Shown in pieces: positions 1-62,801 of a stretch of 62,801 nt of DNA (the stretch's first letter is position 1; the number at the start of each line of letters is the position of its first letter). The notes beneath the pieces were generated by a model that saw nothing but the letters and a program-made list of their open reading frames with translations, had not been told where the DNA came from and made no database searches. The DNA lies in assembly GCA_001898835.1 (NCBI GenBank), contig MKVM01000001.1, forward strand, positions 562,814 through 625,614, read 5' to 3'. The position numbers and the translations under genes were made by a program. Origin of the DNA: Micrococcales bacterium 72-143 (lineage in GTDB: Bacteria > Actinomycetota > Actinomycetes > Actinomycetales > Microbacteriaceae).

Positions 1-1
1 C

Positions 2-412
2 CTTCGCGGCGGCGGCGATCTCACCGACCTTGTCGTCGAACTGGCGGATGTTGCCCGGGTTGACGCGCACCGCGGCGCAGCCCGCGTCGATCGCCTGGAA
101 CACGTACTTCGGCTGGAAGTGGATGTCGGCGATGACCGGGATCTGGCTCTTCTTCGCGATGATGTGCAGCACGTCCGCGTCGTCCTGGCTCGGCACCGCG
201 ACACGCACGATGTCGCAACCGGATGCGGTGAGCTCGGCGATCTGCTGGAGCGTCGCGTTGATGTTCGTCGTGGGCGTCGTCGTCATCGACTGGACGCTGA
301 CCGGCGCATCGCCGCCGACGAGCACCTTGCCGACCCTGATCTGGCGGGACTTCCGGCGCGGGGCCAGGACCTCGGGCGGAGGCTTGGGCATCCCGATGTT
401 GATGGCGGGCAC
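2..412 (-). CDS. ispG: 4-hydroxy-3-methylbut-2-enyl diphosphate synthase, N-terminal part (cut by window edge)
   Basis: IspG (GcpE) makes HMBPP from MEcPP in the MEP isoprenoid pathway, in the cytosol, using a 4Fe-4S cluster. The minus-strand frame read from GTG at 412 shows the family's N-terminal pattern: [17 protein letters not shown] near residues 35-50, then [21 protein letters not shown] and VRVNPGN. About 137 codons are present; the iron-sulphur cysteines lie beyond the left edge. The GTG at 412 is chosen because TAAGCT lies exactly 6 nt upstream (419-424), a leaderless-type arrangement shared by other genes here. In most actinobacteria ispG directly follows rseP; here rseP ends at 12193, almost 12 kb away. 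Confidence 0.93.
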
Positions 413-424
413 CCGACCAGCTTA
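413..424 (-). promoter_or_regulatory. -10 element of leaderless ispG promoter
   Basis: TAAGCT (complement of 419-424) is followed by 6 nt and the GTG start. No Shine-Dalgarno sequence is visible. The geometry matches six other genes in this window. No good -35 was identified. Confidence 0.5.
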
Positions 425-480
425 GGGCGCGTGTCCGGGCATCGCCTGGCACCGTAGCGATAGCGCCGTCCGCCAGACGC

Positions 481-492
481 TAGCCTCACGCC
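481..492 (+). promoter_or_regulatory. -10 element of leaderless promoter for the LtrA-family gene
   Basis: TAGCCT at 481-486 lies exactly 6 nt before the ATG at 493, and there is no Shine-Dalgarno sequence. This fits an actinobacterial leaderless transcript starting at or next to the start codon. Confidence 0.5.
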
Positions 493-1734
493 ATGAGCAT
501 GCGCGTCCCGCTCCACCACCGCCTGCGGCCCGCGACCGGACGCGACCCGGGTGAGCCGCACCGCGCGGCGACCCCGCTCGAGCTGCTCTACGATCTCACC
601 TTCGTCATCGCGTTCGGGGCGACCTCGAGCCAGCTCGCCCACGGAATCGTCGAGGGCCACACCGGCGGCGCGCTCCTCGCGTTCGCTTTCGCGGCGTTCG
701 CCGTGAGCTGGGCCTGGATCAACTACGCCTGGTGGGCATCCGCGTTCGACACCGACGACTGGTTCGTGCGCCTCATGACGCTCGTGCAGATGGTCGGCGT
801 GCTCATCATGGCGCTCGGCATCCCCGACGTCTTCCGCAGCGTCGAGCACGCGGTGCTCGACAACGGCGTCGTGGTGCTCGGGTACGTCGTCATCCGGATT
901 GGTCAGCTCGCGCTCTGGCTCCGCGTCGCCGTCCAGGATGCCGCGCACCGCAGGACGGCTCTCGCCTTCGCGACGTCGCTGCTCGTGGCGCAACTGGGGT
1001 GGATCGCCGTGGGCGTCGCCCACCTGCCGCTCGCGACAGCGCTCCTGCTCGCGGTGCCGCTGTACCTCATCGAGCTCACGGGACCGGTGGTGGCCGAGCT
1101 CCGCCTGGGACCGACGCCGTGGCATGCGCATCACATCGGCGAGCGATACAGCCTGCTCGTCATCATCACTCTCGGCGAGGTGGTGGTCGGGACCGCATCG
1201 ACCGTGAGCGCCACGGTGCAGGAGCACGGTTGGTCGGCGGATGCCGCCCTCGTGGCGTTCGCCGGCACCGCGCTGGCGTTCGCGCTGTGGTGGATGTACT
1301 TCATGATGCCGTCCGGCGCCGTGCTGCACCGACATCGGCGGCGCGCCTTCGTGTGGGGCTACGGCCACATCGTGGTGTTCGGATCTCTCGTCGCGGTGGG
1401 CGCGGGACTGGACGTCGCAGCCCTCTCGTCAGAGGGCGAGGGCCACCTCGATGCGGCCGCGGTGGCGGCGACGGTCGCCGTGCCGGCGGCCGTCCTGATC
1501 GCGACGTTCTTCGTGCTCTACTCGCTCCTCCTCCTCACCTTCGATCCGTTCGTCCTCGTGCTGGCGATCAGCGCCCTCGCGCTGCTCGCCGCATCGGTCG
1601 CGGTCGCAGCTACGGGCGCACCGATCGCCGCCTGGCTCGGCCTCGTCGTGCTCGCACCCGTCGTCGTGATCGTCGGCTACGAGACGATCGGGCATCGCCG
1701 CCAGGCGCGGCAGCTCGAACGCATCCTCGCCTGA
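493..1734 (+). CDS. Low-temperature-requirement A (LtrA) family membrane protein
   Basis: A 413-residue polytopic membrane protein. The N-terminal TPLELLYDLTFVIAFG segment (about residues 26-42) is the LtrA family signature. It is followed by about ten hydrophobic segments and by HHIGERYSLLVIITLGE (about residues 214-230), the second conserved block. LtrA was named for a Listeria low-temperature phenotype; its biochemical function is not established. Length is normal for the family. The gene is monocistronic, on the plus strand among minus-strand operons, and convergent with the GNAT gene 16 bases downstream. Family assignment is firm; the physiological role is unknown. Confidence 0.88.
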   Translation: MSMRVPLHHRLRPATGRDPGEPHRAATPLELLYDLTFVIAFGATSSQLAHGIVEGHTGGALLAFAFAAFAVSWAWINYAWWASAFDTDDWFVRLMTLVQMVGVLIMALGIPDVFRSVEHAVLDNGVVVLGYVVIRIGQLALWLRVAVQDAAHRRTALAFATSLLVAQLGWIAVGVAHLPLATALLLAVPLYLIELTGPVVAELRLGPTPWHAHHIGERYSLLVIITLGEVVVGTASTVSATVQEHGWSADAALVAFAGTALAFALWWMYFMMPSGAVLHRHRRRAFVWGYGHIVVFGSLVAVGAGLDVAALSSEGEGHLDAAAVAATVAVPAAVLIATFFVLYSLLLLTFDPFVLVLAISALALLAASVAVAATGAPIAAWLGLVVLAPVVVIVGYETIGHRRQARQLERILA

Positions 1735-1750
1735 GGCGCGGCCTCGCCCC

Positions 1751-2353
1751 TCAGGAGAAGTCGCGCCGCATGACGAGACGACGGGGTGTCGGACGCGAGA
1801 CGACGCGCATCCCCGCGGCTTCGAACATGCCCGGCGTGCCCACGTACAGCTCCCCCCACATCTCCTGCTTGCCGGGGGCGAGCTGCCGAGGGTAGCCCTC
1901 GACCGCGCGGGCCCCCCGCGCCCGCGCGTGCTCCACGGCACCGGCCGCGAGCGCCGTGCCCACCCCCTGCCGCCGGAATCCGGCCCGCACCACGAAGCAG
2001 ACGACGGCCCACACGTGCTCGTCGGCGGGGTCCTCGTCCCGCCCCGCCCAGGGCACGCGCAATCGGGCGAGTCGCACGTAGTCGGCACGCGGCTCGACGG
2101 CGCACCAGCCCACCGGCTCGTCGCCGAGGAACGCGACGACCCCGCTCGTCGTGCGGGCGCCCGGATCCCCGCACGCGGTCTGCGCGCGGAATCGCGACGC
2201 GCGTTCCTCGTGCGGCATGACGCCGAAATCGCGGTCGCTCACGTGGAACCACTGACACTGGCATCTCGCCGCCTCACCGCGCTTCCCGAGCACGGTCTGC
2301 AGCTGCTCCCAGCCGACCTCGTTCGCGGGGATCACGCGGATGTCGTCGTCCAC
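1751..2353 (-). CDS. GNAT-family N-acetyltransferase
   Basis: A 200-residue protein with the acetyl-CoA-binding motif of GNAT enzymes: VVRAGFRRQGVGTALAAGAVEHAR, with RRQGVG at about residues 127-132. The N-terminus has a Cys-rich RCQCQWFHVS segment (30-39), seen in a subgroup of uncharacterised bacterial GNATs. The substrate cannot be read from sequence. The GTG start at 2353 is preceded by a strong GGGAGG about 8 nt upstream. The upstream gene's stop is only 44 bases away on the same strand, so it may be the last gene of the preceding operon, but its own ribosome-binding site argues for at least independent translation. Confidence 0.85.
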   Translation of the reverse strand: MDDDIRVIPANEVGWEQLQTVLGKRGEAARCQCQWFHVSDRDFGVMPHEERASRFRAQTACGDPGARTTSGVVAFLGDEPVGWCAVEPRADYVRLARLRVPWAGRDEDPADEHVWAVVCFVVRAGFRRQGVGTALAAGAVEHARARGARAVEGYPRQLAPGKQEMWGELYVGTPGMFEAAGMRVVSRPTPRRLVMRRDFS

Positions 2354-2397
2354 GACGGCATCCTCCCAGCTGCGACCGACATCGCGCCCGAGAGGCC

Positions 2398-3453
2398 CTA
2401 CCCGAGCTGACCGATCAGCGCCTCGCGGAACACCTCCGGCGCCTCGAGGTGCGCGGAGTGCCCGCAGCCCTCGATCGCGAGCTCACGATAGCTCCCGCCG
2501 CGGGCCGCATAGCGCTCGAGCACCGCGCGCGTCTGCGTCACCATCGGCTGCGGCGGGGCCACCTCGGCACCCGGCCAGCCGGGGATGACGCCGAGCGCCC
2601 CCAGCTGGTTGAGGTCGAAGAACGAGGCGTCGGACACGATCGCATCCTGGACGCCGTGCATCCACAGGATGTCCGGCTTGTCGGCCACGTCGACGATCCC
2701 CGAGACGTCGAAGTAGCGGGGCGCCATCGTGTTGAGCACGCCCCGTCGTCCCGGGCCGAACCCCGGCCACGCGTCGGCGCTCGACGCGTCGCCCGGGTAG
2801 TTGTCGGCGCCCGTCCGCGTCGACAGCATCGACTCGACCCACACGTCCTCGTGATCGGCGATGCTTCCCGGGTCCGCCACATACGCCGTCCGCAGCACGG
2901 TGCGCGGCGAGGTGGGCGCGTCGGCGCTCCTATCCTGTTCGACGAGTCGGGTCACGAAGTCCGGGTTGGCCCCGCCGCCGCCGACGCCCGGCTCGGAGGG
3001 ATCGAGGATGCGGCCCTCCGCATCCGTTCCGCCGAAGCCGTACGGCGAGACCGGGGAGACGAGCGTGAGGGAGGTCACGAGCTCCGGCCGGTCGATGAGC
3101 AGCTGCATGGCGACTCCCCCACCCATACTCCAGCCGACGACGTGCGCGTCCTCGACGGCGAGGGCGTCCAGCACGCTCGCGACGTCGTCCGAGAAGTCGC
3201 GCACCCCTCGGGTCGCGTCGACCGGAAGCGTGTCGGAGTCCCCGAAGCCGCGCAGGTCGACGGCGAGGGCGCGCACCGAGCCGGGAAGCGCGAGCATCGT
3301 CGGCTGCCAGAACAGCGACGAGGAGACGTTGCCGTGGATGAACACCACGGTGCTCTCGGCGTCGGATACCGCGGGGCGCTCGAGCACCCCCGCCGTCAGT
3401 CGCGGGGCGCGCACCCGATGCGCGGTGATGCCGTCGAAGATCGTCTGGACCAT
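2398..3453 (-). CDS. Alpha/beta-fold hydrolase (last gene of liv/acyl-CoA ligase operon)
   Basis: A 351-residue alpha/beta hydrolase. VFIHGN (about 38-42) is the oxyanion-hole region and GWSMGG (107-112) is the nucleophile elbow with Ser109. A late GCGHSAHLEAP segment supplies the catalytic His. The insert between strands (about residues 140-250) is longer than in small esterases and probably forms the lid. Two starts compete. ATG 3474 overlaps the upstream stop (ATGA); ATG 3453 has GAGAGG 4 nt upstream and is preferred. Substrate unknown; the operon context suggests an ester or a ring-cleavage product. Confident as a hydrolase, not in its substrate. Confidence 0.85.
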   Translation of the reverse strand: MVQTIFDGITAHRVRAPRLTAGVLERPAVSDAESTVVFIHGNVSSSLFWQPTMLALPGSVRALAVDLRGFGDSDTLPVDATRGVRDFSDDVASVLDALAVEDAHVVGWSMGGGVAMQLLIDRPELVTSLTLVSPVSPYGFGGTDAEGRILDPSEPGVGGGGANPDFVTRLVEQDRSADAPTSPRTVLRTAYVADPGSIADHEDVWVESMLSTRTGADNYPGDASSADAWPGFGPGRRGVLNTMAPRYFDVSGIVDVADKPDILWMHGVQDAIVSDASFFDLNQLGALGVIPGWPGAEVAPPQPMVTQTRAVLERYAARGGSYRELAIEGCGHSAHLEAPEVFREALIGQLG

Positions 3454-3470
3454 GGGACCTCTCTCGTGGA

Positions 3471-4412
3471 TCATCGACCGTCGACGACGGTCTCGTGGCG
3501 CGGGACGGCGTCGTCCCCCGTTTTCTGCGCGGTCTCGAGGGCCGCCTCGACCAGGGGCAGCAGCTGCCGCACGCCCGCGTCGCTCATGACGACCGTGTAG
3601 TGGTTGACGTCGACCGCCTCGTGCACGACGAGCGCCGGAACCTCGGCGCACCACCGGGCGACGGCCGCATCCGGATAGAGCGGCGGCACCTCGTCGAGCA
3701 GTCCGCGGGGGGCCCGCACGAAGGGGATCGGCCCGGCGAGGCGACGCAGCCGGCCGAGGATGGTGTCCTCGTCCTGGAGGTCGAGCGAGTCCTGGGTGAC
3801 GGCCTCGATGCGTCCCGACGGGCGAAGGCGCGGGGCCGCCCCCACGAGGTCGTAGTCGGCGTAGCGGCCGAGTCGTTCATCGTGCACGCCGGCGAAAGCG
3901 GGGTGGGCCTCCCAGAAGGCCCGGTAGGCGGACGGCGACGCGTACTCGGTGGAGAGACGGTCGGCCGCAGGCCCGATGAGAGCACCCGGCAACTGCTCGG
4001 GACCGACGCCCGCCGGCAGCGGGATCGGGAGGCCGCCGTCCACGAGCAGGATCGACCGCACACCGCTGTCGGGTCGGGCCGCGAGCGCCCCGACGACGAA
4101 CCCGCCCATCGAGTGCCCGATGGCGAGCACCTCGTCGGCGCCCGCCGCCTCGAGGAACGCGCGGCAGTCGTCGGCATGCTGCTCCATGCCCCACGGGCCG
4201 GGAAGGTCCCTGCTCGGCCCCCGGCCGCGGAGGTCGGGGGCGAGGATGCGCACCCCGGGCAGCGCCTCGGCGAGCCACTGCCACGCGAGGTGCGAGGCGG
4301 TGATCCCGTGGACCGCGAGAACCGTCGCGCGCGGCGTTCCCGACGGCTCCCACACGGCGCCGGAGAGCCGCCCGCCGCGGACCGGCGCGGAGAGGGACAC
4401 GAGCGTGCTCAT
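3471..4412 (-). CDS. Alpha/beta-fold hydrolase
   Basis: A 313-residue alpha/beta hydrolase with HGIT (35-38, oxyanion hole), PDLRGRGPS (59-67) and the nucleophile elbow GHSMGG (99-104, Ser101). The C-terminal VDVNHYTVV contributes the likely catalytic His. It shares only the fold with its neighbour at 2398, so the two are not a recent tandem duplicate. The start at 4412 overlaps the preceding dehydrogenase stop by 4 nt, so translation is coupled. It probably hydrolyses an ester or thioester linked to the substrate imported by this operon. The precise substrate cannot be told. Confidence 0.85.
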   Translation of the reverse strand: MSTLVSLSAPVRGGRLSGAVWEPSGTPRATVLAVHGITASHLAWQWLAEALPGVRILAPDLRGRGPSRDLPGPWGMEQHADDCRAFLEAAGADEVLAIGHSMGGFVVGALAARPDSGVRSILLVDGGLPIPLPAGVGPEQLPGALIGPAADRLSTEYASPSAYRAFWEAHPAFAGVHDERLGRYADYDLVGAAPRLRPSGRIEAVTQDSLDLQDEDTILGRLRRLAGPIPFVRAPRGLLDEVPPLYPDAAVARWCAEVPALVVHEAVDVNHYTVVMSDAGVRQLLPLVEAALETAQKTGDDAVPRHETVVDGR

Positions 4413-5152
4413 CGCGCCGACCAGCCGCCGTCCATCACGTACGAGGCACCCGTCACCATCCGGGAGCTCGGCCCGCACAGCCAGAGCACCAGCTCGGCGA
4501 CCTCCTCCGGCTCGAGGAGCCGCTTGATGGCCGACTCGGTGAGCATGATCGTCTCCACGACCTCGGACTCGGGGATGCCGTGCACGGCCGCCTGGTCGGC
4601 GATCTGCTTCTCCACGAGCGGCGTGCGCACGTACCCCGGGTTGACGCAGTTGCTCGTGACCCCGTGGGGCGCCCCCTCGAGGGCGGTCACCTTCGAGAGG
4701 CCCTCGAGGGCGTGCTTCGCCGCGACGTACGCGGACTTGAACGCAGAGGCGCGCAGTCCGTGCACCGAGGAGATGTTGACGACGCGTCCCCAGCCGCGCT
4801 CGTACATCCGGGGCAGTGCGGCGCGGATGAGGAGGAAGGGCGCCTCGACCATGAGCCTCTGGATCAGGCGGAAGGCGTCCGGATCGAAGTCGACGATCGG
4901 TGCGACGCGCTGGATGCCGGCGTTGTTGACGAGGATGTCGACGTCCAGTCGCAGCGTGTCGAGCGTTCGCGTGTCGCTCAGGTCGATCGCCCACGCCTCG
5001 CCGCCGAGCTCGCCGGCGAGCGCCGACGCGGCGTCCCCATCGAGGTCGGCGATGACCACCGTCGCGCCCGCACCCGCGAGCGCGCGCGCGGTCGCGGCGC
5101 CGATGCCGCTCGCACCCCCGGTGACGAGCGCCCTCCGTCCGTCCAGAATCAT
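4409..5152 (-). CDS. 3-hydroxybutyrate dehydrogenase-like short-chain dehydrogenase
   Basis: A 247-residue SDR enzyme. It has the NAD(P)-binding TGGASGIG (11-18), NNAG (76-79) and the active-site Ser-Tyr-Lys set: ISS at 127-129, then Tyr142 and Lys146. The block HGLRASAFKSAYVAAKHALEG (about 131-151) and the NPGYVRTPLVEKQI segment are typical of D-3-hydroxybutyrate dehydrogenases (EC 1.1.1.30), which interconvert 3-hydroxybutyrate and acetoacetate with NAD. The ATGA overlaps on both sides tie it to the TetR and hydrolase genes. A related 3-hydroxyacyl substrate is possible. The subfamily call rests on motif resemblance only. Confidence 0.85.
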   Translation of the reverse strand: MILDGRRALVTGGASGIGAATARALAGAGATVVIADLDGDAASALAGELGGEAWAIDLSDTRTLDTLRLDVDILVNNAGIQRVAPIVDFDPDAFRLIQRLMVEAPFLLIRAALPRMYERGWGRVVNISSVHGLRASAFKSAYVAAKHALEGLSKVTALEGAPHGVTSNCVNPGYVRTPLVEKQIADQAAVHGIPESEVVETIMLTESAIKRLLEPEEVAELVLWLCGPSSRMVTGASYVMDGGWSAR

Positions 5153-5796
5153 CGTTCCTCCCCCTCGCCCCGCGGGCGCAGTGCGCCCTCGATGAACCGC
5201 ATCATCTGATCGAAGACCTCGTCGGGCACCTGGGAGGTGCCGCTCGCCATCGGATCCGCGTCGTCACCCGCGACCCCGTCGCCCCAGAGCACCCAGCGCA
5301 TCCCGATCATCTCGCCGATGCCCATGAGCGCCCACGCGGCGACGGTCGGGTCGACGTCGCCGACCTCGCCCGCCGCGCGCGCCGCACTCAGGGCCGAGAT
5401 GTACCCCTCGACGATGCGCGTGTAGTGGGAGCGCAACGCACGGGGGCTCACGAGTTCGGCCTCGCGCACCACGCGGTACAGCGCCGGATGCTCGGCGGTG
5501 AACCGGAAGAAGGCGCGGAAGCCCGCCCGCTCCGCCTCGAGACGATCGCGGGCGCCCTCGCCCGCCTCCGTCATGGCGTGGCGGACGCGGCGGTTGAGGT
5601 CGTCGACGAGCTCCTCGAAGATCTCGAGCTTGCTGGCGAAGTACAGGTAGAAGGTGCCCTGACCGACGCCCGCCGCGTCCGTGATCCGCGTGATCGAGGC
5701 GTCCGCGTAGCCGTGCGCGGCGAACACCGTCTCGGCGGCGGCGAGGAGCCGGGCGCGGGTCCGCTCGCCGCGCGCGGTCGCCGGGTGCATCGTCAT
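5149..5796 (-). CDS. TetR/AcrR-family transcriptional regulator
   Basis: A 215-residue regulator. The N-terminal helix-turn-helix (about 31-56: ADASITRITDAAGVGQGTFY then LYFASK) is classic TetR. The C-terminal ligand domain is unassigned, and TetR proteins beside acyl-CoA ligases often sense acyl-CoAs. The gene is inside the operon, sharing ATGA overlaps with the ligase upstream and the dehydrogenase downstream, so it is likely autoregulatory. A plausible target is the inverted repeat ACCTGA-N8-TCAGGT at 12121-12140, at the promoter in front of the first gene. That link is inference. Confidence 0.9.
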   Translation of the reverse strand: MTMHPATARGERTRARLLAAAETVFAAHGYADASITRITDAAGVGQGTFYLYFASKLEIFEELVDDLNRRVRHAMTEAGEGARDRLEAERAGFRAFFRFTAEHPALYRVVREAELVSPRALRSHYTRIVEGYISALSAARAAGEVGDVDPTVAAWALMGIGEMIGMRWVLWGDGVAGDDADPMASGTSQVPDEVFDQMMRFIEGALRPRGEGEER

Positions 5797-7352
5797 GCGC
5801 GCTCCCCCGCGGTCGGCACGCGGTGCTCGGCGATCCAGTCGTCCAGCAGCACGCGGCGCATCACCTTGTTGCTCGAGGTGCGCGGCAGCTCGGCGACGAA
5901 GAGGACCGTGACGGGGGTCTTGAAGCGCGCCAGGAACCCTCGCACGTGCGCCACGAGCTCCCCCTCCTCGACGTACTCGCCGCGCTCCCGCACGACCCAG
6001 GCGACCGGCACCTCACCCCAGGTCTCGTCCGGCACACCCACCACGCAGGCCTCCGCGACGGCGGGATGGGTCTCCAGCACCCCCTCGATCTCCGCGGGCG
6101 CGACCGATTCGCCCCCGGTGATGAAGACGTCCTTGATGCGGTCGATCACCCGGAAGTACCCCTCGTCGTCCCGCGCGACCAGGTCCCCGGTGTGCAACCA
6201 GCCGTCGACCACCGTCAGCGCGGTCGCCTCGCGATCGCGGAAGTACCCCGCGAACACACCGGGGCCGTGGACGAGCAGCTCCCCGGTGGCCGCGCCCTCG
6301 AGGCGCTCGCCTGTGACGGGATCCGCGACGGCCACCTCGACGTGCGGGTAGGGCTTGCCGGCCGAGCCGACCCGGGTTCGCGCATCCTCGTCGGGCAGGC
6401 ACAGCACGTTGGGGGACGCCTCGGTGAGCCCGTAGCCCTGCGAGAGGGCCACCCCGCGCGCGTGCCAGACCTTGAGCAGGCCCTCGGGCATCGGCGCTCC
6501 CCCCACGATCGCGTGCTCGAGGCTCGTCAGATCCGCGGACGCGAACTCGGGATGCAGGGCGAGGAAGCGGTAGTTCGCGGGCACCCCCATCATGGTCGTG
6601 ATGCGGCGATCGGCGATGAGCTGGAGGGCGCGTCCCGCGTCGAAGGTGCGCTCGAGCACCACGGTCGCACCGACCCACCACGCGAGCAGCGGCTGGATGT
6701 TCCAGCCTCCGACGTGGTACTGCGGCATGACCGCGAGCACGACGTCCTCGCTGCCGATTCCCGCGATGCGAGAGAGCGAGAGGTTCGTCCAGAAACAGTT
6801 CGCGTGCGTGAGGATGGCGCCCTTGGGGTGGTCGACGGTTCCCGAGGTGAAGACGATGAGCAGCGGATCGTCGTCGCGCACCTCGCGGATGACGGGGGCG
6901 GTGTCCCGCCTGGCCGGCGCGGGCACTCGCCGCTCGACCCCGTCGAGGCCGAGACGTTCGCGCGGGATCCGCTGCGGCATGCGGCCGAGCGCCGCCGCGG
7001 CGAGGGAGTCGAACTCCTGCTCGACGAGCAGCAGCGCGGGCTCCGCCTGCCCGAGCTGCTGGGCGAGTTCGGCGGGCGCGAGCCGCCAGGACAGCGGGAC
7101 GAGCACGAGCCCCGCCTTGGCGCAGGCGAAGAACAGCACGACGTGATCGGCGCTGTTGCCGGTGAGGGTCGCGATGCGGTCACCGACCCCGTATCCCGCG
7201 TCGCGGAGGGCGTCGGCGAGGGCCTGCGCGCGCTGCTCGAGGCCACGGTAGCCGAGCACGACTCCACGGTCGTCGATCGCGACCCGATCGGGTGTGGCGA
7301 TGGCGCGGTCGGCGGGCCATCGGCCCAGGGTGTGCAAGCCGTCGGTGATCAT
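5793..7352 (-). CDS. AMP-dependent acyl-CoA synthetase/ligase
   Basis: A 519-residue member of the ANL superfamily, converting a carboxylic acid, ATP and CoA to acyl-CoA, AMP and PPi. Visible motifs are the phosphate loop FTSGTVDHPKGAI (168-180), GYGLTEAS (306-313), WLHTGD (385-390), KDVFITGGESVAP (407-419) and the C-terminal SSNK with catalytic Lys at about 496. It resembles medium- or long-chain fatty acyl-CoA synthetases. The operon (importer, 3-hydroxybutyrate dehydrogenase, hydrolases) suggests a short hydroxy or keto acid instead. GAGGCGGAG precedes the ATG at 7352, which also overlaps the livM-like stop. Confidence 0.9.
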   Translation of the reverse strand: MITDGLHTLGRWPADRAIATPDRVAIDDRGVVLGYRGLEQRAQALADALRDAGYGVGDRIATLTGNSADHVVLFFACAKAGLVLVPLSWRLAPAELAQQLGQAEPALLLVEQEFDSLAAAALGRMPQRIPRERLGLDGVERRVPAPARRDTAPVIREVRDDDPLLIVFTSGTVDHPKGAILTHANCFWTNLSLSRIAGIGSEDVVLAVMPQYHVGGWNIQPLLAWWVGATVVLERTFDAGRALQLIADRRITTMMGVPANYRFLALHPEFASADLTSLEHAIVGGAPMPEGLLKVWHARGVALSQGYGLTEASPNVLCLPDEDARTRVGSAGKPYPHVEVAVADPVTGERLEGAATGELLVHGPGVFAGYFRDREATALTVVDGWLHTGDLVARDDEGYFRVIDRIKDVFITGGESVAPAEIEGVLETHPAVAEACVVGVPDETWGEVPVAWVVRERGEYVEEGELVAHVRGFLARFKTPVTVLFVAELPRTSSNKVMRRVLLDDWIAEHRVPTAGERA

Positions 7353-8449
7353 CGCTCCGCCTCCTCGAGACGCTCCCTCGCGTCGCGGCTCGTCCGTCGA
7401 CCCGTCGCCGCCCTCCGCACGGTACCGGCGATGCCGCCGGGCAGGAAGAGCACCACGAGGATGAACAGCGTTCCCAGCAGGAAGAGCGGCTCCGAAAGCG
7501 GGATGCGTAGCACGTCCGGCAGCGCGGCGACCGCATCCGAGGACGCGAGCGCCGTGAGCCGCTGATCGAGCAGGGTGTACGCGAACGCGCCGACGATCGC
7601 ACCCCAGCGCGCTCCGACGCCGCCGAGCACGACGATCACGAGGAGGCTGAGTGTGAGGTCGGCGGAGGTCGCGCGCGGCGTCGTGCCGGACTGCAGAACG
7701 AAGTAGATCGTGCCGCTCAGCGCGGCGAGCGCCGATGCGATCACGAAGGTCATGAGCTTGATCGTGAACGGCCGGATGCCGAGCACCCGCACCCGTGTCT
7801 CGTTCTCGCGTGTCGCGACCGCCACGTGGCCGGCGCGCGAGCGCTCGAACCAGATCACGACGAGGAATACGAGCACGAGCACCGCGAGCGCGAGCCAGTA
7901 GACGTTGCGCGTGTTGAGCACGCCGACGAGGAAGTCGGGCACGTTGTCGGTGTCGAGCCGCAGCCCCTCCTCGCCACCGGTGATCCAGGCGTTGCGTCGA
8001 ACGAGTACGCTCCCCGCCTGCGCGAACGCGAGGGTCACCATCGCGAAGGAGATCCCCGCGACCCGCAGGCTCACCGCCCCCAACGCGAGGGCGACGACGG
8101 TCGCGAGAGCCACGGTGGTCGCGATCGCCGCCGCGAGCGGAAGCTCGGTCCGCTGGAGCAGGATCCCCACGCCGTACGCGCCGACCGCGAAATAGAGCGC
8201 GTGACCGAACGACAGCATCCCCGCCGTGCCGAACAGCAGGTGATAGCTGAGGGCGAGCGCCGAGAACACGAGGCACAGCGCGAGCAGCTGCAGCGTGCCC
8301 GGCAGGTAGCTCGGCCCGGGGAGCACCCCGGGGATGTCGATCGCGAGCAGCGGCAGCACGGCGGCGACGCCCGCGAACACGACCATGAGCGCGAACGGGA
8401 ACCATGCCGCGCCGGTGAGCCGGCGGATGCGCGTGGCGGGGGCGCTCAT
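7349..8449 (-). CDS. livM: Branched-chain-amino-acid-type ABC transporter permease (LivM family)
   Basis: A 366-residue inner-membrane permease of the HAAT family with about ten hydrophobic segments. The stretch GTAGMLSFGHALYFAVGAY (about 74-92) is the LivM signature, and a later IVVLGGVGARWGAIVGA motif matches the ATPase-coupling region. It pairs with the LivH-like permease directly upstream. HAAT importers also carry aromatic acids, amides, urea and short organic acids, so the family name should not be taken as the substrate. The start at 8449 lies in a 4-nt overlap with the upstream stop; its own stop overlaps the ligase start. Confidence 0.9.
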   Translation of the reverse strand: MSAPATRIRRLTGAAWFPFALMVVFAGVAAVLPLLAIDIPGVLPGPSYLPGTLQLLALCLVFSALALSYHLLFGTAGMLSFGHALYFAVGAYGVGILLQRTELPLAAAIATTVALATVVALALGAVSLRVAGISFAMVTLAFAQAGSVLVRRNAWITGGEEGLRLDTDNVPDFLVGVLNTRNVYWLALAVLVLVFLVVIWFERSRAGHVAVATRENETRVRVLGIRPFTIKLMTFVIASALAALSGTIYFVLQSGTTPRATSADLTLSLLVIVVLGGVGARWGAIVGAFAYTLLDQRLTALASSDAVAALPDVLRIPLSEPLFLLGTLFILVVLFLPGGIAGTVRRAATGRRTSRDARERLEEAER

Positions 8450-9327
8450 GCCTGCACCTTCTTCTTCCCGAGGATCCCCGCGGGTCGCAGCAGGAGCACA
8501 CCCGCTAGCAGCAGCACAACCACGAGGTCGCCGACGCCCCAGTAGAAGTTGGCGAACTGCTGGAGCACGCCGACCGCGACGGATGCGATCGCGGCGCCGG
8601 CGAGCGATCCGAGGCCGCCGATGACCGTCACGATGAAGGCGAAGATCAGCAGCGACCCGCCGAGATGCGGCGAGACGTAGCCGAAGTAGTGCGAGGCGAG
8701 AACCCCGCCGAGTCCCGCGGCCGTGCCGCCGATCGCGAACACGACCGTGAACGCGCGCCGCACGTCGATGCCGAGCGCCGTGACCATCGCGCGGTTCTCG
8801 ACACCGGCCCGGATGATGAGCCCGAACCGCGTGAAGCGCAGGAAGGCGACGATCCCGAGCAGCACGAGCGCGGCCGCGCCGATGAGGACGAAGCGGTCGT
8901 TCGGGATGCGCGCGCCCAGCAGCTGCGTCGTCTCGCCGAGCCAGGCCGGCGCCGTGACGTAGCTGGGATCGCTGCCCCAGATCCCCTCGAACAGGGCGAC
9001 GGTCGCGAGCGACAGGCCCACCGTCACGAGCACCTGTTCGATGTGGCGCTCGTACAGCCTCCGGATCAGCAGCAGCTCGGTGAGCGCCGCGGCGACGGCC
9101 CCGACGGCGGCGCCCAGCACGAGCGACGCCACGAAGGCCGGCCAGCTGTCGCCGCCCAGCCGTCGCGTCAGCTCGAAGCCCGCGAACGCGCCGAGGGTGA
9201 GGAAGGAGCCGTGCGCGAAGTTGAGGACCCCCATGAGCCCGTAGATGAGCGAGAGGCCGCTCGCCACGAGGAAGTACAGGGCGCCGAGCCCGAGACCGGT
9301 CACGGCCAGCAGCACGACGGTGCTCAT
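8446..9327 (-). CDS. livH: Branched-chain-amino-acid-type ABC transporter permease (LivH family)
   Basis: A 293-residue permease with about eight membrane segments. The motif LIYGLMGVLNFAHGSFLTLGAF (about residues 27-48) identifies LivH; a second conserved element, VIGGLGSLAGAAIASVAVG, lies near residue 240. It forms the heteromeric membrane channel with LivM (7349-8449). The C-terminus ends in RPAGILGKKK, a common LivH ending. Both ends overlap neighbours by 4 nt, so it is translated as part of the operon. Transport substrate unknown. Confidence 0.91.
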   Translation of the reverse strand: MSTVVLLAVTGLGLGALYFLVASGLSLIYGLMGVLNFAHGSFLTLGAFAGFELTRRLGGDSWPAFVASLVLGAAVGAVAAALTELLLIRRLYERHIEQVLVTVGLSLATVALFEGIWGSDPSYVTAPAWLGETTQLLGARIPNDRFVLIGAAALVLLGIVAFLRFTRFGLIIRAGVENRAMVTALGIDVRRAFTVVFAIGGTAAGLGGVLASHYFGYVSPHLGGSLLIFAFIVTVIGGLGSLAGAAIASVAVGVLQQFANFYWGVGDLVVVLLLAGVLLLRPAGILGKKKVQA

Positions 9328-10049
9328 CGTCCGTCCTCCGTCTCACGTTCGGTGTGCACGCCGAGCAGTCGGGTCGTGAGGGCGTCGTCGTCGAGGAGCC
9401 CCGCGGCGGGCCCGCGATGCACGACGCGTCCGGACTCGAGCACCACCACGGTGTCGGCGAGCTGGCGCACGACCTGGAGGTTCTGCTCGACGAGGAGGAT
9501 CGGCACGGTCGCCGCCGCGCGCGCGAGCGCCGCGGCGACGTCCTGCACGATGAGGGGGGCGAGCCCCTTGGTGGGCTCGTCGATGAGCAGCACGACGTTG
9601 CGGTTGACCAAGGCCCGCGCGATCGACACCATCTGCTGCTGACCGCCCGAGAGCGACCCGGCGCTCTGCCCCGCGCGCTGCACCAGCTCCGGGAACAGCT
9701 CCGCGACGAGATCCCGCCCTGTGGCGTCGGCGCCGCGCTCCGCGAGCCGCAGGTTCTCGGCGACCGTGAGCCCCGCGAACACCTCGCGGTCCTCGGGCAC
9801 ATAGCCCACGCCGCGCTGCACGATCCGATGCGTGGGGAGCTGATCGATCCGCTCCCCCGCGAGCTCGACGCGACCGGCGCGCTCGATGAGGCCGAGGAGG
9901 GCGCGGATGGTCGAGGTCTTGCCGACGCCGTTGCGACCGAGCAGCGCGGTCACCCCGGTCGCGGCGACCTCGAAGCTCACCTCCTCGACGACCTGCTGCC
10001 CGGCGATGCGCGCCGAGAGCCCGTCGACGACCAGCACGGGCGCGGTCAC
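9324..10049 (-). CDS. livF: ABC transporter ATP-binding protein (LivF family)
   Basis: A 241-residue ATPase subunit. Walker A GRNGVGKT is at 38-45, the signature LSGGQ at 133-137 and Walker B LLIDEP at 154-159. The YVPEDREVFAGLTVAENL segment (about 83-100) is diagnostic of LivF rather than LivG. It powers import together with LivG encoded immediately upstream, and overlaps both neighbours by 4 nt. Normal length. Confidence 0.92.
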   Translation of the reverse strand: MTAPVLVVDGLSARIAGQQVVEEVSFEVAATGVTALLGRNGVGKTSTIRALLGLIERAGRVELAGERIDQLPTHRIVQRGVGYVPEDREVFAGLTVAENLRLAERGADATGRDLVAELFPELVQRAGQSAGSLSGGQQQMVSIARALVNRNVVLLIDEPTKGLAPLIVQDVAAALARAAATVPILLVEQNLQVVRQLADTVVVLESGRVVHRGPAAGLLDDDALTTRLLGVHTERETEDGR

Positions 10050-10801
10050 ACCGCCTCCCCGAGGTAGGCGGCCTGGACCGCCGGATCCGCGACGACCTCG
10101 TCGGGCGTTCCGATCGCGAGCAGCTTTCCATGGTGCATGACCGCGACGCGGTCGACGAGGTCGAGCAGCACGTCGAGGTGGTGCTCGACCATGAGCACGG
10201 TGCGTCCCCCGCGGTGGACGCTGCGGATGAGCTGGGTGAGCGAGCCGACATCGCCGGACGCCACGCCCGCCATCGGCTCGTCGAGGAGGATGACCGCCGG
10301 GTCGGCGGCGAGCAGCATCGCGACCTCGAGCTTGCGCTTGTCGCCGTGCGAGAGGACGCCCGCGGTCGTCGCCGCATGGTGGTCGAGCCCGACGTCGCGC
10401 AAGCGTTCGGTCGCGACGGCGTCGGCCTCGTCCCGGTCACGGGGGACCGCCAGCACGGAGAGGGCTCCCCCGAGCCTGGCCTGGGCGGCGAGGCGCACGT
10501 TCTCCCGCACGCTGAGCGCCGGGAACAGGCTCGAGGTCTGGAAGGTGCGTCCGAGTCCGACGCGGGCCCGGTGATGCACGCTCGACCTCGTCACATCCCG
10601 CCCGTCCATGAGCACGCGGCCGGAGGTGAGGGGCGCGATCCCGGAGACGAGGTTGAACAGGGTGGTCTTGCCCGCTCCGTTGGGACCGATGACCCCGAGC
10701 ATCTCGCCGTGCGCGACCGCGAAGCTGACGTCGTCGATGATCGTCGCACCTCCGACGACGTAGCGGAGGCGCTGCACCTCGAGGGCGGGTGATGAGGACA
10801 T
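10046..10801 (-). CDS. livG: ABC transporter ATP-binding protein (LivG family)
   Basis: A 251-residue ATPase. Walker A GPNGAGKT is at 39-46, a LivG-type RTFQTSSLFPALSVREN segment at about 85-101, the signature region LSHGDKRKLE at 150-159 and Walker B LLDEP at 172-176. The signature has SHGDKR instead of the canonical SGGQ, which is usual in LivG. The ATG at 10801 is chosen over an upstream open frame because AAGGAA lies about 6 nt before it. An 80-base gap with a strong hairpin separates it from the substrate-binding-protein gene, the only sizeable gap in the operon. Confidence 0.92.
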   Translation of the reverse strand: MSSSPALEVQRLRYVVGGATIIDDVSFAVAHGEMLGVIGPNGAGKTTLFNLVSGIAPLTSGRVLMDGRDVTRSSVHHRARVGLGRTFQTSSLFPALSVRENVRLAAQARLGGALSVLAVPRDRDEADAVATERLRDVGLDHHAATTAGVLSHGDKRKLEVAMLLAADPAVILLDEPMAGVASGDVGSLTQLIRSVHRGGRTVLMVEHHLDVLLDLVDRVAVMHHGKLLAIGTPDEVVADPAVQAAYLGEAV

Positions 10802-10840
10802 GGGTGTTCCTTCGGGACTCGGCGGACGAGCGGAGAACAT

Positions 10841-10875
10841 GCCGGGCGGGACGGACCGGATCCGTCCCGCCCGGC
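10841..10875 (-). terminator. Intergenic hairpin between substrate-binding protein gene and livG
   Basis: Perfect 15-bp inverted repeat: left arm 10841-10855, right arm 10861-10875, loop 10856-10860. The stem is almost all G-C and starts 6 nt after the substrate-binding-protein stop codon. No U-tract follows on the minus strand. The likely role is partial termination or 3'-end protection, so that the binding protein is made in excess over the permease and ATPase subunits. Confidence 0.7.
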
Positions 10876-10881
10876 CGCGAC

Positions 10882-12078
10882 TCATCCGGCGACGGGGGGC
10901 GCCACCGTGTCCGCGTCGACCGTCTTGACGAGCTCGGGCGAGTACCCGTCGCCGTCCTTCACGAGCTTCACCTGGAACATGGGCTGCAGCAGGGCGTGGT
11001 CCTCGGCGCGGACGGTCATGCGCCCCTTGGGTCCGTCGAAGCTGAAGCCCTCGAGCGCCGCGATGTACCCGTCGACGCTGTCTTTACCTTCGCGGATCGC
11101 CTGCACGAGCATGATCGCGGCGTTGAAGCCGTCCGGCGAGAAGAGGTCCGGGGTCGCCCCCGCCGCGTCGAGCCGATCGATCATCGCCGTGTTCACCTCG
11201 TTGTCGGTGGCGCCGGCGAAGTAGTGGTTGAGGAACGAGATCGACTCGCTCGCCGAGCCGTAGGCCCCGTAGGTCGCCACGTCGCCGAGTCCGGTGACCA
11301 CCGTCGTCGCGTCGAACACCCCCTGCTGGCTGAGGGCCTCCCACATCGCCCCGGACGTCGCGCCCGCCCACGCGACGAACACGAGGTCGGGGTGGGCGTC
11401 GATGATCTGCTGCGCGAAGGGGGTGAACTCGGTCGCGTCCTCGGGGACGAGCACGCTGGAGACCTCCGCGCCCTTGGCGCCGAGCACCGCCTGGACCCCC
11501 GCGAGGTTGCCCTGCCCGAAGGCCGTGTCCTGGGCGAAGGCGAGCACCGTCTTGCCCGACGGCTCCCCGATGAAGGTTCCCGCGGTCGCGACGTCCTGGT
11601 AGGTCTGGCGACCGGAGCGGAAGGTGTAGTCGTTGACGCCGGTGATCGCATCGGCCGCCGCCGGACCCGAGATGTAGAGGATCTTGTTCTGGGCCGCCTG
11701 CTCGGCGAGTGCGAGCGCGACGCCCGACGAGGCCGTGCCGAGCACGATCTGCGTCCCCTGCCCGATGACGTCCTTCATCGCGCTGACCGCCTTGTCGGCG
11801 TCGCCGGCGTCGTCGAGATAGCTGATGTCGAGCTCGCGTCCGTCGACGGTGCCGGTTCCGTCGGTCGCGTAGTCCAGGCCCGCCTTGAATCCCGCGACGT
11901 AGGTGCCGCCGTACGCGGCGAGCGGGCCGGAGGTCGAGGTGATGACGGCGACGGGGACGGGTGCGAGATCGGATCCGTCGGTCGCGTCGCCTCCGCCCGT
12001 GCCCGGCGCGCATCCCGCGAGCGCGAGCACGGCCGCTGTGATCGTGGCCGCGGTGAGGAACTTCTTCGTTGCCTGCAT
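10882..12078 (-). CDS. livJ: ABC transporter substrate-binding lipoprotein (LivJ/LivK family)
   Basis: A 398-residue periplasmic-binding-type lipoprotein. The N-terminus has Lys-rich MQATKK, a hydrophobic stretch and the lipobox LAGC with Cys23 as the lipidation site. The mature part has the PVAVITSTSGPLAAYGGTYVAGFKAGLDY opening and the AAQNKILYISGPAAADAITG segment of leucine-binding-type receptors. ATG 12078 gives the best signal peptide; AGGAAAGG lies about 11 nt upstream. An in-frame ATG at 12105 would add nine residues and has no ribosome-binding site. It is the first gene of the ten-gene operon, with its own promoter at 12147-12176. Confidence 0.9.
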   Translation of the reverse strand: MQATKKFLTAATITAAVLALAGCAPGTGGGDATDGSDLAPVPVAVITSTSGPLAAYGGTYVAGFKAGLDYATDGTGTVDGRELDISYLDDAGDADKAVSAMKDVIGQGTQIVLGTASSGVALALAEQAAQNKILYISGPAAADAITGVNDYTFRSGRQTYQDVATAGTFIGEPSGKTVLAFAQDTAFGQGNLAGVQAVLGAKGAEVSSVLVPEDATEFTPFAQQIIDAHPDLVFVAWAGATSGAMWEALSQQGVFDATTVVTGLGDVATYGAYGSASESISFLNHYFAGATDNEVNTAMIDRLDAAGATPDLFSPDGFNAAIMLVQAIREGKDSVDGYIAALEGFSFDGPKGRMTVRAEDHALLQPMFQVKLVKDGDGYSPELVKTVDADTVAPPVAG

Positions 12079-12120
12079 GAGAATGTGGACCTTTCCTGCT
12101 GTCATAGGAGGAGAGAGCAA

Positions 12121-12176
12121 ACCTGACAGGTGATTCAGGTATCAGGATAGTAGGTACGCCTCACCGTGGATGTCAA
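12121..12176 (-). promoter_or_regulatory. Promoter and candidate TetR operator of the liv/acyl-CoA ligase operon
   Basis: On the minus strand TTGACA (12171-12176) is separated by 18 nt from TACTAT (12147-12152), a near-consensus sigma-70-type promoter. The expected start is near 12140. An inverted repeat ACCTGA-N8-TCAGGT spans 12121-12140, directly over the start. Its size and position suit a TetR-family dimer, and a TetR gene lies in this operon at 5149-5796. The binding assignment is inference. Confidence 0.7.
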
Positions 12177-12192
12177 GGAGACGCCCCCGTGG

Positions 12193-13518
12193 TTACCGAA
12201 GCGTGACCGGGTTGACGATGTCGGCGTAGATGAGCAGCGCGCTCGAGACCGCCAGCACGGCCACGATCACGAGGGTGACGGGGATGAAGCGCGCGATATC
12301 GACGGGTCCGGGGTCGGCCTTCCCCCGCAGCTTCGCGAACCGTCGCCGGATGGCCTCCCAGAGGGCACCCGCGACGTGCCCTCCGTCGAGCGGCAGCAGG
12401 GGCACGAGGTTGAAGACGAACAGGGCCACGTTGAGGGCCGCGAGCATCTGCAGGAGGCTCGCGGCGCGATCGGCGACCGGTGCCGCGTCGAGTGACGAGA
12501 TCTCCCCCGCGAGCCGGCCGACGCCCACGACGCTGATCGGGCCGTTCGGGTCGCGCTCGTCGCCCCCGAACGCGGCCTGCGCGACCTGCACGAGGCGCTG
12601 CGGCAGCGTCACGATGATCTTGCCCACGGCGACCGAGTTGTCCCACACGGCGGGCAGCACGGCGGTCACGGGCTGCTGCACCTTCTCGGTGGCCGGGCCC
12701 ACACCGATGAAGCCGACCTCCTGCGTCACCGCCTTCCCGTCCTCGTCCACGACGGCCTGGCCCGCGGCATCCGTCACCGGCCGCTCGGTGAGCAGGGGCG
12801 TCACCTCGAGGCTCAGCTGCGCGCCGTCGCGCTCCACGACGAACGACAGCGTGTCGCCGGGGTGGGAACGGATGATGCCGCTGGCCTGGTCCCAGCTCGC
12901 GATCTCGGTGCCGTCGATGGACACGAGGCGGTCACCGGGCCGCAGGCCCGCCTCCGCCGCGGGAGCGGCGGGGTCCGCGGCGGTGCACTCGGTCTGGGAC
13001 GCATCCGTCGCGACGCACTCGTTGACGGTGCCGAGCGTCGTCGAGTACTGGTAGACGCCGAAGCCGCACAGCACGACCGTGTAGAGCACGATCGCGATGA
13101 GCAGGTTCATGAACGGGCCGCCGAGCATGATGACGATGCGCTTGTAGACGGGCAGCTTGTAGAACACCCGCTCCTCGTCGCCCGGCGCGACGGTCTCGGC
13201 GGACTGGTCGCGGGCGTCCTGCACGAGGGTGTCGAAGAAGCCCGTGTTGGCGGTGCGCGCTCCCTCGCCCGCGTGCGCGGGCGGATACATGCCGGCCATC
13301 GAGATGTAGCCGCCGAGCGGGACGAGCTTGACGCCGTACTCCGTCTCGCCCTTCCTCCGTGAGAAGAGGGTGGGGCCGAAGCCGATCATGTACTGGGCGA
13401 CCTTGACGCCGAACCTCTTCGCCGGGATCAGGTGGCCGAGCTCGTGGAGGCCGATCGAGACGGCGAGCCCGAGGGCCACGACGACCACCCCGAGCACGTA
13501 GAGCAGCACGGTTTCCAC
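12193..13518 (-). CDS. rseP: RseP/Rip-type site-2 intramembrane zinc metalloprotease (M50)
   Basis: A 441-residue membrane protease. The zinc motif HELGH is at 25-29 in the first membrane helix. A PDZ domain lies at about residues 175-265, and the second active-site motif NLVPLLPLDGGH (about 389-400) carries the Asp ligand. Family members cut anti-sigma factors within the membrane; in mycobacteria the homologue is Rip1. GTG 13518 is chosen because TAGCCT lies 6 nt upstream (13525-13530), the leaderless pattern. It follows dxr and the DUF2330 gene as usual, but ispG, normally next, is displaced. Confidence 0.93.
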   Translation of the reverse strand: METVLLYVLGVVVVALGLAVSIGLHELGHLIPAKRFGVKVAQYMIGFGPTLFSRRKGETEYGVKLVPLGGYISMAGMYPPAHAGEGARTANTGFFDTLVQDARDQSAETVAPGDEERVFYKLPVYKRIVIMLGGPFMNLLIAIVLYTVVLCGFGVYQYSTTLGTVNECVATDASQTECTAADPAAPAAEAGLRPGDRLVSIDGTEIASWDQASGIIRSHPGDTLSFVVERDGAQLSLEVTPLLTERPVTDAAGQAVVDEDGKAVTQEVGFIGVGPATEKVQQPVTAVLPAVWDNSVAVGKIIVTLPQRLVQVAQAAFGGDERDPNGPISVVGVGRLAGEISSLDAAPVADRAASLLQMLAALNVALFVFNLVPLLPLDGGHVAGALWEAIRRRFAKLRGKADPGPVDIARFIPVTLVIVAVLAVSSALLIYADIVNPVTLR

Positions 13519-13530
13519 CGCGCCAGGCTA
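13519..13530 (-). promoter_or_regulatory. -10 element of leaderless rseP promoter
   Basis: TAGCCT (complement of 13525-13530) sits exactly 6 nt upstream of the GTG start at 13518. It implies that rseP can be transcribed separately from dxr and the DUF2330 gene. Confidence 0.5.
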
Positions 13531-13582
13531 GGGCACGCCCGCTGGGAGCGCGCCGAGGCACGGCAGTGCCCGCGCTGAACGC

Positions 13583-14620
13583 CTACCAGACGCGCCGTCG
13601 GCGTCGCTCGGCGCGGTTGTGCACGATCGCGCCGATGATCACGATCAGCAGCATGAGGCCGAAGATCGACGCGACGCCGACGATCGCGTAGCCGAGGGGG
13701 ACGCCCCCGATCTCGACGTACTTGGTGCGCGTCTCGACGGGCGTGTAGTCGGGCCTGGTTCCGGTGGAGGTGATCGTCAGGTCGCCCGTGATCTGCGTCG
13801 CGGGGTCGGCGAAGTAGGCCTCGACGACCGTCAGGTAGGCGCCGAGCTGCGTGAGCGTCGGCTGGGTCACGGGCCCCGCCCACACGATGCTCCCCGCGAC
13901 GGTGCCGTCGGGGAACGCGGCCTGCATCCCGTCGTCGCCGAAGAGGTAGAGGCGCACCGTCTGGGGCGTCTGCGCCGCCTGGGACAGCAGCAGGGGGTAG
14001 ACGACGTCGGTCGTCGCGAACGCCAGCCGCACGGGGTCGAGCGCGCCGTCGAGCGGCTCCTCGCCGGTGAGCTTGAACGCCGCGAAGGACCAGCCCCGCG
14101 CGATGTAGTCGGCGAACAGCGTCTGCACGGACGGGTCGATGCCGTATCCGTTCGCCGTGAGCCAGGCCTGGAGGCCCTCGGCGTCGGATGCGGCGAGCGT
14201 CACCGCCGAGATGGGGCCGAGGTCGACCTCCGACAGCACGTCCGGTGGCGCGCCCGCCGACGCACCGTCGCCCATCGAGCCCCACCAGTTCTCGACGGTC
14301 TCGACGACGGGGGCGGTCTGACGGTCGAGCGCCTGGAAGACCGACTTCTCGCCGAGACTCACCGTCGCGGGGGTCGGGGTCGGGATGACGAGTCCGGTGT
14401 CGGCGCCGTCGGCGAGCATGTCGAGCACCATGTCGATGCGCTCCGTCGTGCCGTCGAAGGTGACGAGCGCGTGCTCCTCGCCCACGGACACGCTCGTCCC
14501 GTCGGGCGGGGTCGGCGCGCCGCACGCGCACGCGGCCGCCGGTTGCGCGATCCCGAGCGCGGTCAGCGCCGCGGCCAGCAGCGCGGTGGCCGTCGTCCCC
14601 GCGAGAACCCGTCTCGTCAT
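13583..14620 (-). CDS. DUF2330 domain-containing secreted, membrane-anchored protein
   Basis: A 345-residue protein with an N-terminal signal peptide ending around [14 protein letters not shown]. The CACGAP start of the mature part and the [16 protein letters not shown] segment (about 50-66) are typical of DUF2330. A C-terminal membrane helix (about 310-335) followed by a basic tail (AERRRRRVW) anchors it outside the membrane. Function unknown. It overlaps the dxr stop by 4 nt, so it is translated with dxr, and lies directly before rseP. It may be an envelope protein handled by the neighbouring protease, but that is speculation. Confidence 0.82.
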
Positions 14621-15711
14621 CCGTTCACCCCTCCCGCGAGCAGCCTGTCGGCCTCGTCGCGCGCCCACGCCTCGGCGGCGAGTACACCCTCGAGGGTGAC
14701 AGGGCCGGGCGCGTGCGCCTCGACGACCCGCCGCACGGTCTCGACGATGCCGAGGAAAGGCACCCGCCGGGCGTGGAAGGCGTCGACCGCCTGCTCGTTG
14801 GCCGCGTTGTAGACCGCGGGGTAGGTGCCGCCGAGCTCCCCCACCCGGCGCGCGAGGGCGACGGCCGGGAAGGTGTCGTCGTCGAGCGGCTCGAAGGTCC
14901 ACTGCTGGACGGTCGTCCAGTCGAGGGGCGCACCCACCCCGGGCACCCGGTGCGGCCAGTCCAGGCCGAGCGAGATGGGCAGCCGCATGTCCGGCGGCGA
15001 GGCCTGCGCGATCGTCGACCCGTCGACGAACTCGACCATGGAGTGCACGATCGACTGCGGATGCACGACGACGTCGATGCGCTCGTAGGGGATGCCGAAC
15101 AGCAGGTGCGCCTCGATGACCTCGAGTCCCTTGTTGACGAGCGTCGCCGAGTTGGTGGTGACGACGCGCCCCATGTCCCAGGTCGGATGTGCGAGGGCGT
15201 CCTCGGGGCGCACCTCGGCGAGCTGCTCCCGGGTGCGCCCGCGGAAGGGTCCGCCGGATGCCGTGACCACGAGCCGGCGCACCTCGCCGTGCTCCCCCGC
15301 GCGCAGCGCCTGCGCGAGCGCCGAGTGCTCGGAGTCGACGGGCACGATCTGCCCGGGGGCCGCGGCGGCGAGCACCAGGTCGCCCCCGACGATGAGGCTC
15401 TCCTTGTTGGCGAGGGCGAGCGTCGCACCGGTCTCGAGCACCGCGAGCGTGGCGGCGAGGCCGACCGAGCCGGTGATGCCGTTCACCACGACATCCGCGG
15501 GCACCTCGCGCACGAGCCCGACGGCCTCGTCGATGCCGAGCGCGGTGCGTGCGACGCCGGTCTCGGCCGACTGCCGGGCCAGCGCGTCGGCGTTGTGCCC
15601 GGCGGCGAGGCCGACGAGCTCGAAGCGGTCGCGATGGGCGGCGATCACCTCGAGCGCCTGCACCCCGATCGACCCCGTGGACCCGAGAACGAGAACGCGA
15701 CGACGGCTCAT
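14617..15711 (-). CDS. dxr: 1-deoxy-D-xylulose 5-phosphate reductoisomerase
   Basis: A 364-residue enzyme of the MEP pathway, converting DXP to MEP with NADPH. The cofactor loop GSTGSIG is at 10-16. The [11 protein letters not shown] and PVDSEHSA segments (about 128-152) hold metal- and substrate-binding residues; ASGGPFRG forms the flexible active-site loop, and [11 protein letters not shown] is the C-terminal conserved block. The ATG at 15711 has TAGGCT exactly 6 nt upstream and no Shine-Dalgarno sequence. Its stop overlaps the DUF2330 start. Confidence 0.96.
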
Positions 15712-15723
15712 GGGCCGAGCCTA
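15712..15723 (-). promoter_or_regulatory. -10 element of leaderless dxr promoter, overlapping the upstream stop codon
   Basis: TAGGCT (complement of 15718-15723) is followed by 6 nt and ATG 15711. Its first three bases are the TAG stop codon of the upstream sugar-kinase gene, so one codon serves both as a stop and as part of the promoter. Confidence 0.5.
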
Positions 15724-16719
15724 GCGGCGGGCGCTCACCGCGTCGGCGGTCGTCAGCTCCTCGCGGGCGCGGGCGAGCGCATCCGGTGCGGCTCCCGCCG
15801 CGGAGAGCGCCAGCAGGCCGGCGCCGAGGACGGGCGCGTCGTCCACGATGCGCAGCGTCGCGTTGGGCGCGATCCGCGCGAGTCCGTCGACGATCCGGTC
15901 GACGAGCAGCGGGTCGCGCGAGCGGGCCACTCCCCCGCCGATCACGACGGGCACGGCGGCATCCCGCAGCCCCAGGCGGGTCAGGCAGGCCCGCGCGTAG
16001 GCGAGCACCTCGTCGGCCTGGCGCTCGACCACGGAGATCGCGACGGCGTCGCCCCGGCCCGCGGCCCGGAACACGAGCGGCGCGAGGCCCGCGAGCATCG
16101 TGAGGGGCCGGCGCTCGAAGTGCAGGTCCTCGACGAGCTCGTCGAGGTTCGCGAGCCCGAGCTCCTCGAGCAGCAGCGCGCCGAGGAGCGTGTCCGGCCC
16201 GCGGCCGTCGGCCGCCCGGGCGGCGTGCCACAGCACCTCCCCGCCGAGGCTGGAGCCCCCGCCCCAGTCGCCCGAGATGCCGCCGAGCGCGGGGAAGCGC
16301 ACCTGGGCGCCGTCGCGCCGCACGCCGATCGCGTTCATCCCCGTGCCGCACACGATCGCGACGGCGTCCGGTTCGTCGGCGCCCGCACGCAGCAGGGCGT
16401 GCAGGTCGTTCTCGACCACGACGCCGTCGATCGCCCACGGGAGCCCCCCGATCCCCGCCCGGTACGCGGCGATCTCGGCGGGCAGGTCGAGGCCCGACAG
16501 GTAGAGGCTCACCTGGGCCAGCTCGCCCTTGGGCCGCGTCGCCAGGAGCGCGGTGATCACCGCGTCGACGGTGGCGAGCGAGCTCGCGAGCCCGTCGATC
16601 TGCGGACTCGAGCCGGGCCCGCGCTCGCTCGCGAGGAGACGTCCGTCGAGGTCGAGCAGCACCGCATCCGTCTTGGAACCGCCCCCGTCGACCGCAACGA
16701 CGTGGGCGGGGCGGCTCAC
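15721..16719 (-). CDS. BadF/BadG/BcrA/BcrD-family ATPase, N-acetylglucosamine-kinase-like sugar kinase
   Basis: A 332-residue actin-fold kinase. VVAVDGGGSKTDAVLLD (about 6-22) is the phosphate-1 motif; CGTGMNAIGV (near 150) and the ALGGISGDWGGGSSLGGE block match GlcNAc kinases of the BadF family. GTG 16719 overlaps the GH4 stop (GTGA) and has GGAG 5-6 nt upstream, so it is preferred to an in-frame GTG at 16725. Next to a GH4 6-phospho-glycosidase and an ABC rather than PTS importer, it is a good candidate for the kinase that makes the phosphorylated substrate. Sugar specificity is not determined. Confidence 0.84.
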   Translation of the reverse strand: MSRPAHVVAVDGGGSKTDAVLLDLDGRLLASERGPGSSPQIDGLASSLATVDAVITALLATRPKGELAQVSLYLSGLDLPAEIAAYRAGIGGLPWAIDGVVVENDLHALLRAGADEPDAVAIVCGTGMNAIGVRRDGAQVRFPALGGISGDWGGGSSLGGEVLWHAARAADGRGPDTLLGALLLEELGLANLDELVEDLHFERRPLTMLAGLAPLVFRAAGRGDAVAISVVERQADEVLAYARACLTRLGLRDAAVPVVIGGGVARSRDPLLVDRIVDGLARIAPNATLRIVDDAPVLGAGLLALSAAGAAPDALARAREELTTADAVSARR

Positions 16720-17972
16720 GCCCACTCCAGGAAGCGGGCGTTCTCGGCCAGCAGCAGCCCCGTGAGACGCTCGGCGCGCTCGTGCTGCAGCACGAGCGGG
16801 TGGGCCCGCATGGCGCGCAGCACGCGGTCGGCGCCGCCGCGCACGGCCGCGTCCAGCGCGAGGCGCTCGTAGCCCGCGACCGCGGCCACGAGACCGCGGA
16901 TGTCGTCGGGCAGCGCCGCGACCGGCTCGGCGACGAAGCGGCCCTCGCGGTAGTGCGCGGGCACCTCGACGACGTGGTCGTCGGGCAGGAAGTCGAGCAG
17001 GCCGTCGTTACGCAGGTTCACGACGCGCGGAACCTCGTCGCCGCCCTGGATCGCGACGAGCAGCTCGATCGCGGCCTCCGAGTAGAACGCGCCGCCGCGG
17101 CGCTCCAGGATCTCGGGCTTCGTGTCGACCGTCTCGTCGGCGTAGATGCGCAGCAGCTCCCGCTCGATCTCCCGCACCTGGTGGGCCCGCGACTCGTCGT
17201 GCAGCTGCTCGCGCAGTACCTCGTCGTGGGCGTAGTAGTAGCGCAGGTAGTACGAGGGGACGGCGCCGAGCTGCGCAAGGAGCTCGGGCGGCAGCTCGAC
17301 CTCCTCGGCGAGCTCGCCGAGCCGGGTGTCGAGCAGGCGCGGCAGCATGTCGACGCCGCCGACGCTCACGCCGCGCTCCCAGGTGAGATGGTTGAGGCCG
17401 ACGTGCCCCAGCTGCACCTCGTCGGGCTGCACGCCGAGGGTCGCCGCGAACCGTCGCTGGAAGCCGATCGCGACGTTGCAGAGGCCGACCGCCCGGTGGC
17501 CCTCCTGCAGCAGGGCGCGGGTGACGATCCCGACGGGGTTCGCGAAGTCGACGATCCAGGCGTCCGGCTTCGCGTGGCGGCGCACGACCTCCGCGATGCG
17601 CAGCACGACGGGCACCGTGCGCAGCGCCTTCGCGAGGCCCCCGGGGCCGGTGGTCTCCTGGCCGATGCAGTCGACGTCGTGCGGCCACGTCTCGTCGGCA
17701 TGCCGGGCGTCCTGTCCGCCGACCCGCAGCTGGATGAGCACGAAGTCGGCGTCCGAGACGCCGGCCACGAGGTCGGTCGTCGCCTCGAGTCGCCCGGGAT
17801 GACCGGCACGCGCCAGCATGCGGCGCGAGATGCCGGCCACGAGCCCGAGGCGTTGCTCGTCGACGTCGACGAGGACGATCTCGTCGAGCGGCAGGCGGTC
17901 GCGCAGGCGCGAGAACCCGTCGATGAGCTCCGGGGTGTAGGTCGAGCCGCCTCCGACGATGGCGAGCTTCAT
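16716..17972 (-). CDS. Glycoside hydrolase family 4 (6-phospho-beta-glucosidase type)
   Basis: A 418-residue GH4 enzyme, a family that hydrolyses glycosides by an NAD- and Mn-dependent oxidation-elimination route. GGGSTYTPELIDG (7-19) binds NAD; NPVGIVT (145-151), GLCNVAIG (163-170) with metal-ligand Cys165, and GHVGLNHLTW (189-198) with His195 form the active site. Closest in style to 6-phospho-beta-glucosidases (CelF/LicH type) rather than alpha-galactosidases. Such enzymes normally follow PTS uptake. Here the operon has an ABC importer and a kinase instead. It starts 28 bases after the ROK gene stop. Confidence 0.88.
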   Translation of the reverse strand: MKLAIVGGGSTYTPELIDGFSRLRDRLPLDEIVLVDVDEQRLGLVAGISRRMLARAGHPGRLEATTDLVAGVSDADFVLIQLRVGGQDARHADETWPHDVDCIGQETTGPGGLAKALRTVPVVLRIAEVVRRHAKPDAWIVDFANPVGIVTRALLQEGHRAVGLCNVAIGFQRRFAATLGVQPDEVQLGHVGLNHLTWERGVSVGGVDMLPRLLDTRLGELAEEVELPPELLAQLGAVPSYYLRYYYAHDEVLREQLHDESRAHQVREIERELLRIYADETVDTKPEILERRGGAFYSEAAIELLVAIQGGDEVPRVVNLRNDGLLDFLPDDHVVEVPAHYREGRFVAEPVAALPDDIRGLVAAVAGYERLALDAAVRGGADRVLRAMRAHPLVLQHERAERLTGLLLAENARFLEWA

Positions 17973-18000
17973 GGTGCGTGTTCCTGTCTGTGGGTGGTGA

Positions 18001-19140
18001 TCAGCCGGAGACGATCCGGGCTTCGAGTCGCTCGCGGATGCGGCCGACGAGCAGCTGGCGCGCGCCGAGCAGCACGGCGGACGGGCCGGTGCTGCTCGCG
18101 CGCACCTCGAGCACGGGATGCGCCTCGCGCGCGATCCGCTGGTCGACGAGTGCGGCGAGCGCCGCCCCGCCCGCGACCCCGGTGGGTCCGCCGAGCACGA
18201 CCATCGCGGGGTCGAGCACGGCGAGCACGGGGTCGAGCGCGAGCGCGATGCGGTCGGCGACGGTCGCGAGGGCCGCCGCGTCCCCGGCCAGCCGGGTCAG
18301 CGCATCCGCGTAGCCGGTGCCGAGCAGCGCTCCGATGGCGGGACCGCCGAGCAGGTCGGTGGCGTCGACCGCGCCGGTCGGGCCGGGCAGGGCGAGGTAG
18401 CCCACCTCGCCCGCGCTCCCGGACACGCCGCGCAGGACGACGCCCCCGAGGTCGACCCCCGCGCCGATGCCGTCGCCGAGCCAGAGCAGCACGAAGCTCG
18501 CCGCGTCCGTCGCGACCCCGCTCGCCCGCTCCGCCATCGCCGCGAGGTTGACGTCGTTCTCGATCGTGACGGCGACGCCCACTTCGGCCTCGATGCGCGC
18601 CGCGGCACCCGCCTCGGGCCACCCCGGGAGGGTGTTGGTGAGCGAGAGGGTGTCGTGTTCCTGCCAGACCGCCGCCTGCACGCCGACGGCGACGACCTCG
18701 ACGGCCCCCTCGTCCGCGCCGACCGCCGCGCACGCGGCGCGGATCGCCCGCCCGATGTCGGCTTCCGGCCCTCGCGTGTCGCTCAGCGGCACCTCGACGA
18801 GCGGATGCTCCGCACCCGTCGCGTCGACGAGCGCGCACTGCAGCGCCCCCGCGAGCATGCTCACCGCGACGCCCGTGCCGCGGTCGGTGCGCACGCCGTA
18901 GCTGACGGCCGCGGGCCCGCGGCTGCCCGAGGCCTCGCCGACGGGGTGCACGAGCTCCGCCCGCTCGAGCCTCGCGAGCATCTGACCCGCGGTGGGCTTG
19001 GACATGCCCGACAGCTCGCCCAGCTGGGTGCGCGTGAGCGGCCCGTGCTCGAGGAGCAGGCGGAACGCCGTGCGGTCGTTGTGCGCACGCAACCAGGCGG
19101 ACGTGCCGGGATCGATCTGGGTCATCGTCGTCTCTCTCAC
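18001..19140 (-). CDS. ROK-family transcriptional regulator
   Basis: A 379-residue repressor-type ROK protein. The N-terminal winged helix (about 34-62: LTRTQLGELSGMSKPTAGQM) is followed by a sugar-kinase-like domain with ENDVNLAAMAE and GDGIGAGVDLGG. The usual CxCGxxGCxE zinc motif of ROK proteins is absent. The GTG at 19140 overlaps the upstream ABC stop (GTGA) and has GAGGAG about 6 nt before it; ATG 19125 is the alternative. It lies between transporter and hydrolase genes, so it probably controls this operon through the palindrome at 24630-24650, with a glycoside or phosphosugar as inducer. Confidence 0.88.
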   Translation of the reverse strand: MRETTMTQIDPGTSAWLRAHNDRTAFRLLLEHGPLTRTQLGELSGMSKPTAGQMLARLERAELVHPVGEASGSRGPAAVSYGVRTDRGTGVAVSMLAGALQCALVDATGAEHPLVEVPLSDTRGPEADIGRAIRAACAAVGADEGAVEVVAVGVQAAVWQEHDTLSLTNTLPGWPEAGAAARIEAEVGVAVTIENDVNLAAMAERASGVATDAASFVLLWLGDGIGAGVDLGGVVLRGVSGSAGEVGYLALPGPTGAVDATDLLGGPAIGALLGTGYADALTRLAGDAAALATVADRIALALDPVLAVLDPAMVVLGGPTGVAGGAALAALVDQRIAREAHPVLEVRASSTGPSAVLLGARQLLVGRIRERLEARIVSG

Positions 19141-19982
19141 TGCGATCTCCTCACCTCCTCGCGCAGACGGCCGAGCCGGTCCGGGTCGGCCGCGGCGTCC
19201 AGCAGGGTGCGCGTGTAGGCGTGCTGAGGGTTCAGGATGACCGTGTCCGCGTCGCCGCGCTCTACGATCTCCCCGCGGTACATGACGAGGATCTCATCCG
19301 AGAAGTGCCGCGCGGTCGCCAGGTCGTGCGTGATGTAGAGCACGCCGAGCCCCTCGCTGCGCTGCAGCTCCGCCAGGAGGTTGAGCACGCCGAGGCGGAT
19401 CGACACGTCGAGCATCGAGACGGGCTCGTCGGCCACGATGTAGGTCGCGCCGGGGGCGAGCGCCCGCGCGATCGCCACACGCTGCCGCTGACCCCCCGAG
19501 AGCTCGTGGGGTCGGCGGTCGGCGTACCTCGACGACGGCGTCAGCTGCACCCGCTCGAGCAGCTCGTGCGCGCGGCTGCGCACCTCGGAGGCCGACATCC
19601 GCGGGTTGTGGATCCGCAGCGGCCGCTCGATGTGATGCAGGATCGTGTGGAACGGGTTGAGCGACGCGAACGGGTCCTGGAACACGAGCTGCACGCGCGA
19701 GCGGTACCGCTCGAGGGCGGCGCCGCGCATCGGCGCGGCGACCCCGTCGAGGAGCACCCCGCCCGAGGTCGTCGTCTCCAGTCGCGACAGGATGCGCGCC
19801 ACCGTCGACTTACCCGAGCCGCTCTCCCCGACGAGCGCGATCGTGCGTCCGGGTCGGATCGTGAACGACACGTCCGCCACGGCGTGCAGCGTCGAGGTGC
19901 GCAGACCCGATCGGATGCGGTAATCGCGCACGAGGCGCCGCGCCTCGAGGCCGGGCTCGCCCACCGGTTCGCGGGTCGTCAT
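19137..19982 (-). CDS. Peptide/oligosaccharide ABC transporter ATP-binding protein (OppF/DppF-like)
   Basis: A 281-residue ATPase. Walker A GESGSGKS is at 52-59, FQDPFASLNP (101-110) is the Q-loop typical of the Opp/Dpp family, LSGGQRQRVA is at 161-170 and VADEPVSMLDVS carries Walker B. The C-terminal HAYTRTLLDAA matches the OppF tail. It is one of two ATPases of the importer encoded at 19.1-24.6 kb. Both ends overlap neighbours by 4 nt. Confidence 0.92.
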   Translation of the reverse strand: MTTREPVGEPGLEARRLVRDYRIRSGLRTSTLHAVADVSFTIRPGRTIALVGESGSGKSTVARILSRLETTTSGGVLLDGVAAPMRGAALERYRSRVQLVFQDPFASLNPFHTILHHIERPLRIHNPRMSASEVRSRAHELLERVQLTPSSRYADRRPHELSGGQRQRVAIARALAPGATYIVADEPVSMLDVSIRLGVLNLLAELQRSEGLGVLYITHDLATARHFSDEILVMYRGEIVERGDADTVILNPQHAYTRTLLDAAADPDRLGRLREEVRRSQ

Positions 19983-20836
19983 GCGCTCGCCCCCTCCTGC
20001 TCCTCACGCCGGCGGACGAAGCCGCCCCGGTCGCCGCGCAGGCTCGGGAAGCTCGCGAGCAGCCGCTTCGTGTAGTCGTGCTCCGGCCGCCGGTAGATGC
20101 GCTCGGCATCGCCGAGCTCGACGATGCGCCCCTCGAGCATGACCGCGATGCGATCGCTGATCTCGATGAGCAGCGGCAGGTCGTGGGTGATGAAGATGAC
20201 GGCGAAGCCGAGCCGCTCGCGCAGCCGCATGATCTCCCGGATGATGCCCCGCTGCACGACGACGTCGAGCGCGGTCGTCGGCTCGTCCATGATCATCACC
20301 TGCGGGTCGAGGGCGAGCGCCATCGCGATCATGACGCGCTGCCGCATCCCGCCCGACAGCTCGTGCGGGAACGCCGTCAGCCGCGACGGGTCGACCCCGA
20401 CGAGGCCGAGCAGCTCGGCGCTGCGTCGCACGCGCTCGGCGCGGCCCATCCCGGGACGATGCGTGCGGAACACGTCGTCGAGCTGCGCCCGCACGCTCAT
20501 CACGGGGTTGAGCGAGTTCATCGAGCCCTGGAACACCATCGAGACCTTGTCCCAGCGGTAGCGGCGCAGCGACTCGCCGGAGAGCCCGACGACGTCGATG
20601 TCGGCACCGCCGCGGTCGTGGAAGACGATCTCGCCGGAGGTCTGGAGCGCGGGCGCCTTGAGCAGCCGGTTGAGCCCGTAGGCGAGCGTCGTCTTGCCGC
20701 ATCCGGACTCCCCCGCGAGCCCCAGGATCTCGCCCCGGTGCAGCGTGAGCGAGACCTCCTGCACGGCCTTCACGGGCGGCTCGACCTGGTACTCGATCGA
20801 GACGTCGCGCGCCGTCAGCACCGGCTGGCCGGTCAT
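19979..20836 (-). CDS. Peptide/oligosaccharide ABC transporter ATP-binding protein (OppD/DppD-like)
   Basis: A 285-residue ATPase with Walker A GESGCGKT (42-49), FQGSMNSLNPV, LSGGMRQRVMIA and IMDEPTTALDVVVQ. The LSGGMRQR signature is characteristic of OppD-type subunits. The ATG at 20836 overlaps the upstream permease stop; an open frame continues upstream but is antisense-like extension. Works with the OppF-like ATPase encoded next. Confidence 0.92.
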   Translation of the reverse strand: MTGQPVLTARDVSIEYQVEPPVKAVQEVSLTLHRGEILGLAGESGCGKTTLAYGLNRLLKAPALQTSGEIVFHDRGGADIDVVGLSGESLRRYRWDKVSMVFQGSMNSLNPVMSVRAQLDDVFRTHRPGMGRAERVRRSAELLGLVGVDPSRLTAFPHELSGGMRQRVMIAMALALDPQVMIMDEPTTALDVVVQRGIIREIMRLRERLGFAVIFITHDLPLLIEISDRIAVMLEGRIVELGDAERIYRRPEHDYTKRLLASFPSLRGDRGGFVRRREEQEGASA

Positions 20837-21846
20837 GCGAACGCTCCGTCGTCGGCGATGCCGCGCCCGGCGCGACGCGCCTTGCGCTGACGTCGGGCGG
20901 CCTGCGGCGCGAGGCGCAGCTTCGGGTTCACGATCTCGTCGATGGCGAAGTTGATGAGCGAGAGGCCGGCCCCGAGCAGCGCGATGACGGCGCCCGGCGG
21001 CACGAACCACCACCACGCCCCGCTGCCGACCGCCTGGCCCGTCTGGGCATCGTTGAGCATCGTGCCGAGCGTGATCGACCCGGTCGGACCGAGACCCAGG
21101 TAGGAGAGGCCCGCCTCGCCGAGCACCGCGAAGATGACCCCGAAGATGAGCTGCGCCGCGAGCAGCGGCACCAGGTTCGGCAGGATCTCGACGAAGATGA
21201 TCCGCAGCGGCCTCTCCCCCGCGACGCGCGAGGCGGCGACGTAGTCGCGGGTGCGCAGCGACCGCGCGGTCGCACGCAGCACGACGGCCGAACCCGCCCA
21301 TCCGGTGATCCCGAGCACGAGCGCGACGAGGAACGAACTGCGCGCGAGCGGGCCGAGCCCCTCGGTGTGCTGCACATATGCCGCGATCACCATGACCAGG
21401 GGCAGTCCGGGGATCACGAGCATGATGTTGGTGAGCAGGGTCAGGATCTCATCGAGCACGCCCCCGAAGTAGCCTGCGAGCACCCCGAAGACGACCGCCA
21501 GCAGCAGCGAGACGACGCCCGCGACGAGGCCGACGAAGAGCGAGCCCTGCGTGCCCCAGGCGAGCTGCGCGAACACGTCGTAGCCGAGCTTCGTCGTGCC
21601 GAGCAGGTGGTCGGGGCCCGGAGGCAGCAGCGCGGGGTTGCCCGAGTCGCGCGGGTCCTGCACGAACGCCGGGGCCACGAGCCCGAACAGCACGATGACG
21701 CCCACGATGACGAGACCGGTCAGCAGTTTGCCGGACATGCTGGGCAGCAGGGTGCGCACGCGACTCGCGCGCGCGATCCGCTCGGTCGCGACCGCCGAGG
21801 TCGGCAGCGGCTCCGCGGGCGGGGCGGGGAGACGCGGGTCAGCCAC
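20833..21846 (-). CDS. Peptide/oligosaccharide ABC transporter permease (OppC/DppC-like)
   Basis: A 337-residue inner-membrane permease with a long N-terminal cytoplasmic region and about six membrane helices. GTDxxG-like HLLGTTKLGYDVFAQLAWG (about residues 83-101) is the DppC/OppC signature; the coupling motif RDYVAASRVAGERPLRIIFVEILPN (about 205-229) binds the ATPases. It overlaps the upstream permease by 8 nt and the OppD-like gene by 4 nt. Confidence 0.91.
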   Translation of the reverse strand: MADPRLPAPPAEPLPTSAVATERIARASRVRTLLPSMSGKLLTGLVIVGVIVLFGLVAPAFVQDPRDSGNPALLPPGPDHLLGTTKLGYDVFAQLAWGTQGSLFVGLVAGVVSLLLAVVFGVLAGYFGGVLDEILTLLTNIMLVIPGLPLVMVIAAYVQHTEGLGPLARSSFLVALVLGITGWAGSAVVLRATARSLRTRDYVAASRVAGERPLRIIFVEILPNLVPLLAAQLIFGVIFAVLGEAGLSYLGLGPTGSITLGTMLNDAQTGQAVGSGAWWWFVPPGAVIALLGAGLSLINFAIDEIVNPKLRLAPQAARRQRKARRAGRGIADDGAFA

Positions 21847-22843
21847 GGTGCCTCACTCTCGGGTCGATGAAGCCGTAGACGAGCTCCATGAGGAAGTTCG
21901 CGGCGAGGACGGTGAGCGTGATCACGAGGAACACGCCCTGCATGAGCGCGTAGTCGAGCCCCTGCACCGCCTGGATCATGAGCTTGCCGATGCCCGGGTA
22001 GCTGAACACCTGCTCGGTGACGATTGAGCCCGCCACCACGAAGCCGAGCGCGATGCCGAATCCGGCGAGGCTCGGGATGGCGGCGTTGCGCCCGGCGTAG
22101 CGGCTGCGGATGCGGCGGGGCGTGAGCCCCTTCGCCTCGGCGGTCACGACGTAGTCCTCCGACATCGTCTGCACCATCATGTTGCGCATCCCGAGCAGCC
22201 AGCCGCCGACCGAGGAGATCACGATCGTCGCGGCGGGCAGGATGGCGTGCACGACGGCGCTGCCCACGAAGGCCCAGCTCCACTCCGGGCCCGCGGGGAA
22301 CTCGAACACGTCGTAGCCGCCGAAGATCGGCAGCAACCCGAGCTGCACCGCGAGCACCGCCACGAGCACGAGCGCGAGCCAGAAGTACGGGACCGACTGG
22401 AGGAAGGTCGTTGCGGGCACCAGGTGGTCGACCCAGGTGCCGCGACGCCATCCCACCCAGGCGCCCGCGGCGATCCCGAGCACGAACGACAGGATCGTCG
22501 CGACGCCCACGAGGATCACGGTCCACGGCAGGGCGGCGCCGATCAGCTCGGCGACCGACGCGGGGTACCGCGTCGAGGAGACGCCCAGGTCGCCGTGCAG
22601 CAGCCGTCCCCAGTACGCGAGGTACTGGTCCCACAGACTCGTCCCCTTCTCGGCACCCAGGATCGAGGTGATCGTCCTGATCGTCTCCTCGGAGAGGGGG
22701 CGCCCGCCGTTGGCACGACGGAGCTTGCCGAGCATGATCGCCGCCGGGTCGCCCGGGAGCAGCCGCGGCAGGAGGAAGTTGAGCGAGATCGCCGCCCACA
22801 ACGTCACGAGGTAGAAGGAGACCCTCCGCACGTAGAAGTTCAC
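21839..22843 (-). CDS. Peptide/oligosaccharide ABC transporter permease (OppB/DppB-like)
   Basis: A 334-residue permease. The N-terminal FYVRRVSFYLVTLWAAISLNFLLPRLLPGDPA is the DppB opening helix and GDPA motif, followed by about five further helices and a coupling loop around EDYVVTAEAKGLTPRRIRSRYAGRNA. Two GTG codons compete. GTG 22843 has GGAGG exactly 5 nt upstream. GTG 22849 shares its first base with that Shine-Dalgarno sequence and so cannot use it. The shorter start is chosen. Confidence 0.9.
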   Translation of the reverse strand: MNFYVRRVSFYLVTLWAAISLNFLLPRLLPGDPAAIMLGKLRRANGGRPLSEETIRTITSILGAEKGTSLWDQYLAYWGRLLHGDLGVSSTRYPASVAELIGAALPWTVILVGVATILSFVLGIAAGAWVGWRRGTWVDHLVPATTFLQSVPYFWLALVLVAVLAVQLGLLPIFGGYDVFEFPAGPEWSWAFVGSAVVHAILPAATIVISSVGGWLLGMRNMMVQTMSEDYVVTAEAKGLTPRRIRSRYAGRNAAIPSLAGFGIALGFVVAGSIVTEQVFSYPGIGKLMIQAVQGLDYALMQGVFLVITLTVLAANFLMELVYGFIDPRVRHRG

Positions 22844-22891
22844 GCTCACCTCCTCCGGCGATTCGGGGACGAGTCCGTGGTCACAGCGCCG

Positions 22892-24550
22892 CTACTTCGC
22901 CGGCTTCAGGTGCGTGAGCACGATCGCCGAGGCGGTCGACAGGTACGGCAGCGGCGCCGCGTACAGGTCGTCGTCGCTCGGCCATCCGGTGAAGTCCTTC
23001 ACGTTGAAGAACGACTGCGAGGCGTTCAGCACGATCGGGATGTAGGGCAGGTCGCGCGCGATCTCCGTCTGCACGGATGCGTAGGCGTCCTTCTTGATGG
23101 CCTCGTCCTGGGTGGCGCCCGCGGCCTTCACCGCGGCGTCGACGACGGGGTTGGAGTAGCGCGAGTAGTTCTGGCCCTTGGTGGGCTCGTCGCCGACCTT
23201 GGCGCTCGAGAGCGTCGTGAAGTACTGGTCGTAGTTGGAGAACGGGTCGGGCACGAGCGACTGCGTCAGCCCGTACATCGCCATCTGGAAGTCGCCGTTC
23301 GAGATCGGGGTCCAGTACTCGGCCTCCGAGACGGTGCGGGCGTTGATGCGGATGCCGGCCTTCGCCGCCTGCTCGCTGATGAGCTTCGCCGCGTCGTTGT
23401 AGTCCGTCCAGCCGTCGGGCGAGAACAGGTCGAGCTCGATCGGGGTTCCGCCCTTGCCGTAGAAGCCGTCGGAACCCTTCGTGTAGCCGGCGGCCTCGAG
23501 GATCGTGGCGGCGGATGCGGCGTCCGGGTTCTGAGGGCTCGTCGCGAGCGAGGAGTCGCTCACCCACTTCTCGTCGCGCGGAAGCAGCGCGAAGGCGGGC
23601 GAGGACTCGCCGGCGAGCCCGGCGAACGCCTTCTCGCGGATGGTGGAGCGGTCGATCGCGACGTTGATCGCCTGGCGCACGGCCGGGTCGGTCTGCGCAC
23701 CGGTGCAACCCATCGCCGCGTCCGCGCAGGTGACGATGACGGTCGGATCCTGCTGCTGGTTCATCGTCGCGATGGCGCCGCTCGCGGTGACCGAGTCGGG
23801 ATTCGCGATGAACTGTCCCACCCAGTCGAGCTTGCCGGTCTTCAGCAGGTCCTCGGAGGACTGGTTGGAGTCGATGCCGACGTCCTGCACCTCCTTCACG
23901 GAGGGGGCGCCGTCGCGGAACAGCTCGTTCGCCTCGACGGTATAGGCGGCATCCGTGAACGCCTTGAGCTTGTAGGGGCCGGAGCCGACCGGCTGCTGGT
24001 TGGTCTCGGACATGTAGTCGTCGATCTTCGACCAGATGTGCTCGGGCACGATCCAGGTGGAGCCGAGGATGAGCGACGCGGCCGTGAACTTGGGCGTCGA
24101 GTAGCCGATGACGACGGTCGTGTCGTCGGTCGCCTCGATGGAGGTCATGTCGGGGTCGACGTTGGAGCCGTAGCCGAAGGTGAACACCACGTCGGCGGCC
24201 GTGAGGGGCTTGCCGTCGCTCCACTTCTGGCCCGGCTTGATGGTGATCGTGAGCTGGGTGCCGTCGTCGCTGTAGCTGTAGCTGTCGCCGATGAGGCCGA
24301 CGGGCGGATCGGCGGAGAGCTGGTTGAAGAAGAAGAGCGGCTCGTAGATGGCGCCGAAGGTCAGGTGGGTCGCGGTGTCGACGTGGAAGGGGTTGAAGTC
24401 GTTGTTGATGGGGGTCATGGAGCCGGACCACACCCGCAGCGGGCGGGTCGACGGGTCGCCGGATGACGGCGAGCACGCGGTGAGCGAGAGCGCGAGGGCT
24501 GTGGTGCCGGCGGCGATCAGGGCGATCACCCGGGTACGGGGGCGGTGCAT
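22892..24550 (-). CDS. ABC transporter substrate-binding lipoprotein, peptide/oligosaccharide family (SBP_bac_5)
   Basis: A 552-residue extracytoplasmic receptor, first gene of the operon. Signal peptide with lipobox LTAC, Cys26 lipidated. The mature part shows the cluster-C binding-protein pattern: FGAIYEPLFFFN, LTITIKPGQKWSDGKPLTAADVVFTF and VRQAINVAIDRSTI. Cluster-C receptors bind peptides, but in actinobacteria and Thermotoga many bind beta-glucan or chitin oligosaccharides. The GH4, kinase and ROK genes downstream favour a glycoside here. The promoter region at 24625-24653 lies immediately upstream. Confidence 0.9.
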   Translation of the reverse strand: MHRPRTRVIALIAAGTTALALSLTACSPSSGDPSTRPLRVWSGSMTPINNDFNPFHVDTATHLTFGAIYEPLFFFNQLSADPPVGLIGDSYSYSDDGTQLTITIKPGQKWSDGKPLTAADVVFTFGYGSNVDPDMTSIEATDDTTVVIGYSTPKFTAASLILGSTWIVPEHIWSKIDDYMSETNQQPVGSGPYKLKAFTDAAYTVEANELFRDGAPSVKEVQDVGIDSNQSSEDLLKTGKLDWVGQFIANPDSVTASGAIATMNQQQDPTVIVTCADAAMGCTGAQTDPAVRQAINVAIDRSTIREKAFAGLAGESSPAFALLPRDEKWVSDSSLATSPQNPDAASAATILEAAGYTKGSDGFYGKGGTPIELDLFSPDGWTDYNDAAKLISEQAAKAGIRINARTVSEAEYWTPISNGDFQMAMYGLTQSLVPDPFSNYDQYFTTLSSAKVGDEPTKGQNYSRYSNPVVDAAVKAAGATQDEAIKKDAYASVQTEIARDLPYIPIVLNASQSFFNVKDFTGWPSDDDLYAAPLPYLSTASAIVLTHLKPAK

Positions 24551-24624
24551 GGAAGTACCTCATCTCTGGAGCGTCATTGCGGAACAAGGTGCGCTGCGAC
24601 GCGAACGCCGCCGCCTTGCGCGGA

Positions 24625-24653
24625 ACGCTACAGGAAAGGTTGTTTCCGGTAAA
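24625..24653 (-). promoter_or_regulatory. Promoter with embedded operator of the glycoside operon
   Basis: On the minus strand a possible -35 TTTACC (24648-24653) and -10 TAGCGT (24625-24630) are 17 nt apart. The spacer region holds a near-perfect inverted repeat, ACAGGAAA-N5-TTTCCGGT (24630-24650; 7 of 8 positions pair). A repressor bound there would block polymerase. The ROK regulator encoded at 18001-19140 is the obvious candidate. Confidence 0.6.
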
Positions 24654-24689
24654 GCCTTTTCTACTTATTTTGCGCGGGATGCGCCCCGC

Positions 24690-25658
24690 TCAGCCCTGGT
24701 TGACGCCCTTGATGTCGACGAGGAACACGAGGGTCTGACCCCCGAGGTCGTGAGCCTGCGGGTCGGTGCCGTAGGCGAGCTCCGGCGGGATGACCACGAT
24801 GACCGTCGACCCCACCTTCTGCCCCACGAGCGCCGCGCCGAATCCGGGCACGACCTTCAGGGTCGAGAACGTCGCCGGCGACTTCCCGAAGCTCTGGTCG
24901 AAGATCTCGCCCGTGTTCCAGCTGATGCCCTGGTAGTCGACCGTGACGCTGTCGCCCGCGACGACCGTCGCCCCGTCGCCCTTCTCGAGCACCGCCTCCT
25001 TCAGCTCGGTCGGCGCGTCGCCGCCCGGCAGGGTGACCGTCGGGATGCCGTCGCCGTCGCGCTCGACGGTGGGAACGCCGTCCGTCCACTCCGCGGGCGT
25101 CAGCTGCTCCTCCACCGAGACCACGTCGACCACGAAGACGACGGTGTCGCCCGCCGAGATCCCGTAGTCGGAGAGGCCGTTCTCGCCGAACGCCTCCGCG
25201 GACGGCACCACGCCGACCACGCGCGACCCGACCGTCGAGCACGCGATCGTCTTCACGAGGCCCTTGATGAACGCGACCTCGTTCAGCACGAACTCCGCCT
25301 GCTTGCCCTCCGAGTAGTCGGTCTGCGTCGCCGCGGCACCCGTCGTGCCGTTGTAGAGCGAGAAGTCGACGCGCACGGTGTCGCCGAACTCCGCCTTCTT
25401 CCCGTCGCCCTCGATGAGCACCCGGCGCTCGGTGCGGTCCACCTCGATCGGGGCGTTCACCACGACCGTCGGCGCCGCACCGAAGTCGCCCGTCACGTCG
25501 ACCTTCTCGGTCGCGTCGCCCGGCTTCGCGCACTCGCGCTCGGCGGCCGCCGAGCCCGACGGCGAGGGCGAGGACGAGGCGTCCGGATCGGATGCCGCGC
25601 AGCCGGCGAGGGCGACCGCGAGCGCGGCGACGGTCAGGACGGGAAGGACGCGGGGCAC
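24690..25658 (-). CDS. FKBP-type peptidyl-prolyl cis-trans isomerase lipoprotein with two FKBP domains
   Basis: A 322-residue lipoprotein. GTG 25658 has GAGGAG about 7 nt upstream and gives a compact signal peptide with lipobox LAGC (Cys20). A Ser/Pro linker follows. The first FKBP-like half (about 75-175) is divergent; the second (about 210-320) is canonical, with DSVTVDYQGI, FDQSFGKSPATF, VVPGFGAALVGQKVGSTVIVVIPPELAYG and LVFLVDI. It probably assists folding of exported proteins at the membrane surface. Monocistronic, divergent from gabT. Confidence 0.9.
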   Translation of the reverse strand: MPRVLPVLTVAALAVALAGCAASDPDASSSPSPSGSAAAERECAKPGDATEKVDVTGDFGAAPTVVVNAPIEVDRTERRVLIEGDGKKAEFGDTVRVDFSLYNGTTGAAATQTDYSEGKQAEFVLNEVAFIKGLVKTIACSTVGSRVVGVVPSAEAFGENGLSDYGISAGDTVVFVVDVVSVEEQLTPAEWTDGVPTVERDGDGIPTVTLPGGDAPTELKEAVLEKGDGATVVAGDSVTVDYQGISWNTGEIFDQSFGKSPATFSTLKVVPGFGAALVGQKVGSTVIVVIPPELAYGTDPQAHDLGGQTLVFLVDIKGVNQG

Positions 25659-25762
25659 GGGGATCTCCTCGGAAAGCGGTGCGGGACGCTCCATCCTCCC
25701 CCATGGAAGCTCGGCGTGCGGTGTGCGTCGCCGGGCGCGGCGGCCGCTCAGGAGGCCCCGCC

Positions 25763-25774
25763 TAGACTCGACGC
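25763..25774 (+). promoter_or_regulatory. -10 element of leaderless gabT promoter
   Basis: TAGACT at 25763-25768 is followed by 6 nt and ATG 25775. No Shine-Dalgarno sequence is seen close to the start; the AGGAGG at 25751-25756 is too far upstream. Confidence 0.5.
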
Positions 25775-27097
25775 ATGGACTTCAGCGTGCCCCAGGAGCG
25801 CAAGCTCGTCACCGAACTGCCCGGCCCGAAGTCCCGAGCACTGCAGGAGCGCCGCGTCGCATCCGTCTCGCGCGGAGCGGGCACGCTCGCGAACATCTAC
25901 ATGGATCACGGCGCGGGCGCCATCCTCGTGGACGTCGACGGCAACCAGCTCATCGACCTCGGATGCGGCATCGGCGTGACCACGATCGGGCACGCGCACC
26001 CCGAGGTCGCCGCGGCGGTCGCCGAGCAGGCGGCGAAGCTCACCCACACCCTCTTCACCGTGACGCCGTACGAGAACTACGTGCGCGTCGCCGAGAAGCT
26101 CGCCGAGATCACCCCCGGCGATTTCGAGAAGCACACGATCCTCGTGAACTCGGGCGCGGAGGCCGTCGAGAACGCGGTCAAGATCGCCCGGCGCTTCACC
26201 GGCCGCCGCGCGATCGTGAGCCTCGACCACGCGTTCCACGGCCGCACCAACCTCACGATGGCGATGACCTACCGTCCCTGGCCGGAGCGCGCCGGCATGG
26301 GGCCGTTCCCGGGCGAGCTGTACTCGGTGCCGGTCTCCTATCCCTTCCGCGACGGGCTCACGGGAGAGGAGGCCGCGGCGAAGACGATCGACTACATCGT
26401 CACCCACATCGGCGCGAGCGAGGTGGCCGCGTTCTTCGCCGAGCCGATCCAGGGCGACGGGGGCGTCGTCATCCCGGCGCCGGGCTACTTCGCGGCCATC
26501 AAACGCTTCTGCGAGGAGAACGGCATCGTCTTCGTCGCCGACGAGATCCAGGCCGGCATCGCCCGCACCGGCACGTGGTACTCGATCGAGCACCACGGCG
26601 TCGTGCCCGACCTCGTCACGAGCGCCAAGGGCATCGCGGGCGGCCTCCCGCTCGCCGCCGTCACGGGTCGCGCCGACATCATGGATGCCGTGCAGCCGGG
26701 CGGCATCGGCGGCACCTTCGGCGGCAACCCGGTCTCGACGGCCGCCGCCCTCAAGGTCTTCGAGATCATCGAGCGCGACGGCCTCCTCGCGGAGGCGCAG
26801 CGGGTCGAGCGGGCGATCACGGCACGGATCGGCGACTGGCCCGAGCGCTTCGGCGTCGTCGGCGAGGTGCGCGGCAAGGGCGCGATGTTCGGGATCGAGC
26901 TCGTCGAGCCCGGCACCACGACCCCGAACCCCGGCGCCCTCACCGCCGTTCTGCGGCACGCCACGGCGAACGGTGTCATCCCGCTCGACGCCGGATCGTG
27001 GGACTCGGTGCTGCGGCTGCTGCCGAGTGTCGTCATCAGCGAGGAGCTCATCGATGACGCCGCGGGCGTGCTCGAAGAGGCTCTCGCGGCGCTCTAG
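25775..27097 (+). CDS. gabT: 4-aminobutyrate (GABA) aminotransferase, first paralogue
   Basis: A 440-residue class-III PLP aminotransferase converting GABA and 2-oxoglutarate to succinate semialdehyde and glutamate. PLP-binding NSGAEAVENAVKIAR (125-139), FHGRTNL (154-160), ADEIQAG with Asp256, and SAKGIAGG with PLP lysine Lys285 are all present. The N-terminal PGPKSRALQERR is typical of actinobacterial GabT. A second copy with the same motif layout lies at 31131. It heads a two-gene unit with the HELLH protein at 27106. Confidence 0.9.
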   Translation: MDFSVPQERKLVTELPGPKSRALQERRVASVSRGAGTLANIYMDHGAGAILVDVDGNQLIDLGCGIGVTTIGHAHPEVAAAVAEQAAKLTHTLFTVTPYENYVRVAEKLAEITPGDFEKHTILVNSGAEAVENAVKIARRFTGRRAIVSLDHAFHGRTNLTMAMTYRPWPERAGMGPFPGELYSVPVSYPFRDGLTGEEAAAKTIDYIVTHIGASEVAAFFAEPIQGDGGVVIPAPGYFAAIKRFCEENGIVFVADEIQAGIARTGTWYSIEHHGVVPDLVTSAKGIAGGLPLAAVTGRADIMDAVQPGGIGGTFGGNPVSTAAALKVFEIIERDGLLAEAQRVERAITARIGDWPERFGVVGEVRGKGAMFGIELVEPGTTTPNPGALTAVLRHATANGVIPLDAGSWDSVLRLLPSVVISEELIDDAAGVLEEALAAL

Positions 27098-27105
27098 AGG
27101 ACGCG

Positions 27106-28182
27106 ATGACCGAGGAGCTCACCGACAGCCGATACCCGCGGGCCGCCGATCCGTTCCCCCCGCGCGATGGCGGACCGGACGCGCCACCGCTCGTGCGGCC
27201 GCGACGTCGTCGGCGCCGCGTCGGCCGCTGGCTAGGGCTCGGACTCGTGGTGGCGCTCGTCGCCGCGGTCGTCGTCGCGGCCCCCTGGGATCCGCAGCGC
27301 CGGCAGGCCTACGCCGACCAGTGGGTCGTCTGGACCGAGCCGCCGAGCAGCCGGATCGAGGAGCTCGCGGCCGAGCTCACCCTCACCGAGACCGGCCGCC
27401 GCATCTTCTTCGCGAGCAGGCCGCGCATCGACACGGCATCCGATTTCCAGGCGCACTGCCCGCTCGAGGGCGGTGTGGTGCTCGGCTGCTACGGCGGCGG
27501 CAGGATCTACGTCTACGACGTCACCGACGAGCGCCTCGCGGGCACGGTCGAGGCCACTGCGGCGCACGAGCTGCTGCACGCCGTCTACGAGCGGATGTCG
27601 GCAGCCGATCGCGAGCGCATCGACGCCCTCGTCGCGCAGCTCGTCGCGCAGCTCCCCGATGACGACCCGAACGTCGCCACGGTCGCGGGCTATGCCGAGT
27701 CGCAGCGCGCCGACGAGTGGCACTCGCGGATCGGCACGGGGTACACCGACCTGCCGCGGGAGCTCGCCGACCACTACGCGCAGATCTTCTCGGACCGCTC
27801 CCGGGTCGTGGCCTTCGAGGAGGCGCGCACGGCGCAGCTCGACGAGTACTCCGCCCGGATCGAGCAGCTGAGCGCCGAGCTCGACGCGGGTCTCGCCGAC
27901 CTCCAGCAGCGCTCTGCGGCCTACGACGCGGCGATCGCGCAGCTCGACGCCGACATCGACGACTTCAACCGACGCGCGGACACCGTCGGCGCCTTCGCAT
28001 CGCAGGAGGAGTTCCAGCAGGAGCGCAGCGCCCTCCTCGCCCGCCAGGATGCCCTCGAGACCGATCGTGTACAGCTCAACGCCGATGTCGACGCCTACAA
28101 CGACAAGCTCGAGGAGCTGAAGTCGCTCGACGCCCAGCGCGCGGAGCTCTACTCGCAGCTCGACAGCAAGGCTGCGGCCTGA
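27106..28182 (+). CDS. Membrane-anchored protein with HExxH motif and C-terminal coiled coil; function unknown
   Basis: A 358-residue protein I cannot assign to a named family. An Arg-rich cytoplasmic stretch (31-41) precedes one membrane helix (about 42-60), so most of the protein should be outside. HELLH (154-158) matches the HExxH zinc-protease consensus, within TAAHELLHAVYERM. A third ligand is not obvious. Two cysteines at 118 and 128 could form a disulphide. Residues about 245-355 are heptad-rich and Ala/Gln/Leu-rich, predicting a long coiled coil. It starts 8 nt after gabT with GAGG ahead of ATG. Confidence 0.75.
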   Translation: MTEELTDSRYPRAADPFPPRDGGPDAPPLVRPRRRRRRVGRWLGLGLVVALVAAVVVAAPWDPQRRQAYADQWVVWTEPPSSRIEELAAELTLTETGRRIFFASRPRIDTASDFQAHCPLEGGVVLGCYGGGRIYVYDVTDERLAGTVEATAAHELLHAVYERMSAADRERIDALVAQLVAQLPDDDPNVATVAGYAESQRADEWHSRIGTGYTDLPRELADHYAQIFSDRSRVVAFEEARTAQLDEYSARIEQLSAELDAGLADLQQRSAAYDAAIAQLDADIDDFNRRADTVGAFASQEEFQQERSALLARQDALETDRVQLNADVDAYNDKLEELKSLDAQRAELYSQLDSKAAA

Positions 28183-28192
28183 GCAAACTTGC

Positions 28193-28204
28193 GTAAGCGC
28201 TTCC
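28193..28204. promoter_or_regulatory. Candidate LacI-family operator (distal) upstream of amylase
   Basis: GTAAGCGCTTCC, with a perfect AAGCGCTT palindrome at 28195-28202 and the central CG typical of LacI/MalR/CcpA sites. It lies about 100 bases upstream of a second similar site. Confidence 0.5.
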
Positions 28205-28278
28205 ATTTCGGCCCGCCATCTCACGCCCTTGCCGCGTGCGGGGCGCCGATTCCCCTGTGAATTCGGCGTCGGCGGGTC

Positions 28279-28308
28279 TTGAAACCGACCGCAAACGCTT
28301 GCTACCGT
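28279..28308 (+). promoter_or_regulatory. Amylase promoter with embedded LacI-family operator
   Basis: TTGAAA (28279-28284) and TACCGT (28303-28308), 18 nt apart, form a likely promoter. Between them lies GCAAACGCTTGC (28291-28302), a near-perfect palindrome of the LacI/MalR type. Repression by a maltose-responsive LacI-family protein is likely; no such regulator is in this window. Confidence 0.65.
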
Positions 28309-28459
28309 GGCCGGACCGGACACCGACGTCCGGCCTCCACGGCATCCGGCGCCCCCACGGGCCGCCCCTGAGACCGCGACATGCGGATGCCGGGAGCGGG
28401 GCTCGTACGAGCCCTCCCACCCCATGCCGGCGCGACGTCGCGTCGGCGGATGGAGCATC

Positions 28460-30502
28460 ATGTCGCATCTCACCCCCGCATCGCGCGTCCGGCTGACCGC
28501 CGGACTCGCGCTCGTCGCGGCCCTCGCCGCAGGCGGCCTCACCACCGCTGTCCCAGCCCAGCCGGCCACCGCGTCCGCACCCGCCCACGACGGCAAAGAC
28601 GTCATCCTCAACCTCTTCCAGTGGACGTGGGACTCGGTCGCCGCCGAGTGCACCTCGACCATCGGCCCCGCCGGCTTCGGCTACGTGCAGGTCTCCCCGC
28701 CACAGGAGAGCATCCGGGGCACCCAGTGGTGGACCTCGTACCAGCCCGTGAGCTACCGCATCGAGTCGAAGCTCGGCACCCGCGCCGAGTTCGCGAACAT
28801 GGTGTCCACCTGCAACGCGGCAGGGGTCGGCGTGATCGTCGACGCCGTCATCAACCACATGGCGGGAGCCGACGTGGGCAGCGGCACGGGCGTCGCGGGC
28901 TCGAGCTTCGGCGTCGACAGCTTCCCGGCCGTGCCCTACGGGTACGGCGACTTCAACGACTGCCGCTCCAACATCAGCGACTACGGCGACCGCTACAACG
29001 TGCAGAACTGCCGGCTCGTCTCGCTGCAGGACCTCCGCACCGGCTCCGACTACGTGCGCACGAAGATCGCGGGCTACCTCAACGACCTCCTCTCGTTGGG
29101 GGTCGCCGGGTTCCGCATCGACGCGGCCAAGCACATCCCCGCCGCCGACCTGGTGGCGATCAAGCAGAAACTGAGCAACCCCGACGCGTACTGGGTCCAG
29201 GAGGTCATCGGCGCCCCCGGCGAGCCGATCCAGCCCTCCGAGTACCTCGGCACGGGCGACTCGCACGAATTCGGCTACGCCCGCGGACTCAAGTCCGCCT
29301 TCGACGGATCGATCGCGAACCTCAAGAACATCCAGAACGGGCTGCTCGCGTCCGCGAACGCCGGCGTGTTCGTCGACAACCATGACACCGAGCGCAACGG
29401 CGAGACCATGAACTACCAGTGGGGCGCCAAGTACCTGCTCGGCAACGTGTTCATGCTCTCCTACCCGTACGGCTCGCCGTCGGTCTACTCCGGGTACGCC
29501 TTCGGTTCCTCCACCAAGGACGACGGCGCGCCGGGCGCGAGCGCCACGAGCGTGCCCGACGCGAACTGCGCGAACAGCGCCTGGGTGTGCACGCAGCGCA
29601 AGCAGGAGATCGTCGGCATGGTCGGCTTCCACAACGCCGTCTCCGGCGCCGCGCTCACGAACTGGTACGACAACGGATCCAACCTGATCGCCTACGGTCG
29701 GGGCTCGCTCGGCTACGTCGCCATCAACAACACGGGCTCGTCGGTCACCCAGACCTTCACGACGTCGCTTCCCGCCGGCAGCTACTGCAACGTCGTGTCG
29801 GCTGGCGGATGCGCGCAGAGCTTCACGGTCTCGGGCGGCCAGGTCACGCTCACCCTCCCGGCGTACGGTGCCGTGGCGCTGCGGGTCGGTGCCGGCTCGA
29901 CCACCCCGCCGACGGACACGGCGACGACCGTGTACTACTCGACAGCGAAGAACTGGTCGGCCTACAACATCCACTACAAGGTGGGCTCCGGCGCCTGGAC
30001 CGCGGTCCCCGGGGTCGCGATGACCGCCGCCTGCACGGGATGGGTCTCCCGCGAGATCGCCACGGACGGCGCCACCGTCACCGCTGCGTTCACCAACGGC
30101 TTCGGAACCTGGGACAACAACGGCGGGCACGACTACAGCCTCTCGGGCACGCACGTCGCGGTGTCGGCGACGGGGGCCGTGACCGCGGGAGACCCGTGCT
30201 CCACGGCGCCCGCATCCGGCGCGTCGTTCACCGTCACGGCGAGCGCGGCCTCCGGGCAGTCGGTCTACGTCGTCGGCGACATCGCCGCGCTCGGCGCCTG
30301 GGCCCCCGCGAACGCGATCGCCCTCGCTCAGCAGGGCGGCAGCTGGAGCGGGACCGTCGCACTGCCGGCCGGCACGACCTTCCAGTACAAGTACATCACG
30401 CGCACGACCGCGGGGGCCGTCACCTGGGAGACCGGGGCGAACCGCACGGCGACCGTCGGCGCGAACGGATCGGTGACGCTCTCCGACACCTGGAGGAGCT
30501 GA
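28460..30502 (+). CDS. Secreted GH13 alpha-amylase with two starch-binding modules
   Basis: A 680-residue enzyme that cleaves alpha-1,4 bonds in starch outside the cell. Signal peptide about 1-40. GH13 motifs: DAVINHM (128-134), GFRIDAAKH (217-225, nucleophile Asp221), EVI with acid/base Glu248, and VDNHD (305-309, Asp309). Two C-terminal modules follow: a CBM25-like one (about 486-575, VYYSTAKNWSAYNIHYK) and a CBM20 (about 588-680, VYVVGDIAALGAWAP and FQYKYI). The ATG at 28460 has GGAG 5 nt upstream; a longer open frame upstream would run through the promoter. About 277 bases of regulatory DNA separate it from the preceding gene. Confidence 0.94.
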   Translation: MSHLTPASRVRLTAGLALVAALAAGGLTTAVPAQPATASAPAHDGKDVILNLFQWTWDSVAAECTSTIGPAGFGYVQVSPPQESIRGTQWWTSYQPVSYRIESKLGTRAEFANMVSTCNAAGVGVIVDAVINHMAGADVGSGTGVAGSSFGVDSFPAVPYGYGDFNDCRSNISDYGDRYNVQNCRLVSLQDLRTGSDYVRTKIAGYLNDLLSLGVAGFRIDAAKHIPAADLVAIKQKLSNPDAYWVQEVIGAPGEPIQPSEYLGTGDSHEFGYARGLKSAFDGSIANLKNIQNGLLASANAGVFVDNHDTERNGETMNYQWGAKYLLGNVFMLSYPYGSPSVYSGYAFGSSTKDDGAPGASATSVPDANCANSAWVCTQRKQEIVGMVGFHNAVSGAALTNWYDNGSNLIAYGRGSLGYVAINNTGSSVTQTFTTSLPAGSYCNVVSAGGCAQSFTVSGGQVTLTLPAYGAVALRVGAGSTTPPTDTATTVYYSTAKNWSAYNIHYKVGSGAWTAVPGVAMTAACTGWVSREIATDGATVTAAFTNGFGTWDNNGGHDYSLSGTHVAVSATGAVTAGDPCSTAPASGASFTVTASAASGQSVYVVGDIAALGAWAPANAIALAQQGGSWSGTVALPAGTTFQYKYITRTTAGAVTWETGANRTATVGANGSVTLSDTWRS

Positions 30503-30514
30503 CGCCACTCGACC

Positions 30515-30553
30515 GGGTGGGGGCTGCGGGGTCTCAGGCCGCAGCCCCCACCC
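30515..30553. terminator. Bidirectional hairpin terminator between amylase and osmC-like genes
   Basis: Perfect 15-bp G-C-rich inverted repeat: arms 30515-30529 and 30539-30553, 9-nt loop. It sits between the convergent stops of the amylase (30502) and the OsmC-family gene (30562), so it can serve both strands. Confidence 0.8.
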
Positions 30554-30561
30554 TCATGCCG

Positions 30562-31050
30562 TCAGGACGAGGCCGGGTCGTCGGCGAGCCGGATGACGGG
30601 CTCGTGGTGCACGGGGAAGTTCACCGACGCCGCGATGAAGCACTTCGCCGACGCCTCGTGGTGGGCGTCGAGCGCGTCCGCCGGGTCGCCCGCGGCGATC
30701 GTGACGACGGGACGCAGGGTCGCCTCCGTGAAGCGGCCCCCGCCGTCCGCGGTCTGCCGCATCTCCCCCACCGCGTCGTCGGTATAAGCGACCACGACGA
30801 TGCCGCGGGACGACGCGACGTGGAGGTAGCTGAGCAGGTGGCACTGGCTGAGGGCGGCGAGAAGCAGCTCCTCCGGGTTCCAGCGCTCCCGGTCGCCGTG
30901 GAAGGTGCGGTCGCTCGATCCGGCGAGCTCGTGCAGCTTGCCCCCCGCGCGGACGACGTGGTCGCGTCCGTACGCGCGGTAGCCGGAGGTTCCGGTGCCG
31001 CGATTGCCCGTCCATTCGACGGAAACCGCGTAATGATGGCGGTGATCCAT
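30562..31050 (-). CDS. OsmC/Ohr-family peroxide reductase
   Basis: A 162-residue protein of the OsmC family, thiol peroxidases acting on organic hydroperoxides. Two conserved cysteines are present: Cys70 in LLLAALSQCHLLSYLH and Cys137 in ASAKCFIA. NPEELLLAALSQCH is the family signature. ATG 31050 is favoured, with GAGG about 6 nt upstream, over an in-frame GTG four codons earlier. Solo gene, convergent with the amylase. Confidence 0.88.
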   Translation of the reverse strand: MDHRHHYAVSVEWTGNRGTGTSGYRAYGRDHVVRAGGKLHELAGSSDRTFHGDRERWNPEELLLAALSQCHLLSYLHVASSRGIVVVAYTDDAVGEMRQTADGGGRFTEATLRPVVTIAAGDPADALDAHHEASAKCFIAASVNFPVHHEPVIRLADDPASS

Positions 31051-31117
31051 GGGAATCCTCACTCTGAGCAGGCCACGACTACGGAATCAGCAGCATCCGG
31101 GAGTGCCGGGTCGGCGG

Positions 31118-31130
31118 TAGGATCGCAGCC
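31118..31130 (+). promoter_or_regulatory. -10 element of the second gabT promoter (possibly leaderless)
   Basis: TAGGAT at 31118-31123 followed by 7 nt and ATG 31131, with no Shine-Dalgarno sequence. It is one base longer than the 6-nt spacing of the other examples. Confidence 0.4.
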
Positions 31131-32483
31131 ATGACCGACACGCTGACGCCCCCCACGGTAGCGCCGCTCGCATCCGAGCGCCGCGTCGTCACCGCGATCC
31201 CCGGACCGCGGTCGATCGCGCTCCAGGAGCGACGTCGGCAGGTGGTGTCGGATGGCGTGTCGAGCGCGCTGCCGGTGTTCATCGAGCGCGCCCACGGCGC
31301 GATCCTCGTCGACGTGGACGGCAACCAGTTCATCGACCTCGGCGCCGGAATCGGGGTGACCACGATCGGGCACACCGACGACGCGGTCGTCGCCGCAGCA
31401 GGAGCCCAGCTCGCCGACGTCACCCACACCCTCTTCACCATCACGCCCTATGAGGAGTACGTGCGGGTCGCCGAGCTGCTCGCCGAGCACACGCCGGGCG
31501 ACTTCGCGAAGAAGACCGTGCTCGTGAACTCGGGCGCCGAGGCCGTCGAGAACGGCGTCAAGATCGCCCGCAAGTACACGGGCCGCGCGGGCGTCGCCGT
31601 GCTCGAGCACGCCTACCACGGCCGCACCAACCTCACGATGGCCATGAACTTCAAGGCCATGCCGTACGCGCTCGGCTTCGGCCCGTTCGCGGGCGACGTC
31701 TACCGTGCGCCGAACTCGTACCCGCTGCACGACGGCCTCACGGGCGAGGCGGCGGCGAAGCGCACGATCGACTACCTCGAGAAGACGGTCGGCGCGTCCG
31801 ACCTGGCCTGTCTCGTGGTGGAACCGATCCAGGGCGAGGGCGGGTTCATCGTGCCCGCCGACGGCTACCTGCCCGCGCTCCAGGAGTGGTGCACGGCCAA
31901 CGGCATCGTCTTCATCGCCGACGAGATCCAGTCGGGCATGGCGCGCACGGGCGCGTACTTCGCGAGCGAGCACTTCGGGCTCGTCCCCGACCTCGTGCTC
32001 TCGGCCAAGGGCATCGCGGGCGGTCTGCCGCTCGCGGGCGTCACCGGTCGCGCGGAGATCATGGATGCCGCCCAGCCGGGCGGCCTCGGCGGCACCTTCG
32101 GCGGCAACCCCGTCGCGTGCGCGGCGGCGGTCGCCGTGTTCGAGCGGATCGAGAGCGACGGGCTGCTCGCGGAGGCGGCGCGGATCGAGGCCCGGCTGCG
32201 TCCCGCCCTCGAGGGCCTGCGCAAGCGGTTCCCGGTGATCGCCGAGGTGCGCGGGATCGGCGCCATGATCGCGGTCGAGCTGCTCGACCCCGCCACCCAC
32301 GAGCCGCGCGCCGACCTCCCCGCCCGCATCGCCGCCGAGGCCGCCCAGCGCGGCGTGCTCGTGCTCACCGCGGGCACCTACGGCAACGTGCTGCGCTTCC
32401 TGCCGAGCCTCGCCCTCGACGACGCCCTGCTCGACGACGCCCTCGAGGTGCTCACCGAGTCGTTCGCCGCGGCGGGCGCGTGA
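31131..32483 (+). CDS. gabT: 4-aminobutyrate (GABA) aminotransferase, second paralogue
   Basis: A 450-residue class-III PLP aminotransferase, clearly paralogous to the protein at 25775: the same order of NSGAEAVENGVKIAR (133-147), YHGRTNLTMAM (162-172), ADEIQSG with Asp264, and SAKGIAGG with PLP lysine Lys293, and the same PGPRSIALQERR opening. It may differ in substrate, for example 5-aminovalerate or beta-alanine. It overlaps the asparaginase start by 4 nt (GTGA), so the two are co-translated. Confidence 0.9.
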   Translation: MTDTLTPPTVAPLASERRVVTAIPGPRSIALQERRRQVVSDGVSSALPVFIERAHGAILVDVDGNQFIDLGAGIGVTTIGHTDDAVVAAAGAQLADVTHTLFTITPYEEYVRVAELLAEHTPGDFAKKTVLVNSGAEAVENGVKIARKYTGRAGVAVLEHAYHGRTNLTMAMNFKAMPYALGFGPFAGDVYRAPNSYPLHDGLTGEAAAKRTIDYLEKTVGASDLACLVVEPIQGEGGFIVPADGYLPALQEWCTANGIVFIADEIQSGMARTGAYFASEHFGLVPDLVLSAKGIAGGLPLAGVTGRAEIMDAAQPGGLGGTFGGNPVACAAAVAVFERIESDGLLAEAARIEARLRPALEGLRKRFPVIAEVRGIGAMIAVELLDPATHEPRADLPARIAAEAAQRGVLVLTAGTYGNVLRFLPSLALDDALLDDALEVLTESFAAAGA

Positions 32484-33403
32484 CGCATCCGCTCGACGCG
32501 GGCTCCTCGGTGGAACTCGCCGTCGCCGAGCGCTCGGACTGGCCCGAGTCGCGGCATCTCGGTGCCGCGGTGCTCGTGGACGCCGACGGCGCGGTGGTGC
32601 GCGCCCTCGGCGACCCTCGCGCACTGGTCTACCCGCGCTCGACCCTCAAACCGGTGCAGGCGACCGCGGTGGAGCTCCTCGGCGTCGTGTTCGACGAGGA
32701 GGAGACGGTGCTCTCCGCCGCGAGCCACGCGGGCACCCCCGCCCACGTCGCGGTCGTCGAGCGCATGCTCGGGAACGCGGGGCTCGGCGCCTCCGCGCTG
32801 CGCTGCCCCGCCGACTGGCCGGGCGACCCCGCCGCGCGGCGGGCGGCATCCGAGCCCCTCCGCATCACGATGAACTGCTCGGGCAAGCACGCCGCGTTCC
32901 TCGCCGCGGCGGTCGCGCACGGCTGGGACACCGAGAGCTACCTCGACCCGACGCACCCCGTGCAGCGCCACGTGCTCGAGACGGTCGAGCGCACCGCGGG
33001 CGAGACGATCACGCACCTGGGCGTCGACGGATGCGGCGCGCCCATCCCGACGCTGAGCCTCGTCGGGCTCGCGCGTGCCGCCTCCCGCACCGCGCGCGGC
33101 GGCACCGCGCTCGGCGACGCGATCCTGCGTCACCCGTGGGCGCTCGACGGCCCCGGGCGCAGCAACACGGTCACGATCGAGCGCACGGGGCTCGTCGCGA
33201 AGCTCGGTGCCGAGGGCGTGCTCGTGCTCGTGACGCCGGGAGGCGCGGCGGTCGCCGTGAAGGCGCTCGACGGCGCCCACCGCGCCACGACGCCCGTCGG
33301 CCTCGAGCTGCTCGTGCGCGAGGGGCTGCTCCCCCGTGAGACGGCCGACGAGACCCTCGCCGCCCTCGCCGACCCCTGGACTACGCTGCGCCTCGCGTTC
33401 TGA
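32480..33403 (+). CDS. L-asparaginase II-family protein (PF06089 type)
   Basis: A 307-residue protein similar to the Rhizobium-type thermolabile asparaginase family, which hydrolyses asparagine to aspartate and ammonia. Conserved segments: YPRSTLKPVQA (about 51-61), SAASHAGTPAHV (about 76-87), NCSGKHAAFL (about 131-140) and GVDGCGAP (about 177-184). The Ser/Lys pair in the NCSGKH and STLKP motifs is probably catalytic. GTG start overlaps the gabT stop. It may supply amino groups or nitrogen alongside the aminotransferase. Confidence 0.85.
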   Translation: MTHPLDAGSSVELAVAERSDWPESRHLGAAVLVDADGAVVRALGDPRALVYPRSTLKPVQATAVELLGVVFDEEETVLSAASHAGTPAHVAVVERMLGNAGLGASALRCPADWPGDPAARRAASEPLRITMNCSGKHAAFLAAAVAHGWDTESYLDPTHPVQRHVLETVERTAGETITHLGVDGCGAPIPTLSLVGLARAASRTARGGTALGDAILRHPWALDGPGRSNTVTIERTGLVAKLGAEGVLVLVTPGGAAVAVKALDGAHRATTPVGLELLVREGLLPRETADETLAALADPWTTLRLAF

Positions 33404-33433
33404 CGCCGTCGCGGGGGTGCGGATTCGAGGGCG

Positions 33434-34801
33434 CTACCCGTACAGCGACGCGACGGCCTCGCGGAAGGCCTCCGTGTGCCGCGCGACGTCGGCCGAGGTG
33501 GTGGCGGGCGACATGAGCGCCATGTTGTGGAACGGCGTGATGAGGATGCCGCGGTTGAGCGCGTGCAGGTGCAGGTACTGCTGCAGGGCGAAGTCGTCGG
33601 CGTCGGACGCCTCGCGACCGTCGCGCGGCGGGGTCGGCCGGAACGAGTACTCGGCGCGGCAGCCGAGCTGGGTCACCTGCCAGGGCACGGAGAACTCGTC
33701 GATCGCCGCCTGCACGCCGTCCGTCCATTCGGTCGCACGCGCGATCATCCCCGGGTACACCGCGGGCGTGAGCACCTCGGACAGGGTCGCACGGATGCCG
33801 GCCATCGACACCGCGTTGCCGGCGAGCGTGCCGCCCACTCCCCCGACGTCGATGTCCTCGAGCCCCTCGCCCTCGGGGTCGAGTCGCTCGCGCACCGCGG
33901 CCGCGAACTGCGTCGTCATGCCCCAGGCGCCGGCCGGGACGCCGCCCGCGATCGTCTTGCCGACGACGACCGCGTCGGGCCGCAGCCCGTCTCGCGCCGT
34001 CATGCCGCCAGGCCCCGCGCAGAGCGTGTGGGTCTCGTCGATCACGAGGTAGGTGCCGGTGTCCCAGCAGGCGCGCATCACGCCCTCGTGCCAGTCGGGG
34101 TCGGGCAGCACGATGCCGATGTTGGTCATGGCGGGCTCGATGAGCACCGCCGCGACCTCGCCGGTGTCGAGCGCCGCGCGCATGGCGGGGAGGTCGTTGA
34201 AGGGGACGACGATCGTCGTGAGCGCGGGGTCGACGGGCGGCCCGATGTTGCCTCGGCGCGGCACCACCCGCCCGTCCGCGTCGAGGGTCGCGTAGGCCTC
34301 GTCGACCGTGCCGTGGTAGCTGTAGTCGATCACGACGACCTTCGGGCGGCCCGTGACGAGGCGCGCGTAGCGCAGCACGTGGCGGTTGGCGTCGGTCGCC
34401 GAGAGCGTGAACTGCCACCGCTCGAGGCCGAACCGGCCCGCGAGCTCGTGCGCGGCCGCGGCGGCGTCCTCGGTGGGCAGCATGAACGTCGCGCCGCGCG
34501 CCAGCCGCTCCGCGATCGCGCGCACGCTCGGCTCGGGGGCATGCCCCACCATCGCGCCCGTGTCGCCGAGGCACAGGTCGACGTGGTCGATCCCGTCGGC
34601 GCAGGTGAAGTGCGCGCCCTTCGCCTCCGTGACGTAGACGGGCCAGGGACCCGGCCACTTCTCCATCCACAGCATGGGCACGCCGCCGGGCATGACCTCC
34701 GAGGCTTCGCGGTGCAGCCGGGCGGACTCCGGGCGCGCGGCACGGAAGGTGTCGAGCTCCGCCTCCCACAGCTCGGTGAGACGCGCGCGATCCACGTACA
34801 T
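33434..34801 (-). CDS. Class-III PLP aminotransferase, glutamate-1-semialdehyde-aminomutase-like (last gene of pot operon)
   Basis: A 455-residue aminotransferase with PGGVPMLWM near residue 38, SATDANRHVLRYAR (134-147), DYSYHGTVDEAY (159-170), VIDETHTL with Asp255, and VVGKTIAGGVPAG with PLP lysine Lys282. The GSA-aminomutase-like motifs make it unlike the gabT pair. The start at 34801 is 2 nt after the permease stop, so it is in the polyamine transporter operon and probably acts on the imported amine or its product. It should not be read as a haem-pathway HemL. Confidence 0.85.
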   Translation of the reverse strand: MYVDRARLTELWEAELDTFRAARPESARLHREASEVMPGGVPMLWMEKWPGPWPVYVTEAKGAHFTCADGIDHVDLCLGDTGAMVGHAPEPSVRAIAERLARGATFMLPTEDAAAAAHELAGRFGLERWQFTLSATDANRHVLRYARLVTGRPKVVVIDYSYHGTVDEAYATLDADGRVVPRRGNIGPPVDPALTTIVVPFNDLPAMRAALDTGEVAAVLIEPAMTNIGIVLPDPDWHEGVMRACWDTGTYLVIDETHTLCAGPGGMTARDGLRPDAVVVGKTIAGGVPAGAWGMTTQFAAAVRERLDPEGEGLEDIDVGGVGGTLAGNAVSMAGIRATLSEVLTPAVYPGMIARATEWTDGVQAAIDEFSVPWQVTQLGCRAEYSFRPTPPRDGREASDADDFALQQYLHLHALNRGILITPFHNMALMSPATTSADVARHTEAFREAVASLYG

Positions 34802-34803
34802 CG

Positions 34804-35676
34804 TCAGCCCGCCTTCGCGAGCCTCCGCCGGCGTACCCCCGCCGACAGCTGCGCCACGACGACGAGGATGATCGCGAGGAAGAACACCGCGGAGGCGATG
34901 ACGTTCGACTGCGGCGGGATGCCGCGGCTGGCCGCGACGTAGACGAACTTCGGGAACGTCTCGGCGTTGCCGGAGACGAAGTTGGTGATGATGAAGTCGT
35001 CGAAGCTGAGCGCGAAGCACAGCAGCGCCGCCGCGAGGATGCCGGGCATGAGCAGTGGCAGGGTGACGCGCCAGAACACCTGGCCGGGGCTCGCATAGAG
35101 GTCGCGTCCGGCCTCCTCGAGCGAGGGGTCGAGGCTCGCGACGCGGGCGCGCACCGTCACGACGACGAAGCTGATGCAGAACATGATGTGCGCGACGATG
35201 ATCGTCCAGAGACCGCGCTCGACGCCCATGTTGACGAACTGCGAGCCGAGACCCGAGCCGAGCACGACCTCGGGAGTCGCCATGGGGAGGAACAGCAGCA
35301 CCGTCACGAGCGTGCGCATCCGGAAGGTGTACCGCACGATCGCGATGGCGATCATGGTGCCGAGGATGGTGGCGGCGATCGTCGCCGTCACCCCGACAAT
35401 GATGCTGTTGCCGAACGACTCGCACACGCGCGGGTCGTCGCAGATGCCCAGCCAGTTGTCGAGCGTGAAGCCGCGCCACACGATGTTGGTGCGCCGGGCG
35501 TCGTTGAACGAGAACACGATCGTGTACACGATCGGGATCATCATGATGCCGAGCGCGAGCAGCGAGTAGGCGCCCACCACCCACGAACCGGCTCCGCCGC
35601 GTCCGCTGCGTGGCCGCCTGCGCGGGGCGGGGGCCTCCTCGGCGCGGCCGAGCACCGCCGCCTCCTGTGTCGTCAC
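34804..35676 (-). CDS. potC: Spermidine/putrescine-type ABC transporter permease (PotC-like)
   Basis: A 290-residue permease with about six membrane helices. GIMMIPIVYTIVFSFN near the N-terminus and the coupling loop DPSLEEAGRDLYASPGQVFWRVTLPLLMPGI (about 165-195) match PotC. FALSFDDFIITNFVSG is a further PotC hallmark. It overlaps the PotB stop by 4 nt. Confidence 0.91.
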   Translation of the reverse strand: MTTQEAAVLGRAEEAPAPRRRPRSGRGGAGSWVVGAYSLLALGIMMIPIVYTIVFSFNDARRTNIVWRGFTLDNWLGICDDPRVCESFGNSIIVGVTATIAATILGTMIAIAIVRYTFRMRTLVTVLLFLPMATPEVVLGSGLGSQFVNMGVERGLWTIIVAHIMFCISFVVVTVRARVASLDPSLEEAGRDLYASPGQVFWRVTLPLLMPGILAAALLCFALSFDDFIITNFVSGNAETFPKFVYVAASRGIPPQSNVIASAVFFLAIILVVVAQLSAGVRRRRLAKAG

Positions 35677-36587
35677 AGCAGCTCCTCCGATCCGCTCTTG
35701 GCCACGTAGGCGATGACGGGGATGAGGATCGCGACCATCAGCAGGATGGAGACCGCGGCGGACAGCGGGTAGAAGCTCTGGAAGAACATGTCGTTGATGA
35801 CGTTGCCCGCCATGACCGTGTTGGTCGAGCCGAGGAAGTCCTTGCTCGCGTTGACGTAGTCGCCGGATGCCGGGATGAACGTCAGCAGGGTGCCCGAGAC
35901 CACGCCCGGGAGCGACAGCGGCAGGATGATGCGCCAGAAGCGCTGGCCGGCGCCCGCATAGAGGTCGCCGCCCGCCTCGACGTAGCGCAGGTCGAGGCGC
36001 TCGAGCGAGGCGTAGATCGGCAGCGTCATGAAGGGGATGTAGTTGTAGGTAAGGCCGAAGATCACCGTGAAGGCGGTGCCGTTGAGGTAGTCCTCGGGAC
36101 CGAGCACCCCGATGCTCTGCAGGAAGCTCACGACCGGGCCCTCATCGGCGAAGACCGCCTTCCAGGCCAGCGTGCGCAGCAGGAAGCTGATGAAGAACGG
36201 CGCGATCACCAGGATGAGCGTGAGACTCTGCCACAGCGGGAAACGGCGCAGAGTGACACCGATGAAGTACGCGAGAGGGTAGCTGATCACCAGCGCGAGC
36301 ACGGTGGCGAGCAGCGAGTACCCGAAGGTGCGGAGGAAGATCTCGCCGAAGCGCTCGATCGCCTCGGCGTAGTTCTCCCAGCGGAAGGCGTAGACGTACT
36401 CGCCGACCTCGAAATCGCCGCCCGGCTCCTTGAAGCTCGTGAGCACGAGTGAGACGAGCGGCGCGACGAAGGTGGCGACGAGGTACAGCACACCCGGCGC
36501 GAGCAGGATCAGCGCGACGTAGCTGCGCCGACGCGGGGCCGCGGCCGAGAGGTCGGGGCCCGTGTTGGCGAACGCACCGAATGCCAC
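35673..36587 (-). CDS. potB: Spermidine/putrescine-type ABC transporter permease (PotB-like)
   Basis: A 304-residue permease with about six membrane helices. LAPGVLYLVATFVAPLVSLVLTSF opens the channel domain. The coupling loop RLDLRYVEAGGDLYAGAGQRFWRIILPLSLPGV (about 195-227) and SGDYVNASKDFLGS are typical of PotB. GTG 36587 follows the ATPase stop by 1 nt (TGACGTG). Confidence 0.91.
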   Translation of the reverse strand: MAFGAFANTGPDLSAAAPRRRSYVALILLAPGVLYLVATFVAPLVSLVLTSFKEPGGDFEVGEYVYAFRWENYAEAIERFGEIFLRTFGYSLLATVLALVISYPLAYFIGVTLRRFPLWQSLTLILVIAPFFISFLLRTLAWKAVFADEGPVVSFLQSIGVLGPEDYLNGTAFTVIFGLTYNYIPFMTLPIYASLERLDLRYVEAGGDLYAGAGQRFWRIILPLSLPGVVSGTLLTFIPASGDYVNASKDFLGSTNTVMAGNVINDMFFQSFYPLSAAVSILLMVAILIPVIAYVAKSGSEELL

Positions 36588-36588
36588 G

Positions 36589-37785
36589 TCAGGCCTCGTC
36601 CAGTTCGTCCTCGAGCCGCTGGCGGCGCTGCACCGCGATCGTTCGCGTGTCGTCGTCGGCGGCGAACCGCGCCTCCGGCTCGGGTTCGTCCGCGAGGCCG
36701 AAGCCGTGCTCGACCCGCCACGACACCCACACCTCGGCGCCCTGCTCGGCGACCGGGCCGAACGCCATGTTCTGCGCGAACACCGTGATGACCGGGAGCC
36801 CCGGCACCTGCACGAGGTACTGCGTGCTCACGCCCGTGAACGACGCGTCGATGATGACGCCCGGGCCGAGGATGTTCACGCCGGCGGCCGTGTCGGGCTT
36901 CCGTGTGTGCAGGGTCAGCTTCTCGGGGCGCACGCCGATCGTCACCTCGCCCGCGTGGCGTTGCGCGCGCTCGCGGGGGACCTTGATGCCGAGACCCGCG
37001 ATGTCGACCGTGACCGCATCCGATCCCGACTCGACGACCTCGCCCGTGAACAGGTTGGACTGGCCGAGGAAGTTCGCGACGAACGTGGTGCGCGGCAGCT
37101 CGTAGAGCTCCTCGGGGGCACCCATCTGCTCGATCCGCCCCTTGTTCATGACCGCGACGGTGTCGGCCATGGTCATGGCCTCCTCCTGGTCGTGCGTCAC
37201 GTGCAGGAAGGTGAGGCCGACCTCGCCCTGGATGGACTTGAGCTCGAGCTGCATCTGGCGGCGGAGCTTCAGGTCGAGCGCGCCGAGCGGCTCGTCGAGC
37301 AGCAGCAGCGCGGGCCGGTTGACGACCGCGCGTGCGAGCGCGACACGCTGCTGCTGGCCGCCGGACAGCTGGCTCGGGCGCCGGCTCGCGACATGGTCGA
37401 GCTCGACGAGCCTGAGCGCCTCGTGGGCGAGGGCGAGGGCGTTCGCGATGCCTCGCCGCTTGAGCCCGAACTCGACGTTCGCGAGCACCGTCATGTGGGG
37501 GAACAGCGCGTAGCTCTGGAACACCGTGTTGACGGGCCGCTGGTGCGGCTTCGTCGCGGTGACCTCCTTGCCCCCGATGAGGATCCGCCCCGCGGTGGGG
37601 GCCTCGAGGCCGGCCACGAGCCGGAGGGTGGTCGTCTTGCCGCATCCGGACGGGCCGAGGAGGGCGAAGAAGGAGCCTGCCGGGATCGTCAGGTTGAGGT
37701 TCTCGATGGCCGTGAAGCCGGGGAACCGCTTCGTGACGCCGACAAGCTCGAGGTCGGCACCCGACTCGTCGAACGATCCGGCCAT
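36589..37785 (-). CDS. potA: Spermidine/putrescine-type ABC transporter ATP-binding protein (PotA-like)
   Basis: A 398-residue ATPase. Walker A GPSGCGKTT is at 44-52, LSGGQQQRVA at 140-149 and LLLDEPLGALD at 161-171. NTVFQSYALFPHMTV (86-100) is the Q-loop region, and a TOBE regulatory domain occupies about 270-370. The start overlaps the PotD stop by one base (TGATG). The long upstream open frame is antisense shadow and not part of the gene. Confidence 0.93.
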   Translation of the reverse strand: MAGSFDESGADLELVGVTKRFPGFTAIENLNLTIPAGSFFALLGPSGCGKTTTLRLVAGLEAPTAGRILIGGKEVTATKPHQRPVNTVFQSYALFPHMTVLANVEFGLKRRGIANALALAHEALRLVELDHVASRRPSQLSGGQQQRVALARAVVNRPALLLLDEPLGALDLKLRRQMQLELKSIQGEVGLTFLHVTHDQEEAMTMADTVAVMNKGRIEQMGAPEELYELPRTTFVANFLGQSNLFTGEVVESGSDAVTVDIAGLGIKVPRERAQRHAGEVTIGVRPEKLTLHTRKPDTAAGVNILGPGVIIDASFTGVSTQYLVQVPGLPVITVFAQNMAFGPVAEQGAEVWVSWRVEHGFGLADEPEPEARFAADDDTRTIAVQRRQRLEDELDEA

Positions 37786-38993
37786 CAGGCGCCGATCAGG
37801 ACCGACTGGAACTCGGCGCCGAACGACTGCTCCTCGGCGGGCGTCAGGCTGCGGAACCGCTTGACCTTCGACAGCGTCTCCTCGTTGGGGAAGATCAGCT
37901 GGTTGTCGATGAGCTCCGGATCGATGGCCTCCGCGGCCTCCCGCGCGCCCACCACCGGGGTGATGTAGTTCACCCAGGCGGCGACCTCGGCCGCGATCTC
38001 GGGGTCGTAGTAGAAGTTGATGAGCTTCTCGGCGTTGGTCTTGCGCGGGGAGCCGATCGGGATGAGGAAGTTGTCGTTCCAGATCGTGCCGCCCCCCTCC
38101 GGGATCGCGAACTCCCACTTGTCGCCGTTCTCGGCGTTGAGGGTGGTCACGTCCCCCGACCAGACGATCGCGGCGAGGGTGTCCTCGTTGGCGAGATCGT
38201 CGATGTAGGAGTTGCCCTTGATGTTGCGGATCTGGCCGACCTCGACCTGCTTGCGGAACACCTCGATCGCGGCGGAGAAGTCGTCGTTGCTGAAGTCGCT
38301 GGAGATGTCGACGCCGTTCTCCAGCATGATGAGGCCGATCGTGTCGCGCATCTCGCTCAGCACGCCGATGCGCCCCTTGAGCGCCGGGTTCCACAGATCC
38401 TTGACCGACTTCAGGCCGTTGGGGATCTTCGCCTTGTTCCAGCAGATCCCGGCGAAACCGCCCTGCCACGGGATGGAGTTGGTGCGTCCCTCGTCGAAGT
38501 CGACGTTCAGGAGGCTCGGCTCGAGGTTCTTCCTGTTCGGGATGTTGGCGTCGTCGAACTTCTGCGTGTAGCCGAGCCGGATCCAGCGCGCGACCATCCA
38601 GTCGGTGAGGCAGACCGTGTCGGCCCCGATGTCCTGGCCGAGGGCGAGCTGGTCCTTGACCTTCGCGTAGTAGGAGTTGTTGTCGTCGACGTCGACGCGG
38701 TAGTCGACGGTGATGCCCGTCTCCTCCTGGAACTTCTGCAGAGTCGGGTGGTTGCCCGCGTCATCCTCGTCCAGGTAGAGCGCCCAGTTCGCCCAGGTGA
38801 GCGTGGGGTCGTTGGCGGAGTTGTCGGCGGGCGCCGTGGGCTTCGCGTCGCCTCCGGTCGAACACGCTGCGAGCGTGAGCGCGGCGGCGCCGATGCCCGT
38901 TCCCTGCAGCATCGTGCGGCGGCTCAGCTGCGCGCGACGCGCCTGGATGACGAGGCTGCGGATCAGAGGATCTTCGGGAAGGGACCGGGTCAT
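37785..38993 (-). CDS. potD: Polyamine-type ABC transporter substrate-binding lipoprotein, Tat-exported (PotD-like)
   Basis: A 402-residue receptor, first gene of the potDABC operon. The unusually long N-terminus carries SRRTML (24-29), a twin-arginine motif, then a hydrophobic stretch and the lipobox LAAC with Cys44. It is therefore predicted to fold in the cytoplasm, exit by Tat and be lipidated. The mature part shows WANWALYLDEDD, CLTDWMVARW and IPWQGGFAGICWNK, as in PotD/PotF receptors. The ligand could be putrescine, spermidine or another cationic amine. AGGAG precedes ATG 38993 by about 10 nt. Confidence 0.9.
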   Translation of the reverse strand: MTRSLPEDPLIRSLVIQARRAQLSRRTMLQGTGIGAAALTLAACSTGGDAKPTAPADNSANDPTLTWANWALYLDEDDAGNHPTLQKFQEETGITVDYRVDVDDNNSYYAKVKDQLALGQDIGADTVCLTDWMVARWIRLGYTQKFDDANIPNRKNLEPSLLNVDFDEGRTNSIPWQGGFAGICWNKAKIPNGLKSVKDLWNPALKGRIGVLSEMRDTIGLIMLENGVDISSDFSNDDFSAAIEVFRKQVEVGQIRNIKGNSYIDDLANEDTLAAIVWSGDVTTLNAENGDKWEFAIPEGGGTIWNDNFLIPIGSPRKTNAEKLINFYYDPEIAAEVAAWVNYITPVVGAREAAEAIDPELIDNQLIFPNEETLSKVKRFRSLTPAEEQSFGAEFQSVLIGA

Positions 38994-39183
38994 CTGAGGA
39001 GACTCCTTCACATGGTGCGCGGGCTGCGGCAGCGATGCCGTGGGTTGATATTGGCACATCATCGCCTCGCTAACGAACCTCACGGGCAAATGCGTCCATT
39101 TCGAAACATAGATTTCACGAAATCAGCACGGAACGACGGATATCTCCTACGGATTCCGCCGTCTTGGCCAGTAGCCTCGTGCC
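38994..39183. promoter_or_regulatory. Divergent pot/ald control region with palindromes
   Basis: This 190-base region separates the divergent pot operon and ald. It contains TTTCGAAA (39099-39106) and, 4 nt on, GATTTC-AC-GAAATC (39111-39124), a perfect 6+6 palindrome. Local base composition is more A/T-rich than the surroundings. Lrp/AsnC-type regulators often control ald genes and bind such sites. No convincing -35/-10 pair for potD was found. Confidence 0.55.
39172..39183 (+). promoter_or_regulatory. -10 element of leaderless ald promoter
   Basis: TAGCCT at 39172-39177 lies exactly 6 nt before ATG 39184, with no Shine-Dalgarno sequence. Confidence 0.5.
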
Positions 39184-40299
39184 ATGAGAATCGGCGTTCC
39201 GAGCGAGGTCAAGAACAACGAGTTCCGGGTGGCGATCACTCCGTCGGGGGTCCACGACCTGACGGCGGCCGGACACGAGGTGCTCATCCAGAGCGGGGCC
39301 GGTCTCGGCTCCTCCATCACCGACGAGGACTACCGCTCGGCGGGGGCGCGGATCGCCGCGGATGCCGACCAGACCTGGGGCGAGGCGGAGCTCGTGCTCA
39401 AGGTGAAGGAGCCCATCGCCTCCGAGTACGGCCGCTTCCGCTCGGGGCTCGTGCTCTTCACCTACCTGCACCTGGCGGCGGAGCCGGAGCTCACGCGGGA
39501 GCTCATGGCGAGCGGTGTCACCGCGATCGCGTACGAGACGGTTCAGCTCGCCTCCGGCGCGCTCCCCCTGCTGGCCCCGATGAGCGAGGTCGCCGGGCGT
39601 CTGGCGCCGATCGTCGGCGCCAACGTCATGATGCGGCCGCACGGCGGCCCGGGCCTGCTCGTGCCGGGCGTGCCGGGCACGCGCGCGGCGAACGTCGTGG
39701 TGCTGGGCGGCGGGGTCGCGGGGGCCAACGCGGTCGCCGTCGCCGCGGGGCTGCAGGCGCAGGTCACGGTGCTCGACACCAACATCCAGCGCCTCAGGGA
39801 GCTCGACGCTCTCTACGGGGGCCGCGTGCGCACGATCGCCTCCAACAGCTACGAGATCGAGCGCGCGGTGCTGGATGCCGACCTCGTGATCGGCTCCGTG
39901 CTCGTTCCGGGCGCGAAGGCGCCCAAGCTCGTGACGAATCAGCTCGTCGCCCGCATGAAGCCCGGCAGCGTGCTCGTCGACATCGCGATCGACCAGGGCG
40001 GCTGCTTCGAGGACTCGCACGCGACGACGCATGCCGATCCGACCTTCACGGTGCACGGATCCCTGTTCTACTGCGTCGCGAACATGCCGGGAGCGGTCGC
40101 CAACACCTCCACCTACGCTCTGACGAACGCGACCCTCCCCTATGTGCGCGCGATCGCGAACGCGGGCTGGCAGGAGGCGTTGCGTGCGGACTCGGCGCTC
40201 GCGCGTGGATTGAACGTGCACGCGGGGCGCGTCGTGAACCCGGCCGTCGCCGCGGCGCACGGTCTCGAGCTGGAGGATGCCGCGCTCGGCCTCGCCTGA
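39184..40299 (+). CDS. ald: Alanine dehydrogenase
   Basis: A 371-residue NAD-dependent enzyme interconverting L-alanine and pyruvate plus ammonia. MRIGVPSEVKNNEFRVAITP is the standard start; catalytic Lys in VLKVKEP (about 75) and His in TYLHLA (about 96) are present; VVLGGGVAGANAV (about 172-184) binds NAD. The middle and C-terminal GGCFEDSHATTHADPTF and NMPGAVANTSTYAL segments are diagnostic. It is divergent from the pot operon and may recycle alanine formed by pyruvate-dependent amine transamination. Its stop is 5 nt from the FtsK-like stop on the other strand. Confidence 0.95.
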   Translation: MRIGVPSEVKNNEFRVAITPSGVHDLTAAGHEVLIQSGAGLGSSITDEDYRSAGARIAADADQTWGEAELVLKVKEPIASEYGRFRSGLVLFTYLHLAAEPELTRELMASGVTAIAYETVQLASGALPLLAPMSEVAGRLAPIVGANVMMRPHGGPGLLVPGVPGTRAANVVVLGGGVAGANAVAVAAGLQAQVTVLDTNIQRLRELDALYGGRVRTIASNSYEIERAVLDADLVIGSVLVPGAKAPKLVTNQLVARMKPGSVLVDIAIDQGGCFEDSHATTHADPTFTVHGSLFYCVANMPGAVANTSTYALTNATLPYVRAIANAGWQEALRADSALARGLNVHAGRVVNPAVAAAHGLELEDAALGLA

Positions 40300-40304
40300 G
40301 GGGT

Positions 40305-43004
40305 TCATCGGAGCGCGACCCGCGCCCGGCGCGTGACACCTGCTTCGACGAGCCAGGCCTCGTGCTGCCCCGCGAGGGGCGGCAGACCCTCGCGGGCGCG
40401 CGTCAGCATCCGGTGATCAGCACGCGTGCACCCGTGCAGGAGCAGGCGCCCGTCGCGGCGCAGCCGCGTGAGCGCCTGCGGCGCGCTCAGCCACCCCTCG
40501 GGGTCGGACACGAGCACCGCGTCGAACGGGGTGCCCGCCGGTTCGAGCACCGTCGCGGGCACGCCGAGCCGTTGCAGCCGCCCGACCCACTCGGCGGGTC
40601 GCGGACAGACGACGCCCCACGAGGCGTCGGAGGGACGAACCTCCTCGATCTCGGCGCGCCACGGAGGCTGCACGGATGGGGCGACGGCGAACTGCGCCTC
40701 GTGACCGCTCCAGAGCGCCGAACCCGGTCTGCGGTCCGCGCGGAACCCCCGTGCGTCCCCTCCCGCGAGAAGGTGCTCCTCACGCGACGGCATGCGGAGC
40801 AGGACGCGCTGCTCGAACGCGGACCCGGCGGACATCAGGGAACCGCCGGCCGTGCGTGACGACGCCGCGATCGCCGCCCCGTCGCGACGCCCCTCGCGGC
40901 CGACACGGCTCAGCAGCTCGAGGAGCTCGGCTCGCTCCTCGCCGTCGGCACGCGCGAGCAGCACGTCGAGGTCGTCGGCGACCACGAGCGTTCGGCCGCG
41001 TGCGGGCATCGTGAGGGCCTGCCAGAGCTCGGCGGGCTCCCCCGCGATCCAGCGCACCTCGGCGTCCGCCCCGCAGGACAGCATCCGGAGCGCCCCCGTA
41101 CGACCGGAGCCGCTCCCGCCGAGCACGAGCACACCGCCGTGCCGCCACGGGTCGAGCACGAACGGGTCCCGACGCTGGAGCTCGGGACGATCGATGAGCC
41201 CCACCACGCCGGGCCCGGGCGGGAGCTCGCGAGCGTCGAGGAGCGCGGGCAACGGATCGACCCAGGGTCGCGCGTCGGGCACCTCGTGATCGCGCCAGCG
41301 TTCCGCGATCCGCTCCACGAGCTCCGGATCGGATCGCGCCACCTGAACCTGCCGCGACCCGGTGCCGTCGGAGACGAGGGCGCGTCCGCGCAGCTCGCTC
41401 GGGATCGCGGCGGCATCCGGCACCCCGACCGTCGCGACGCTCTCGGCGGCGTCCAGAACCCGCAGGCAGATGCGGATCGTGACGTTGGCGAGCAGCGAGT
41501 CGCGGACGACCCCCGCCGGGCGCTGCGTGCCGAGCACGAGGTGCAGGCCGAGCGAGCGCCCGCGCGCCGCGAGATCGGAGAAGACGTGCTGCAGCTCGGC
41601 ATCCGACCCGAGCAGGGCGGCGTACTCGTCCACGACGACCACGAGCCGGGGCATCGTGCCCACCGGAAGGTCGGGCAGCTCGCGTGCCCCGTGCTCGGCG
41701 AGCACCGCCTCGCGTCGCCGCAGCTCGGCGCGCAGGCTCTGCACGGCCCGCGCGGCGGTCGTCTCGTCGAGGTCGCTCACGATCCCGACCACGTGAGGCA
41801 GCGCGCGCAGGGGCGCGAACGACGCGCCGCCCTTGAAGTCGACGAGGAGGAAACCCAGCTCCGCGGGCGGGCGGCGGGCGGCGAGGGCGAGCACCCAGGT
41901 GACGAGGAGCTCGCTCTTGCCCGACCCGGTCGTGCCTGCCACGAGCGCGTGCGGCCCCTGCGACTCGAGGTCGACGAGCACGGTCCCCTCGTCGCCGACG
42001 CCGATGCACGCTGCCGACGGGTGCGATCGCTCACTGCTCGCGAGCACGGACCGGAGCGCGACGTCACGCGGAAGGGCCGCGCTGCTGCGCCATCCGAGCG
42101 CGCGCGCCTGGGCGGCGAGACGCGCGGCGATGCGGTTCGCCTCGGCTGCCCCGAGAAGCGCGGGACTCCACGCGCGCACGCCGTCGACCCCGGGGCCGCC
42201 GAGCGTGGCGCCCTCCTCGTCGACCCCGAAGTCGACGCGTGGCGATGCAGCGGAGGCGGCGAACCGACGGATGCGGAGCATCGGCTCGTCACCGGCCGTG
42301 ACGCTCCAGTCCGCTGCCCGGGCGACGGTCGCGGGGAGGAGGGCCGCCCAGTCCTCGCCGGCTGGGACCGTGACGCGCGCCGTGCCGGGCGCGCACCGCG
42401 CGACCCCCTGCAGCACGAGGCCCCGCGCGAAGGCGCGCGCGAGTGGCTCCACACCGGTGACGACGAGCTCGCTCCCCTCGACGACGATGGGGTTGTTCTC
42501 GATCGTCTCGGTCGACGCACGCAGCCGGGCGATCTCATCCGCCAGCTCGGGTGGCTCGTCGCCGACCAGTCGGACGCCCGAGTCGACCGCGCCCCGGCCG
42601 ATGCACCAGCCGGATGCCGCCGGGTCGAGGGCGAGGTCGGCGAGCGGCGGGACGCGGGTGGCGCGGCGCTCACCCTCCGCGCGCAGCCGGGCGACGAGTT
42701 CCTGCTCGAGCGCCCGCAGCTCCTCCCGCGCATCGACGATCGCCCGGCGGCGCACGCGCCTCGCCGACCTTCTCGCGTCGAGGGCCGTCCCGAGAGCGAC
42801 GAGCGGTCCCAGGAGCCCCACGAGGAGGGCGTACGCGGACGACATGGTGATCCACAGCACGAGCGCGAGGCCGAGGGGCGCCAGCATCGCGACGAGCGGA
42901 AGCCCTCCCCGCGATGCGGGCACGGGGATCGCCGGAAGCGGGATGCGTTCGGGGGGCGGCGCGTTCACCCGTCGATGACAGCACGAGCCCGGGCCGCGCA
43001 TCAC
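40305..43004 (-). CDS. FtsK/SpoIIIE-domain ATPase (EssC/EccC-like)
   Basis: An 899-residue protein, last gene of the nine-gene envelope operon. Two membrane helices lie near the N-terminus (about 28-68). The first FtsK domain has Walker A GTTGSGKS (about 355-365) and Walker B LVVVVDEYAAL (about 455); the second has GGSGSGRTG (about 635) with Arg in place of Lys, and TLVVADDLDVLL, so it is probably degenerate. This resembles the EccC/EssC motor of type VII secretion, but no WXG100 substrate or EccB/D/E partner is seen. GTG 43004, ATG 43001 and GTG 42968 are all possible starts; none has a good ribosome-binding site. Confidence 0.85.
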   Translation of the reverse strand: MMRGPGSCCHRRVNAPPPERIPLPAIPVPASRGGLPLVAMLAPLGLALVLWITMSSAYALLVGLLGPLVALGTALDARRSARRVRRRAIVDAREELRALEQELVARLRAEGERRATRVPPLADLALDPAASGWCIGRGAVDSGVRLVGDEPPELADEIARLRASTETIENNPIVVEGSELVVTGVEPLARAFARGLVLQGVARCAPGTARVTVPAGEDWAALLPATVARAADWSVTAGDEPMLRIRRFAASAASPRVDFGVDEEGATLGGPGVDGVRAWSPALLGAAEANRIAARLAAQARALGWRSSAALPRDVALRSVLASSERSHPSAACIGVGDEGTVLVDLESQGPHALVAGTTGSGKSELLVTWVLALAARRPPAELGFLLVDFKGGASFAPLRALPHVVGIVSDLDETTAARAVQSLRAELRRREAVLAEHGARELPDLPVGTMPRLVVVVDEYAALLGSDAELQHVFSDLAARGRSLGLHLVLGTQRPAGVVRDSLLANVTIRICLRVLDAAESVATVGVPDAAAIPSELRGRALVSDGTGSRQVQVARSDPELVERIAERWRDHEVPDARPWVDPLPALLDARELPPGPGVVGLIDRPELQRRDPFVLDPWRHGGVLVLGGSGSGRTGALRMLSCGADAEVRWIAGEPAELWQALTMPARGRTLVVADDLDVLLARADGEERAELLELLSRVGREGRRDGAAIAASSRTAGGSLMSAGSAFEQRVLLRMPSREEHLLAGGDARGFRADRRPGSALWSGHEAQFAVAPSVQPPWRAEIEEVRPSDASWGVVCPRPAEWVGRLQRLGVPATVLEPAGTPFDAVLVSDPEGWLSAPQALTRLRRDGRLLLHGCTRADHRMLTRAREGLPPLAGQHEAWLVEAGVTRRARVALR

Positions 43005-43055
43005 GGAGCTGCCGCCGCTACGGGGACGGATGGATCGCGCGCGGCCTGGGGAGGA

Positions 43056-43970
43056 TCAGCTGACGACGAAGAACTGCTCGCCGATCTCGACACGGCTGCC
43101 GCGCGCGATCATGTAACGCTTGCCGGGCTCGCACCGCACGACCGGCGCATCCGGCTGCCGGATCACGGTGCCGTTCGTGGAGTAGCGGTCGGCCACCCAG
43201 AACCGCCCGCCCTCCTGCCCGAACTCGACATGCGACTTCGAGACCGACTTCCCGACGTCGAAGATGGGGACCAGCTCGTCGACGTACTCGCCCGGTTCCG
43301 GCGAGGGGTTGCGGCCGATGAGGCCGGTGCCCGCGACCACGATGCTCTCCCCCGTGCTGAACTGCAGCACGTACCGCTCGCCCGGGGCGCGCGCGGCGAC
43401 GATGCGCGTGCTCTCGATGTCCTCGAGGGACGCCGGCTGCGGTGCGAGGAAGCGGGTGGGCGGCACCCCGCTCGCGGAGCCCTCGCCCCACTCCACGGGG
43501 AGGAGCGGCTCGGAAGCCGGCTCGACGCCGTCGGCGGCGGCGTCGAGCCCGTCGACGGGCGCGGACTCCTCGGCGCCAGCGAACTCCCCGGGGAGGTCGG
43601 CCTCGCCCGGAGCGTCGGGCTTCTCCGAGGCACCGGGTTCCCCCGCGGAGTCGTCGCGCAGATCGAGAGGCGGCTCGGACACGGTGTCGGGGCGCACCGG
43701 ATCCGGGATCGGGGTGGCCCCCGTCATCGGTCGCAGGACGAACCCGCACTCGCCGCAGAAGATGTCGCCGTCATCGATCGCGCTCCCGCACTGCGGGCAG
43801 TGCGGCGCGTGGAGCCCCGGCGACGCGGGCGCTACGGCAGCGACGGGGGTAGAGGGGGAAGCAGTAGCCGCCGGTCGCGCCACCGGTGCCGGCTCGGCCA
43901 CCGACCGCCCGCACTCGACGCAGAAGAGAGCCCCCGCGGGCAGCGGGGTGCCGCAGTAGCCGCAGTTCAT
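43056..43970 (-). CDS. Double zinc-ribbon FHA-domain protein
   Basis: A 304-residue cytosolic protein. Two N-terminal zinc ribbons use Cys3, 6, 17, 20 and Cys58, 61, 72, 75. An acidic, Pro/Glu-rich linker (about 85-170) follows. A C-terminal FHA domain (about 205-304) shows GLIGRNP (216-222), SKSHVEF (244-250) and DRYSTNGT (261-268), the phosphothreonine-binding pattern. It should read phosphorylation by the kinase at 54584. Thr188 in DIESTRIV, just before the FHA domain, is a possible phospho-site by analogy with other FHA regulators. GAGGAGC precedes the ATG, which overlaps the upstream stop. Confidence 0.85.
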   Translation of the reverse strand: MNCGYCGTPLPAGALFCVECGRSVAEPAPVARPAATASPSTPVAAVAPASPGLHAPHCPQCGSAIDDGDIFCGECGFVLRPMTGATPIPDPVRPDTVSEPPLDLRDDSAGEPGASEKPDAPGEADLPGEFAGAEESAPVDGLDAAADGVEPASEPLLPVEWGEGSASGVPPTRFLAPQPASLEDIESTRIVAARAPGERYVLQFSTGESIVVAGTGLIGRNPSPEPGEYVDELVPIFDVGKSVSKSHVEFGQEGGRFWVADRYSTNGTVIRQPDAPVVRCEPGKRYMIARGSRVEIGEQFFVVS

Positions 43971-46273
43971 GCGCTGCTCCTCGGGCGTCGCAGGAGCTGG
44001 CGGACGGCGCCCCCGCCGAGGGAGCGCAGCGACACGAGCGCACGGATGCGCTCGCGCCGCGTCCGCGAGGCGTCGAGGGAGTGCCGGAGCTCGCCGACGG
44101 CGGTCCAGACGCGGTCGGCATCCGCCTCGCTCGGCGGGTCGGGGGCGAACACGGCGCGATCGACGACGGCCGCGAGCACACGCGACGGGAGCGTGCCCAC
44201 CGCGGCGGCGAGCTCGGCGCGCGTCGCCGCGGGAGGCGGCGCGATCCCGCGATCCACGACGAGGTCGGCGAACTCGTCCCATCCCCCGCGGATGCGCTCG
44301 ATCGCGGCGGGCGCCGTGCGGCGCAGGTGCCGCCGACGCAACTTCGCGCCGATCACCACGAGGAACGGCGACAGGGCGATGAGCAGGGCGAGGGTCCCCA
44401 CGCCCACGACCCGCGCCACCTGCAGGAGCACCTCGAGGGTCGTGTCGGGCACCACCGGATCGTCCGCGGCCGTATCCGGGTCGACCTGCTCGTCGCGCGG
44501 GTCCGGCCTGTCGGCGGGGGGCGGCACGATCGACTCGGGGCGGGAGATGGGCGTCGGGTCCTCGGGCTCCTCCTCGGGGATGGGGCGCACCGGCGGCACC
44601 GGGTCGACGGCGACCCAGCCGGCGCCGGCGGTGGCGACCTCGATCCACGCCGTGATGTCGCCGCCGCGCACGACCGTCGTGGCGTCGGCACCCGCCGATT
44701 CGGGCGCGAAGCCCACGACGACCCGTGAGGGGAAGCCGAGCCTCGTGGCGATGAGGGATGCGGCGACGGCGTACTGCTCGGCGTCGCCGATCATCTGGGA
44801 GCCGTCGAAGAGCTCCGCGATGCGATCCAGCGAGTGTCCCGAGCGGCTCGCCGGCTCGTCCGGCGAGAGGCCGTGGCTGATGTATCCCTCGGTGCGCAGG
44901 TGGTCGATCGCGGCGACGAGCTGCGCGCCCGCCCCCTGGATGCCCTGCACCCAGCCGTCGAGCGTCGTCGTGAGCTCCTCCGGCGGGTCCGCGGTCCTCG
45001 GCACATCGGCGGCGCCGGGGACCGCGCTGCCGAGTCCCTCCAGCGCGACCGGGCGTGGCAGCACCGCGTCGAGCCGGTACCGGTCGCCGGCGCCGACGCC
45101 GTCGAGCTCGACGGCGGTGCCGCTCGTGCCGTTGAAGGCGAAGCCGTCCTCGAGCCGCGCCCCGTCGGCTCCGCGGAAGTCGATGTCCTCGAGCATCCCC
45201 ACGGTCGGCACCCACACGCCCGAGTAGCCCTCGAGCTCGACGTCGACCTTCACCGCATCCGTGCCGGACGCCGTCTGATCGACGCGCGAGGGCATCCGTA
45301 CGAACACACCGGAGGCCGAGTCGACGCTCGCGCTGCCGACCGCGTAGACGACACCGTCATAGCTGTCGAGCGTCGCGATCCGGATGCGGGCACCCGACGG
45401 CAGGCCGGTCACCCGCATCATGACCTCGTCCACGCGGTCGTCGCGCAGGTACCTGCGGAATCCCGCGAGCGGGCTCGTGTGGTCGCGCGGCTCGAACGGC
45501 TGGACGATCGCGGTGCGGAGCACCTGGCGGTCGCCGTTCGGCTGCAGGACGATGCCGGTCACGAGGGAGCCGAATGCCGCCACCGCGAACACCAGCACTC
45601 CCCCGATGAGGGTGCGCGCCTCGACGCCGAGGCGGAAGCCGGCGCCTGCCGCGTCGCGTTCGCGACCGCGGGTCGCCGCGCGACGGCGGCGCCAGCGCCA
45701 CCAGCTGATCCAGCCGACGCCCGCGACGAGGATCCCGATGCCGAGCGGGATCGGCGCCGTCGCGGTGCTCGGCCCGAACGCGATCCCCACGAGGAACACC
45801 AGAACGGGCGGGATCACGGCGAACTCCCCGTATCGTGCCCGCAGGGCGATGCTGCCCGCGACGACGGTCGCCGTCAGCAGGAGCACGAGCGCGGGCACGA
45901 GCAGCGCCTGGTAGTCGCCCACCGGGAGCGTGATCGTGAGCAGCTGCTTCCAGCCGAGGGCGACGCCCGCGAAGAGCTCGACGAGGCCGTCGACGCTCGG
46001 CAGCACGCCTGCGATCGCCTTGCCCGGTACGGCGAGCGGCACGCCCACGAGTGCGAACACCGCGACGGTGACCACCCCGACGAGCCACGCCCGCCAGCGG
46101 AACAGCGCCCCGGCGAGCGCGACGAGCGTGCCGAGCGCGACCGCGACGACGGCCAGCACGACGTATGCGCTCGACTGGTAGATCGGCCACAGCATCACCG
46201 CGGCGAGCCCCATGAGCAGCCACAGCTGTGCGACGTCGCCGAGAGAGCTGAGCGTCGGGCGCGCGGTCCTCAT
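43967..46273 (-). CDS. Transglutaminase-like (TgpA/DUF3488-type) membrane protein with missing catalytic residues
   Basis: A 768-residue protein: six or seven N-terminal membrane helices (about 15-260), an extracytoplasmic transglutaminase-like domain (about 270-570), one more helix (about 625) and a cytoplasmic tail. In active relatives the core has a Cys in a GxCExxA motif and a His in an HAWVE motif. Here the matching segments read GDAEQYA (about 494-500) and ITAWIEV (about 539-545), so Cys is Ala and His is Thr; the third residue, Asp in GWVAVDP (about 553), remains. It is probably a non-catalytic binding domain. It sits between DUF58 and FHA genes with 4-nt overlaps. Confidence 0.87.
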   Translation of the reverse strand: MRTARPTLSSLGDVAQLWLLMGLAAVMLWPIYQSSAYVVLAVVAVALGTLVALAGALFRWRAWLVGVVTVAVFALVGVPLAVPGKAIAGVLPSVDGLVELFAGVALGWKQLLTITLPVGDYQALLVPALVLLLTATVVAGSIALRARYGEFAVIPPVLVFLVGIAFGPSTATAPIPLGIGILVAGVGWISWWRWRRRRAATRGRERDAAGAGFRLGVEARTLIGGVLVFAVAAFGSLVTGIVLQPNGDRQVLRTAIVQPFEPRDHTSPLAGFRRYLRDDRVDEVMMRVTGLPSGARIRIATLDSYDGVVYAVGSASVDSASGVFVRMPSRVDQTASGTDAVKVDVELEGYSGVWVPTVGMLEDIDFRGADGARLEDGFAFNGTSGTAVELDGVGAGDRYRLDAVLPRPVALEGLGSAVPGAADVPRTADPPEELTTTLDGWVQGIQGAGAQLVAAIDHLRTEGYISHGLSPDEPASRSGHSLDRIAELFDGSQMIGDAEQYAVAASLIATRLGFPSRVVVGFAPESAGADATTVVRGGDITAWIEVATAGAGWVAVDPVPPVRPIPEEEPEDPTPISRPESIVPPPADRPDPRDEQVDPDTAADDPVVPDTTLEVLLQVARVVGVGTLALLIALSPFLVVIGAKLRRRHLRRTAPAAIERIRGGWDEFADLVVDRGIAPPPAATRAELAAAVGTLPSRVLAAVVDRAVFAPDPPSEADADRVWTAVGELRHSLDASRTRRERIRALVSLRSLGGGAVRQLLRRPRSSA

Positions 46274-47643
46274 GCGACCGCCGCCGATCTCGCGAGGGCG
46301 AGCCGCAGCTCGTCGAGGTACCCGATGGTGATGACGTTGACGCCCGCGAGCCGTCGCATGCCGGGCACGGCGTCCGGGTCGCACACGACCGCGACGACCT
46401 CGACATCCTGCGGGAAGGCCGCGGCGGCGATGCGGAGCTCGGCGGCCGCGGTGCGTGAGCCGCACACCAGGAACGCGACCGAGATGCCCGGCGTGCCGTC
46501 CGCGACGATGCGGGCCATGTCGCGGACCGGCAGCGCGTCGACGGAGGCGTTCACGACCGCGAGCTCGTCGAGGAGCCGGTCGGGCTGGTGGGTGGCGAGG
46601 GGATGCACGGCGTAGAGGCGCCGCTTGGCGAACTCGGGCGTGATGGCCGAGACGACGACGGAGACGGTGCGCCCGTCGCGGATGGCGCGCACTCCGAGCG
46701 AGCCCGCGGCGCTCACGGCGAGCTCGAACTCGTCTTCGCTCGCGAAATCGTGGGTGGAGAGGCTCAGCGCCACGACCAGGTGGCTGCGGCGGGTCTGCTC
46801 GAACTGCCGCACCATGTAGGTGCCCGTCTTCGCCGTTGACTTCCAGTGGATGTAGCGGCGATCGTCGCCCGTCTGGTACTCGCGGAGCGCGTGGAACGCG
46901 ACATCGCTCGCCGTGAGGTCGCGCGTCGGGCTGCCCTCCAGGTCTCGGATGAGTCCCGTGCTCGTGGAGGGGACGCTCACCGTTCGCGGGTGCACGACGA
47001 GTTCGAGCCGCTCGGTCCAGCTGAGCTCGCGACGGATGAGCCCGAGGGGATCGCCCCGCACGGTGCGGACGGGTCCGACGGCGATGACGCCCCGGCGCTC
47101 GGTGGGGATGGCGAAGTCCTGGGTGTGCGCGGTGGCGCGCCGCAGGCCGGGAAGCGCCAGTTCGACGACCGCGCTGCCGACCGGCACCTCCATGACGGTG
47201 CCCAGGCGGCGTCCGCCGGCGTTGTCGACCGTCACCGCGCCGCGGGCATCCTCTCCGACGACGGCACGCCGGTGCGGGAGGGTGAGCGTCATGCGGTAGG
47301 GCGCGCGCCCGACGAGGAAGGCGGCCGCCGCGAGGGCGAGCAGCACGGCGGTCCAGCCGGCCGCGACGAGCTCGAGCCAGCCGAGGGTGTAGCCCGCACC
47401 GAGCGCGAGCGGGATAACGGCGAGCACGACCCAGCCGAGCGGCGTGATCACGGCGCTCAGCCGCCTGCCGACGGTGGCGAGCGCCCGGCCGATCGCGCGC
47501 GTTCCGCGCACGACCGCGACGACGGCGTCCGCGAGCACGCCTGTGCGCGCCCCGACGATGCGGGCGCGCGTCGTGCCGAGCCCCGCCGTGTCGGATGTCG
47601 TCGTCGACTCGCGGGGACGAGTCGACCGGCCGGGATGGGTCAC
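46270..47643 (-). CDS. DUF58 domain-containing membrane protein
   Basis: A 457-residue protein. After an extended polar N-terminus (1-65) come two membrane helices (about 68-112), then a beta-rich region and the DUF58 core with YQTGDDRRYIHWKSTAKTGTYMVRQFE (about 253-279) and a von-Willebrand-like C-terminal half. DUF58 proteins nearly always pair with MoxR ATPases, as here. Their molecular function is not settled. The GTG start overlaps the MoxR stop and the stop overlaps the TgpA-like start. Confidence 0.88.
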   Translation of the reverse strand: MTHPGRSTRPRESTTTSDTAGLGTTRARIVGARTGVLADAVVAVVRGTRAIGRALATVGRRLSAVITPLGWVVLAVIPLALGAGYTLGWLELVAAGWTAVLLALAAAAFLVGRAPYRMTLTLPHRRAVVGEDARGAVTVDNAGGRRLGTVMEVPVGSAVVELALPGLRRATAHTQDFAIPTERRGVIAVGPVRTVRGDPLGLIRRELSWTERLELVVHPRTVSVPSTSTGLIRDLEGSPTRDLTASDVAFHALREYQTGDDRRYIHWKSTAKTGTYMVRQFEQTRRSHLVVALSLSTHDFASEDEFELAVSAAGSLGVRAIRDGRTVSVVVSAITPEFAKRRLYAVHPLATHQPDRLLDELAVVNASVDALPVRDMARIVADGTPGISVAFLVCGSRTAAAELRIAAAAFPQDVEVVAVVCDPDAVPGMRRLAGVNVITIGYLDELRLALARSAAVA

Positions 47644-48611
47644 ACGGCCTGCCGATCGCTCGGCGGCGGGGTCTCGAGGAGCAGCTGGGAGACGATGCTC
47701 GAGGCGGTGACGCCGTCGAACTCGGCCTCGGGGTCCAGCACCAGGCGGTGCGCGAGCACGGGCTCCGCGAGCGACTTGATGTCGTCGGGTACGACGTAGT
47801 GGCGGCCGCTCGCGGCGGCGAGCGTCTTGGCGGCGCGCACGAGGGCGAGCGCGCCGCGCACGCTGGCGCCGAGACGCACCTCGGTCGCCGACCGGGTGGC
47901 CTCGGCGAGGCGCGAGACGTAGTCGTTGATGGTCGGGTCGACGTGCACGGTGCGCACGAGGGCGGCCAGCTGGACGACCTCCTCCGCGGAGATCACCGAG
48001 GGGATGACGGTGTCGTGGGCCCGCACCCCCGCCCCCTCGAGGATGCGGACGGTCGCCGCGTGGTCGGGGTAGCCGATGGACGCCTTGAGCAGGAAGCGGT
48101 CGAGCTGCGCCTCCGGCAGGCGGTACGTGCCCGCCTGCTCGATGGGGTTCTGCGTCGCGATGACCATGAACGGGGCGCCGACCGGGTGCGTCGCGCCGTC
48201 GACCGTGACGCGGCCCTCCTCCATCACCTCGAGCAGCGCGGCCTGCGTCTTGGGGCTCGCGCGGTTGATCTCGTCGGCGAGCACGACGTTCGCGAAGACG
48301 GGGCCCTCATGGAACTCGAACTGCCCGGAGCGCTGGTCGTAGACGCTCACACCGGTGATGTCGCCCGGCAGCAGGTCGGGGGTGAACTGGATGCGGTTGC
48401 TCGACCCGTCGAGGCTCTGCGCGATCGCACGGGCGAGGGAGGTCTTGCCGGTTCCGGGGAAGTCCTCCAGCAGGAGGTGCCCCTCGCTGAACAGCGCGAT
48501 GAATCCGAGGCGCACGACGAAGGTCTTGCCGAGCAGCACCTGCTCGACGCCGGACACGAGGCGGCCGAACGTCTCGTGGAAGGCGCTCGCCTGCTCGGGC
48601 GTCATCGTCAT
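47640..48611 (-). CDS. MoxR-family AAA ATPase
   Basis: A 323-residue AAA+ ATPase. Walker A FPGTGKTSLA is at 51-60, Walker B VVLADEINRASPKTQAALLEVM at about 109-130, sensor IATQNPIEQAGTYRLPEAQLDRFLL at about 151-175. MoxR proteins act as chaperone-like remodelling ATPases, usually on a DUF58/von-Willebrand partner encoded next door. It begins 25 nt after the giant surface-protein gene, with GAGAGG and GAGGACATC ahead of the ATG, so it has independent translation initiation. Confidence 0.92.
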   Translation of the reverse strand: MTMTPEQASAFHETFGRLVSGVEQVLLGKTFVVRLGFIALFSEGHLLLEDFPGTGKTSLARAIAQSLDGSSNRIQFTPDLLPGDITGVSVYDQRSGQFEFHEGPVFANVVLADEINRASPKTQAALLEVMEEGRVTVDGATHPVGAPFMVIATQNPIEQAGTYRLPEAQLDRFLLKASIGYPDHAATVRILEGAGVRAHDTVIPSVISAEEVVQLAALVRTVHVDPTINDYVSRLAEATRSATEVRLGASVRGALALVRAAKTLAAASGRHYVVPDDIKSLAEPVLAHRLVLDPEAEFDGVTASSIVSQLLLETPPPSDRQAV

Positions 48612-48636
48612 GGGATGTCCTCTCGGGTGGGGTGGG

Positions 48637-51600
48637 TCAGTGCGGCGTGCTCGCCCAGTTGTATGTTCGCGTATACGTCGTGCCGTTGGCGTTCACCGTG
48701 ACGACGAGGTCGGGGTAGTCGTTGCCGAGCACGCCGCCGCCGACGACCTCGCATTGCGGGGTTCCGGGGTCGTCCGATCCGCCGCAGCCGAGCGTGACGG
48801 CGTCGTATCCGGGGACACCGGCGGATGCCACCACGGGGGCGCTGGTCCAGGTCCAGTAGCCCTCCCCGGGGGCGAGCCCCGTGAGCGGGGGCACGGTCTC
48901 GATCGCCTGGAGCCCGGTGAGCTGGATGCTCACCGGGCGGCCGAGATGGATCGGGGCCGACCAGTTGGCGCTGCAGAGCAGCACCTCGGGGTACTGGTGG
49001 CAGGCCTTGAGCTCGACGCTCACGTCGTTGCCGTAGTGCGTCGTCCCCGAGGTCAGGTAGGAGCCGAGCGGGACCGGCGACGACTGGGTCGCGTCCGTGG
49101 TGCCGCCGCTCAGGCGGTAGATCACGGAGTCGGCGCTCGCTCCACCGCCGGTCGTGATCCCCATGAGGCGGAAGTCCCAGTAGCCCCCGTCGCGGGCGGT
49201 CGGTCCGCTGACCGTCGCGTCCGTGACGTCGCCGGGCTGGGCGCGAGGTGTGGCCACGACCGTGGCAGAAGCGGTGCAGCCCTGGCCGTTGTACGCGTAG
49301 ACCGTGAAGCTGTAGCTCGTGTCGGGGGTGAGTCCGGAGAAGGTCGCGCTCGTCGCCGTGCCCACCGACTGCACGCCCGAACCGGACGGCGGGGTGAATG
49401 TGGGCGATCCCGTCTCGACGCCGGTCACGGTGCAGCTCGGGGGCGTGCCGTCGTGGCGGGCCACGTAGTAGTCGGAGATCGCGCGCCCGTTGTCGGAGAA
49501 CGCCCCCGCCCAGCTCACGCTGGCGGTCGTGCCGTCGGTCGTGGAGGCGGATGCGCTCGGGCTCGCGCTGAGGATGGGTGCGCCCGCCGGGGTCGCGGTG
49601 CCGCCCGCCTCGTTCCAGGTCGCGAGCGAGTTGGGGGCCTTGTTGCGTGCGCTCACCGAGAAGCTCGCGGCGCTGCCGTTGGCGATGGCCGGGTTCGCGA
49701 CGATCCGGGAGTACTCGGTGCCGACCGCGTCGCTCGTCGGGACCGTGACGGTGACGCTCTGGCCCGCGACCGTGACGAGATAGGAGTCGATCGGGGTCCC
49801 CGAGCTCGCGGACGGCTTGCGCCACACGACGCGCAGCCCGTGGTCGACCGGGGTCGCCGCGACGGATGCCGGGGGCGGCGGGATGACATCCGACCAGATC
49901 GTGCCGGGGAGCTGGCTCGGGTCGGACTCCCCGATCGCGTTGACCGCGACGACCGAGAGACGCAGGGCGTAGTCGGGTCCGTTGCCGGGCGTCGCGATCG
50001 TGCATCCGGCGGTGAGCGTGCAGCTCGTGGTGGAGGTCGATCCGCCGGCCGCGCTCACCGCGGCGACACGGTACTCGGTGATGGGCGAGTTGTTGGCAGG
50101 CCCGGGCGACCAGGACAGGCGCAGCATGCGGTCGCCGAACTCCACGACCCGCAGGTTGCTGACGGGGTCCGGGACGTCCTGCACCGAGACGGTCACGAGC
50201 CCCCAGGTGTAGCGCTCGCTGTCGCCCGTCGCATCCGCGACCTGGTACTGCAGCGTGACGTCGACGGGCTCGGCCGTGTCGGACACCGTGACGGTGAGCC
50301 GCGAACGGTCGGCACTCGGTGAGATCCCGATGCCCGCGGGCAGGCTCGCCCCGTCGAGCCCGCGGATGGCGACCACCCGCAGCGGCACCTCGGGGAACGG
50401 GTTCGTGGCGTTGTCGTTCGCGAGCACGTCGATGACCGTGGTCTCGCCGCGCTTGGTGATCGCGCGGTCGGGCGCCGGGCGCGCAAGGGGCCTCGTCGAG
50501 GGCACCACCCGCAACTGGACGCGCCCCGCCTGGCCCTCGGTGAGGGCGTCGCGCACCGCGAGGGTGATGCTCGTCGTGCTGCCCTTGATGGCCGCGGCGT
50601 CCGCCGTGACGAGCAGCCGCTGGCCGTTGAGCTGGTAGCTGAAGCCGGTGGGCAGCGGCTCGAGCACCGTGTAGCTCAGCTCGTCGAGGTCGTTGTCGTA
50701 GGGGTACTTCGTGAGCTTGACGAGGTCGAGCTCCTTCTGTTGCCCCGGCTCGAACTCGACCACACCGCCCGTGAACACCGGCGGCTGGTTGTCGCGCGGC
50801 TGCACCTGGATCGGCAGCGAGAGCGTCGTGACGTGCCCGTTCGGATCGGAGGCCGAGGCGCCGTCCGTCACCTCGAAGCTGATCGAGGCCGGGCCCCAGT
50901 AGCGGTCGGCCGAGGTGTACTGCAGCGTGCGCTCGTCGACGACGAGCGGGTCGCCGTTGGCGTGAGTGGCGCGCACCGTGCTGGGGTCGGTGATCCGCAC
51001 ACGGGAGCCGCCGAGCGCGACGACGTACTGCGAGAGGTCGATGCGCAGGGTCGACTCGCTCTTGACGACGAGCAGCGGCGCCTTGGTGTTGATCTGCGGC
51101 AGGGCGTCGTCGTAGCCCGGCACCCAGATGAACGCGTACGAGCGGACGGCGGAGTTCTCGGGGTGCACGACGGCGAACGGGATGATCTGGCTGCGGTTGC
51201 CGATCTCCACCCGGATGCGCTTGTTGGGGAGCACCTGGGCCGAGGTGCCGAAGCCCGGCACGAGCTCGACCCCGAGATCGCGCACGTCGCCGTCGGCGAA
51301 GAACACCCGATCGAGCACGGCGACGTCGACGGTCTCCCGGTCGAGCACGTCGGTCACGCTCAGCACGGAGTCCTCGACGCTCGGGCGCGACAGCGGGGCA
51401 TCGTCGTCCACCGTGACGCGGATGAAGTTGGAGCTCGTCCCGCCCGTCGCGTTCTCGATCGTGTAGATGACGCTGTAGTCGCCCACCTGTCGCGGCGGCG
51501 TGATCTTCACGATGTCGTCGCCGACGATCTCGGCCGCGACGTCGGCCGTCGTCGGCTCCACCTGGCGGATGCTGAGCGCCGCGCCGTCGGGGTCGGAGTC

Positions 51601-54582
51601 GTTGAGGAGGGCCCGCACCGACACCGTGCGACCGGGCCGCACGCTCACCGTGTCGAGGTTCGCCACCGGGTTGCGCCCGCCCTCCAGCGCCGGCGAGATG
51701 CCCACCCGGATCGTGCCGGTGGCGCGGGCGCCCAAGCCGTCGACCACCGCGTACTGGAACACGTCCGTGCCGGAGGAGTAGTCGCCCGCCTGGTACTCGA
51801 TCGTGCTGCCGTCGACCTTCAGCACGGTCCCCTTCTCAGGGTTGGTGACCTGCCCGATGAGCTGCACGGCGTCGCCATCCGGGTCGATCCCGCTCGTGGG
51901 CACGTCGATGCGCACCGTGTTCCCGGCGAGGACGCGCGCCGTCACCGTGCGCGGTACCGGCGGGTTGTTCGTGGCGGCGTTGCGCTCGCGGACCGAGATG
52001 GTGACGCGCGCCTGGGCGGTCTGGCCGTCTGCACCGGAGATGCTGTAGATCGCCGTGTAGTTGCCCGCCGTCTCGGGTGCGAGGTAGCGCAGCCGGTCGC
52101 CCGAGACGAACAGCAGGCCCGCATCCCCGGAGAGCGGCTGCGCGAGCTCGGGATCGAGGGTGATCTCGTCGCCGTCGGGCTGCTCGTCGTTGTCGAGCAC
52201 GGGGATGTCGATCGCGTCCCCGACGCGCACGGTCGCCTGGTCGTCGGTCGCGATGGGCGGCTGGAGACGCAGCGGCGTCGGGATCTCGACCACGGAGATC
52301 GTGCCCTCGGCCTCCGCGAGGCCGTTGCTGATGCGGTAGTTGAACGTCACCGTGTCGTCGAGCGGCGCCCTCAGCGTCACGCGGATGCGCCGCTGGTCGA
52401 GCACCTCGACCTGGAGCCCCGATCCGGTCGGGACGTTCATGACGCCCGTCACGACGAGCACGCCGCCCGCGGGGTCGATGTCGGTCGTCGGCGGGTCCAC
52501 CGTCTGCGAGCTCTGCGCCCTGATGAACATCGTCTTCGGCACGGTGATCGGGCGCGTCGAGGCATCCGCCGGGGCGGTCACGTCGACGCGCACCGTGCCT
52601 GTCGCGGTCTGCGTGCCGTCCGTCACGGTGAACTCGATGTAGTGCGTTCCCACCTGCTCGGACTGGAAGGTGAAGGTGCCCGCCTCGAAGCTCGCGACGA
52701 TCGTCGTGCCCGCCTTGGGCGGCACCCCGCCGAGACGGATGGTGCCGTTGCCGCCGCGCACGTGGGCGAGCGGGCGGATGGTGACCTCGTCGCCCGCGGT
52801 CGCGAGCGCGACCCAGGGCTCGACCAGGATCGGGACCTCCCCGCGCGGCCGCACCGTCACCTGCAGGCTGCCGGCCGCCTCCGTGCGCCCGTCCGAGACC
52901 GTGAGCGCGACCGTCTTCTGACCCGTCGTCTCGCCGCCGTCGGTGTACACGACGACGCCGTCGGGTTTGTAGCCGACCTGGTCGGGTGCCGCGATCGACG
53001 CCCCCGTGAGGTAGATCGCGTCGCCGTCCGGGTCGACCCAGTCGCCGATCACCTGGGTCGAGACGCGGCCGCCCTGGCCGACCGTCGCCGTCGAGCTTCG
53101 CACCTGATGCGGCGGGGAGTTCTCGTCGTCGCCGCGCACCTGGAGGGTGACGGTGGCGCTCGCGCTCCCGCCGCGGCCGTCGCTGATCGTGTAGGGGAAG
53201 GTGAAGGTGCCGGTCGCCGTCGGGGCGAGCGTGATCTGCAGCTGCTGGTTGCGGCTCACGAGGTCGATGCGGCCGACGGCCTCGTCGATCGCCCCCACCT
53301 GCGTCACGACGAGGACGTCGCCGTTGGGGTCGTAGTCGTTGAGCAGCACGGGCAGCACGCTCGCACGTCCCGGGCGCGCGCCGAACACGTCGTCGACGGC
53401 GACGGGCGGCTGCTGGAGCTCCTCGAGCTGCGGGGGCGTCTGATCGTCCGCCTCCGGCTGCTCCTGGTGCTGCTCGTCGGCGGTGATGAGCTCGTCCCAG
53501 TTGTCGATGAGCTCGCCCTCGGCCTGCACCGCCCAGCTGGACCCGCTCGTCGCATCGGTGAGGGCGACGCTCCCGCCGTTGACTGCGAAGGACAGTGCGG
53601 CACCGCCGCCCATCCCGTCGAGCGACATCGTCTGCGCATCCGCCGAGCCGCAGCGCCGCCAGGCCTGCCCCGAGGTCCAGGCCGCGAAGCGGCAGCCGCC
53701 GACCACGACGGGATCCGCGGGCACGCCCGAGGCCGCGTCGTCCAGCACCACCGGGTCGCCGGCCTCCATGTCGGCGCCGAGGAGGCCGCCCGAGTGAGCC
53801 ACGAGCACGCGCGCATTGGCGGGCCCCGGCGCCTGGAGCCGGACCGCGGCACCCGTGAGCGCGTTGCCGAGGGGGCGGACGCCGGCGGCCGTCGCCAGCT
53901 CGCGCGTGGTGGTGTCGAGCGCCGCCCAGCGCTCACCGACGGCGGTCAGCTGCACGGCATCCGACGACTGCGCCTCGCCCCCCCACGCGACGTCCCAGCG
54001 CTGCCCCACGACGGAGGCGTCGGGCTCCACGCGCCACACCTGACGCGTCTCGGGCACGTAGGCCAGCAGGGCGCCGGTCTCGCTCACGCTCACGACCGCG
54101 TCCGCGCCGAGGCTGAGCGCCGACGGGGACGCCGCGTCGAAGGTCGCGAGGTCGGCGAGCGGCACGAACCAGACCTCGCCCGTGGTGCGCGCGAGCACCA
54201 CGACCCGGTCGCCGGCGAGCAGCAGCTGCGGATTCTGCGGCGGGAGCGCGATGTCGTCGCCGAGCTGGGCCGTGGCGGGGTCCACCACGCGCACGGTCGC
54301 GCTCCCCGGGTCGACCAGCAGCACCGTGGAGTCCGACTGCACGATCTCCGGCGCGTCCGCGTCGACGGAGAGCACGCTGTCGAGCTCGAACACCTGCGTG
54401 TTGGCACGCCCGATCGCGCGCTCCTCCCGCGAGGAGACCCACACCGAGGGGTCGCTCAGGTCCATGTGCTGCGCCGTGTAGCCCGTGGAGACCACGGCGA
54501 GGGTCGCGATGAGGGCCGCGACGACCGTGCCGCTCGTCAGCGTCGCGACGAGCGAGCGGTGGGAGGAGAGCCAGGAGCGCAC
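48637..54582 (-). CDS. Giant surface protein with N-terminal anchor, Ig/cadherin-like repeats and FN3 domains
   Basis: A 1981-residue protein, by far the largest gene here. A single membrane helix (about 9-30) anchors it with nearly everything outside. Residues about 35-375 look like a propeller-type domain. A Gln/Glu/Pro linker leads to about eleven or twelve tandem 85-100-residue Ig/cadherin-like repeats (about 393-1470), recognisable from recurring VLPVLLNDYDPNGD, SDPDG and DGRGG motifs. Fibronectin type III domains occupy about 1470-1790 and a Cys-containing tail follows. GTG 54582 is 1 nt after the kinase stop, with GGGGG upstream. Adhesion or envelope scaffolding is likely; the exact role is unknown. 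Confidence 0.9.
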   Translation of the reverse strand: MRSWLSSHRSLVATLTSGTVVAALIATLAVVSTGYTAQHMDLSDPSVWVSSREERAIGRANTQVFELDSVLSVDADAPEIVQSDSTVLLVDPGSATVRVVDPATAQLGDDIALPPQNPQLLLAGDRVVVLARTTGEVWFVPLADLATFDAASPSALSLGADAVVSVSETGALLAYVPETRQVWRVEPDASVVGQRWDVAWGGEAQSSDAVQLTAVGERWAALDTTTRELATAAGVRPLGNALTGAAVRLQAPGPANARVLVAHSGGLLGADMEAGDPVVLDDAASGVPADPVVVGGCRFAAWTSGQAWRRCGSADAQTMSLDGMGGGAALSFAVNGGSVALTDATSGSSWAVQAEGELIDNWDELITADEQHQEQPEADDQTPPQLEELQQPPVAVDDVFGARPGRASVLPVLLNDYDPNGDVLVVTQVGAIDEAVGRIDLVSRNQQLQITLAPTATGTFTFPYTISDGRGGSASATVTLQVRGDDENSPPHQVRSSTATVGQGGRVSTQVIGDWVDPDGDAIYLTGASIAAPDQVGYKPDGVVVYTDGGETTGQKTVALTVSDGRTEAAGSLQVTVRPRGEVPILVEPWVALATAGDEVTIRPLAHVRGGNGTIRLGGVPPKAGTTIVASFEAGTFTFQSEQVGTHYIEFTVTDGTQTATGTVRVDVTAPADASTRPITVPKTMFIRAQSSQTVDPPTTDIDPAGGVLVVTGVMNVPTGSGLQVEVLDQRRIRVTLRAPLDDTVTFNYRISNGLAEAEGTISVVEIPTPLRLQPPIATDDQATVRVGDAIDIPVLDNDEQPDGDEITLDPELAQPLSGDAGLLFVSGDRLRYLAPETAGNYTAIYSISGADGQTAQARVTISVRERNAATNNPPVPRTVTARVLAGNTVRIDVPTSGIDPDGDAVQLIGQVTNPEKGTVLKVDGSTIEYQAGDYSSGTDVFQYAVVDGLGARATGTIRVGISPALEGGRNPVANLDTVSVRPGRTVSVRALLNDSDPDGAALSIRQVEPTTADVAAEIVGDDIVKITPPRQVGDYSVIYTIENATGGTSSNFIRVTVDDDAPLSRPSVEDSVLSVTDVLDRETVDVAVLDRVFFADGDVRDLGVELVPGFGTSAQVLPNKRIRVEIGNRSQIIPFAVVHPENSAVRSYAFIWVPGYDDALPQINTKAPLLVVKSESTLRIDLSQYVVALGGSRVRITDPSTVRATHANGDPLVVDERTLQYTSADRYWGPASISFEVTDGASASDPNGHVTTLSLPIQVQPRDNQPPVFTGGVVEFEPGQQKELDLVKLTKYPYDNDLDELSYTVLEPLPTGFSYQLNGQRLLVTADAAAIKGSTTSITLAVRDALTEGQAGRVQLRVVPSTRPLARPAPDRAITKRGETTVIDVLANDNATNPFPEVPLRVVAIRGLDGASLPAGIGISPSADRSRLTVTVSDTAEPVDVTLQYQVADATGDSERYTWGLVTVSVQDVPDPVSNLRVVEFGDRMLRLSWSPGPANNSPITEYRVAAVSAAGGSTSTTSCTLTAGCTIATPGNGPDYALRLSVVAVNAIGESDPSQLPGTIWSDVIPPPPASVAATPVDHGLRVVWRKPSASSGTPIDSYLVTVAGQSVTVTVPTSDAVGTEYSRIVANPAIANGSAASFSVSARNKAPNSLATWNEAGGTATPAGAPILSASPSASASTTDGTTASVSWAGAFSDNGRAISDYYVARHDGTPPSCTVTGVETGSPTFTPPSGSGVQSVGTATSATFSGLTPDTSYSFTVYAYNGQGCTASATVVATPRAQPGDVTDATVSGPTARDGGYWDFRLMGITTGGGASADSVIYRLSGGTTDATQSSPVPLGSYLTSGTTHYGNDVSVELKACHQYPEVLLCSANWSAPIHLGRPVSIQLTGLQAIETVPPLTGLAPGEGYWTWTSAPVVASAGVPGYDAVTLGCGGSDDPGTPQCEVVGGGVLGNDYPDLVVTVNANGTTYTRTYNWASTPH

Positions 54583-54583
54583 G

Positions 54584-56023
54584 TCAGCCCCCGACCGCGT
54601 CGACGCACTTCTGCGCGCTCGCATCGCCGGTCGTGCCGTTGCGGTTCACCGCGACCGAGAGGCAGACCGTGTCGCCCGGGTCGGCGTCGACGACGAAGCG
54701 GTTCGCCTCCTGGAGTGCCGGCGTCGAGGCGATGCCGTCGTCGGTCACGGCGATCTGGTAGCGGTCGCCGCTGACCAGCCCCGGGTCGCTCCAGCTGAAC
54801 TCGACCCGTCCGTCCCCCTGCAGCTCCGCGCGGATGTCCGACACGACCGGGATCCCCGGACCCACCGTCCGCAGGAGCACGACGAGCGCTACGACGCCGA
54901 GCACCGCGACGAGCGCGGCCGCCCCCGCGAGGATCCACGCCATCCGGCGCAGCCCGGGCGTCGCCTCCGGGACGCTGCGCGAGAACGGGCTCTCGGGACC
55001 GCTCCGCTCCCGCACCGTGCCGACGGGTGCGTACGGCTCCGCGTTCGCGGGGCGGCGCCGGCGGCGCCCGGGGCGGGGCGGGGCGCTTCCCGTGCTCACG
55101 GGGCGCAGCCTCGTGCGCTCCTCCTGATCGGCGACGGTGCCGAGCGCCCAGTCGTCCATCGCGATCTCGGCGGCCGTCTGCGGCAGCCCCAGCTCCGACT
55201 CGACCAGCTGCAGCTCCCGCACGAGCTCGAGGGCGCTCTGCGGGCGCTGCTCGGGGCGCCGCGACATGGCCCGGCGCAGCACCGCCTCGAGGCTCGCCGG
55301 CACGTCCGGACGACCGATCGGCTGGGGCTTGGCGCGCGCGATCCGCCCCATGAGGTCGCTCGAGGTGTTCGCGCCACCTGGAACCTCGAACGGCGAACGG
55401 CCGGCCAGCAGCGAGTACACGGTCGCCGCGAGCGACCACACCTCCGAGGTGATCGAGCCGGGTGTCTCGTCCAGCAGCACCTCCGGCGCCGACCACGGGA
55501 TCGACAGGCCGACCGAGTTCTCGTCCTTCTGGCTGCCGAGGGTCGACGCGATGCCGAAATCGGAGAGCACCGGATGCCCGTAGGCGGTCTGCAGGATGTT
55601 CGACGGCTTGATGTCGCGGTGCAGCACCCCGGCGCGGTGGGCGGTCTCGACGGCCGAGCCGATCTTCACCGCGATCCGCAGCACCTCCGGCACCGGGATC
55701 GGCTCACGCCGGTAGCGCTCGGAGAGCGACGACGAGCACAGCTCCATCACGAGGTAAGGTCTGCCGTCGCTCGACACGCTCGCCTGGTAGACGGTGAGGA
55801 TCGACGGATGCGCGCTCAGCTGCGCCATGAGGTTCGCCTCGGCCTGGAACATCTGGCGCACCTGGTCGTTGACGACCTCGCTCAGCATGACCTTGACGGC
55901 GACCTGGCGCCGCGGCATGTTCTGCTCGTAGAGGAACACGTCGGCGAAGCCGCCGGACCCCAGCACGTGCACGTAGGAGAACCCCGGGAGGACGGGGGGC
56001 TGCGAGGGAAGACGTCGTGCCAC
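54584..56023 (-). CDS. Transmembrane serine/threonine protein kinase
   Basis: A 479-residue Hanks-type kinase. Gly loop GSGGFADV (22-29), Lys44, Glu62, catalytic HRDIKPSN (135-142), DFG (155-157) and SAPE (178-181) are all intact. A disordered basic linker (about 300-355) leads to one membrane helix (361-385) and an extracellular domain of about 95 residues with FN3-like features. There are no PASTA repeats, so it is not a PknB orthologue. It is placed between PP2C and the giant FN3 protein, gaps of 2 nt and 1 nt. It probably phosphorylates FHA-binding partners in this operon. Confidence 0.94.
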   Translation of the reverse strand: MARRLPSQPPVLPGFSYVHVLGSGGFADVFLYEQNMPRRQVAVKVMLSEVVNDQVRQMFQAEANLMAQLSAHPSILTVYQASVSSDGRPYLVMELCSSSLSERYRREPIPVPEVLRIAVKIGSAVETAHRAGVLHRDIKPSNILQTAYGHPVLSDFGIASTLGSQKDENSVGLSIPWSAPEVLLDETPGSITSEVWSLAATVYSLLAGRSPFEVPGGANTSSDLMGRIARAKPQPIGRPDVPASLEAVLRRAMSRRPEQRPQSALELVRELQLVESELGLPQTAAEIAMDDWALGTVADQEERTRLRPVSTGSAPPRPGRRRRRPANAEPYAPVGTVRERSGPESPFSRSVPEATPGLRRMAWILAGAAALVAVLGVVALVVLLRTVGPGIPVVSDIRAELQGDGRVEFSWSDPGLVSGDRYQIAVTDDGIASTPALQEANRFVVDADPGDTVCLSVAVNRNGTTGDASAQKCVDAVGG

Positions 56024-56025
56024 GA

Positions 56026-56862
56026 CTACCCCCTCGCCCCGGTCGAGCCTTCATTGTAGGCAGAGCCTTCCACCCGGTCGGGCGCCTCGAGCACGTCGAT
56101 CACGATGACGGTCACGTTGTCGCGGCCGCCCGCGGCGAGCGCCGCGTCGACGAGCGACCCCGCTGTCTCGATCGCCGAGAGCCGTGCGGCCAGGTGCAGC
56201 CGCAGCCGCTCCGCGGGGAGCTCCTTCGTGAGCCCGTCGGAGCAGATCAGCAGCCGCAGCCCGGCACGGATGGGTACGCGCCAGTAGTCGGGGCGGGGCA
56301 CCTCGCGGAAGCCCAGCGCGCGCGTCACGACGTTCGACTCCGGGTGGCTCTCGGCATCCGCGGCCGCCAGCAGGCCGGCGTCGACGAGCTCCTGCACGAC
56401 GGAGTGGTCGTGGGTGACCTGCGCGAGGTCGTTGCCGAGGAAGCTGTAGACCCGGCTGTCGCCGACGTTGAACACCACGAACGCGGGGTCGTCGGCCGAG
56501 AGGTCGAGCACCGCGCCGGTGACCGTCGTGCCCGCACCGAGCGGCAGATGCTCGGCGAGCTCGTCGATGTCGCGGGCGGCGAGGGTGAGCGCCTCCCCGA
56601 CGTGCGTGCGATCGACCTCCTCACGGTCGGCGAGCGCACTCAGGCGGTTCACCGCCGCCGCGCTAGCGCGGTCGCCCGCCGCATGGCCGCCCATCCCGTC
56701 CGCGACGGCGAACACGGGCGGCCGCACGATGAGGCTGTCCTCGTTCGCCTGACGCCGGCGACCGACGTCGGTGACGGCGGCCCAGGCGAGGACGACGTGC
56801 TCGTCGTCGCGCCCGGGGATCTCGAAGTCGCGACGATGCTCATCCGCCCCGTGCCGCGTCAT
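56026..56862 (-). CDS. PP2C-family serine/threonine phosphatase
   Basis: A 278-residue soluble metal-dependent phosphatase. NED (40-42), VADGMGGHAAGD (53-64), VGDSRVYSF, LICSDGLT and GGRDNVTVIV provide the metal-binding aspartates. No membrane segment is predicted, unlike mycobacterial PstP. It should reverse phosphorylation by the adjacent kinase. The start overlaps the FHA gene by 4 nt, and the stop is 2 nt before the kinase start. Confidence 0.93.
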   Translation of the reverse strand: MTRHGADEHRRDFEIPGRDDEHVVLAWAAVTDVGRRRQANEDSLIVRPPVFAVADGMGGHAAGDRASAAAVNRLSALADREEVDRTHVGEALTLAARDIDELAEHLPLGAGTTVTGAVLDLSADDPAFVVFNVGDSRVYSFLGNDLAQVTHDHSVVQELVDAGLLAAADAESHPESNVVTRALGFREVPRPDYWRVPIRAGLRLLICSDGLTKELPAERLRLHLAARLSAIETAGSLVDAALAAGGRDNVTVIVIDVLEAPDRVEGSAYNEGSTGARG

Positions 56863-57419
56863 CGCGCGCCCCTGTCACGGGGCACGGCGCGCTCGGGTCC
56901 GAGCACCTCGACCACCACGCCCTCCCCCAGATCGATCCGGGTCCCCGGCGTGACGACGACGGATGCGCCGCGCTGCAAGGCCTGAACGGGCGAGCCCGGC
57001 ACGAGCACCTCGCTGCCGTTGAGCGTACGCATGTCGGTCGCGACCACGATGGCGCCCTGCTCGCGCAGCTCGAGGTGGGTCGCCGAGATGCCCCCGTCGG
57101 CGCTCGCGACGCTGACGAGCCGCGGCGACTCCCCCGACAGCACCCGCGCGGGGCGGGGGCTCCGCCCGATGAGCAGCGGCCGGTCGAGCTCCACGGGCTC
57201 GCCGAGCCCCACCCGGATGCGGTGGCGCGGGCGCAGGGCCGCCGGCACGGGCGGCAGCTCCGGAGGCGACGGCCGGCGCGCGGCGCGCGACGGGCCACGC
57301 ACGACGGTGTCGCCGAGGGCGACCTCCACCTCGTCGAGGTCCACCACTGCGCGCGCGAGCCGCTCCCGCACGGCGTGCGGCACGGTGTCGTCGGTGTCAT
57401 CGTGCACGGCGCGGCTCAC
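56859..57419 (-). CDS. FHA-domain protein, first gene of the kinase/surface-protein operon
   Basis: A 186-residue protein. The C-terminal FHA domain (about 80-180) shows LLIGRSPRP, SADGGISATHLELR and DMRTLNGSEV, the phosphothreonine-recognition pattern. The N-terminal part is low-complexity and Pro/Ala-rich. It should recognise phosphorylated Thr on kinase targets. GTG 57419 has GGGAGGGG directly upstream. It is the first gene of the nine-gene operon; a 71-base gap with two short hairpins precedes it. Confidence 0.85.
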   Translation of the reverse strand: MSRAVHDDTDDTVPHAVRERLARAVVDLDEVEVALGDTVVRGPSRAARRPSPPELPPVPAALRPRHRIRVGLGEPVELDRPLLIGRSPRPARVLSGESPRLVSVASADGGISATHLELREQGAIVVATDMRTLNGSEVLVPGSPVQALQRGASVVVTPGTRIDLGEGVVVEVLGPERAVPRDRGAR

Positions 57420-57445
57420 CCCCTCCCGGGTCGAACGTCCATTCT

Positions 57446-57462
57446 CCCGCCTCGGAGGCGGG
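57446..57462 (-). terminator. Small hairpin between patD-like gene and FHA operon
   Basis: CCCGCCT and AGGCGGG (57446-57452 and 57456-57462) form a 7-bp stem with a 3-nt loop. Another short CCCC-N3-GGGG repeat lies at 57473-57483. They sit between the dehydrogenase stop (57491) and the FHA start (57419). No U-tract follows, so termination is uncertain; it may separate the two transcription units. Confidence 0.4.
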
Positions 57463-57490
57463 CATCCGTATCCCCAGAGGGGGGTGGGGC

Positions 57491-58927
57491 CTACTCGCCG
57501 ATGTAACTCATCACGTGCTTAACACGCGTGTAGTCCTCGAAGCCGTACATCGAGAGGTCCTTGCCGTAGCCGGAGTGCTTGAAGCCCCCGTGCGGCATCT
57601 CAGCGACGAGCGGGATGTGGGTGTTGATCCACACGCAGCCGAAGTCGAGGCGCTTCGCGAAGCGCATCGCGCGGCCGTGGTCGCTCGTCCACACGCTCGA
57701 GGAGAGGCCGTACTGCACGCCGTTCGCCCAGGCGAGCGCCTCCGCCTCGTCGGAGAAGGTCTGCACCGTGATGACGGGGCCGAAGATCTCGGTCTGGATG
57801 GCGTCGTCGTCCTGGCGCAGCGCGTCGACGATCGTCGGCTCGATGAAGTAGCCGGCGCCCGCCTTGCGCTCGCCGCCCGTCACGACCTCCGCGTGGGACG
57901 GCAGCGCGCCGATCATCCCCAGCACCCGCTCGAGCTGGTTCGCGTTGTTGACCGGCCCGAAGAAGGTGTCGGGGTCGCCGGGCGCGCCCGTCGTGACGTT
58001 CTCCCTCACGTACGCAGCGAGCGCCGCGAGGAAGTCGTCGTGGGCGTCGCGGTGCACGAGCACACGGGTCGCCGCTGTGCAGTCCTGCCCCGCGTTGAAG
58101 TACCCCGCGATCGCGATGCCCTCCGCCGCCTTCGCCATGTCGGCGTCGGGGAACACGATGACGGGCGCCTTGCCGCCGAGCTCGAGGTGCACGCGCTTCA
58201 GGTCGGAGGATGCGGCACGCGCGACCTCCATACCGGCACGGACGGAACCCGTGATCGACACCATCTGCGGCGTCGGGTGCTCGATCATCCGTGCGCCCGT
58301 CGTGCGGTCGCCCGTGATGACGTTGAGCACGCCGGGCGGCAGGAACTCGGCCGCGATCTCGGCGAGCAGCAGGGTCGACTGCGGGGTCGTGTCGGAGGGC
58401 TTCAGCACCGAGGTGTTGCCCGCGGCGATCGCGGGAGCGAACTTCCAGACCGCCATGTTGAGGGGGTAGTTCCACGGCGTGACCTGGCCGACCACGCCGA
58501 TCGGCTCGCGACGGATCGAGCTCGTGTGGTCCTTCATGTACTCGGCGGATGCGCGGCCCTCGAGATTGCGCGCGGCACCCGCGAAGAAGCGGATCTGGTC
58601 GACCGAGAGCATGATCTCGTCGTCGACCAGGCTCGCACGCGGCTTGCCGGTGTCCTGGGACTCGAGGTCGGCGAACTCCTCCGCGCGCTCCTCCATCCGG
58701 TCGGCGATGCGGAAGAGCGCGAGCTGCCGCTCGGCCGGGGTCGACTCGCCCCAGCCCTCGAAAGCGGCCGCAGCCGCATCGAAGGCCGCGTCGACATCCG
58801 CCTGCCCGGAGACGGGCGAGCTCGCGTAGCTCTGCTCGGTGGCGGGGTCGATGACCTCGAAGCTGCCGTCGCCGCGCGCGTCGACATACTCGCCATTGAT
58901 GAAGTTGCGCAGGATCCGTTGGGCCAT
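57491..58927 (-). CDS. patD: Aldehyde dehydrogenase, likely 4-aminobutyraldehyde dehydrogenase
   Basis: A 478-residue NAD-dependent aldehyde dehydrogenase. PWNYP (151-155), general base Glu249 in LELGGKAP and nucleophile Cys283 in GQDCTAATR are intact. The GQDCTAATR context and the overall sequence match gamma-aminobutyraldehyde dehydrogenases (PatD/Prr), which convert 4-aminobutyraldehyde from putrescine to GABA. The genomic company (Lrp regulator, diamine-type aminotransferase and Pot importer in the same window) supports that. TAGGGT lies 6 nt before ATG 58927. Closely related betaine-aldehyde dehydrogenases are not fully excluded. Confidence 0.88.
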   Translation of the reverse strand: MAQRILRNFINGEYVDARGDGSFEVIDPATEQSYASSPVSGQADVDAAFDAAAAAFEGWGESTPAERQLALFRIADRMEERAEEFADLESQDTGKPRASLVDDEIMLSVDQIRFFAGAARNLEGRASAEYMKDHTSSIRREPIGVVGQVTPWNYPLNMAVWKFAPAIAAGNTSVLKPSDTTPQSTLLLAEIAAEFLPPGVLNVITGDRTTGARMIEHPTPQMVSITGSVRAGMEVARAASSDLKRVHLELGGKAPVIVFPDADMAKAAEGIAIAGYFNAGQDCTAATRVLVHRDAHDDFLAALAAYVRENVTTGAPGDPDTFFGPVNNANQLERVLGMIGALPSHAEVVTGGERKAGAGYFIEPTIVDALRQDDDAIQTEIFGPVITVQTFSDEAEALAWANGVQYGLSSSVWTSDHGRAMRFAKRLDFGCVWINTHIPLVAEMPHGGFKHSGYGKDLSMYGFEDYTRVKHVMSYIGE

Positions 58928-58939
58928 GTGCTCACCCTA
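58928..58939 (-). promoter_or_regulatory. -10 element of leaderless patD promoter
   Basis: TAGGGT (complement of 58934-58939) is exactly 6 nt upstream of ATG 58927. The half-site GATTTCGT at 58968-58975 upstream matches one arm of the pot/ald palindrome. Confidence 0.5.
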
Positions 58940-59011
58940 ATCGCTCGCCCCCGCCCCCGGAACTTCTGATTTCGTCGCGATGGCCGCTCCACATTGCGGA
59001 TTCGCTTGTCG

Positions 59012-59041
59012 CGCGTCGCCGGGGATGAGAGAATCGAGCGC
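59012..59041 (+). promoter_or_regulatory. Weak promoter of the Lrp/AsnC regulator gene
   Basis: TTGTCG followed by 17 nt and GAGAAT, ending 7 nt before ATG 59042. The -10 lacks the usual T at position 1, so the call is tentative. It faces the patD promoter within a 114-base intergenic region. Confidence 0.3.
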
Positions 59042-59509
59042 ATGACGCCGCGCAGCCGCCCCATCGTCCTCGACGAGGTCTCCAAGGCGATCATCGAGCA
59101 GCTGCAGGAGGACGGCCGCCGCTCCTACGCCGAGATCGGCAAGGCCGTCGGGCTCTCGGAGGCCGCCGTGCGTCAGCGCGTGCAGAAGCTGACCGAGGCC
59201 GGCGTCATGCAGGTCGTCGCCGTCACCGACCCGATGCAGCTGGGCTTCTACCGGCAGGCGATGGTCGGCATCCGCGTCACGGGCGACAGCCGCACGGTCG
59301 CCGCGAAGCTCAGCGACATCGCCGCCGTCGACTACGTCGTGCTGACCGCGGGGAGCTTCGACATCCTCGCGGAGGTGGTCTGCGAGAACGACGACGACCT
59401 CATCGAGCTGCTCAACGACCGCATCCGCCGCATCGAGGGCGTGCAGGCGACCGAGACCTTCGTCTATCTGAAGCTGCAGAAGCAGCTCTACAACTGGGGA
59501 ACCAGGTGA
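59042..59509 (+). CDS. Lrp/AsnC-family transcriptional regulator
   Basis: A 155-residue regulator. N-terminal winged helix (about 12-60: VSKAIIEQLQEDGRRSYAEIGKAVGLSEAAVRQRVQKL) and C-terminal RAM ligand domain (about 70-145). It is divergent from the patD-like gene and followed 8 nt later by the aminotransferase, so it probably senses an amine or amino acid and controls both sides. Confidence 0.93.
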   Translation: MTPRSRPIVLDEVSKAIIEQLQEDGRRSYAEIGKAVGLSEAAVRQRVQKLTEAGVMQVVAVTDPMQLGFYRQAMVGIRVTGDSRTVAAKLSDIAAVDYVVLTAGSFDILAEVVCENDDDLIELLNDRIRRIEGVQATETFVYLKLQKQLYNWGTR

Positions 59510-59516
59510 TCGCACC

Positions 59517-60920
59517 ATGACCATGACCGACAACGCCCTGAGCGCGCAGACCGAGGCCGAGCTGCAGCAGAAGGCCAAGGACCACCTCTGGATGCACTTC
59601 GCACGCCAGTCGGTGCTCGAGGAGCACGGCGCGCCCATCATCGTGAAGGGCGACGGCCACCACATCTGGGACTCGCACGGCCGAAAGTACTTCGACGGCC
59701 TCTCCGGCCTCTTCGTCGTCAACGCGGGCCACGGCCGGCGCCGCCTCGCCGAGGTCGCCGCCCGGCAGGCGGAGGAGCTCGCCTTCTTCCCGCTCTGGTC
59801 GTACGCGCATCCCGCCGCGATCGAGCTCGCCGACCGGCTCGCCGACTACGCACCCGGCGACCTCAACCGGGTGTTCTTCACCACGGGCGGCGGCGAGGCG
59901 GTCGAGACCGCCTTCAAGCTCGCGAAGTACTACTGGAAGCTCCAGGGCCGGCCCACCAAGCACAAGGTGATCTCGCGCTACGTTGCCTACCACGGCACGC
60001 CGCAGGGTGCTCTCGCGATCACCGGCATCCCCGCGATGAAGGAGATGTTCGAGCCCGTCACCCCGGGCGGCTTCCGCGTGCCGAACACCAACTTCTACCG
60101 CGCCACCGAGATGGGCTTCCCCGGGGGCACCGAGGAGGAGTTCGGCCTCTGGGCCGCGAACCGCATCGAGGAGATGATCAACTTCGAGGGACCCGAGACG
60201 GTGGCCGCGGTCTTCCTCGAGCCGGTGCAGAACTCGGGCGGATGCTTCCCGCCGCCCAAGGGCTACTTCCAGCGGGTGCGCGAGATCTGCGACAGGTACG
60301 ACGTGCTGCTCGTGGCGGACGAGGTCATCACGGGCTTCGGGCGCATCGGCGACATGTTCGCCTCGACGACGTACGACATCCGCCCCGACATGATCACCTG
60401 TGCGAAGGGCATGACGAGCGGCTACTCGCCGATCGGCGCGTGCATCGTGAGCGACCGGCTCTACGAGCCCTTCCGGCACGGCACGACCGCGTTCTACCAC
60501 GGGTACACCTTCGGCGGTCACCCGGTGTCCTCTGCGGTGGCGCTCGAGAACCTGGCGATCTTCGAGGAGGAGGGGCTCACCGATCACGTGAAGCAGAACT
60601 CGCCCCTGTTCCGTGCGGCGCTCGAGCGGCTCACCGACCTGCCGATCGTGGGCGACGTGCGCGGTGCCGGCTACTTCTTCGGCATCGAGCTCGTGAAGGA
60701 CAAGGCGACGAAGGAGACCTTCGACGAGGACGAGTCGGAGCGGCTGCTGCGCGGCTTCCTCTCGAAGGCGCTGTTCGATGCGGGCCTGTACTGCCGCGCC
60801 GACGACCGCGGCGACCCCGTCGTGCAGCTCGCCCCGCCGCTCACGATCGGGCCGGCCGAGTTCGACGAGATCGAGGGCATCCTCCGCTCGGTGCTCACCG
60901 CGGCGTGGTCGCGGCTCTAG
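59517..60920 (+). CDS. Class-III aminotransferase, putrescine/diamine-pyruvate type
   Basis: A 467-residue PLP aminotransferase. HLWMHFARQ (about 23-31), FTTGGGEAVETAFKLAKYY (121-139), LVADEVITGFGR with Asp268 and ITCAKGMTSGY with PLP lysine Lys297 are present. The N-terminal HLWMHF and LSGLFVVNAGHG match the putrescine/omega-amine aminotransferases (SpuC-like) that use pyruvate as acceptor. With patD it would take putrescine to GABA. Other omega-amino substrates cannot be excluded. ATG 59517 or 59523 both possible; AGGTGA lies about 9 nt upstream of the first. Confidence 0.88.
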   Translation: MTMTDNALSAQTEAELQQKAKDHLWMHFARQSVLEEHGAPIIVKGDGHHIWDSHGRKYFDGLSGLFVVNAGHGRRRLAEVAARQAEELAFFPLWSYAHPAAIELADRLADYAPGDLNRVFFTTGGGEAVETAFKLAKYYWKLQGRPTKHKVISRYVAYHGTPQGALAITGIPAMKEMFEPVTPGGFRVPNTNFYRATEMGFPGGTEEEFGLWAANRIEEMINFEGPETVAAVFLEPVQNSGGCFPPPKGYFQRVREICDRYDVLLVADEVITGFGRIGDMFASTTYDIRPDMITCAKGMTSGYSPIGACIVSDRLYEPFRHGTTAFYHGYTFGGHPVSSAVALENLAIFEEEGLTDHVKQNSPLFRAALERLTDLPIVGDVRGAGYFFGIELVKDKATKETFDEDESERLLRGFLSKALFDAGLYCRADDRGDPVVQLAPPLTIGPAEFDEIEGILRSVLTAAWSRL

Positions 60921-60922
60921 GG

Positions 60923-62287
60923 GTGGACTACCGCGGCCTCTCGTACTGGCACGACTCGGTCGCCTCCGCGGGCGACGCGCTCGAGCGCCGGCCCGGGCTC
61001 GACGGGGACGCGGATGCCGACGTCGTGATCGTCGGCGGCGGTCTGACCGGCCTCTGGACCGCGTGGTATCTCTCCGAGCGCGAGCCCGGCGCCCGCATCC
61101 TCGTGATCGAGAAGGAGATCGCGGGGTTCGGTGCCTCGGGCCGCAACGGGGGCTGGTGCTCGGCGCTGTTCCCCCGCTCGACGGCGTCGCTCGCGAAGGC
61201 CCACGGGCGGGATGCGGCCCTCGCGATGCGCCGCGCCATGATCGAGACCGTCAGCGAGGTGGGGCGCGCGGCCGCCCGCGCGCGCGTCGACTGCGACTAC
61301 GTCCGAGCGGGCACCGTGGTCTACGCCCGATCGGCCGTGCAGGAGCGGGCAGCGCGGGCCGAGGTCGAGGAGGCGGCGGCCTTCGGCGTCGACCCGCTCG
61401 AGTGGTGGGGCACGGACCGGGCGCCCGCCGCGGACGCCGTCGGGGGCGTGTACGACCCGAACTGCGCGCGCCTGCATCCGGCGAAGCTCGTGCGGGGTCT
61501 CGCCCGTGCGCTCGAGGCCCGCGGGGTGCGGATCGCCGAGGGCACGGCCGCGACGCGCGTCGACCCGGGCCGTGTGACAACGGATCGCGGCACGGTCACC
61601 TGCGACCGCGTCGTCATCGCCGTGGAGGGGTACGGTGCCGCCCTCCCCCAGACGCACCGCCGCATCCTGCCGCTGTATTCGCTCATGATCGCGACCGAAC
61701 CGCTGCCGACCGCGTTCTGGGACGAGGCCGGCATCCCGCACGGACGCACCTTCAGCGACTACCGCCATCTCATCGTCTACGGTCAGCGCACGGCCGACGA
61801 CCGCTTCGCGTTCGGTGGCCGCGGTGCGCGCTACCACTTCGGCAGCGCCATCCGCCCCGGCTACGACCGGGTCGAGCGCGTCTTCACCCACCTGCGACGC
61901 ACGCTCGGCGAGCTGTTCCCCGCGATCGGCGACGCGCGCGTCACCCACCGCTGGGGCGGCCCGCTCGGGGTGCCGCGCGACTGGCACGCGGCCGTGCGCT
62001 ACGACCCCGCGACCCGCGTCGGCTGGGCGGGGGGCTACGTCGGCGACGGCCTCTCGACCACCAACCTCGCGGGGCGCACCCTCGCCGATCTCCTGACGGG
62101 CGCCGACACCGAGCTCACCCGCCTGCCGTGGGTCGGGCACCGCTCACCCGACTGGGAGGTCGAGCCGCTGCGCTTCCTCGGCGCGAACGCGGGCCTCGTC
62201 GCGATGACGGCGGCGGACGCCGAGGAGCGGGCGACGGGACGGGCATCGCTCGTCGCGCGCGCGATGGCGCCCCTCGTCGGCCACTGA
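60923..62287 (+). CDS. FAD-dependent amine/amino acid oxidoreductase (DAO family, PuuB-like)
   Basis: A 454-residue flavoprotein. The FAD-binding VVIVGGGLTGLWTAWYLSE is at 34-52; GFGASGRNGGWCSALFP (about 69-85) is the PuuB/DadA-type substrate-side motif, and WAGGYVGDGLSTTNLAGR near the C-terminus contacts FAD. It resembles gamma-glutamylputrescine oxidases and related amine oxidases. GTG 60923 starts 2 nt after the aminotransferase stop; upstream in-frame GTG 60905 lacks a ribosome-binding site. No glutamylputrescine synthetase is in the window, so the substrate is uncertain. Confidence 0.87.
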   Translation: MDYRGLSYWHDSVASAGDALERRPGLDGDADADVVIVGGGLTGLWTAWYLSEREPGARILVIEKEIAGFGASGRNGGWCSALFPRSTASLAKAHGRDAALAMRRAMIETVSEVGRAAARARVDCDYVRAGTVVYARSAVQERAARAEVEEAAAFGVDPLEWWGTDRAPAADAVGGVYDPNCARLHPAKLVRGLARALEARGVRIAEGTAATRVDPGRVTTDRGTVTCDRVVIAVEGYGAALPQTHRRILPLYSLMIATEPLPTAFWDEAGIPHGRTFSDYRHLIVYGQRTADDRFAFGGRGARYHFGSAIRPGYDRVERVFTHLRRTLGELFPAIGDARVTHRWGGPLGVPRDWHAAVRYDPATRVGWAGGYVGDGLSTTNLAGRTLADLLTGADTELTRLPWVGHRSPDWEVEPLRFLGANAGLVAMTAADAEERATGRASLVARAMAPLVGH

Positions 62288-62303
62288 GGCAGGTCGCCTC
62301 CCG

Positions 62304-62801
62304 CTACTCGGGAAGGAAGATGCCCGGCGGGGTCGTAGCCGCCACATCGAACGACTCGAGCCACGCGAACAACGCCCGCTCCTGGGGCGAGTCACCCGCC
62401 GCCGTGCGCGGGGCGGCACCCACCGCGTAGATGCCTTCGTTGCTGGGATCGGCCTCGTTCACCGGGAAATAGGCAAACGCCACCCAGAAGCCCTTCCCAC
62501 CCGAACTCACGGGATACGTCGAGAGCATCAGCACCGTCTGGCCGCCATCGTCGCCCGTCGCCTGGCGAATGACCGGACCGTCCCGCAGTTTCTCCCACGC
62601 GACCTCCCCATCGGGGAACATCCCCAGGAGCGCGTCGATCCCGTCCTTGAGCCCCGCGTCGGCTCTCGCGCGATCACCGAACCTCTCCTCGAACCCGAGG
62701 TCGTCCCCGGAGTCGAGTTCCTCGACGATGCCCGTCATCACCCAAGTCGAGATCCGCGGGTCAGCTTGCTGGCGGGACCCAGATTCCTGGGTAACCGTCC
62801 G
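62304..62801 (-). CDS. Hypothetical protein, probably truncated by the right window edge
   Basis: An open frame of 145 residues from GTG 62741, or 165 if it enters from beyond the window: the frame stays open without a stop from 62741 to 62801, and the extra residues look protein-like (Gln/Ser-rich). No family recognised. It is acidic in its first half and contains LMLSTYPVSSGGKGFWVAFAYFPVNEADPSN, a possible beta-rich core. Base composition is noticeably less GC-rich than its neighbours. It is convergent with the FAD oxidoreductase gene, 16 bases apart. Confidence 0.6.
   Translation of the reverse strand, partial: RTVTQESGSRQQADPRISTWVMTGIVEELDSGDDLGFEERFGDRARADAGLKDGIDALLGMFPDGEVAWEKLRDGPVIRQATGDDGGQTVLMLSTYPVSSGGKGFWVAFAYFPVNEADPSNEGIYAVGAAPRTAAGDSPQERALFAWLESFDVAATTPPGIFLPE

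Follow-up and report, generated by a model that had tools for sequence, protein, structure and literature searches.

In a window of 62,801 nucleotides (the whole stretch of DNA that was analysed), nine genes on the minus strand at 40305-57419 form a unit that we read, with about an even chance of being right, as an operon of the PFNA type that carries a shortened EccC and has its relatives among the parts of a T7SSd-like type VII locus. The family link of the unit to a type VII-like machine is strong, and in the best reading the unit would encode a phosphorylation-switched envelope complex related to such a machine. The genes, with one flanking gene, are listed below.

56859-57419, minus strand, FHA protein (gene 1): matches a paralogue in its FHA part (45% identity across 95 aa); no family in the Pfam search
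56026-56862, minus strand, PP2C-type phosphatase: PF13672, 40.6 bits; Stp1-like NF033484, 186.5 bits (below the cut-off of 230)
54584-56023, minus strand, Ser/Thr kinase: PF00069, 140 bits
48637-54582, minus strand, giant anchored Big_9/FN3 protein: PF17963, PF00041
47640-48611, minus strand, MoxR-family AAA+ ATPase: PF07726, 210 bits
46270-47643, minus strand, DUF58 protein: PF01882, 45.6 bits
43967-46273, minus strand, TgpA-like membrane protein: PF11992, PF01841, PF13559
43056-43970, minus strand, protein with double zinc ribbon and C-terminal FHA: PF12773, PF00498
40305-42968 or 43004, minus strand, short EccC/EssC-family ATPase (FtsK/EccC-like, gene 9): NCBIfam EssC and EccCa, below cut-offs
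57491-58927, minus strand, aldehyde dehydrogenase (flank beyond gene 1): Pfam

Every gene inside the unit is assigned to some family, with none left over, and neighbours overlap by 4 nt or are separated by 1 to 87 nt. The gene content, single strand and tight packing reported by the first-pass annotation were confirmed, but its interval (43004..57419) left out the ninth gene. The overlaps and small gaps agree with its limit of about 50 nt, whereas 51 or 87 nt separate the zinc ribbon-FHA gene from the FtsK/EccC gene, according to which start is chosen for the latter. Beyond the latter, the plus-strand gene 39184-40299 is, from its sequence, presumably an alanine dehydrogenase; because the flanking genes are unrelated, the FtsK gene is the last of the unit. 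A tenth gene (39115-40308, minus strand) was rejected: it has no family matches, and the plus strand there reads as alanine dehydrogenase. A scan, uninformative here, returned no promoter-like sites (0.3 expected) and three terminator-like sites (1.4 expected). A defence-system label was also rejected, since the PADLOC matches resemble generic kinase and HerA/FtsK matches.

The joining of these families had been taken as new, but five core genes are those of the published PFNA cluster. In the accessible text of two reports (PMC8430577, PMC6803598), this cluster is described for Bifidobacterium and called unique to bifidobacteria, with the order pkb2-fn3-aaa-atp(MoxR)-duf58-tgm and, in some species only, positions 6-8 taken up by prpC and fha. 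Its adjacent kinase, FN3 giant, MoxR, DUF58 and TGM genes recur in the window on the same strand and in the same order. In contrast to that description, the PP2C gene and one FHA gene of the window lie upstream of the kinase, and two further genes follow downstream, one for a zinc ribbon-FHA protein and one for a short EccC. Family profiles recovered the named Bifidobacterium loci, and the PFNA core was found in numerous further Actinomycetota, some of them from other classes than the window's.

The first-pass annotation had named scattering of the genes in most relatives as evidence against a single unit; by this measure the result is split. The core five genes (kinase, giant, MoxR, DUF58, TgpA-like) lie on one strand and fragment in all 28 window-clade loci and together in 66 of 74 FN3 loci, whereas the short EccC is on the fragment in only 17 of the 28 window-clade loci and absent from 11. 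In eight of the nine genomes of the window's genus, its own included, the kinase, PP2C, giant, MoxR, DUF58, TGM, two FHA and short EccC genes share one strand, which argues that the nine-gene set is not due to chance; in the ninth (L069) the locus is cut by a contig end. Among exceptions, three genomes (L127, L128, L129) carry the short EccC and PP2C on a fragment without FN3, G024 has FHA-PP2C-short EccC and lacks an FN3 match, and the giant gene L104 stands alone.

The T7SSd system of Actinomycetota (Garrett et al. 2024, PMC11217815) offers the second comparison. As far as the accessible text goes, it comprises a WXG100 protein (TsdA), an ATPase with an N-terminal FHA and the full NTPase domain set (TsdC), a transmembrane Ser/Thr kinase (TsdD), TsdH, and a giant Ig-like protein with a Sec signal and a C-terminal TM helix (TsdI), which is a predicted machine component; MoxR, DUF58, transglutaminase and fibronectin are not mentioned there. 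The window has in common with this description an EccC/EssC-family ATPase, a transmembrane Ser/Thr kinase, a giant Ig-like extracytoplasmic protein and FHA domains, the two kinases and the two giants being likened by description only. It differs in that it has no WXG100 match, there is neither an FHA nor a separate D3 in its ATPase, and its giant, with an N-terminal helix, has no C-terminal TM helix. PFNA and T7SSd were not found treated together in the literature searched.

A second cluster of the same genome, C1 (about 1126-1149 kb), is paralogous to the unit and has counterparts of all nine window genes: MoxR (59%), kinase (50%), PP2C (45%), FHA (45% and 37%), DUF58 (39%), TgpA-like (35%), FtsK (34%) and giant (33%). 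Its EccC is full-length (1481 aa) with a fused N-terminal FHA and scores 503 bits for EssC, 337 for EccCa and 317 for EccCb, all under the cut-offs; its WXG100-type gene is marginal (26.9 bits, just under the cut-off of 27.3). The FHA-fused ATPase and the WXG100-type gene are shared with T7SSd in its accessible description, and C1 thus reads as a type VII-like locus resembling T7SSd.

Linkage beyond this genome was counted within a 25-kb radius in 60 genomes, with expectations from uniform placement and genus members that are not independent. Under these terms, the full FHA-EccC lies near an FN3 locus in 18 of 29 cases (0.72 expected; 11 genera, 6 families), the remaining 11 being unlinked in FN3-bearing genomes, the short EccC in 15 of 22 (0.66 expected), and other EccC in 2 of 24 (0.49 expected). 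EccC-FN3 linkage also occurs beyond the window's class (L179, L177/L277, L180/L278), and L260, a named locus from Cellulomonadaceae, has it too. Two EccC loci outside the class (L279, L280) have no FN3, MoxR, DUF58 or TgpA-like gene on their 14-kb fragments, and EccC is within about 10 kb of tgm in 4 of 80 named loci, on the opposite strand in three of the four.

The short EccC consists of two TM helices, a membrane-proximal domain, an intact D1 and a degenerate D2-like domain; domain comparison found no FHA and no separate D3, and the second domain matches D3 as well (E 2.1e-12) but D2 better. It scores 199 bits for EssC (cut-off 778), 180 for EccCa (509) and 149 for EccCb (347), so that none of the NCBIfam equivalog cut-offs is reached. 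A DNA-pumping FtsK as gene 9 was rejected since the FtsK model gives 54.6 bits and the EccC/EssC models score far higher. With D1 motifs intact, it is nearer EccC/EssC than FtsK or HerA; its family profile matches PDB 4nh0 at E 3.8e-101, 22 short EccC group together as a single clade (support 0.946), and the D1 Walker lysine is kept in 23 of 23. The layout, including Walker A and B in D1, is that of type VII EccC/EssC ATPases (PDB 4nh0, 9qks, 7b9f) except for the missing FHA and D3. The EccC-like motor proposed earlier is thereby upheld, and so is the view that the unit is not a plain type VII system, the window having no WXG100 match beside the motor or elsewhere. D3 of EccC is the WXG100-binding domain, and its absence is in keeping with a machine for which WXG100 proteins are no longer substrates.

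The giant protein has 1981 aa from the GTG start picked by the coding model; with the ATG that lies upstream, at 54624, its length is 1995 aa. It has a hydrophobic N-terminal helix (26-44, numbered from 54624), a conserved N-terminal domain of ~400 aa that is possibly a beta-propeller (PDB matches are weak, E 0.009-0.93), PF17963 (Big_9/cadherin-like repeats) in eight stretches and PF00041 (FN3) in two; no C-terminal TM helix was found in it. The proposal that it is cargo exported by the motor was not sustained, given its own N-terminal hydrophobic helix and the prediction, in the accessible T7SSd text, that its nearest described analogue, TsdI, is a machine component; the best reading is that it would be part of the envelope complex rather than cargo of it.

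The DUF58 protein has two TM helices. The MoxR protein gives a weak match (39.5 bits) to bpMoxR of Pfam, which is its likeness to the MoxR-vWA ternary systems as far as these are described in the accessible text of PMC7159879; in contrast to those, DUF58 replaces the classical vWA protein, no effector domains were seen, and a propeller is only suggested, in the giant protein. The TgpA-like protein shares the TgpA_N, Transglut_core and DUF4129 architecture of the periplasmic transglutaminase TgpA (PDB 6g49), but lacks the catalytic Cys and His (GDAEQYA, TAW), its Cys-His-Asp positions reading A-T-D. The catalytic Cys is present in none of 73 aligned rows, representing 71 distinct FN3-linked transglutaminase-like genes, and is also absent in the 79 readable of 80 named tgm loci; the His is replaced in most genes examined. 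The PFNA reports, in their accessible text, treat tgm as an enzyme (PMC8430577, PMC6803598).

The kinase, PP2C and two FHA genes of the phospho-switch claimed by the first-pass annotation are present and look intact. The kinase has a single TM helix (residues 364-382) and a small ectodomain, whose two cysteines are invariant among relatives (alignment of 43 sequences) and which is FN3/Ig-like by weak matches only (E 0.022-0.98). In gene 1, the residues GR, S..H and NG of the FHA motif were seen by eye.

Together, the N-terminally anchored giant protein and the DUF58 and TgpA-like membrane proteins may form an envelope complex that MoxR would remodel. The small two-cysteine ectodomain of the kinase may read the giant protein, and the kinase would phosphorylate threonines; the two FHA proteins would then read the phospho-marks and either bring in the short EccC or let it go, with the intact D1 of this ATPase as the motor, and PP2C would reset the switch. 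What we infer here is that a complex forms, that phosphorylation acts as its switch, and what is moved by the motor.

Several other readings were weighed against this one. An envelope-homeostasis module, in which the kinase, giant, MoxR, DUF58 and pseudo-TgpA monitor or remodel the wall or surface alone and EccC-type ATPases are optional add-ons, is possible though unlikely. No EccC was found in the fetched flanks of 61 loci titled Bifidobacterium that carry the core, ten of the 28 window-clade loci have no EccC of any kind on the fragment (in one, L091, a long EccC lies less than 25 kb away), and the accessible text of PMC6803598 describes MoxR-DUF58-transglutaminase trios elsewhere as well; against this, the linkage of full and short EccC to FN3 loci far exceeds uniform placement, outside the class too. 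A working secretion system with WXG100 encoded elsewhere is improbable. Both WXG100 matches of the genome lie outside the window, and the orphan gene G000:C1:1451203 (67.5 bits) is one candidate, with matches in genus members (99-101 aa frames in 7 of 9, longer frames in the remaining two); however, its neighbours are histidine kinase and groEL-like genes and its distance from the unit is ~0.83 Mb, a separate D3 is missing from the short EccC, and co-occurrence says little because WXG100 is nearly universal in the sample (over cut-off in 57 of 60 genomes).

The host-immune sensing proposed for the Bifidobacterium operon, with the giant as adhesin and cytokine binder, draws on claims for B. longum in the accessible text of PMC8430577. 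The window unit has the same gene core, but of the 60 genomes sampled around the window, 43 encode the giant protein, and Cellulomonas and Actinotalea, which are mainly environmental genera, also have the tgm-fn3 locus, so host sensing is unlikely as a general role and the reading as a whole very improbable. Equally remote is the view that the genes have nothing in common but their operon: in L127-L129 the short EccC and PP2C are found away from the other genes, yet the same gene set occurs twice in one genome and again in different families and classes.

The preferred reading, a PFNA-type operon related to a T7SSd-like locus, leads to a wider proposal that we put forward tentatively and with less than even confidence. 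The PFNA operon and its relatives may be an unrecognised branch of type VII machinery, in which MoxR-DUF58-pseudo-TgpA and the giant Ig/FN3 protein would be the envelope part of T7SSd-like systems; the window would then hold a WXG100-free relative, whose short EccC without D3 would drive a phosphorylation-gated export or assembly step. If this is right, an operon read as a host-immune sensor and a secretion subtype would be joined, fn3, MoxR, DUF58 and tgm would become candidates for envelope components that have so far been missing from a type VII system, and the tgm product would be better studied as a binding protein than as an enzyme. The PFNA-type operon would not be special to gut bacteria, and the window's genus offers a natural pair, the complete form and the stripped one side by side in the same cell.

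The window, from a 3.33 Mb genome (G000, C1:562814-625614), contains a tight unit of nine minus-strand genes (40305-57419) in the order FHA, PP2C, Ser/Thr kinase, giant protein, MoxR, DUF58, TgpA-like, zinc ribbon-FHA and FtsK/EccC-like. They are spaced by 4-nt overlaps or gaps of 1–25 nt (the kinase-giant distance is computed from the GTG start at 54582), except for a gap of 51 or 87 nt 5´ of the last gene. The nine packed same-strand genes described in the first-pass annotation are confirmed, but its interval, 43004..57419, is corrected to 40305-57419, since the ninth gene falls outside it. The HRD and DFG motifs of the kinase, the metal-binding motifs of the PP2C and the FHA residues look intact on inspection by eye. 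The genes on both sides are metabolic. The operon is set between solute-binding/permease genes (33434-38993) and genes for an aldehyde dehydrogenase, an aminotransferase and an FAD oxidoreductase (57491-62287), which resemble a gene set for amine or polyamine use. Two plus-strand open frames opposite the operon (41139-45227, 1362 aa; 50740-54774, 1344 aa) are likely GC-rich shadow frames, because the coding model chose the minus strand.

All nine genes have a match (33–59% identity) in a paralogous cluster of the same genome, which is arranged as follows.

Genes of the paralogous cluster (G000 C1, about 1125.7–1149.4 kb)
1, PP2C, truncated by the fragment end
2, FHA, 389 aa
3, kinase
4, 244-aa protein, read as FHA-type, no Pfam match
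5, giant protein, 1865 aa
6–8, MoxR, DUF58, TgpA-like
9, EccC, 1481 aa, N-terminal FHA domain
10, WXG100-type protein, 88 aa
11, 74-aa protein, labeled WXG-like by script, no family match
12, 465-aa protein (L013:6038-7435), no family match
13, 158-aa protein
14, FHA protein, 237 aa
15, protein with four hydrophobic helices

This EccC matches the EssC, EccCa and EccCb models, all under cut-offs, and the WXG100 assignment is marginal, at 26.9 bits where the Pfam cut-off is 27.3. The 465-aa protein is a candidate substrate; its relatives are located 3´ of EccC in L145, L191, L193 and L194. An orphan WXG100 gene (L014:2195-2485, G000:C1 ~1451.2 kb; 67.5 bits) has neighbors that read as sensor histidine kinase and GroEL; matches whose frames are 99–101 aa long are present in 7 of 9 genus members.

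The positions of the giant-protein (FN3) loci and of EccC were compared in 60 genomes, with a 25-kb limit and an expectation from uniform placement. Because the EccC classes were sorted manually (match span and frame length) and the genomes are relatives of one another, the following numbers indicate strength and not probability: 18 of 29 full FHA-type EccC in FN3-bearing genomes (32 genes in total) are linked against 0.72 expected, 2 of 24 testable other long EccC (33 genes) against 0.49, and 15 of 22 testable short EccC (26 genes) against 0.66. The linked full-type genes span 11 genera and 6 families, and random placement linked at most 7 in 200000 draws. Gene order is different in other genera, as in L105/L145 (FN3-MoxR-DUF58-TGM-FHA-PP2C-FHA-kinase-FHA-EccC-WXG-WXG), to which the downstream halves of L190-L194 are similar. 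At E 1e-90 a query with full EccC hit 32 genomes out of 396, and 4 of 20 chosen neighborhoods were examined. Outside the class, L179 reads PP2C-FHA-kinase-FN3-MoxR-DUF58-TGM-EccC, and the link also appears in L177/L277 and L180/L278; the EccC neighborhoods of L279 and L280 show no FN3 link.

The FtsK/EccC-like protein of the unit is a short EccC, and each of its parts was compared with full EccC by profile. The N-terminal part matches EccC 200-640 (E 7.7e-44) and D1 matches D1 (E 2.9e-86), while the part after D1 matches D2 best (3.4e-32) and also D3 (2.1e-12), as expected because these domains are related. The FHA region of full EccC has no match in the short protein by this comparison (best probability 0.6). 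For the final 160 residues the comparison gives no more than a weak hit to D3 (E 0.0017, probability 15.5) and one to a short D2 stretch (E 0.0002, probability 45.5). The Walker A lysine of D1 is retained in 23/23 sequences, and the window protein has a degenerate second P-loop (GSGSGRT). A tree built from 63 D1 sequences, with one FtsK as its root, unites 22 short proteins in a single clade (support 0.946) adjoining the FHA-EccC group, which makes the short EccC an old lineage and not a local deletion; four other short proteins (L130, L133, L134, L181) fall outside this clade, and three Actinotalea EccC outside both groups. D3 of EccC binds WXG100, and it is suggestive that D3 and WXG100 are missing together here.

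The N-terminal part of the giant protein (420-aa query) has matches in 43 of 60 genomes, and at phylum scale a profile of this domain hit 21 of 296 genomes, several by short matches (own genome counted in both). Within the genus, 8 of 9 genomes, own included, carry all nine gene kinds on one strand; in G006 (L069) a contig end falls inside the unit, and an FtsK homologue lies near the start of another contig. One genus member, G005 (L070, genome completeness 89), has its giant gene, its MoxR and its short EccC all broken into several frames, reflecting either a decayed copy or sequencing errors. The core five (kinase, giant protein, MoxR, DUF58 and TgpA-like) share the strand of the giant gene in 66 of 74 fetched fragments carrying it, some of which overlap (e.g. 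L109 and L146). The exceptions are interrupted by fragment or contig ends (L069, L076, L146, L178), have the kinase further along (L117; kinase in L192), lack a same-strand kinase (L116, L180) or hold the giant gene only (L104).

A midpoint-rooted FastTree of the five concatenated proteins from 68 loci, whose deep order is uncertain, separates the 28-tip clade of the window, a further, paralogous six-tip clade (L122, L123, L124, L126, L185, L188) whose kinases have a hydrophobic end and no ectodomain, and a clade containing the type VII-linked loci, with Bifidobacterium and out-of-class loci near or below it. All 28 loci of the window's clade contain the core five. A short EccC shares their strand in 17, a long EccC runs opposite in L092, and no EccC lies on the fragments of the other ten, among which L091 has a long one at a distance of no more than 25 kb. 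PP2C and short EccC also occur together on fragments without FN3 (L127, L128, and L129, which adds an FHA gene): in G010 (L080, L128) about 229 kb separate the pair from the FN3 locus, and G024 (L129) has no FN3 match anywhere in the genome.

The TgpA-like proteins lack the catalytic Cys in every one of the 73 rows aligned, which represent 71 distinct genes because L105/L145 and L119/L195 each enter one gene twice; they retain His in 8, and GDxEQ[YF]A is almost invariant. The single control for this active-site comparison, a TgpA-like protein encoded next to a different MoxR gene in the same genome, retains GYC and HAW. A scan that left the Cys position free and fixed its neighbors gave 574 confirmed stretches; the best 80, which are named loci and in 61 cases carry a Bifidobacterium title, have Ser (58), Gly (13), Asp (5) or Ala (3) there, with one unread. 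EccC is visible at 4 of these 80 loci, 3´ of tgm on the same strand in L260 (Cellulomonadaceae) and on the opposite strand in L268, L272 and L274 (Actinotalea). Across 43 kinase ectodomains two cysteines are invariant; the best PDB match is fibronectin (E 0.022) and five have an fn3 match with E ≤ 0.1, which hints weakly at an FN3/Ig-like similarity.

The Bifidobacterium PFNA cluster is described in PMC8430577 and PMC6803598; the former calls it unique to bifidobacteria, and PMC12067865 compares it to the mycobacterial moxR operon. Passages of PMC5758520 on a B. longum type VII locus contain no EccC, FtsK or FHA terms. Paper searches covering mostly non-subscription literature found none that connects PFNA or MoxR-DUF58-TGM to type VII secretion. 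The unit differs in two defining features from T7SSd, as defined in PMC11217815, and therefore no T7SSd membership is claimed. The gene set alone suggests that the unit may contain a phospho-switch. The giant protein is best read as a putative part of the machine and not its cargo, because it has its own N-terminal helix, accompanies the MoxR, DUF58 and TgpA-like genes irrespective of which type of EccC is present, and would fit the role proposed for TsdI, the giant Ig-like protein of T7SSd.
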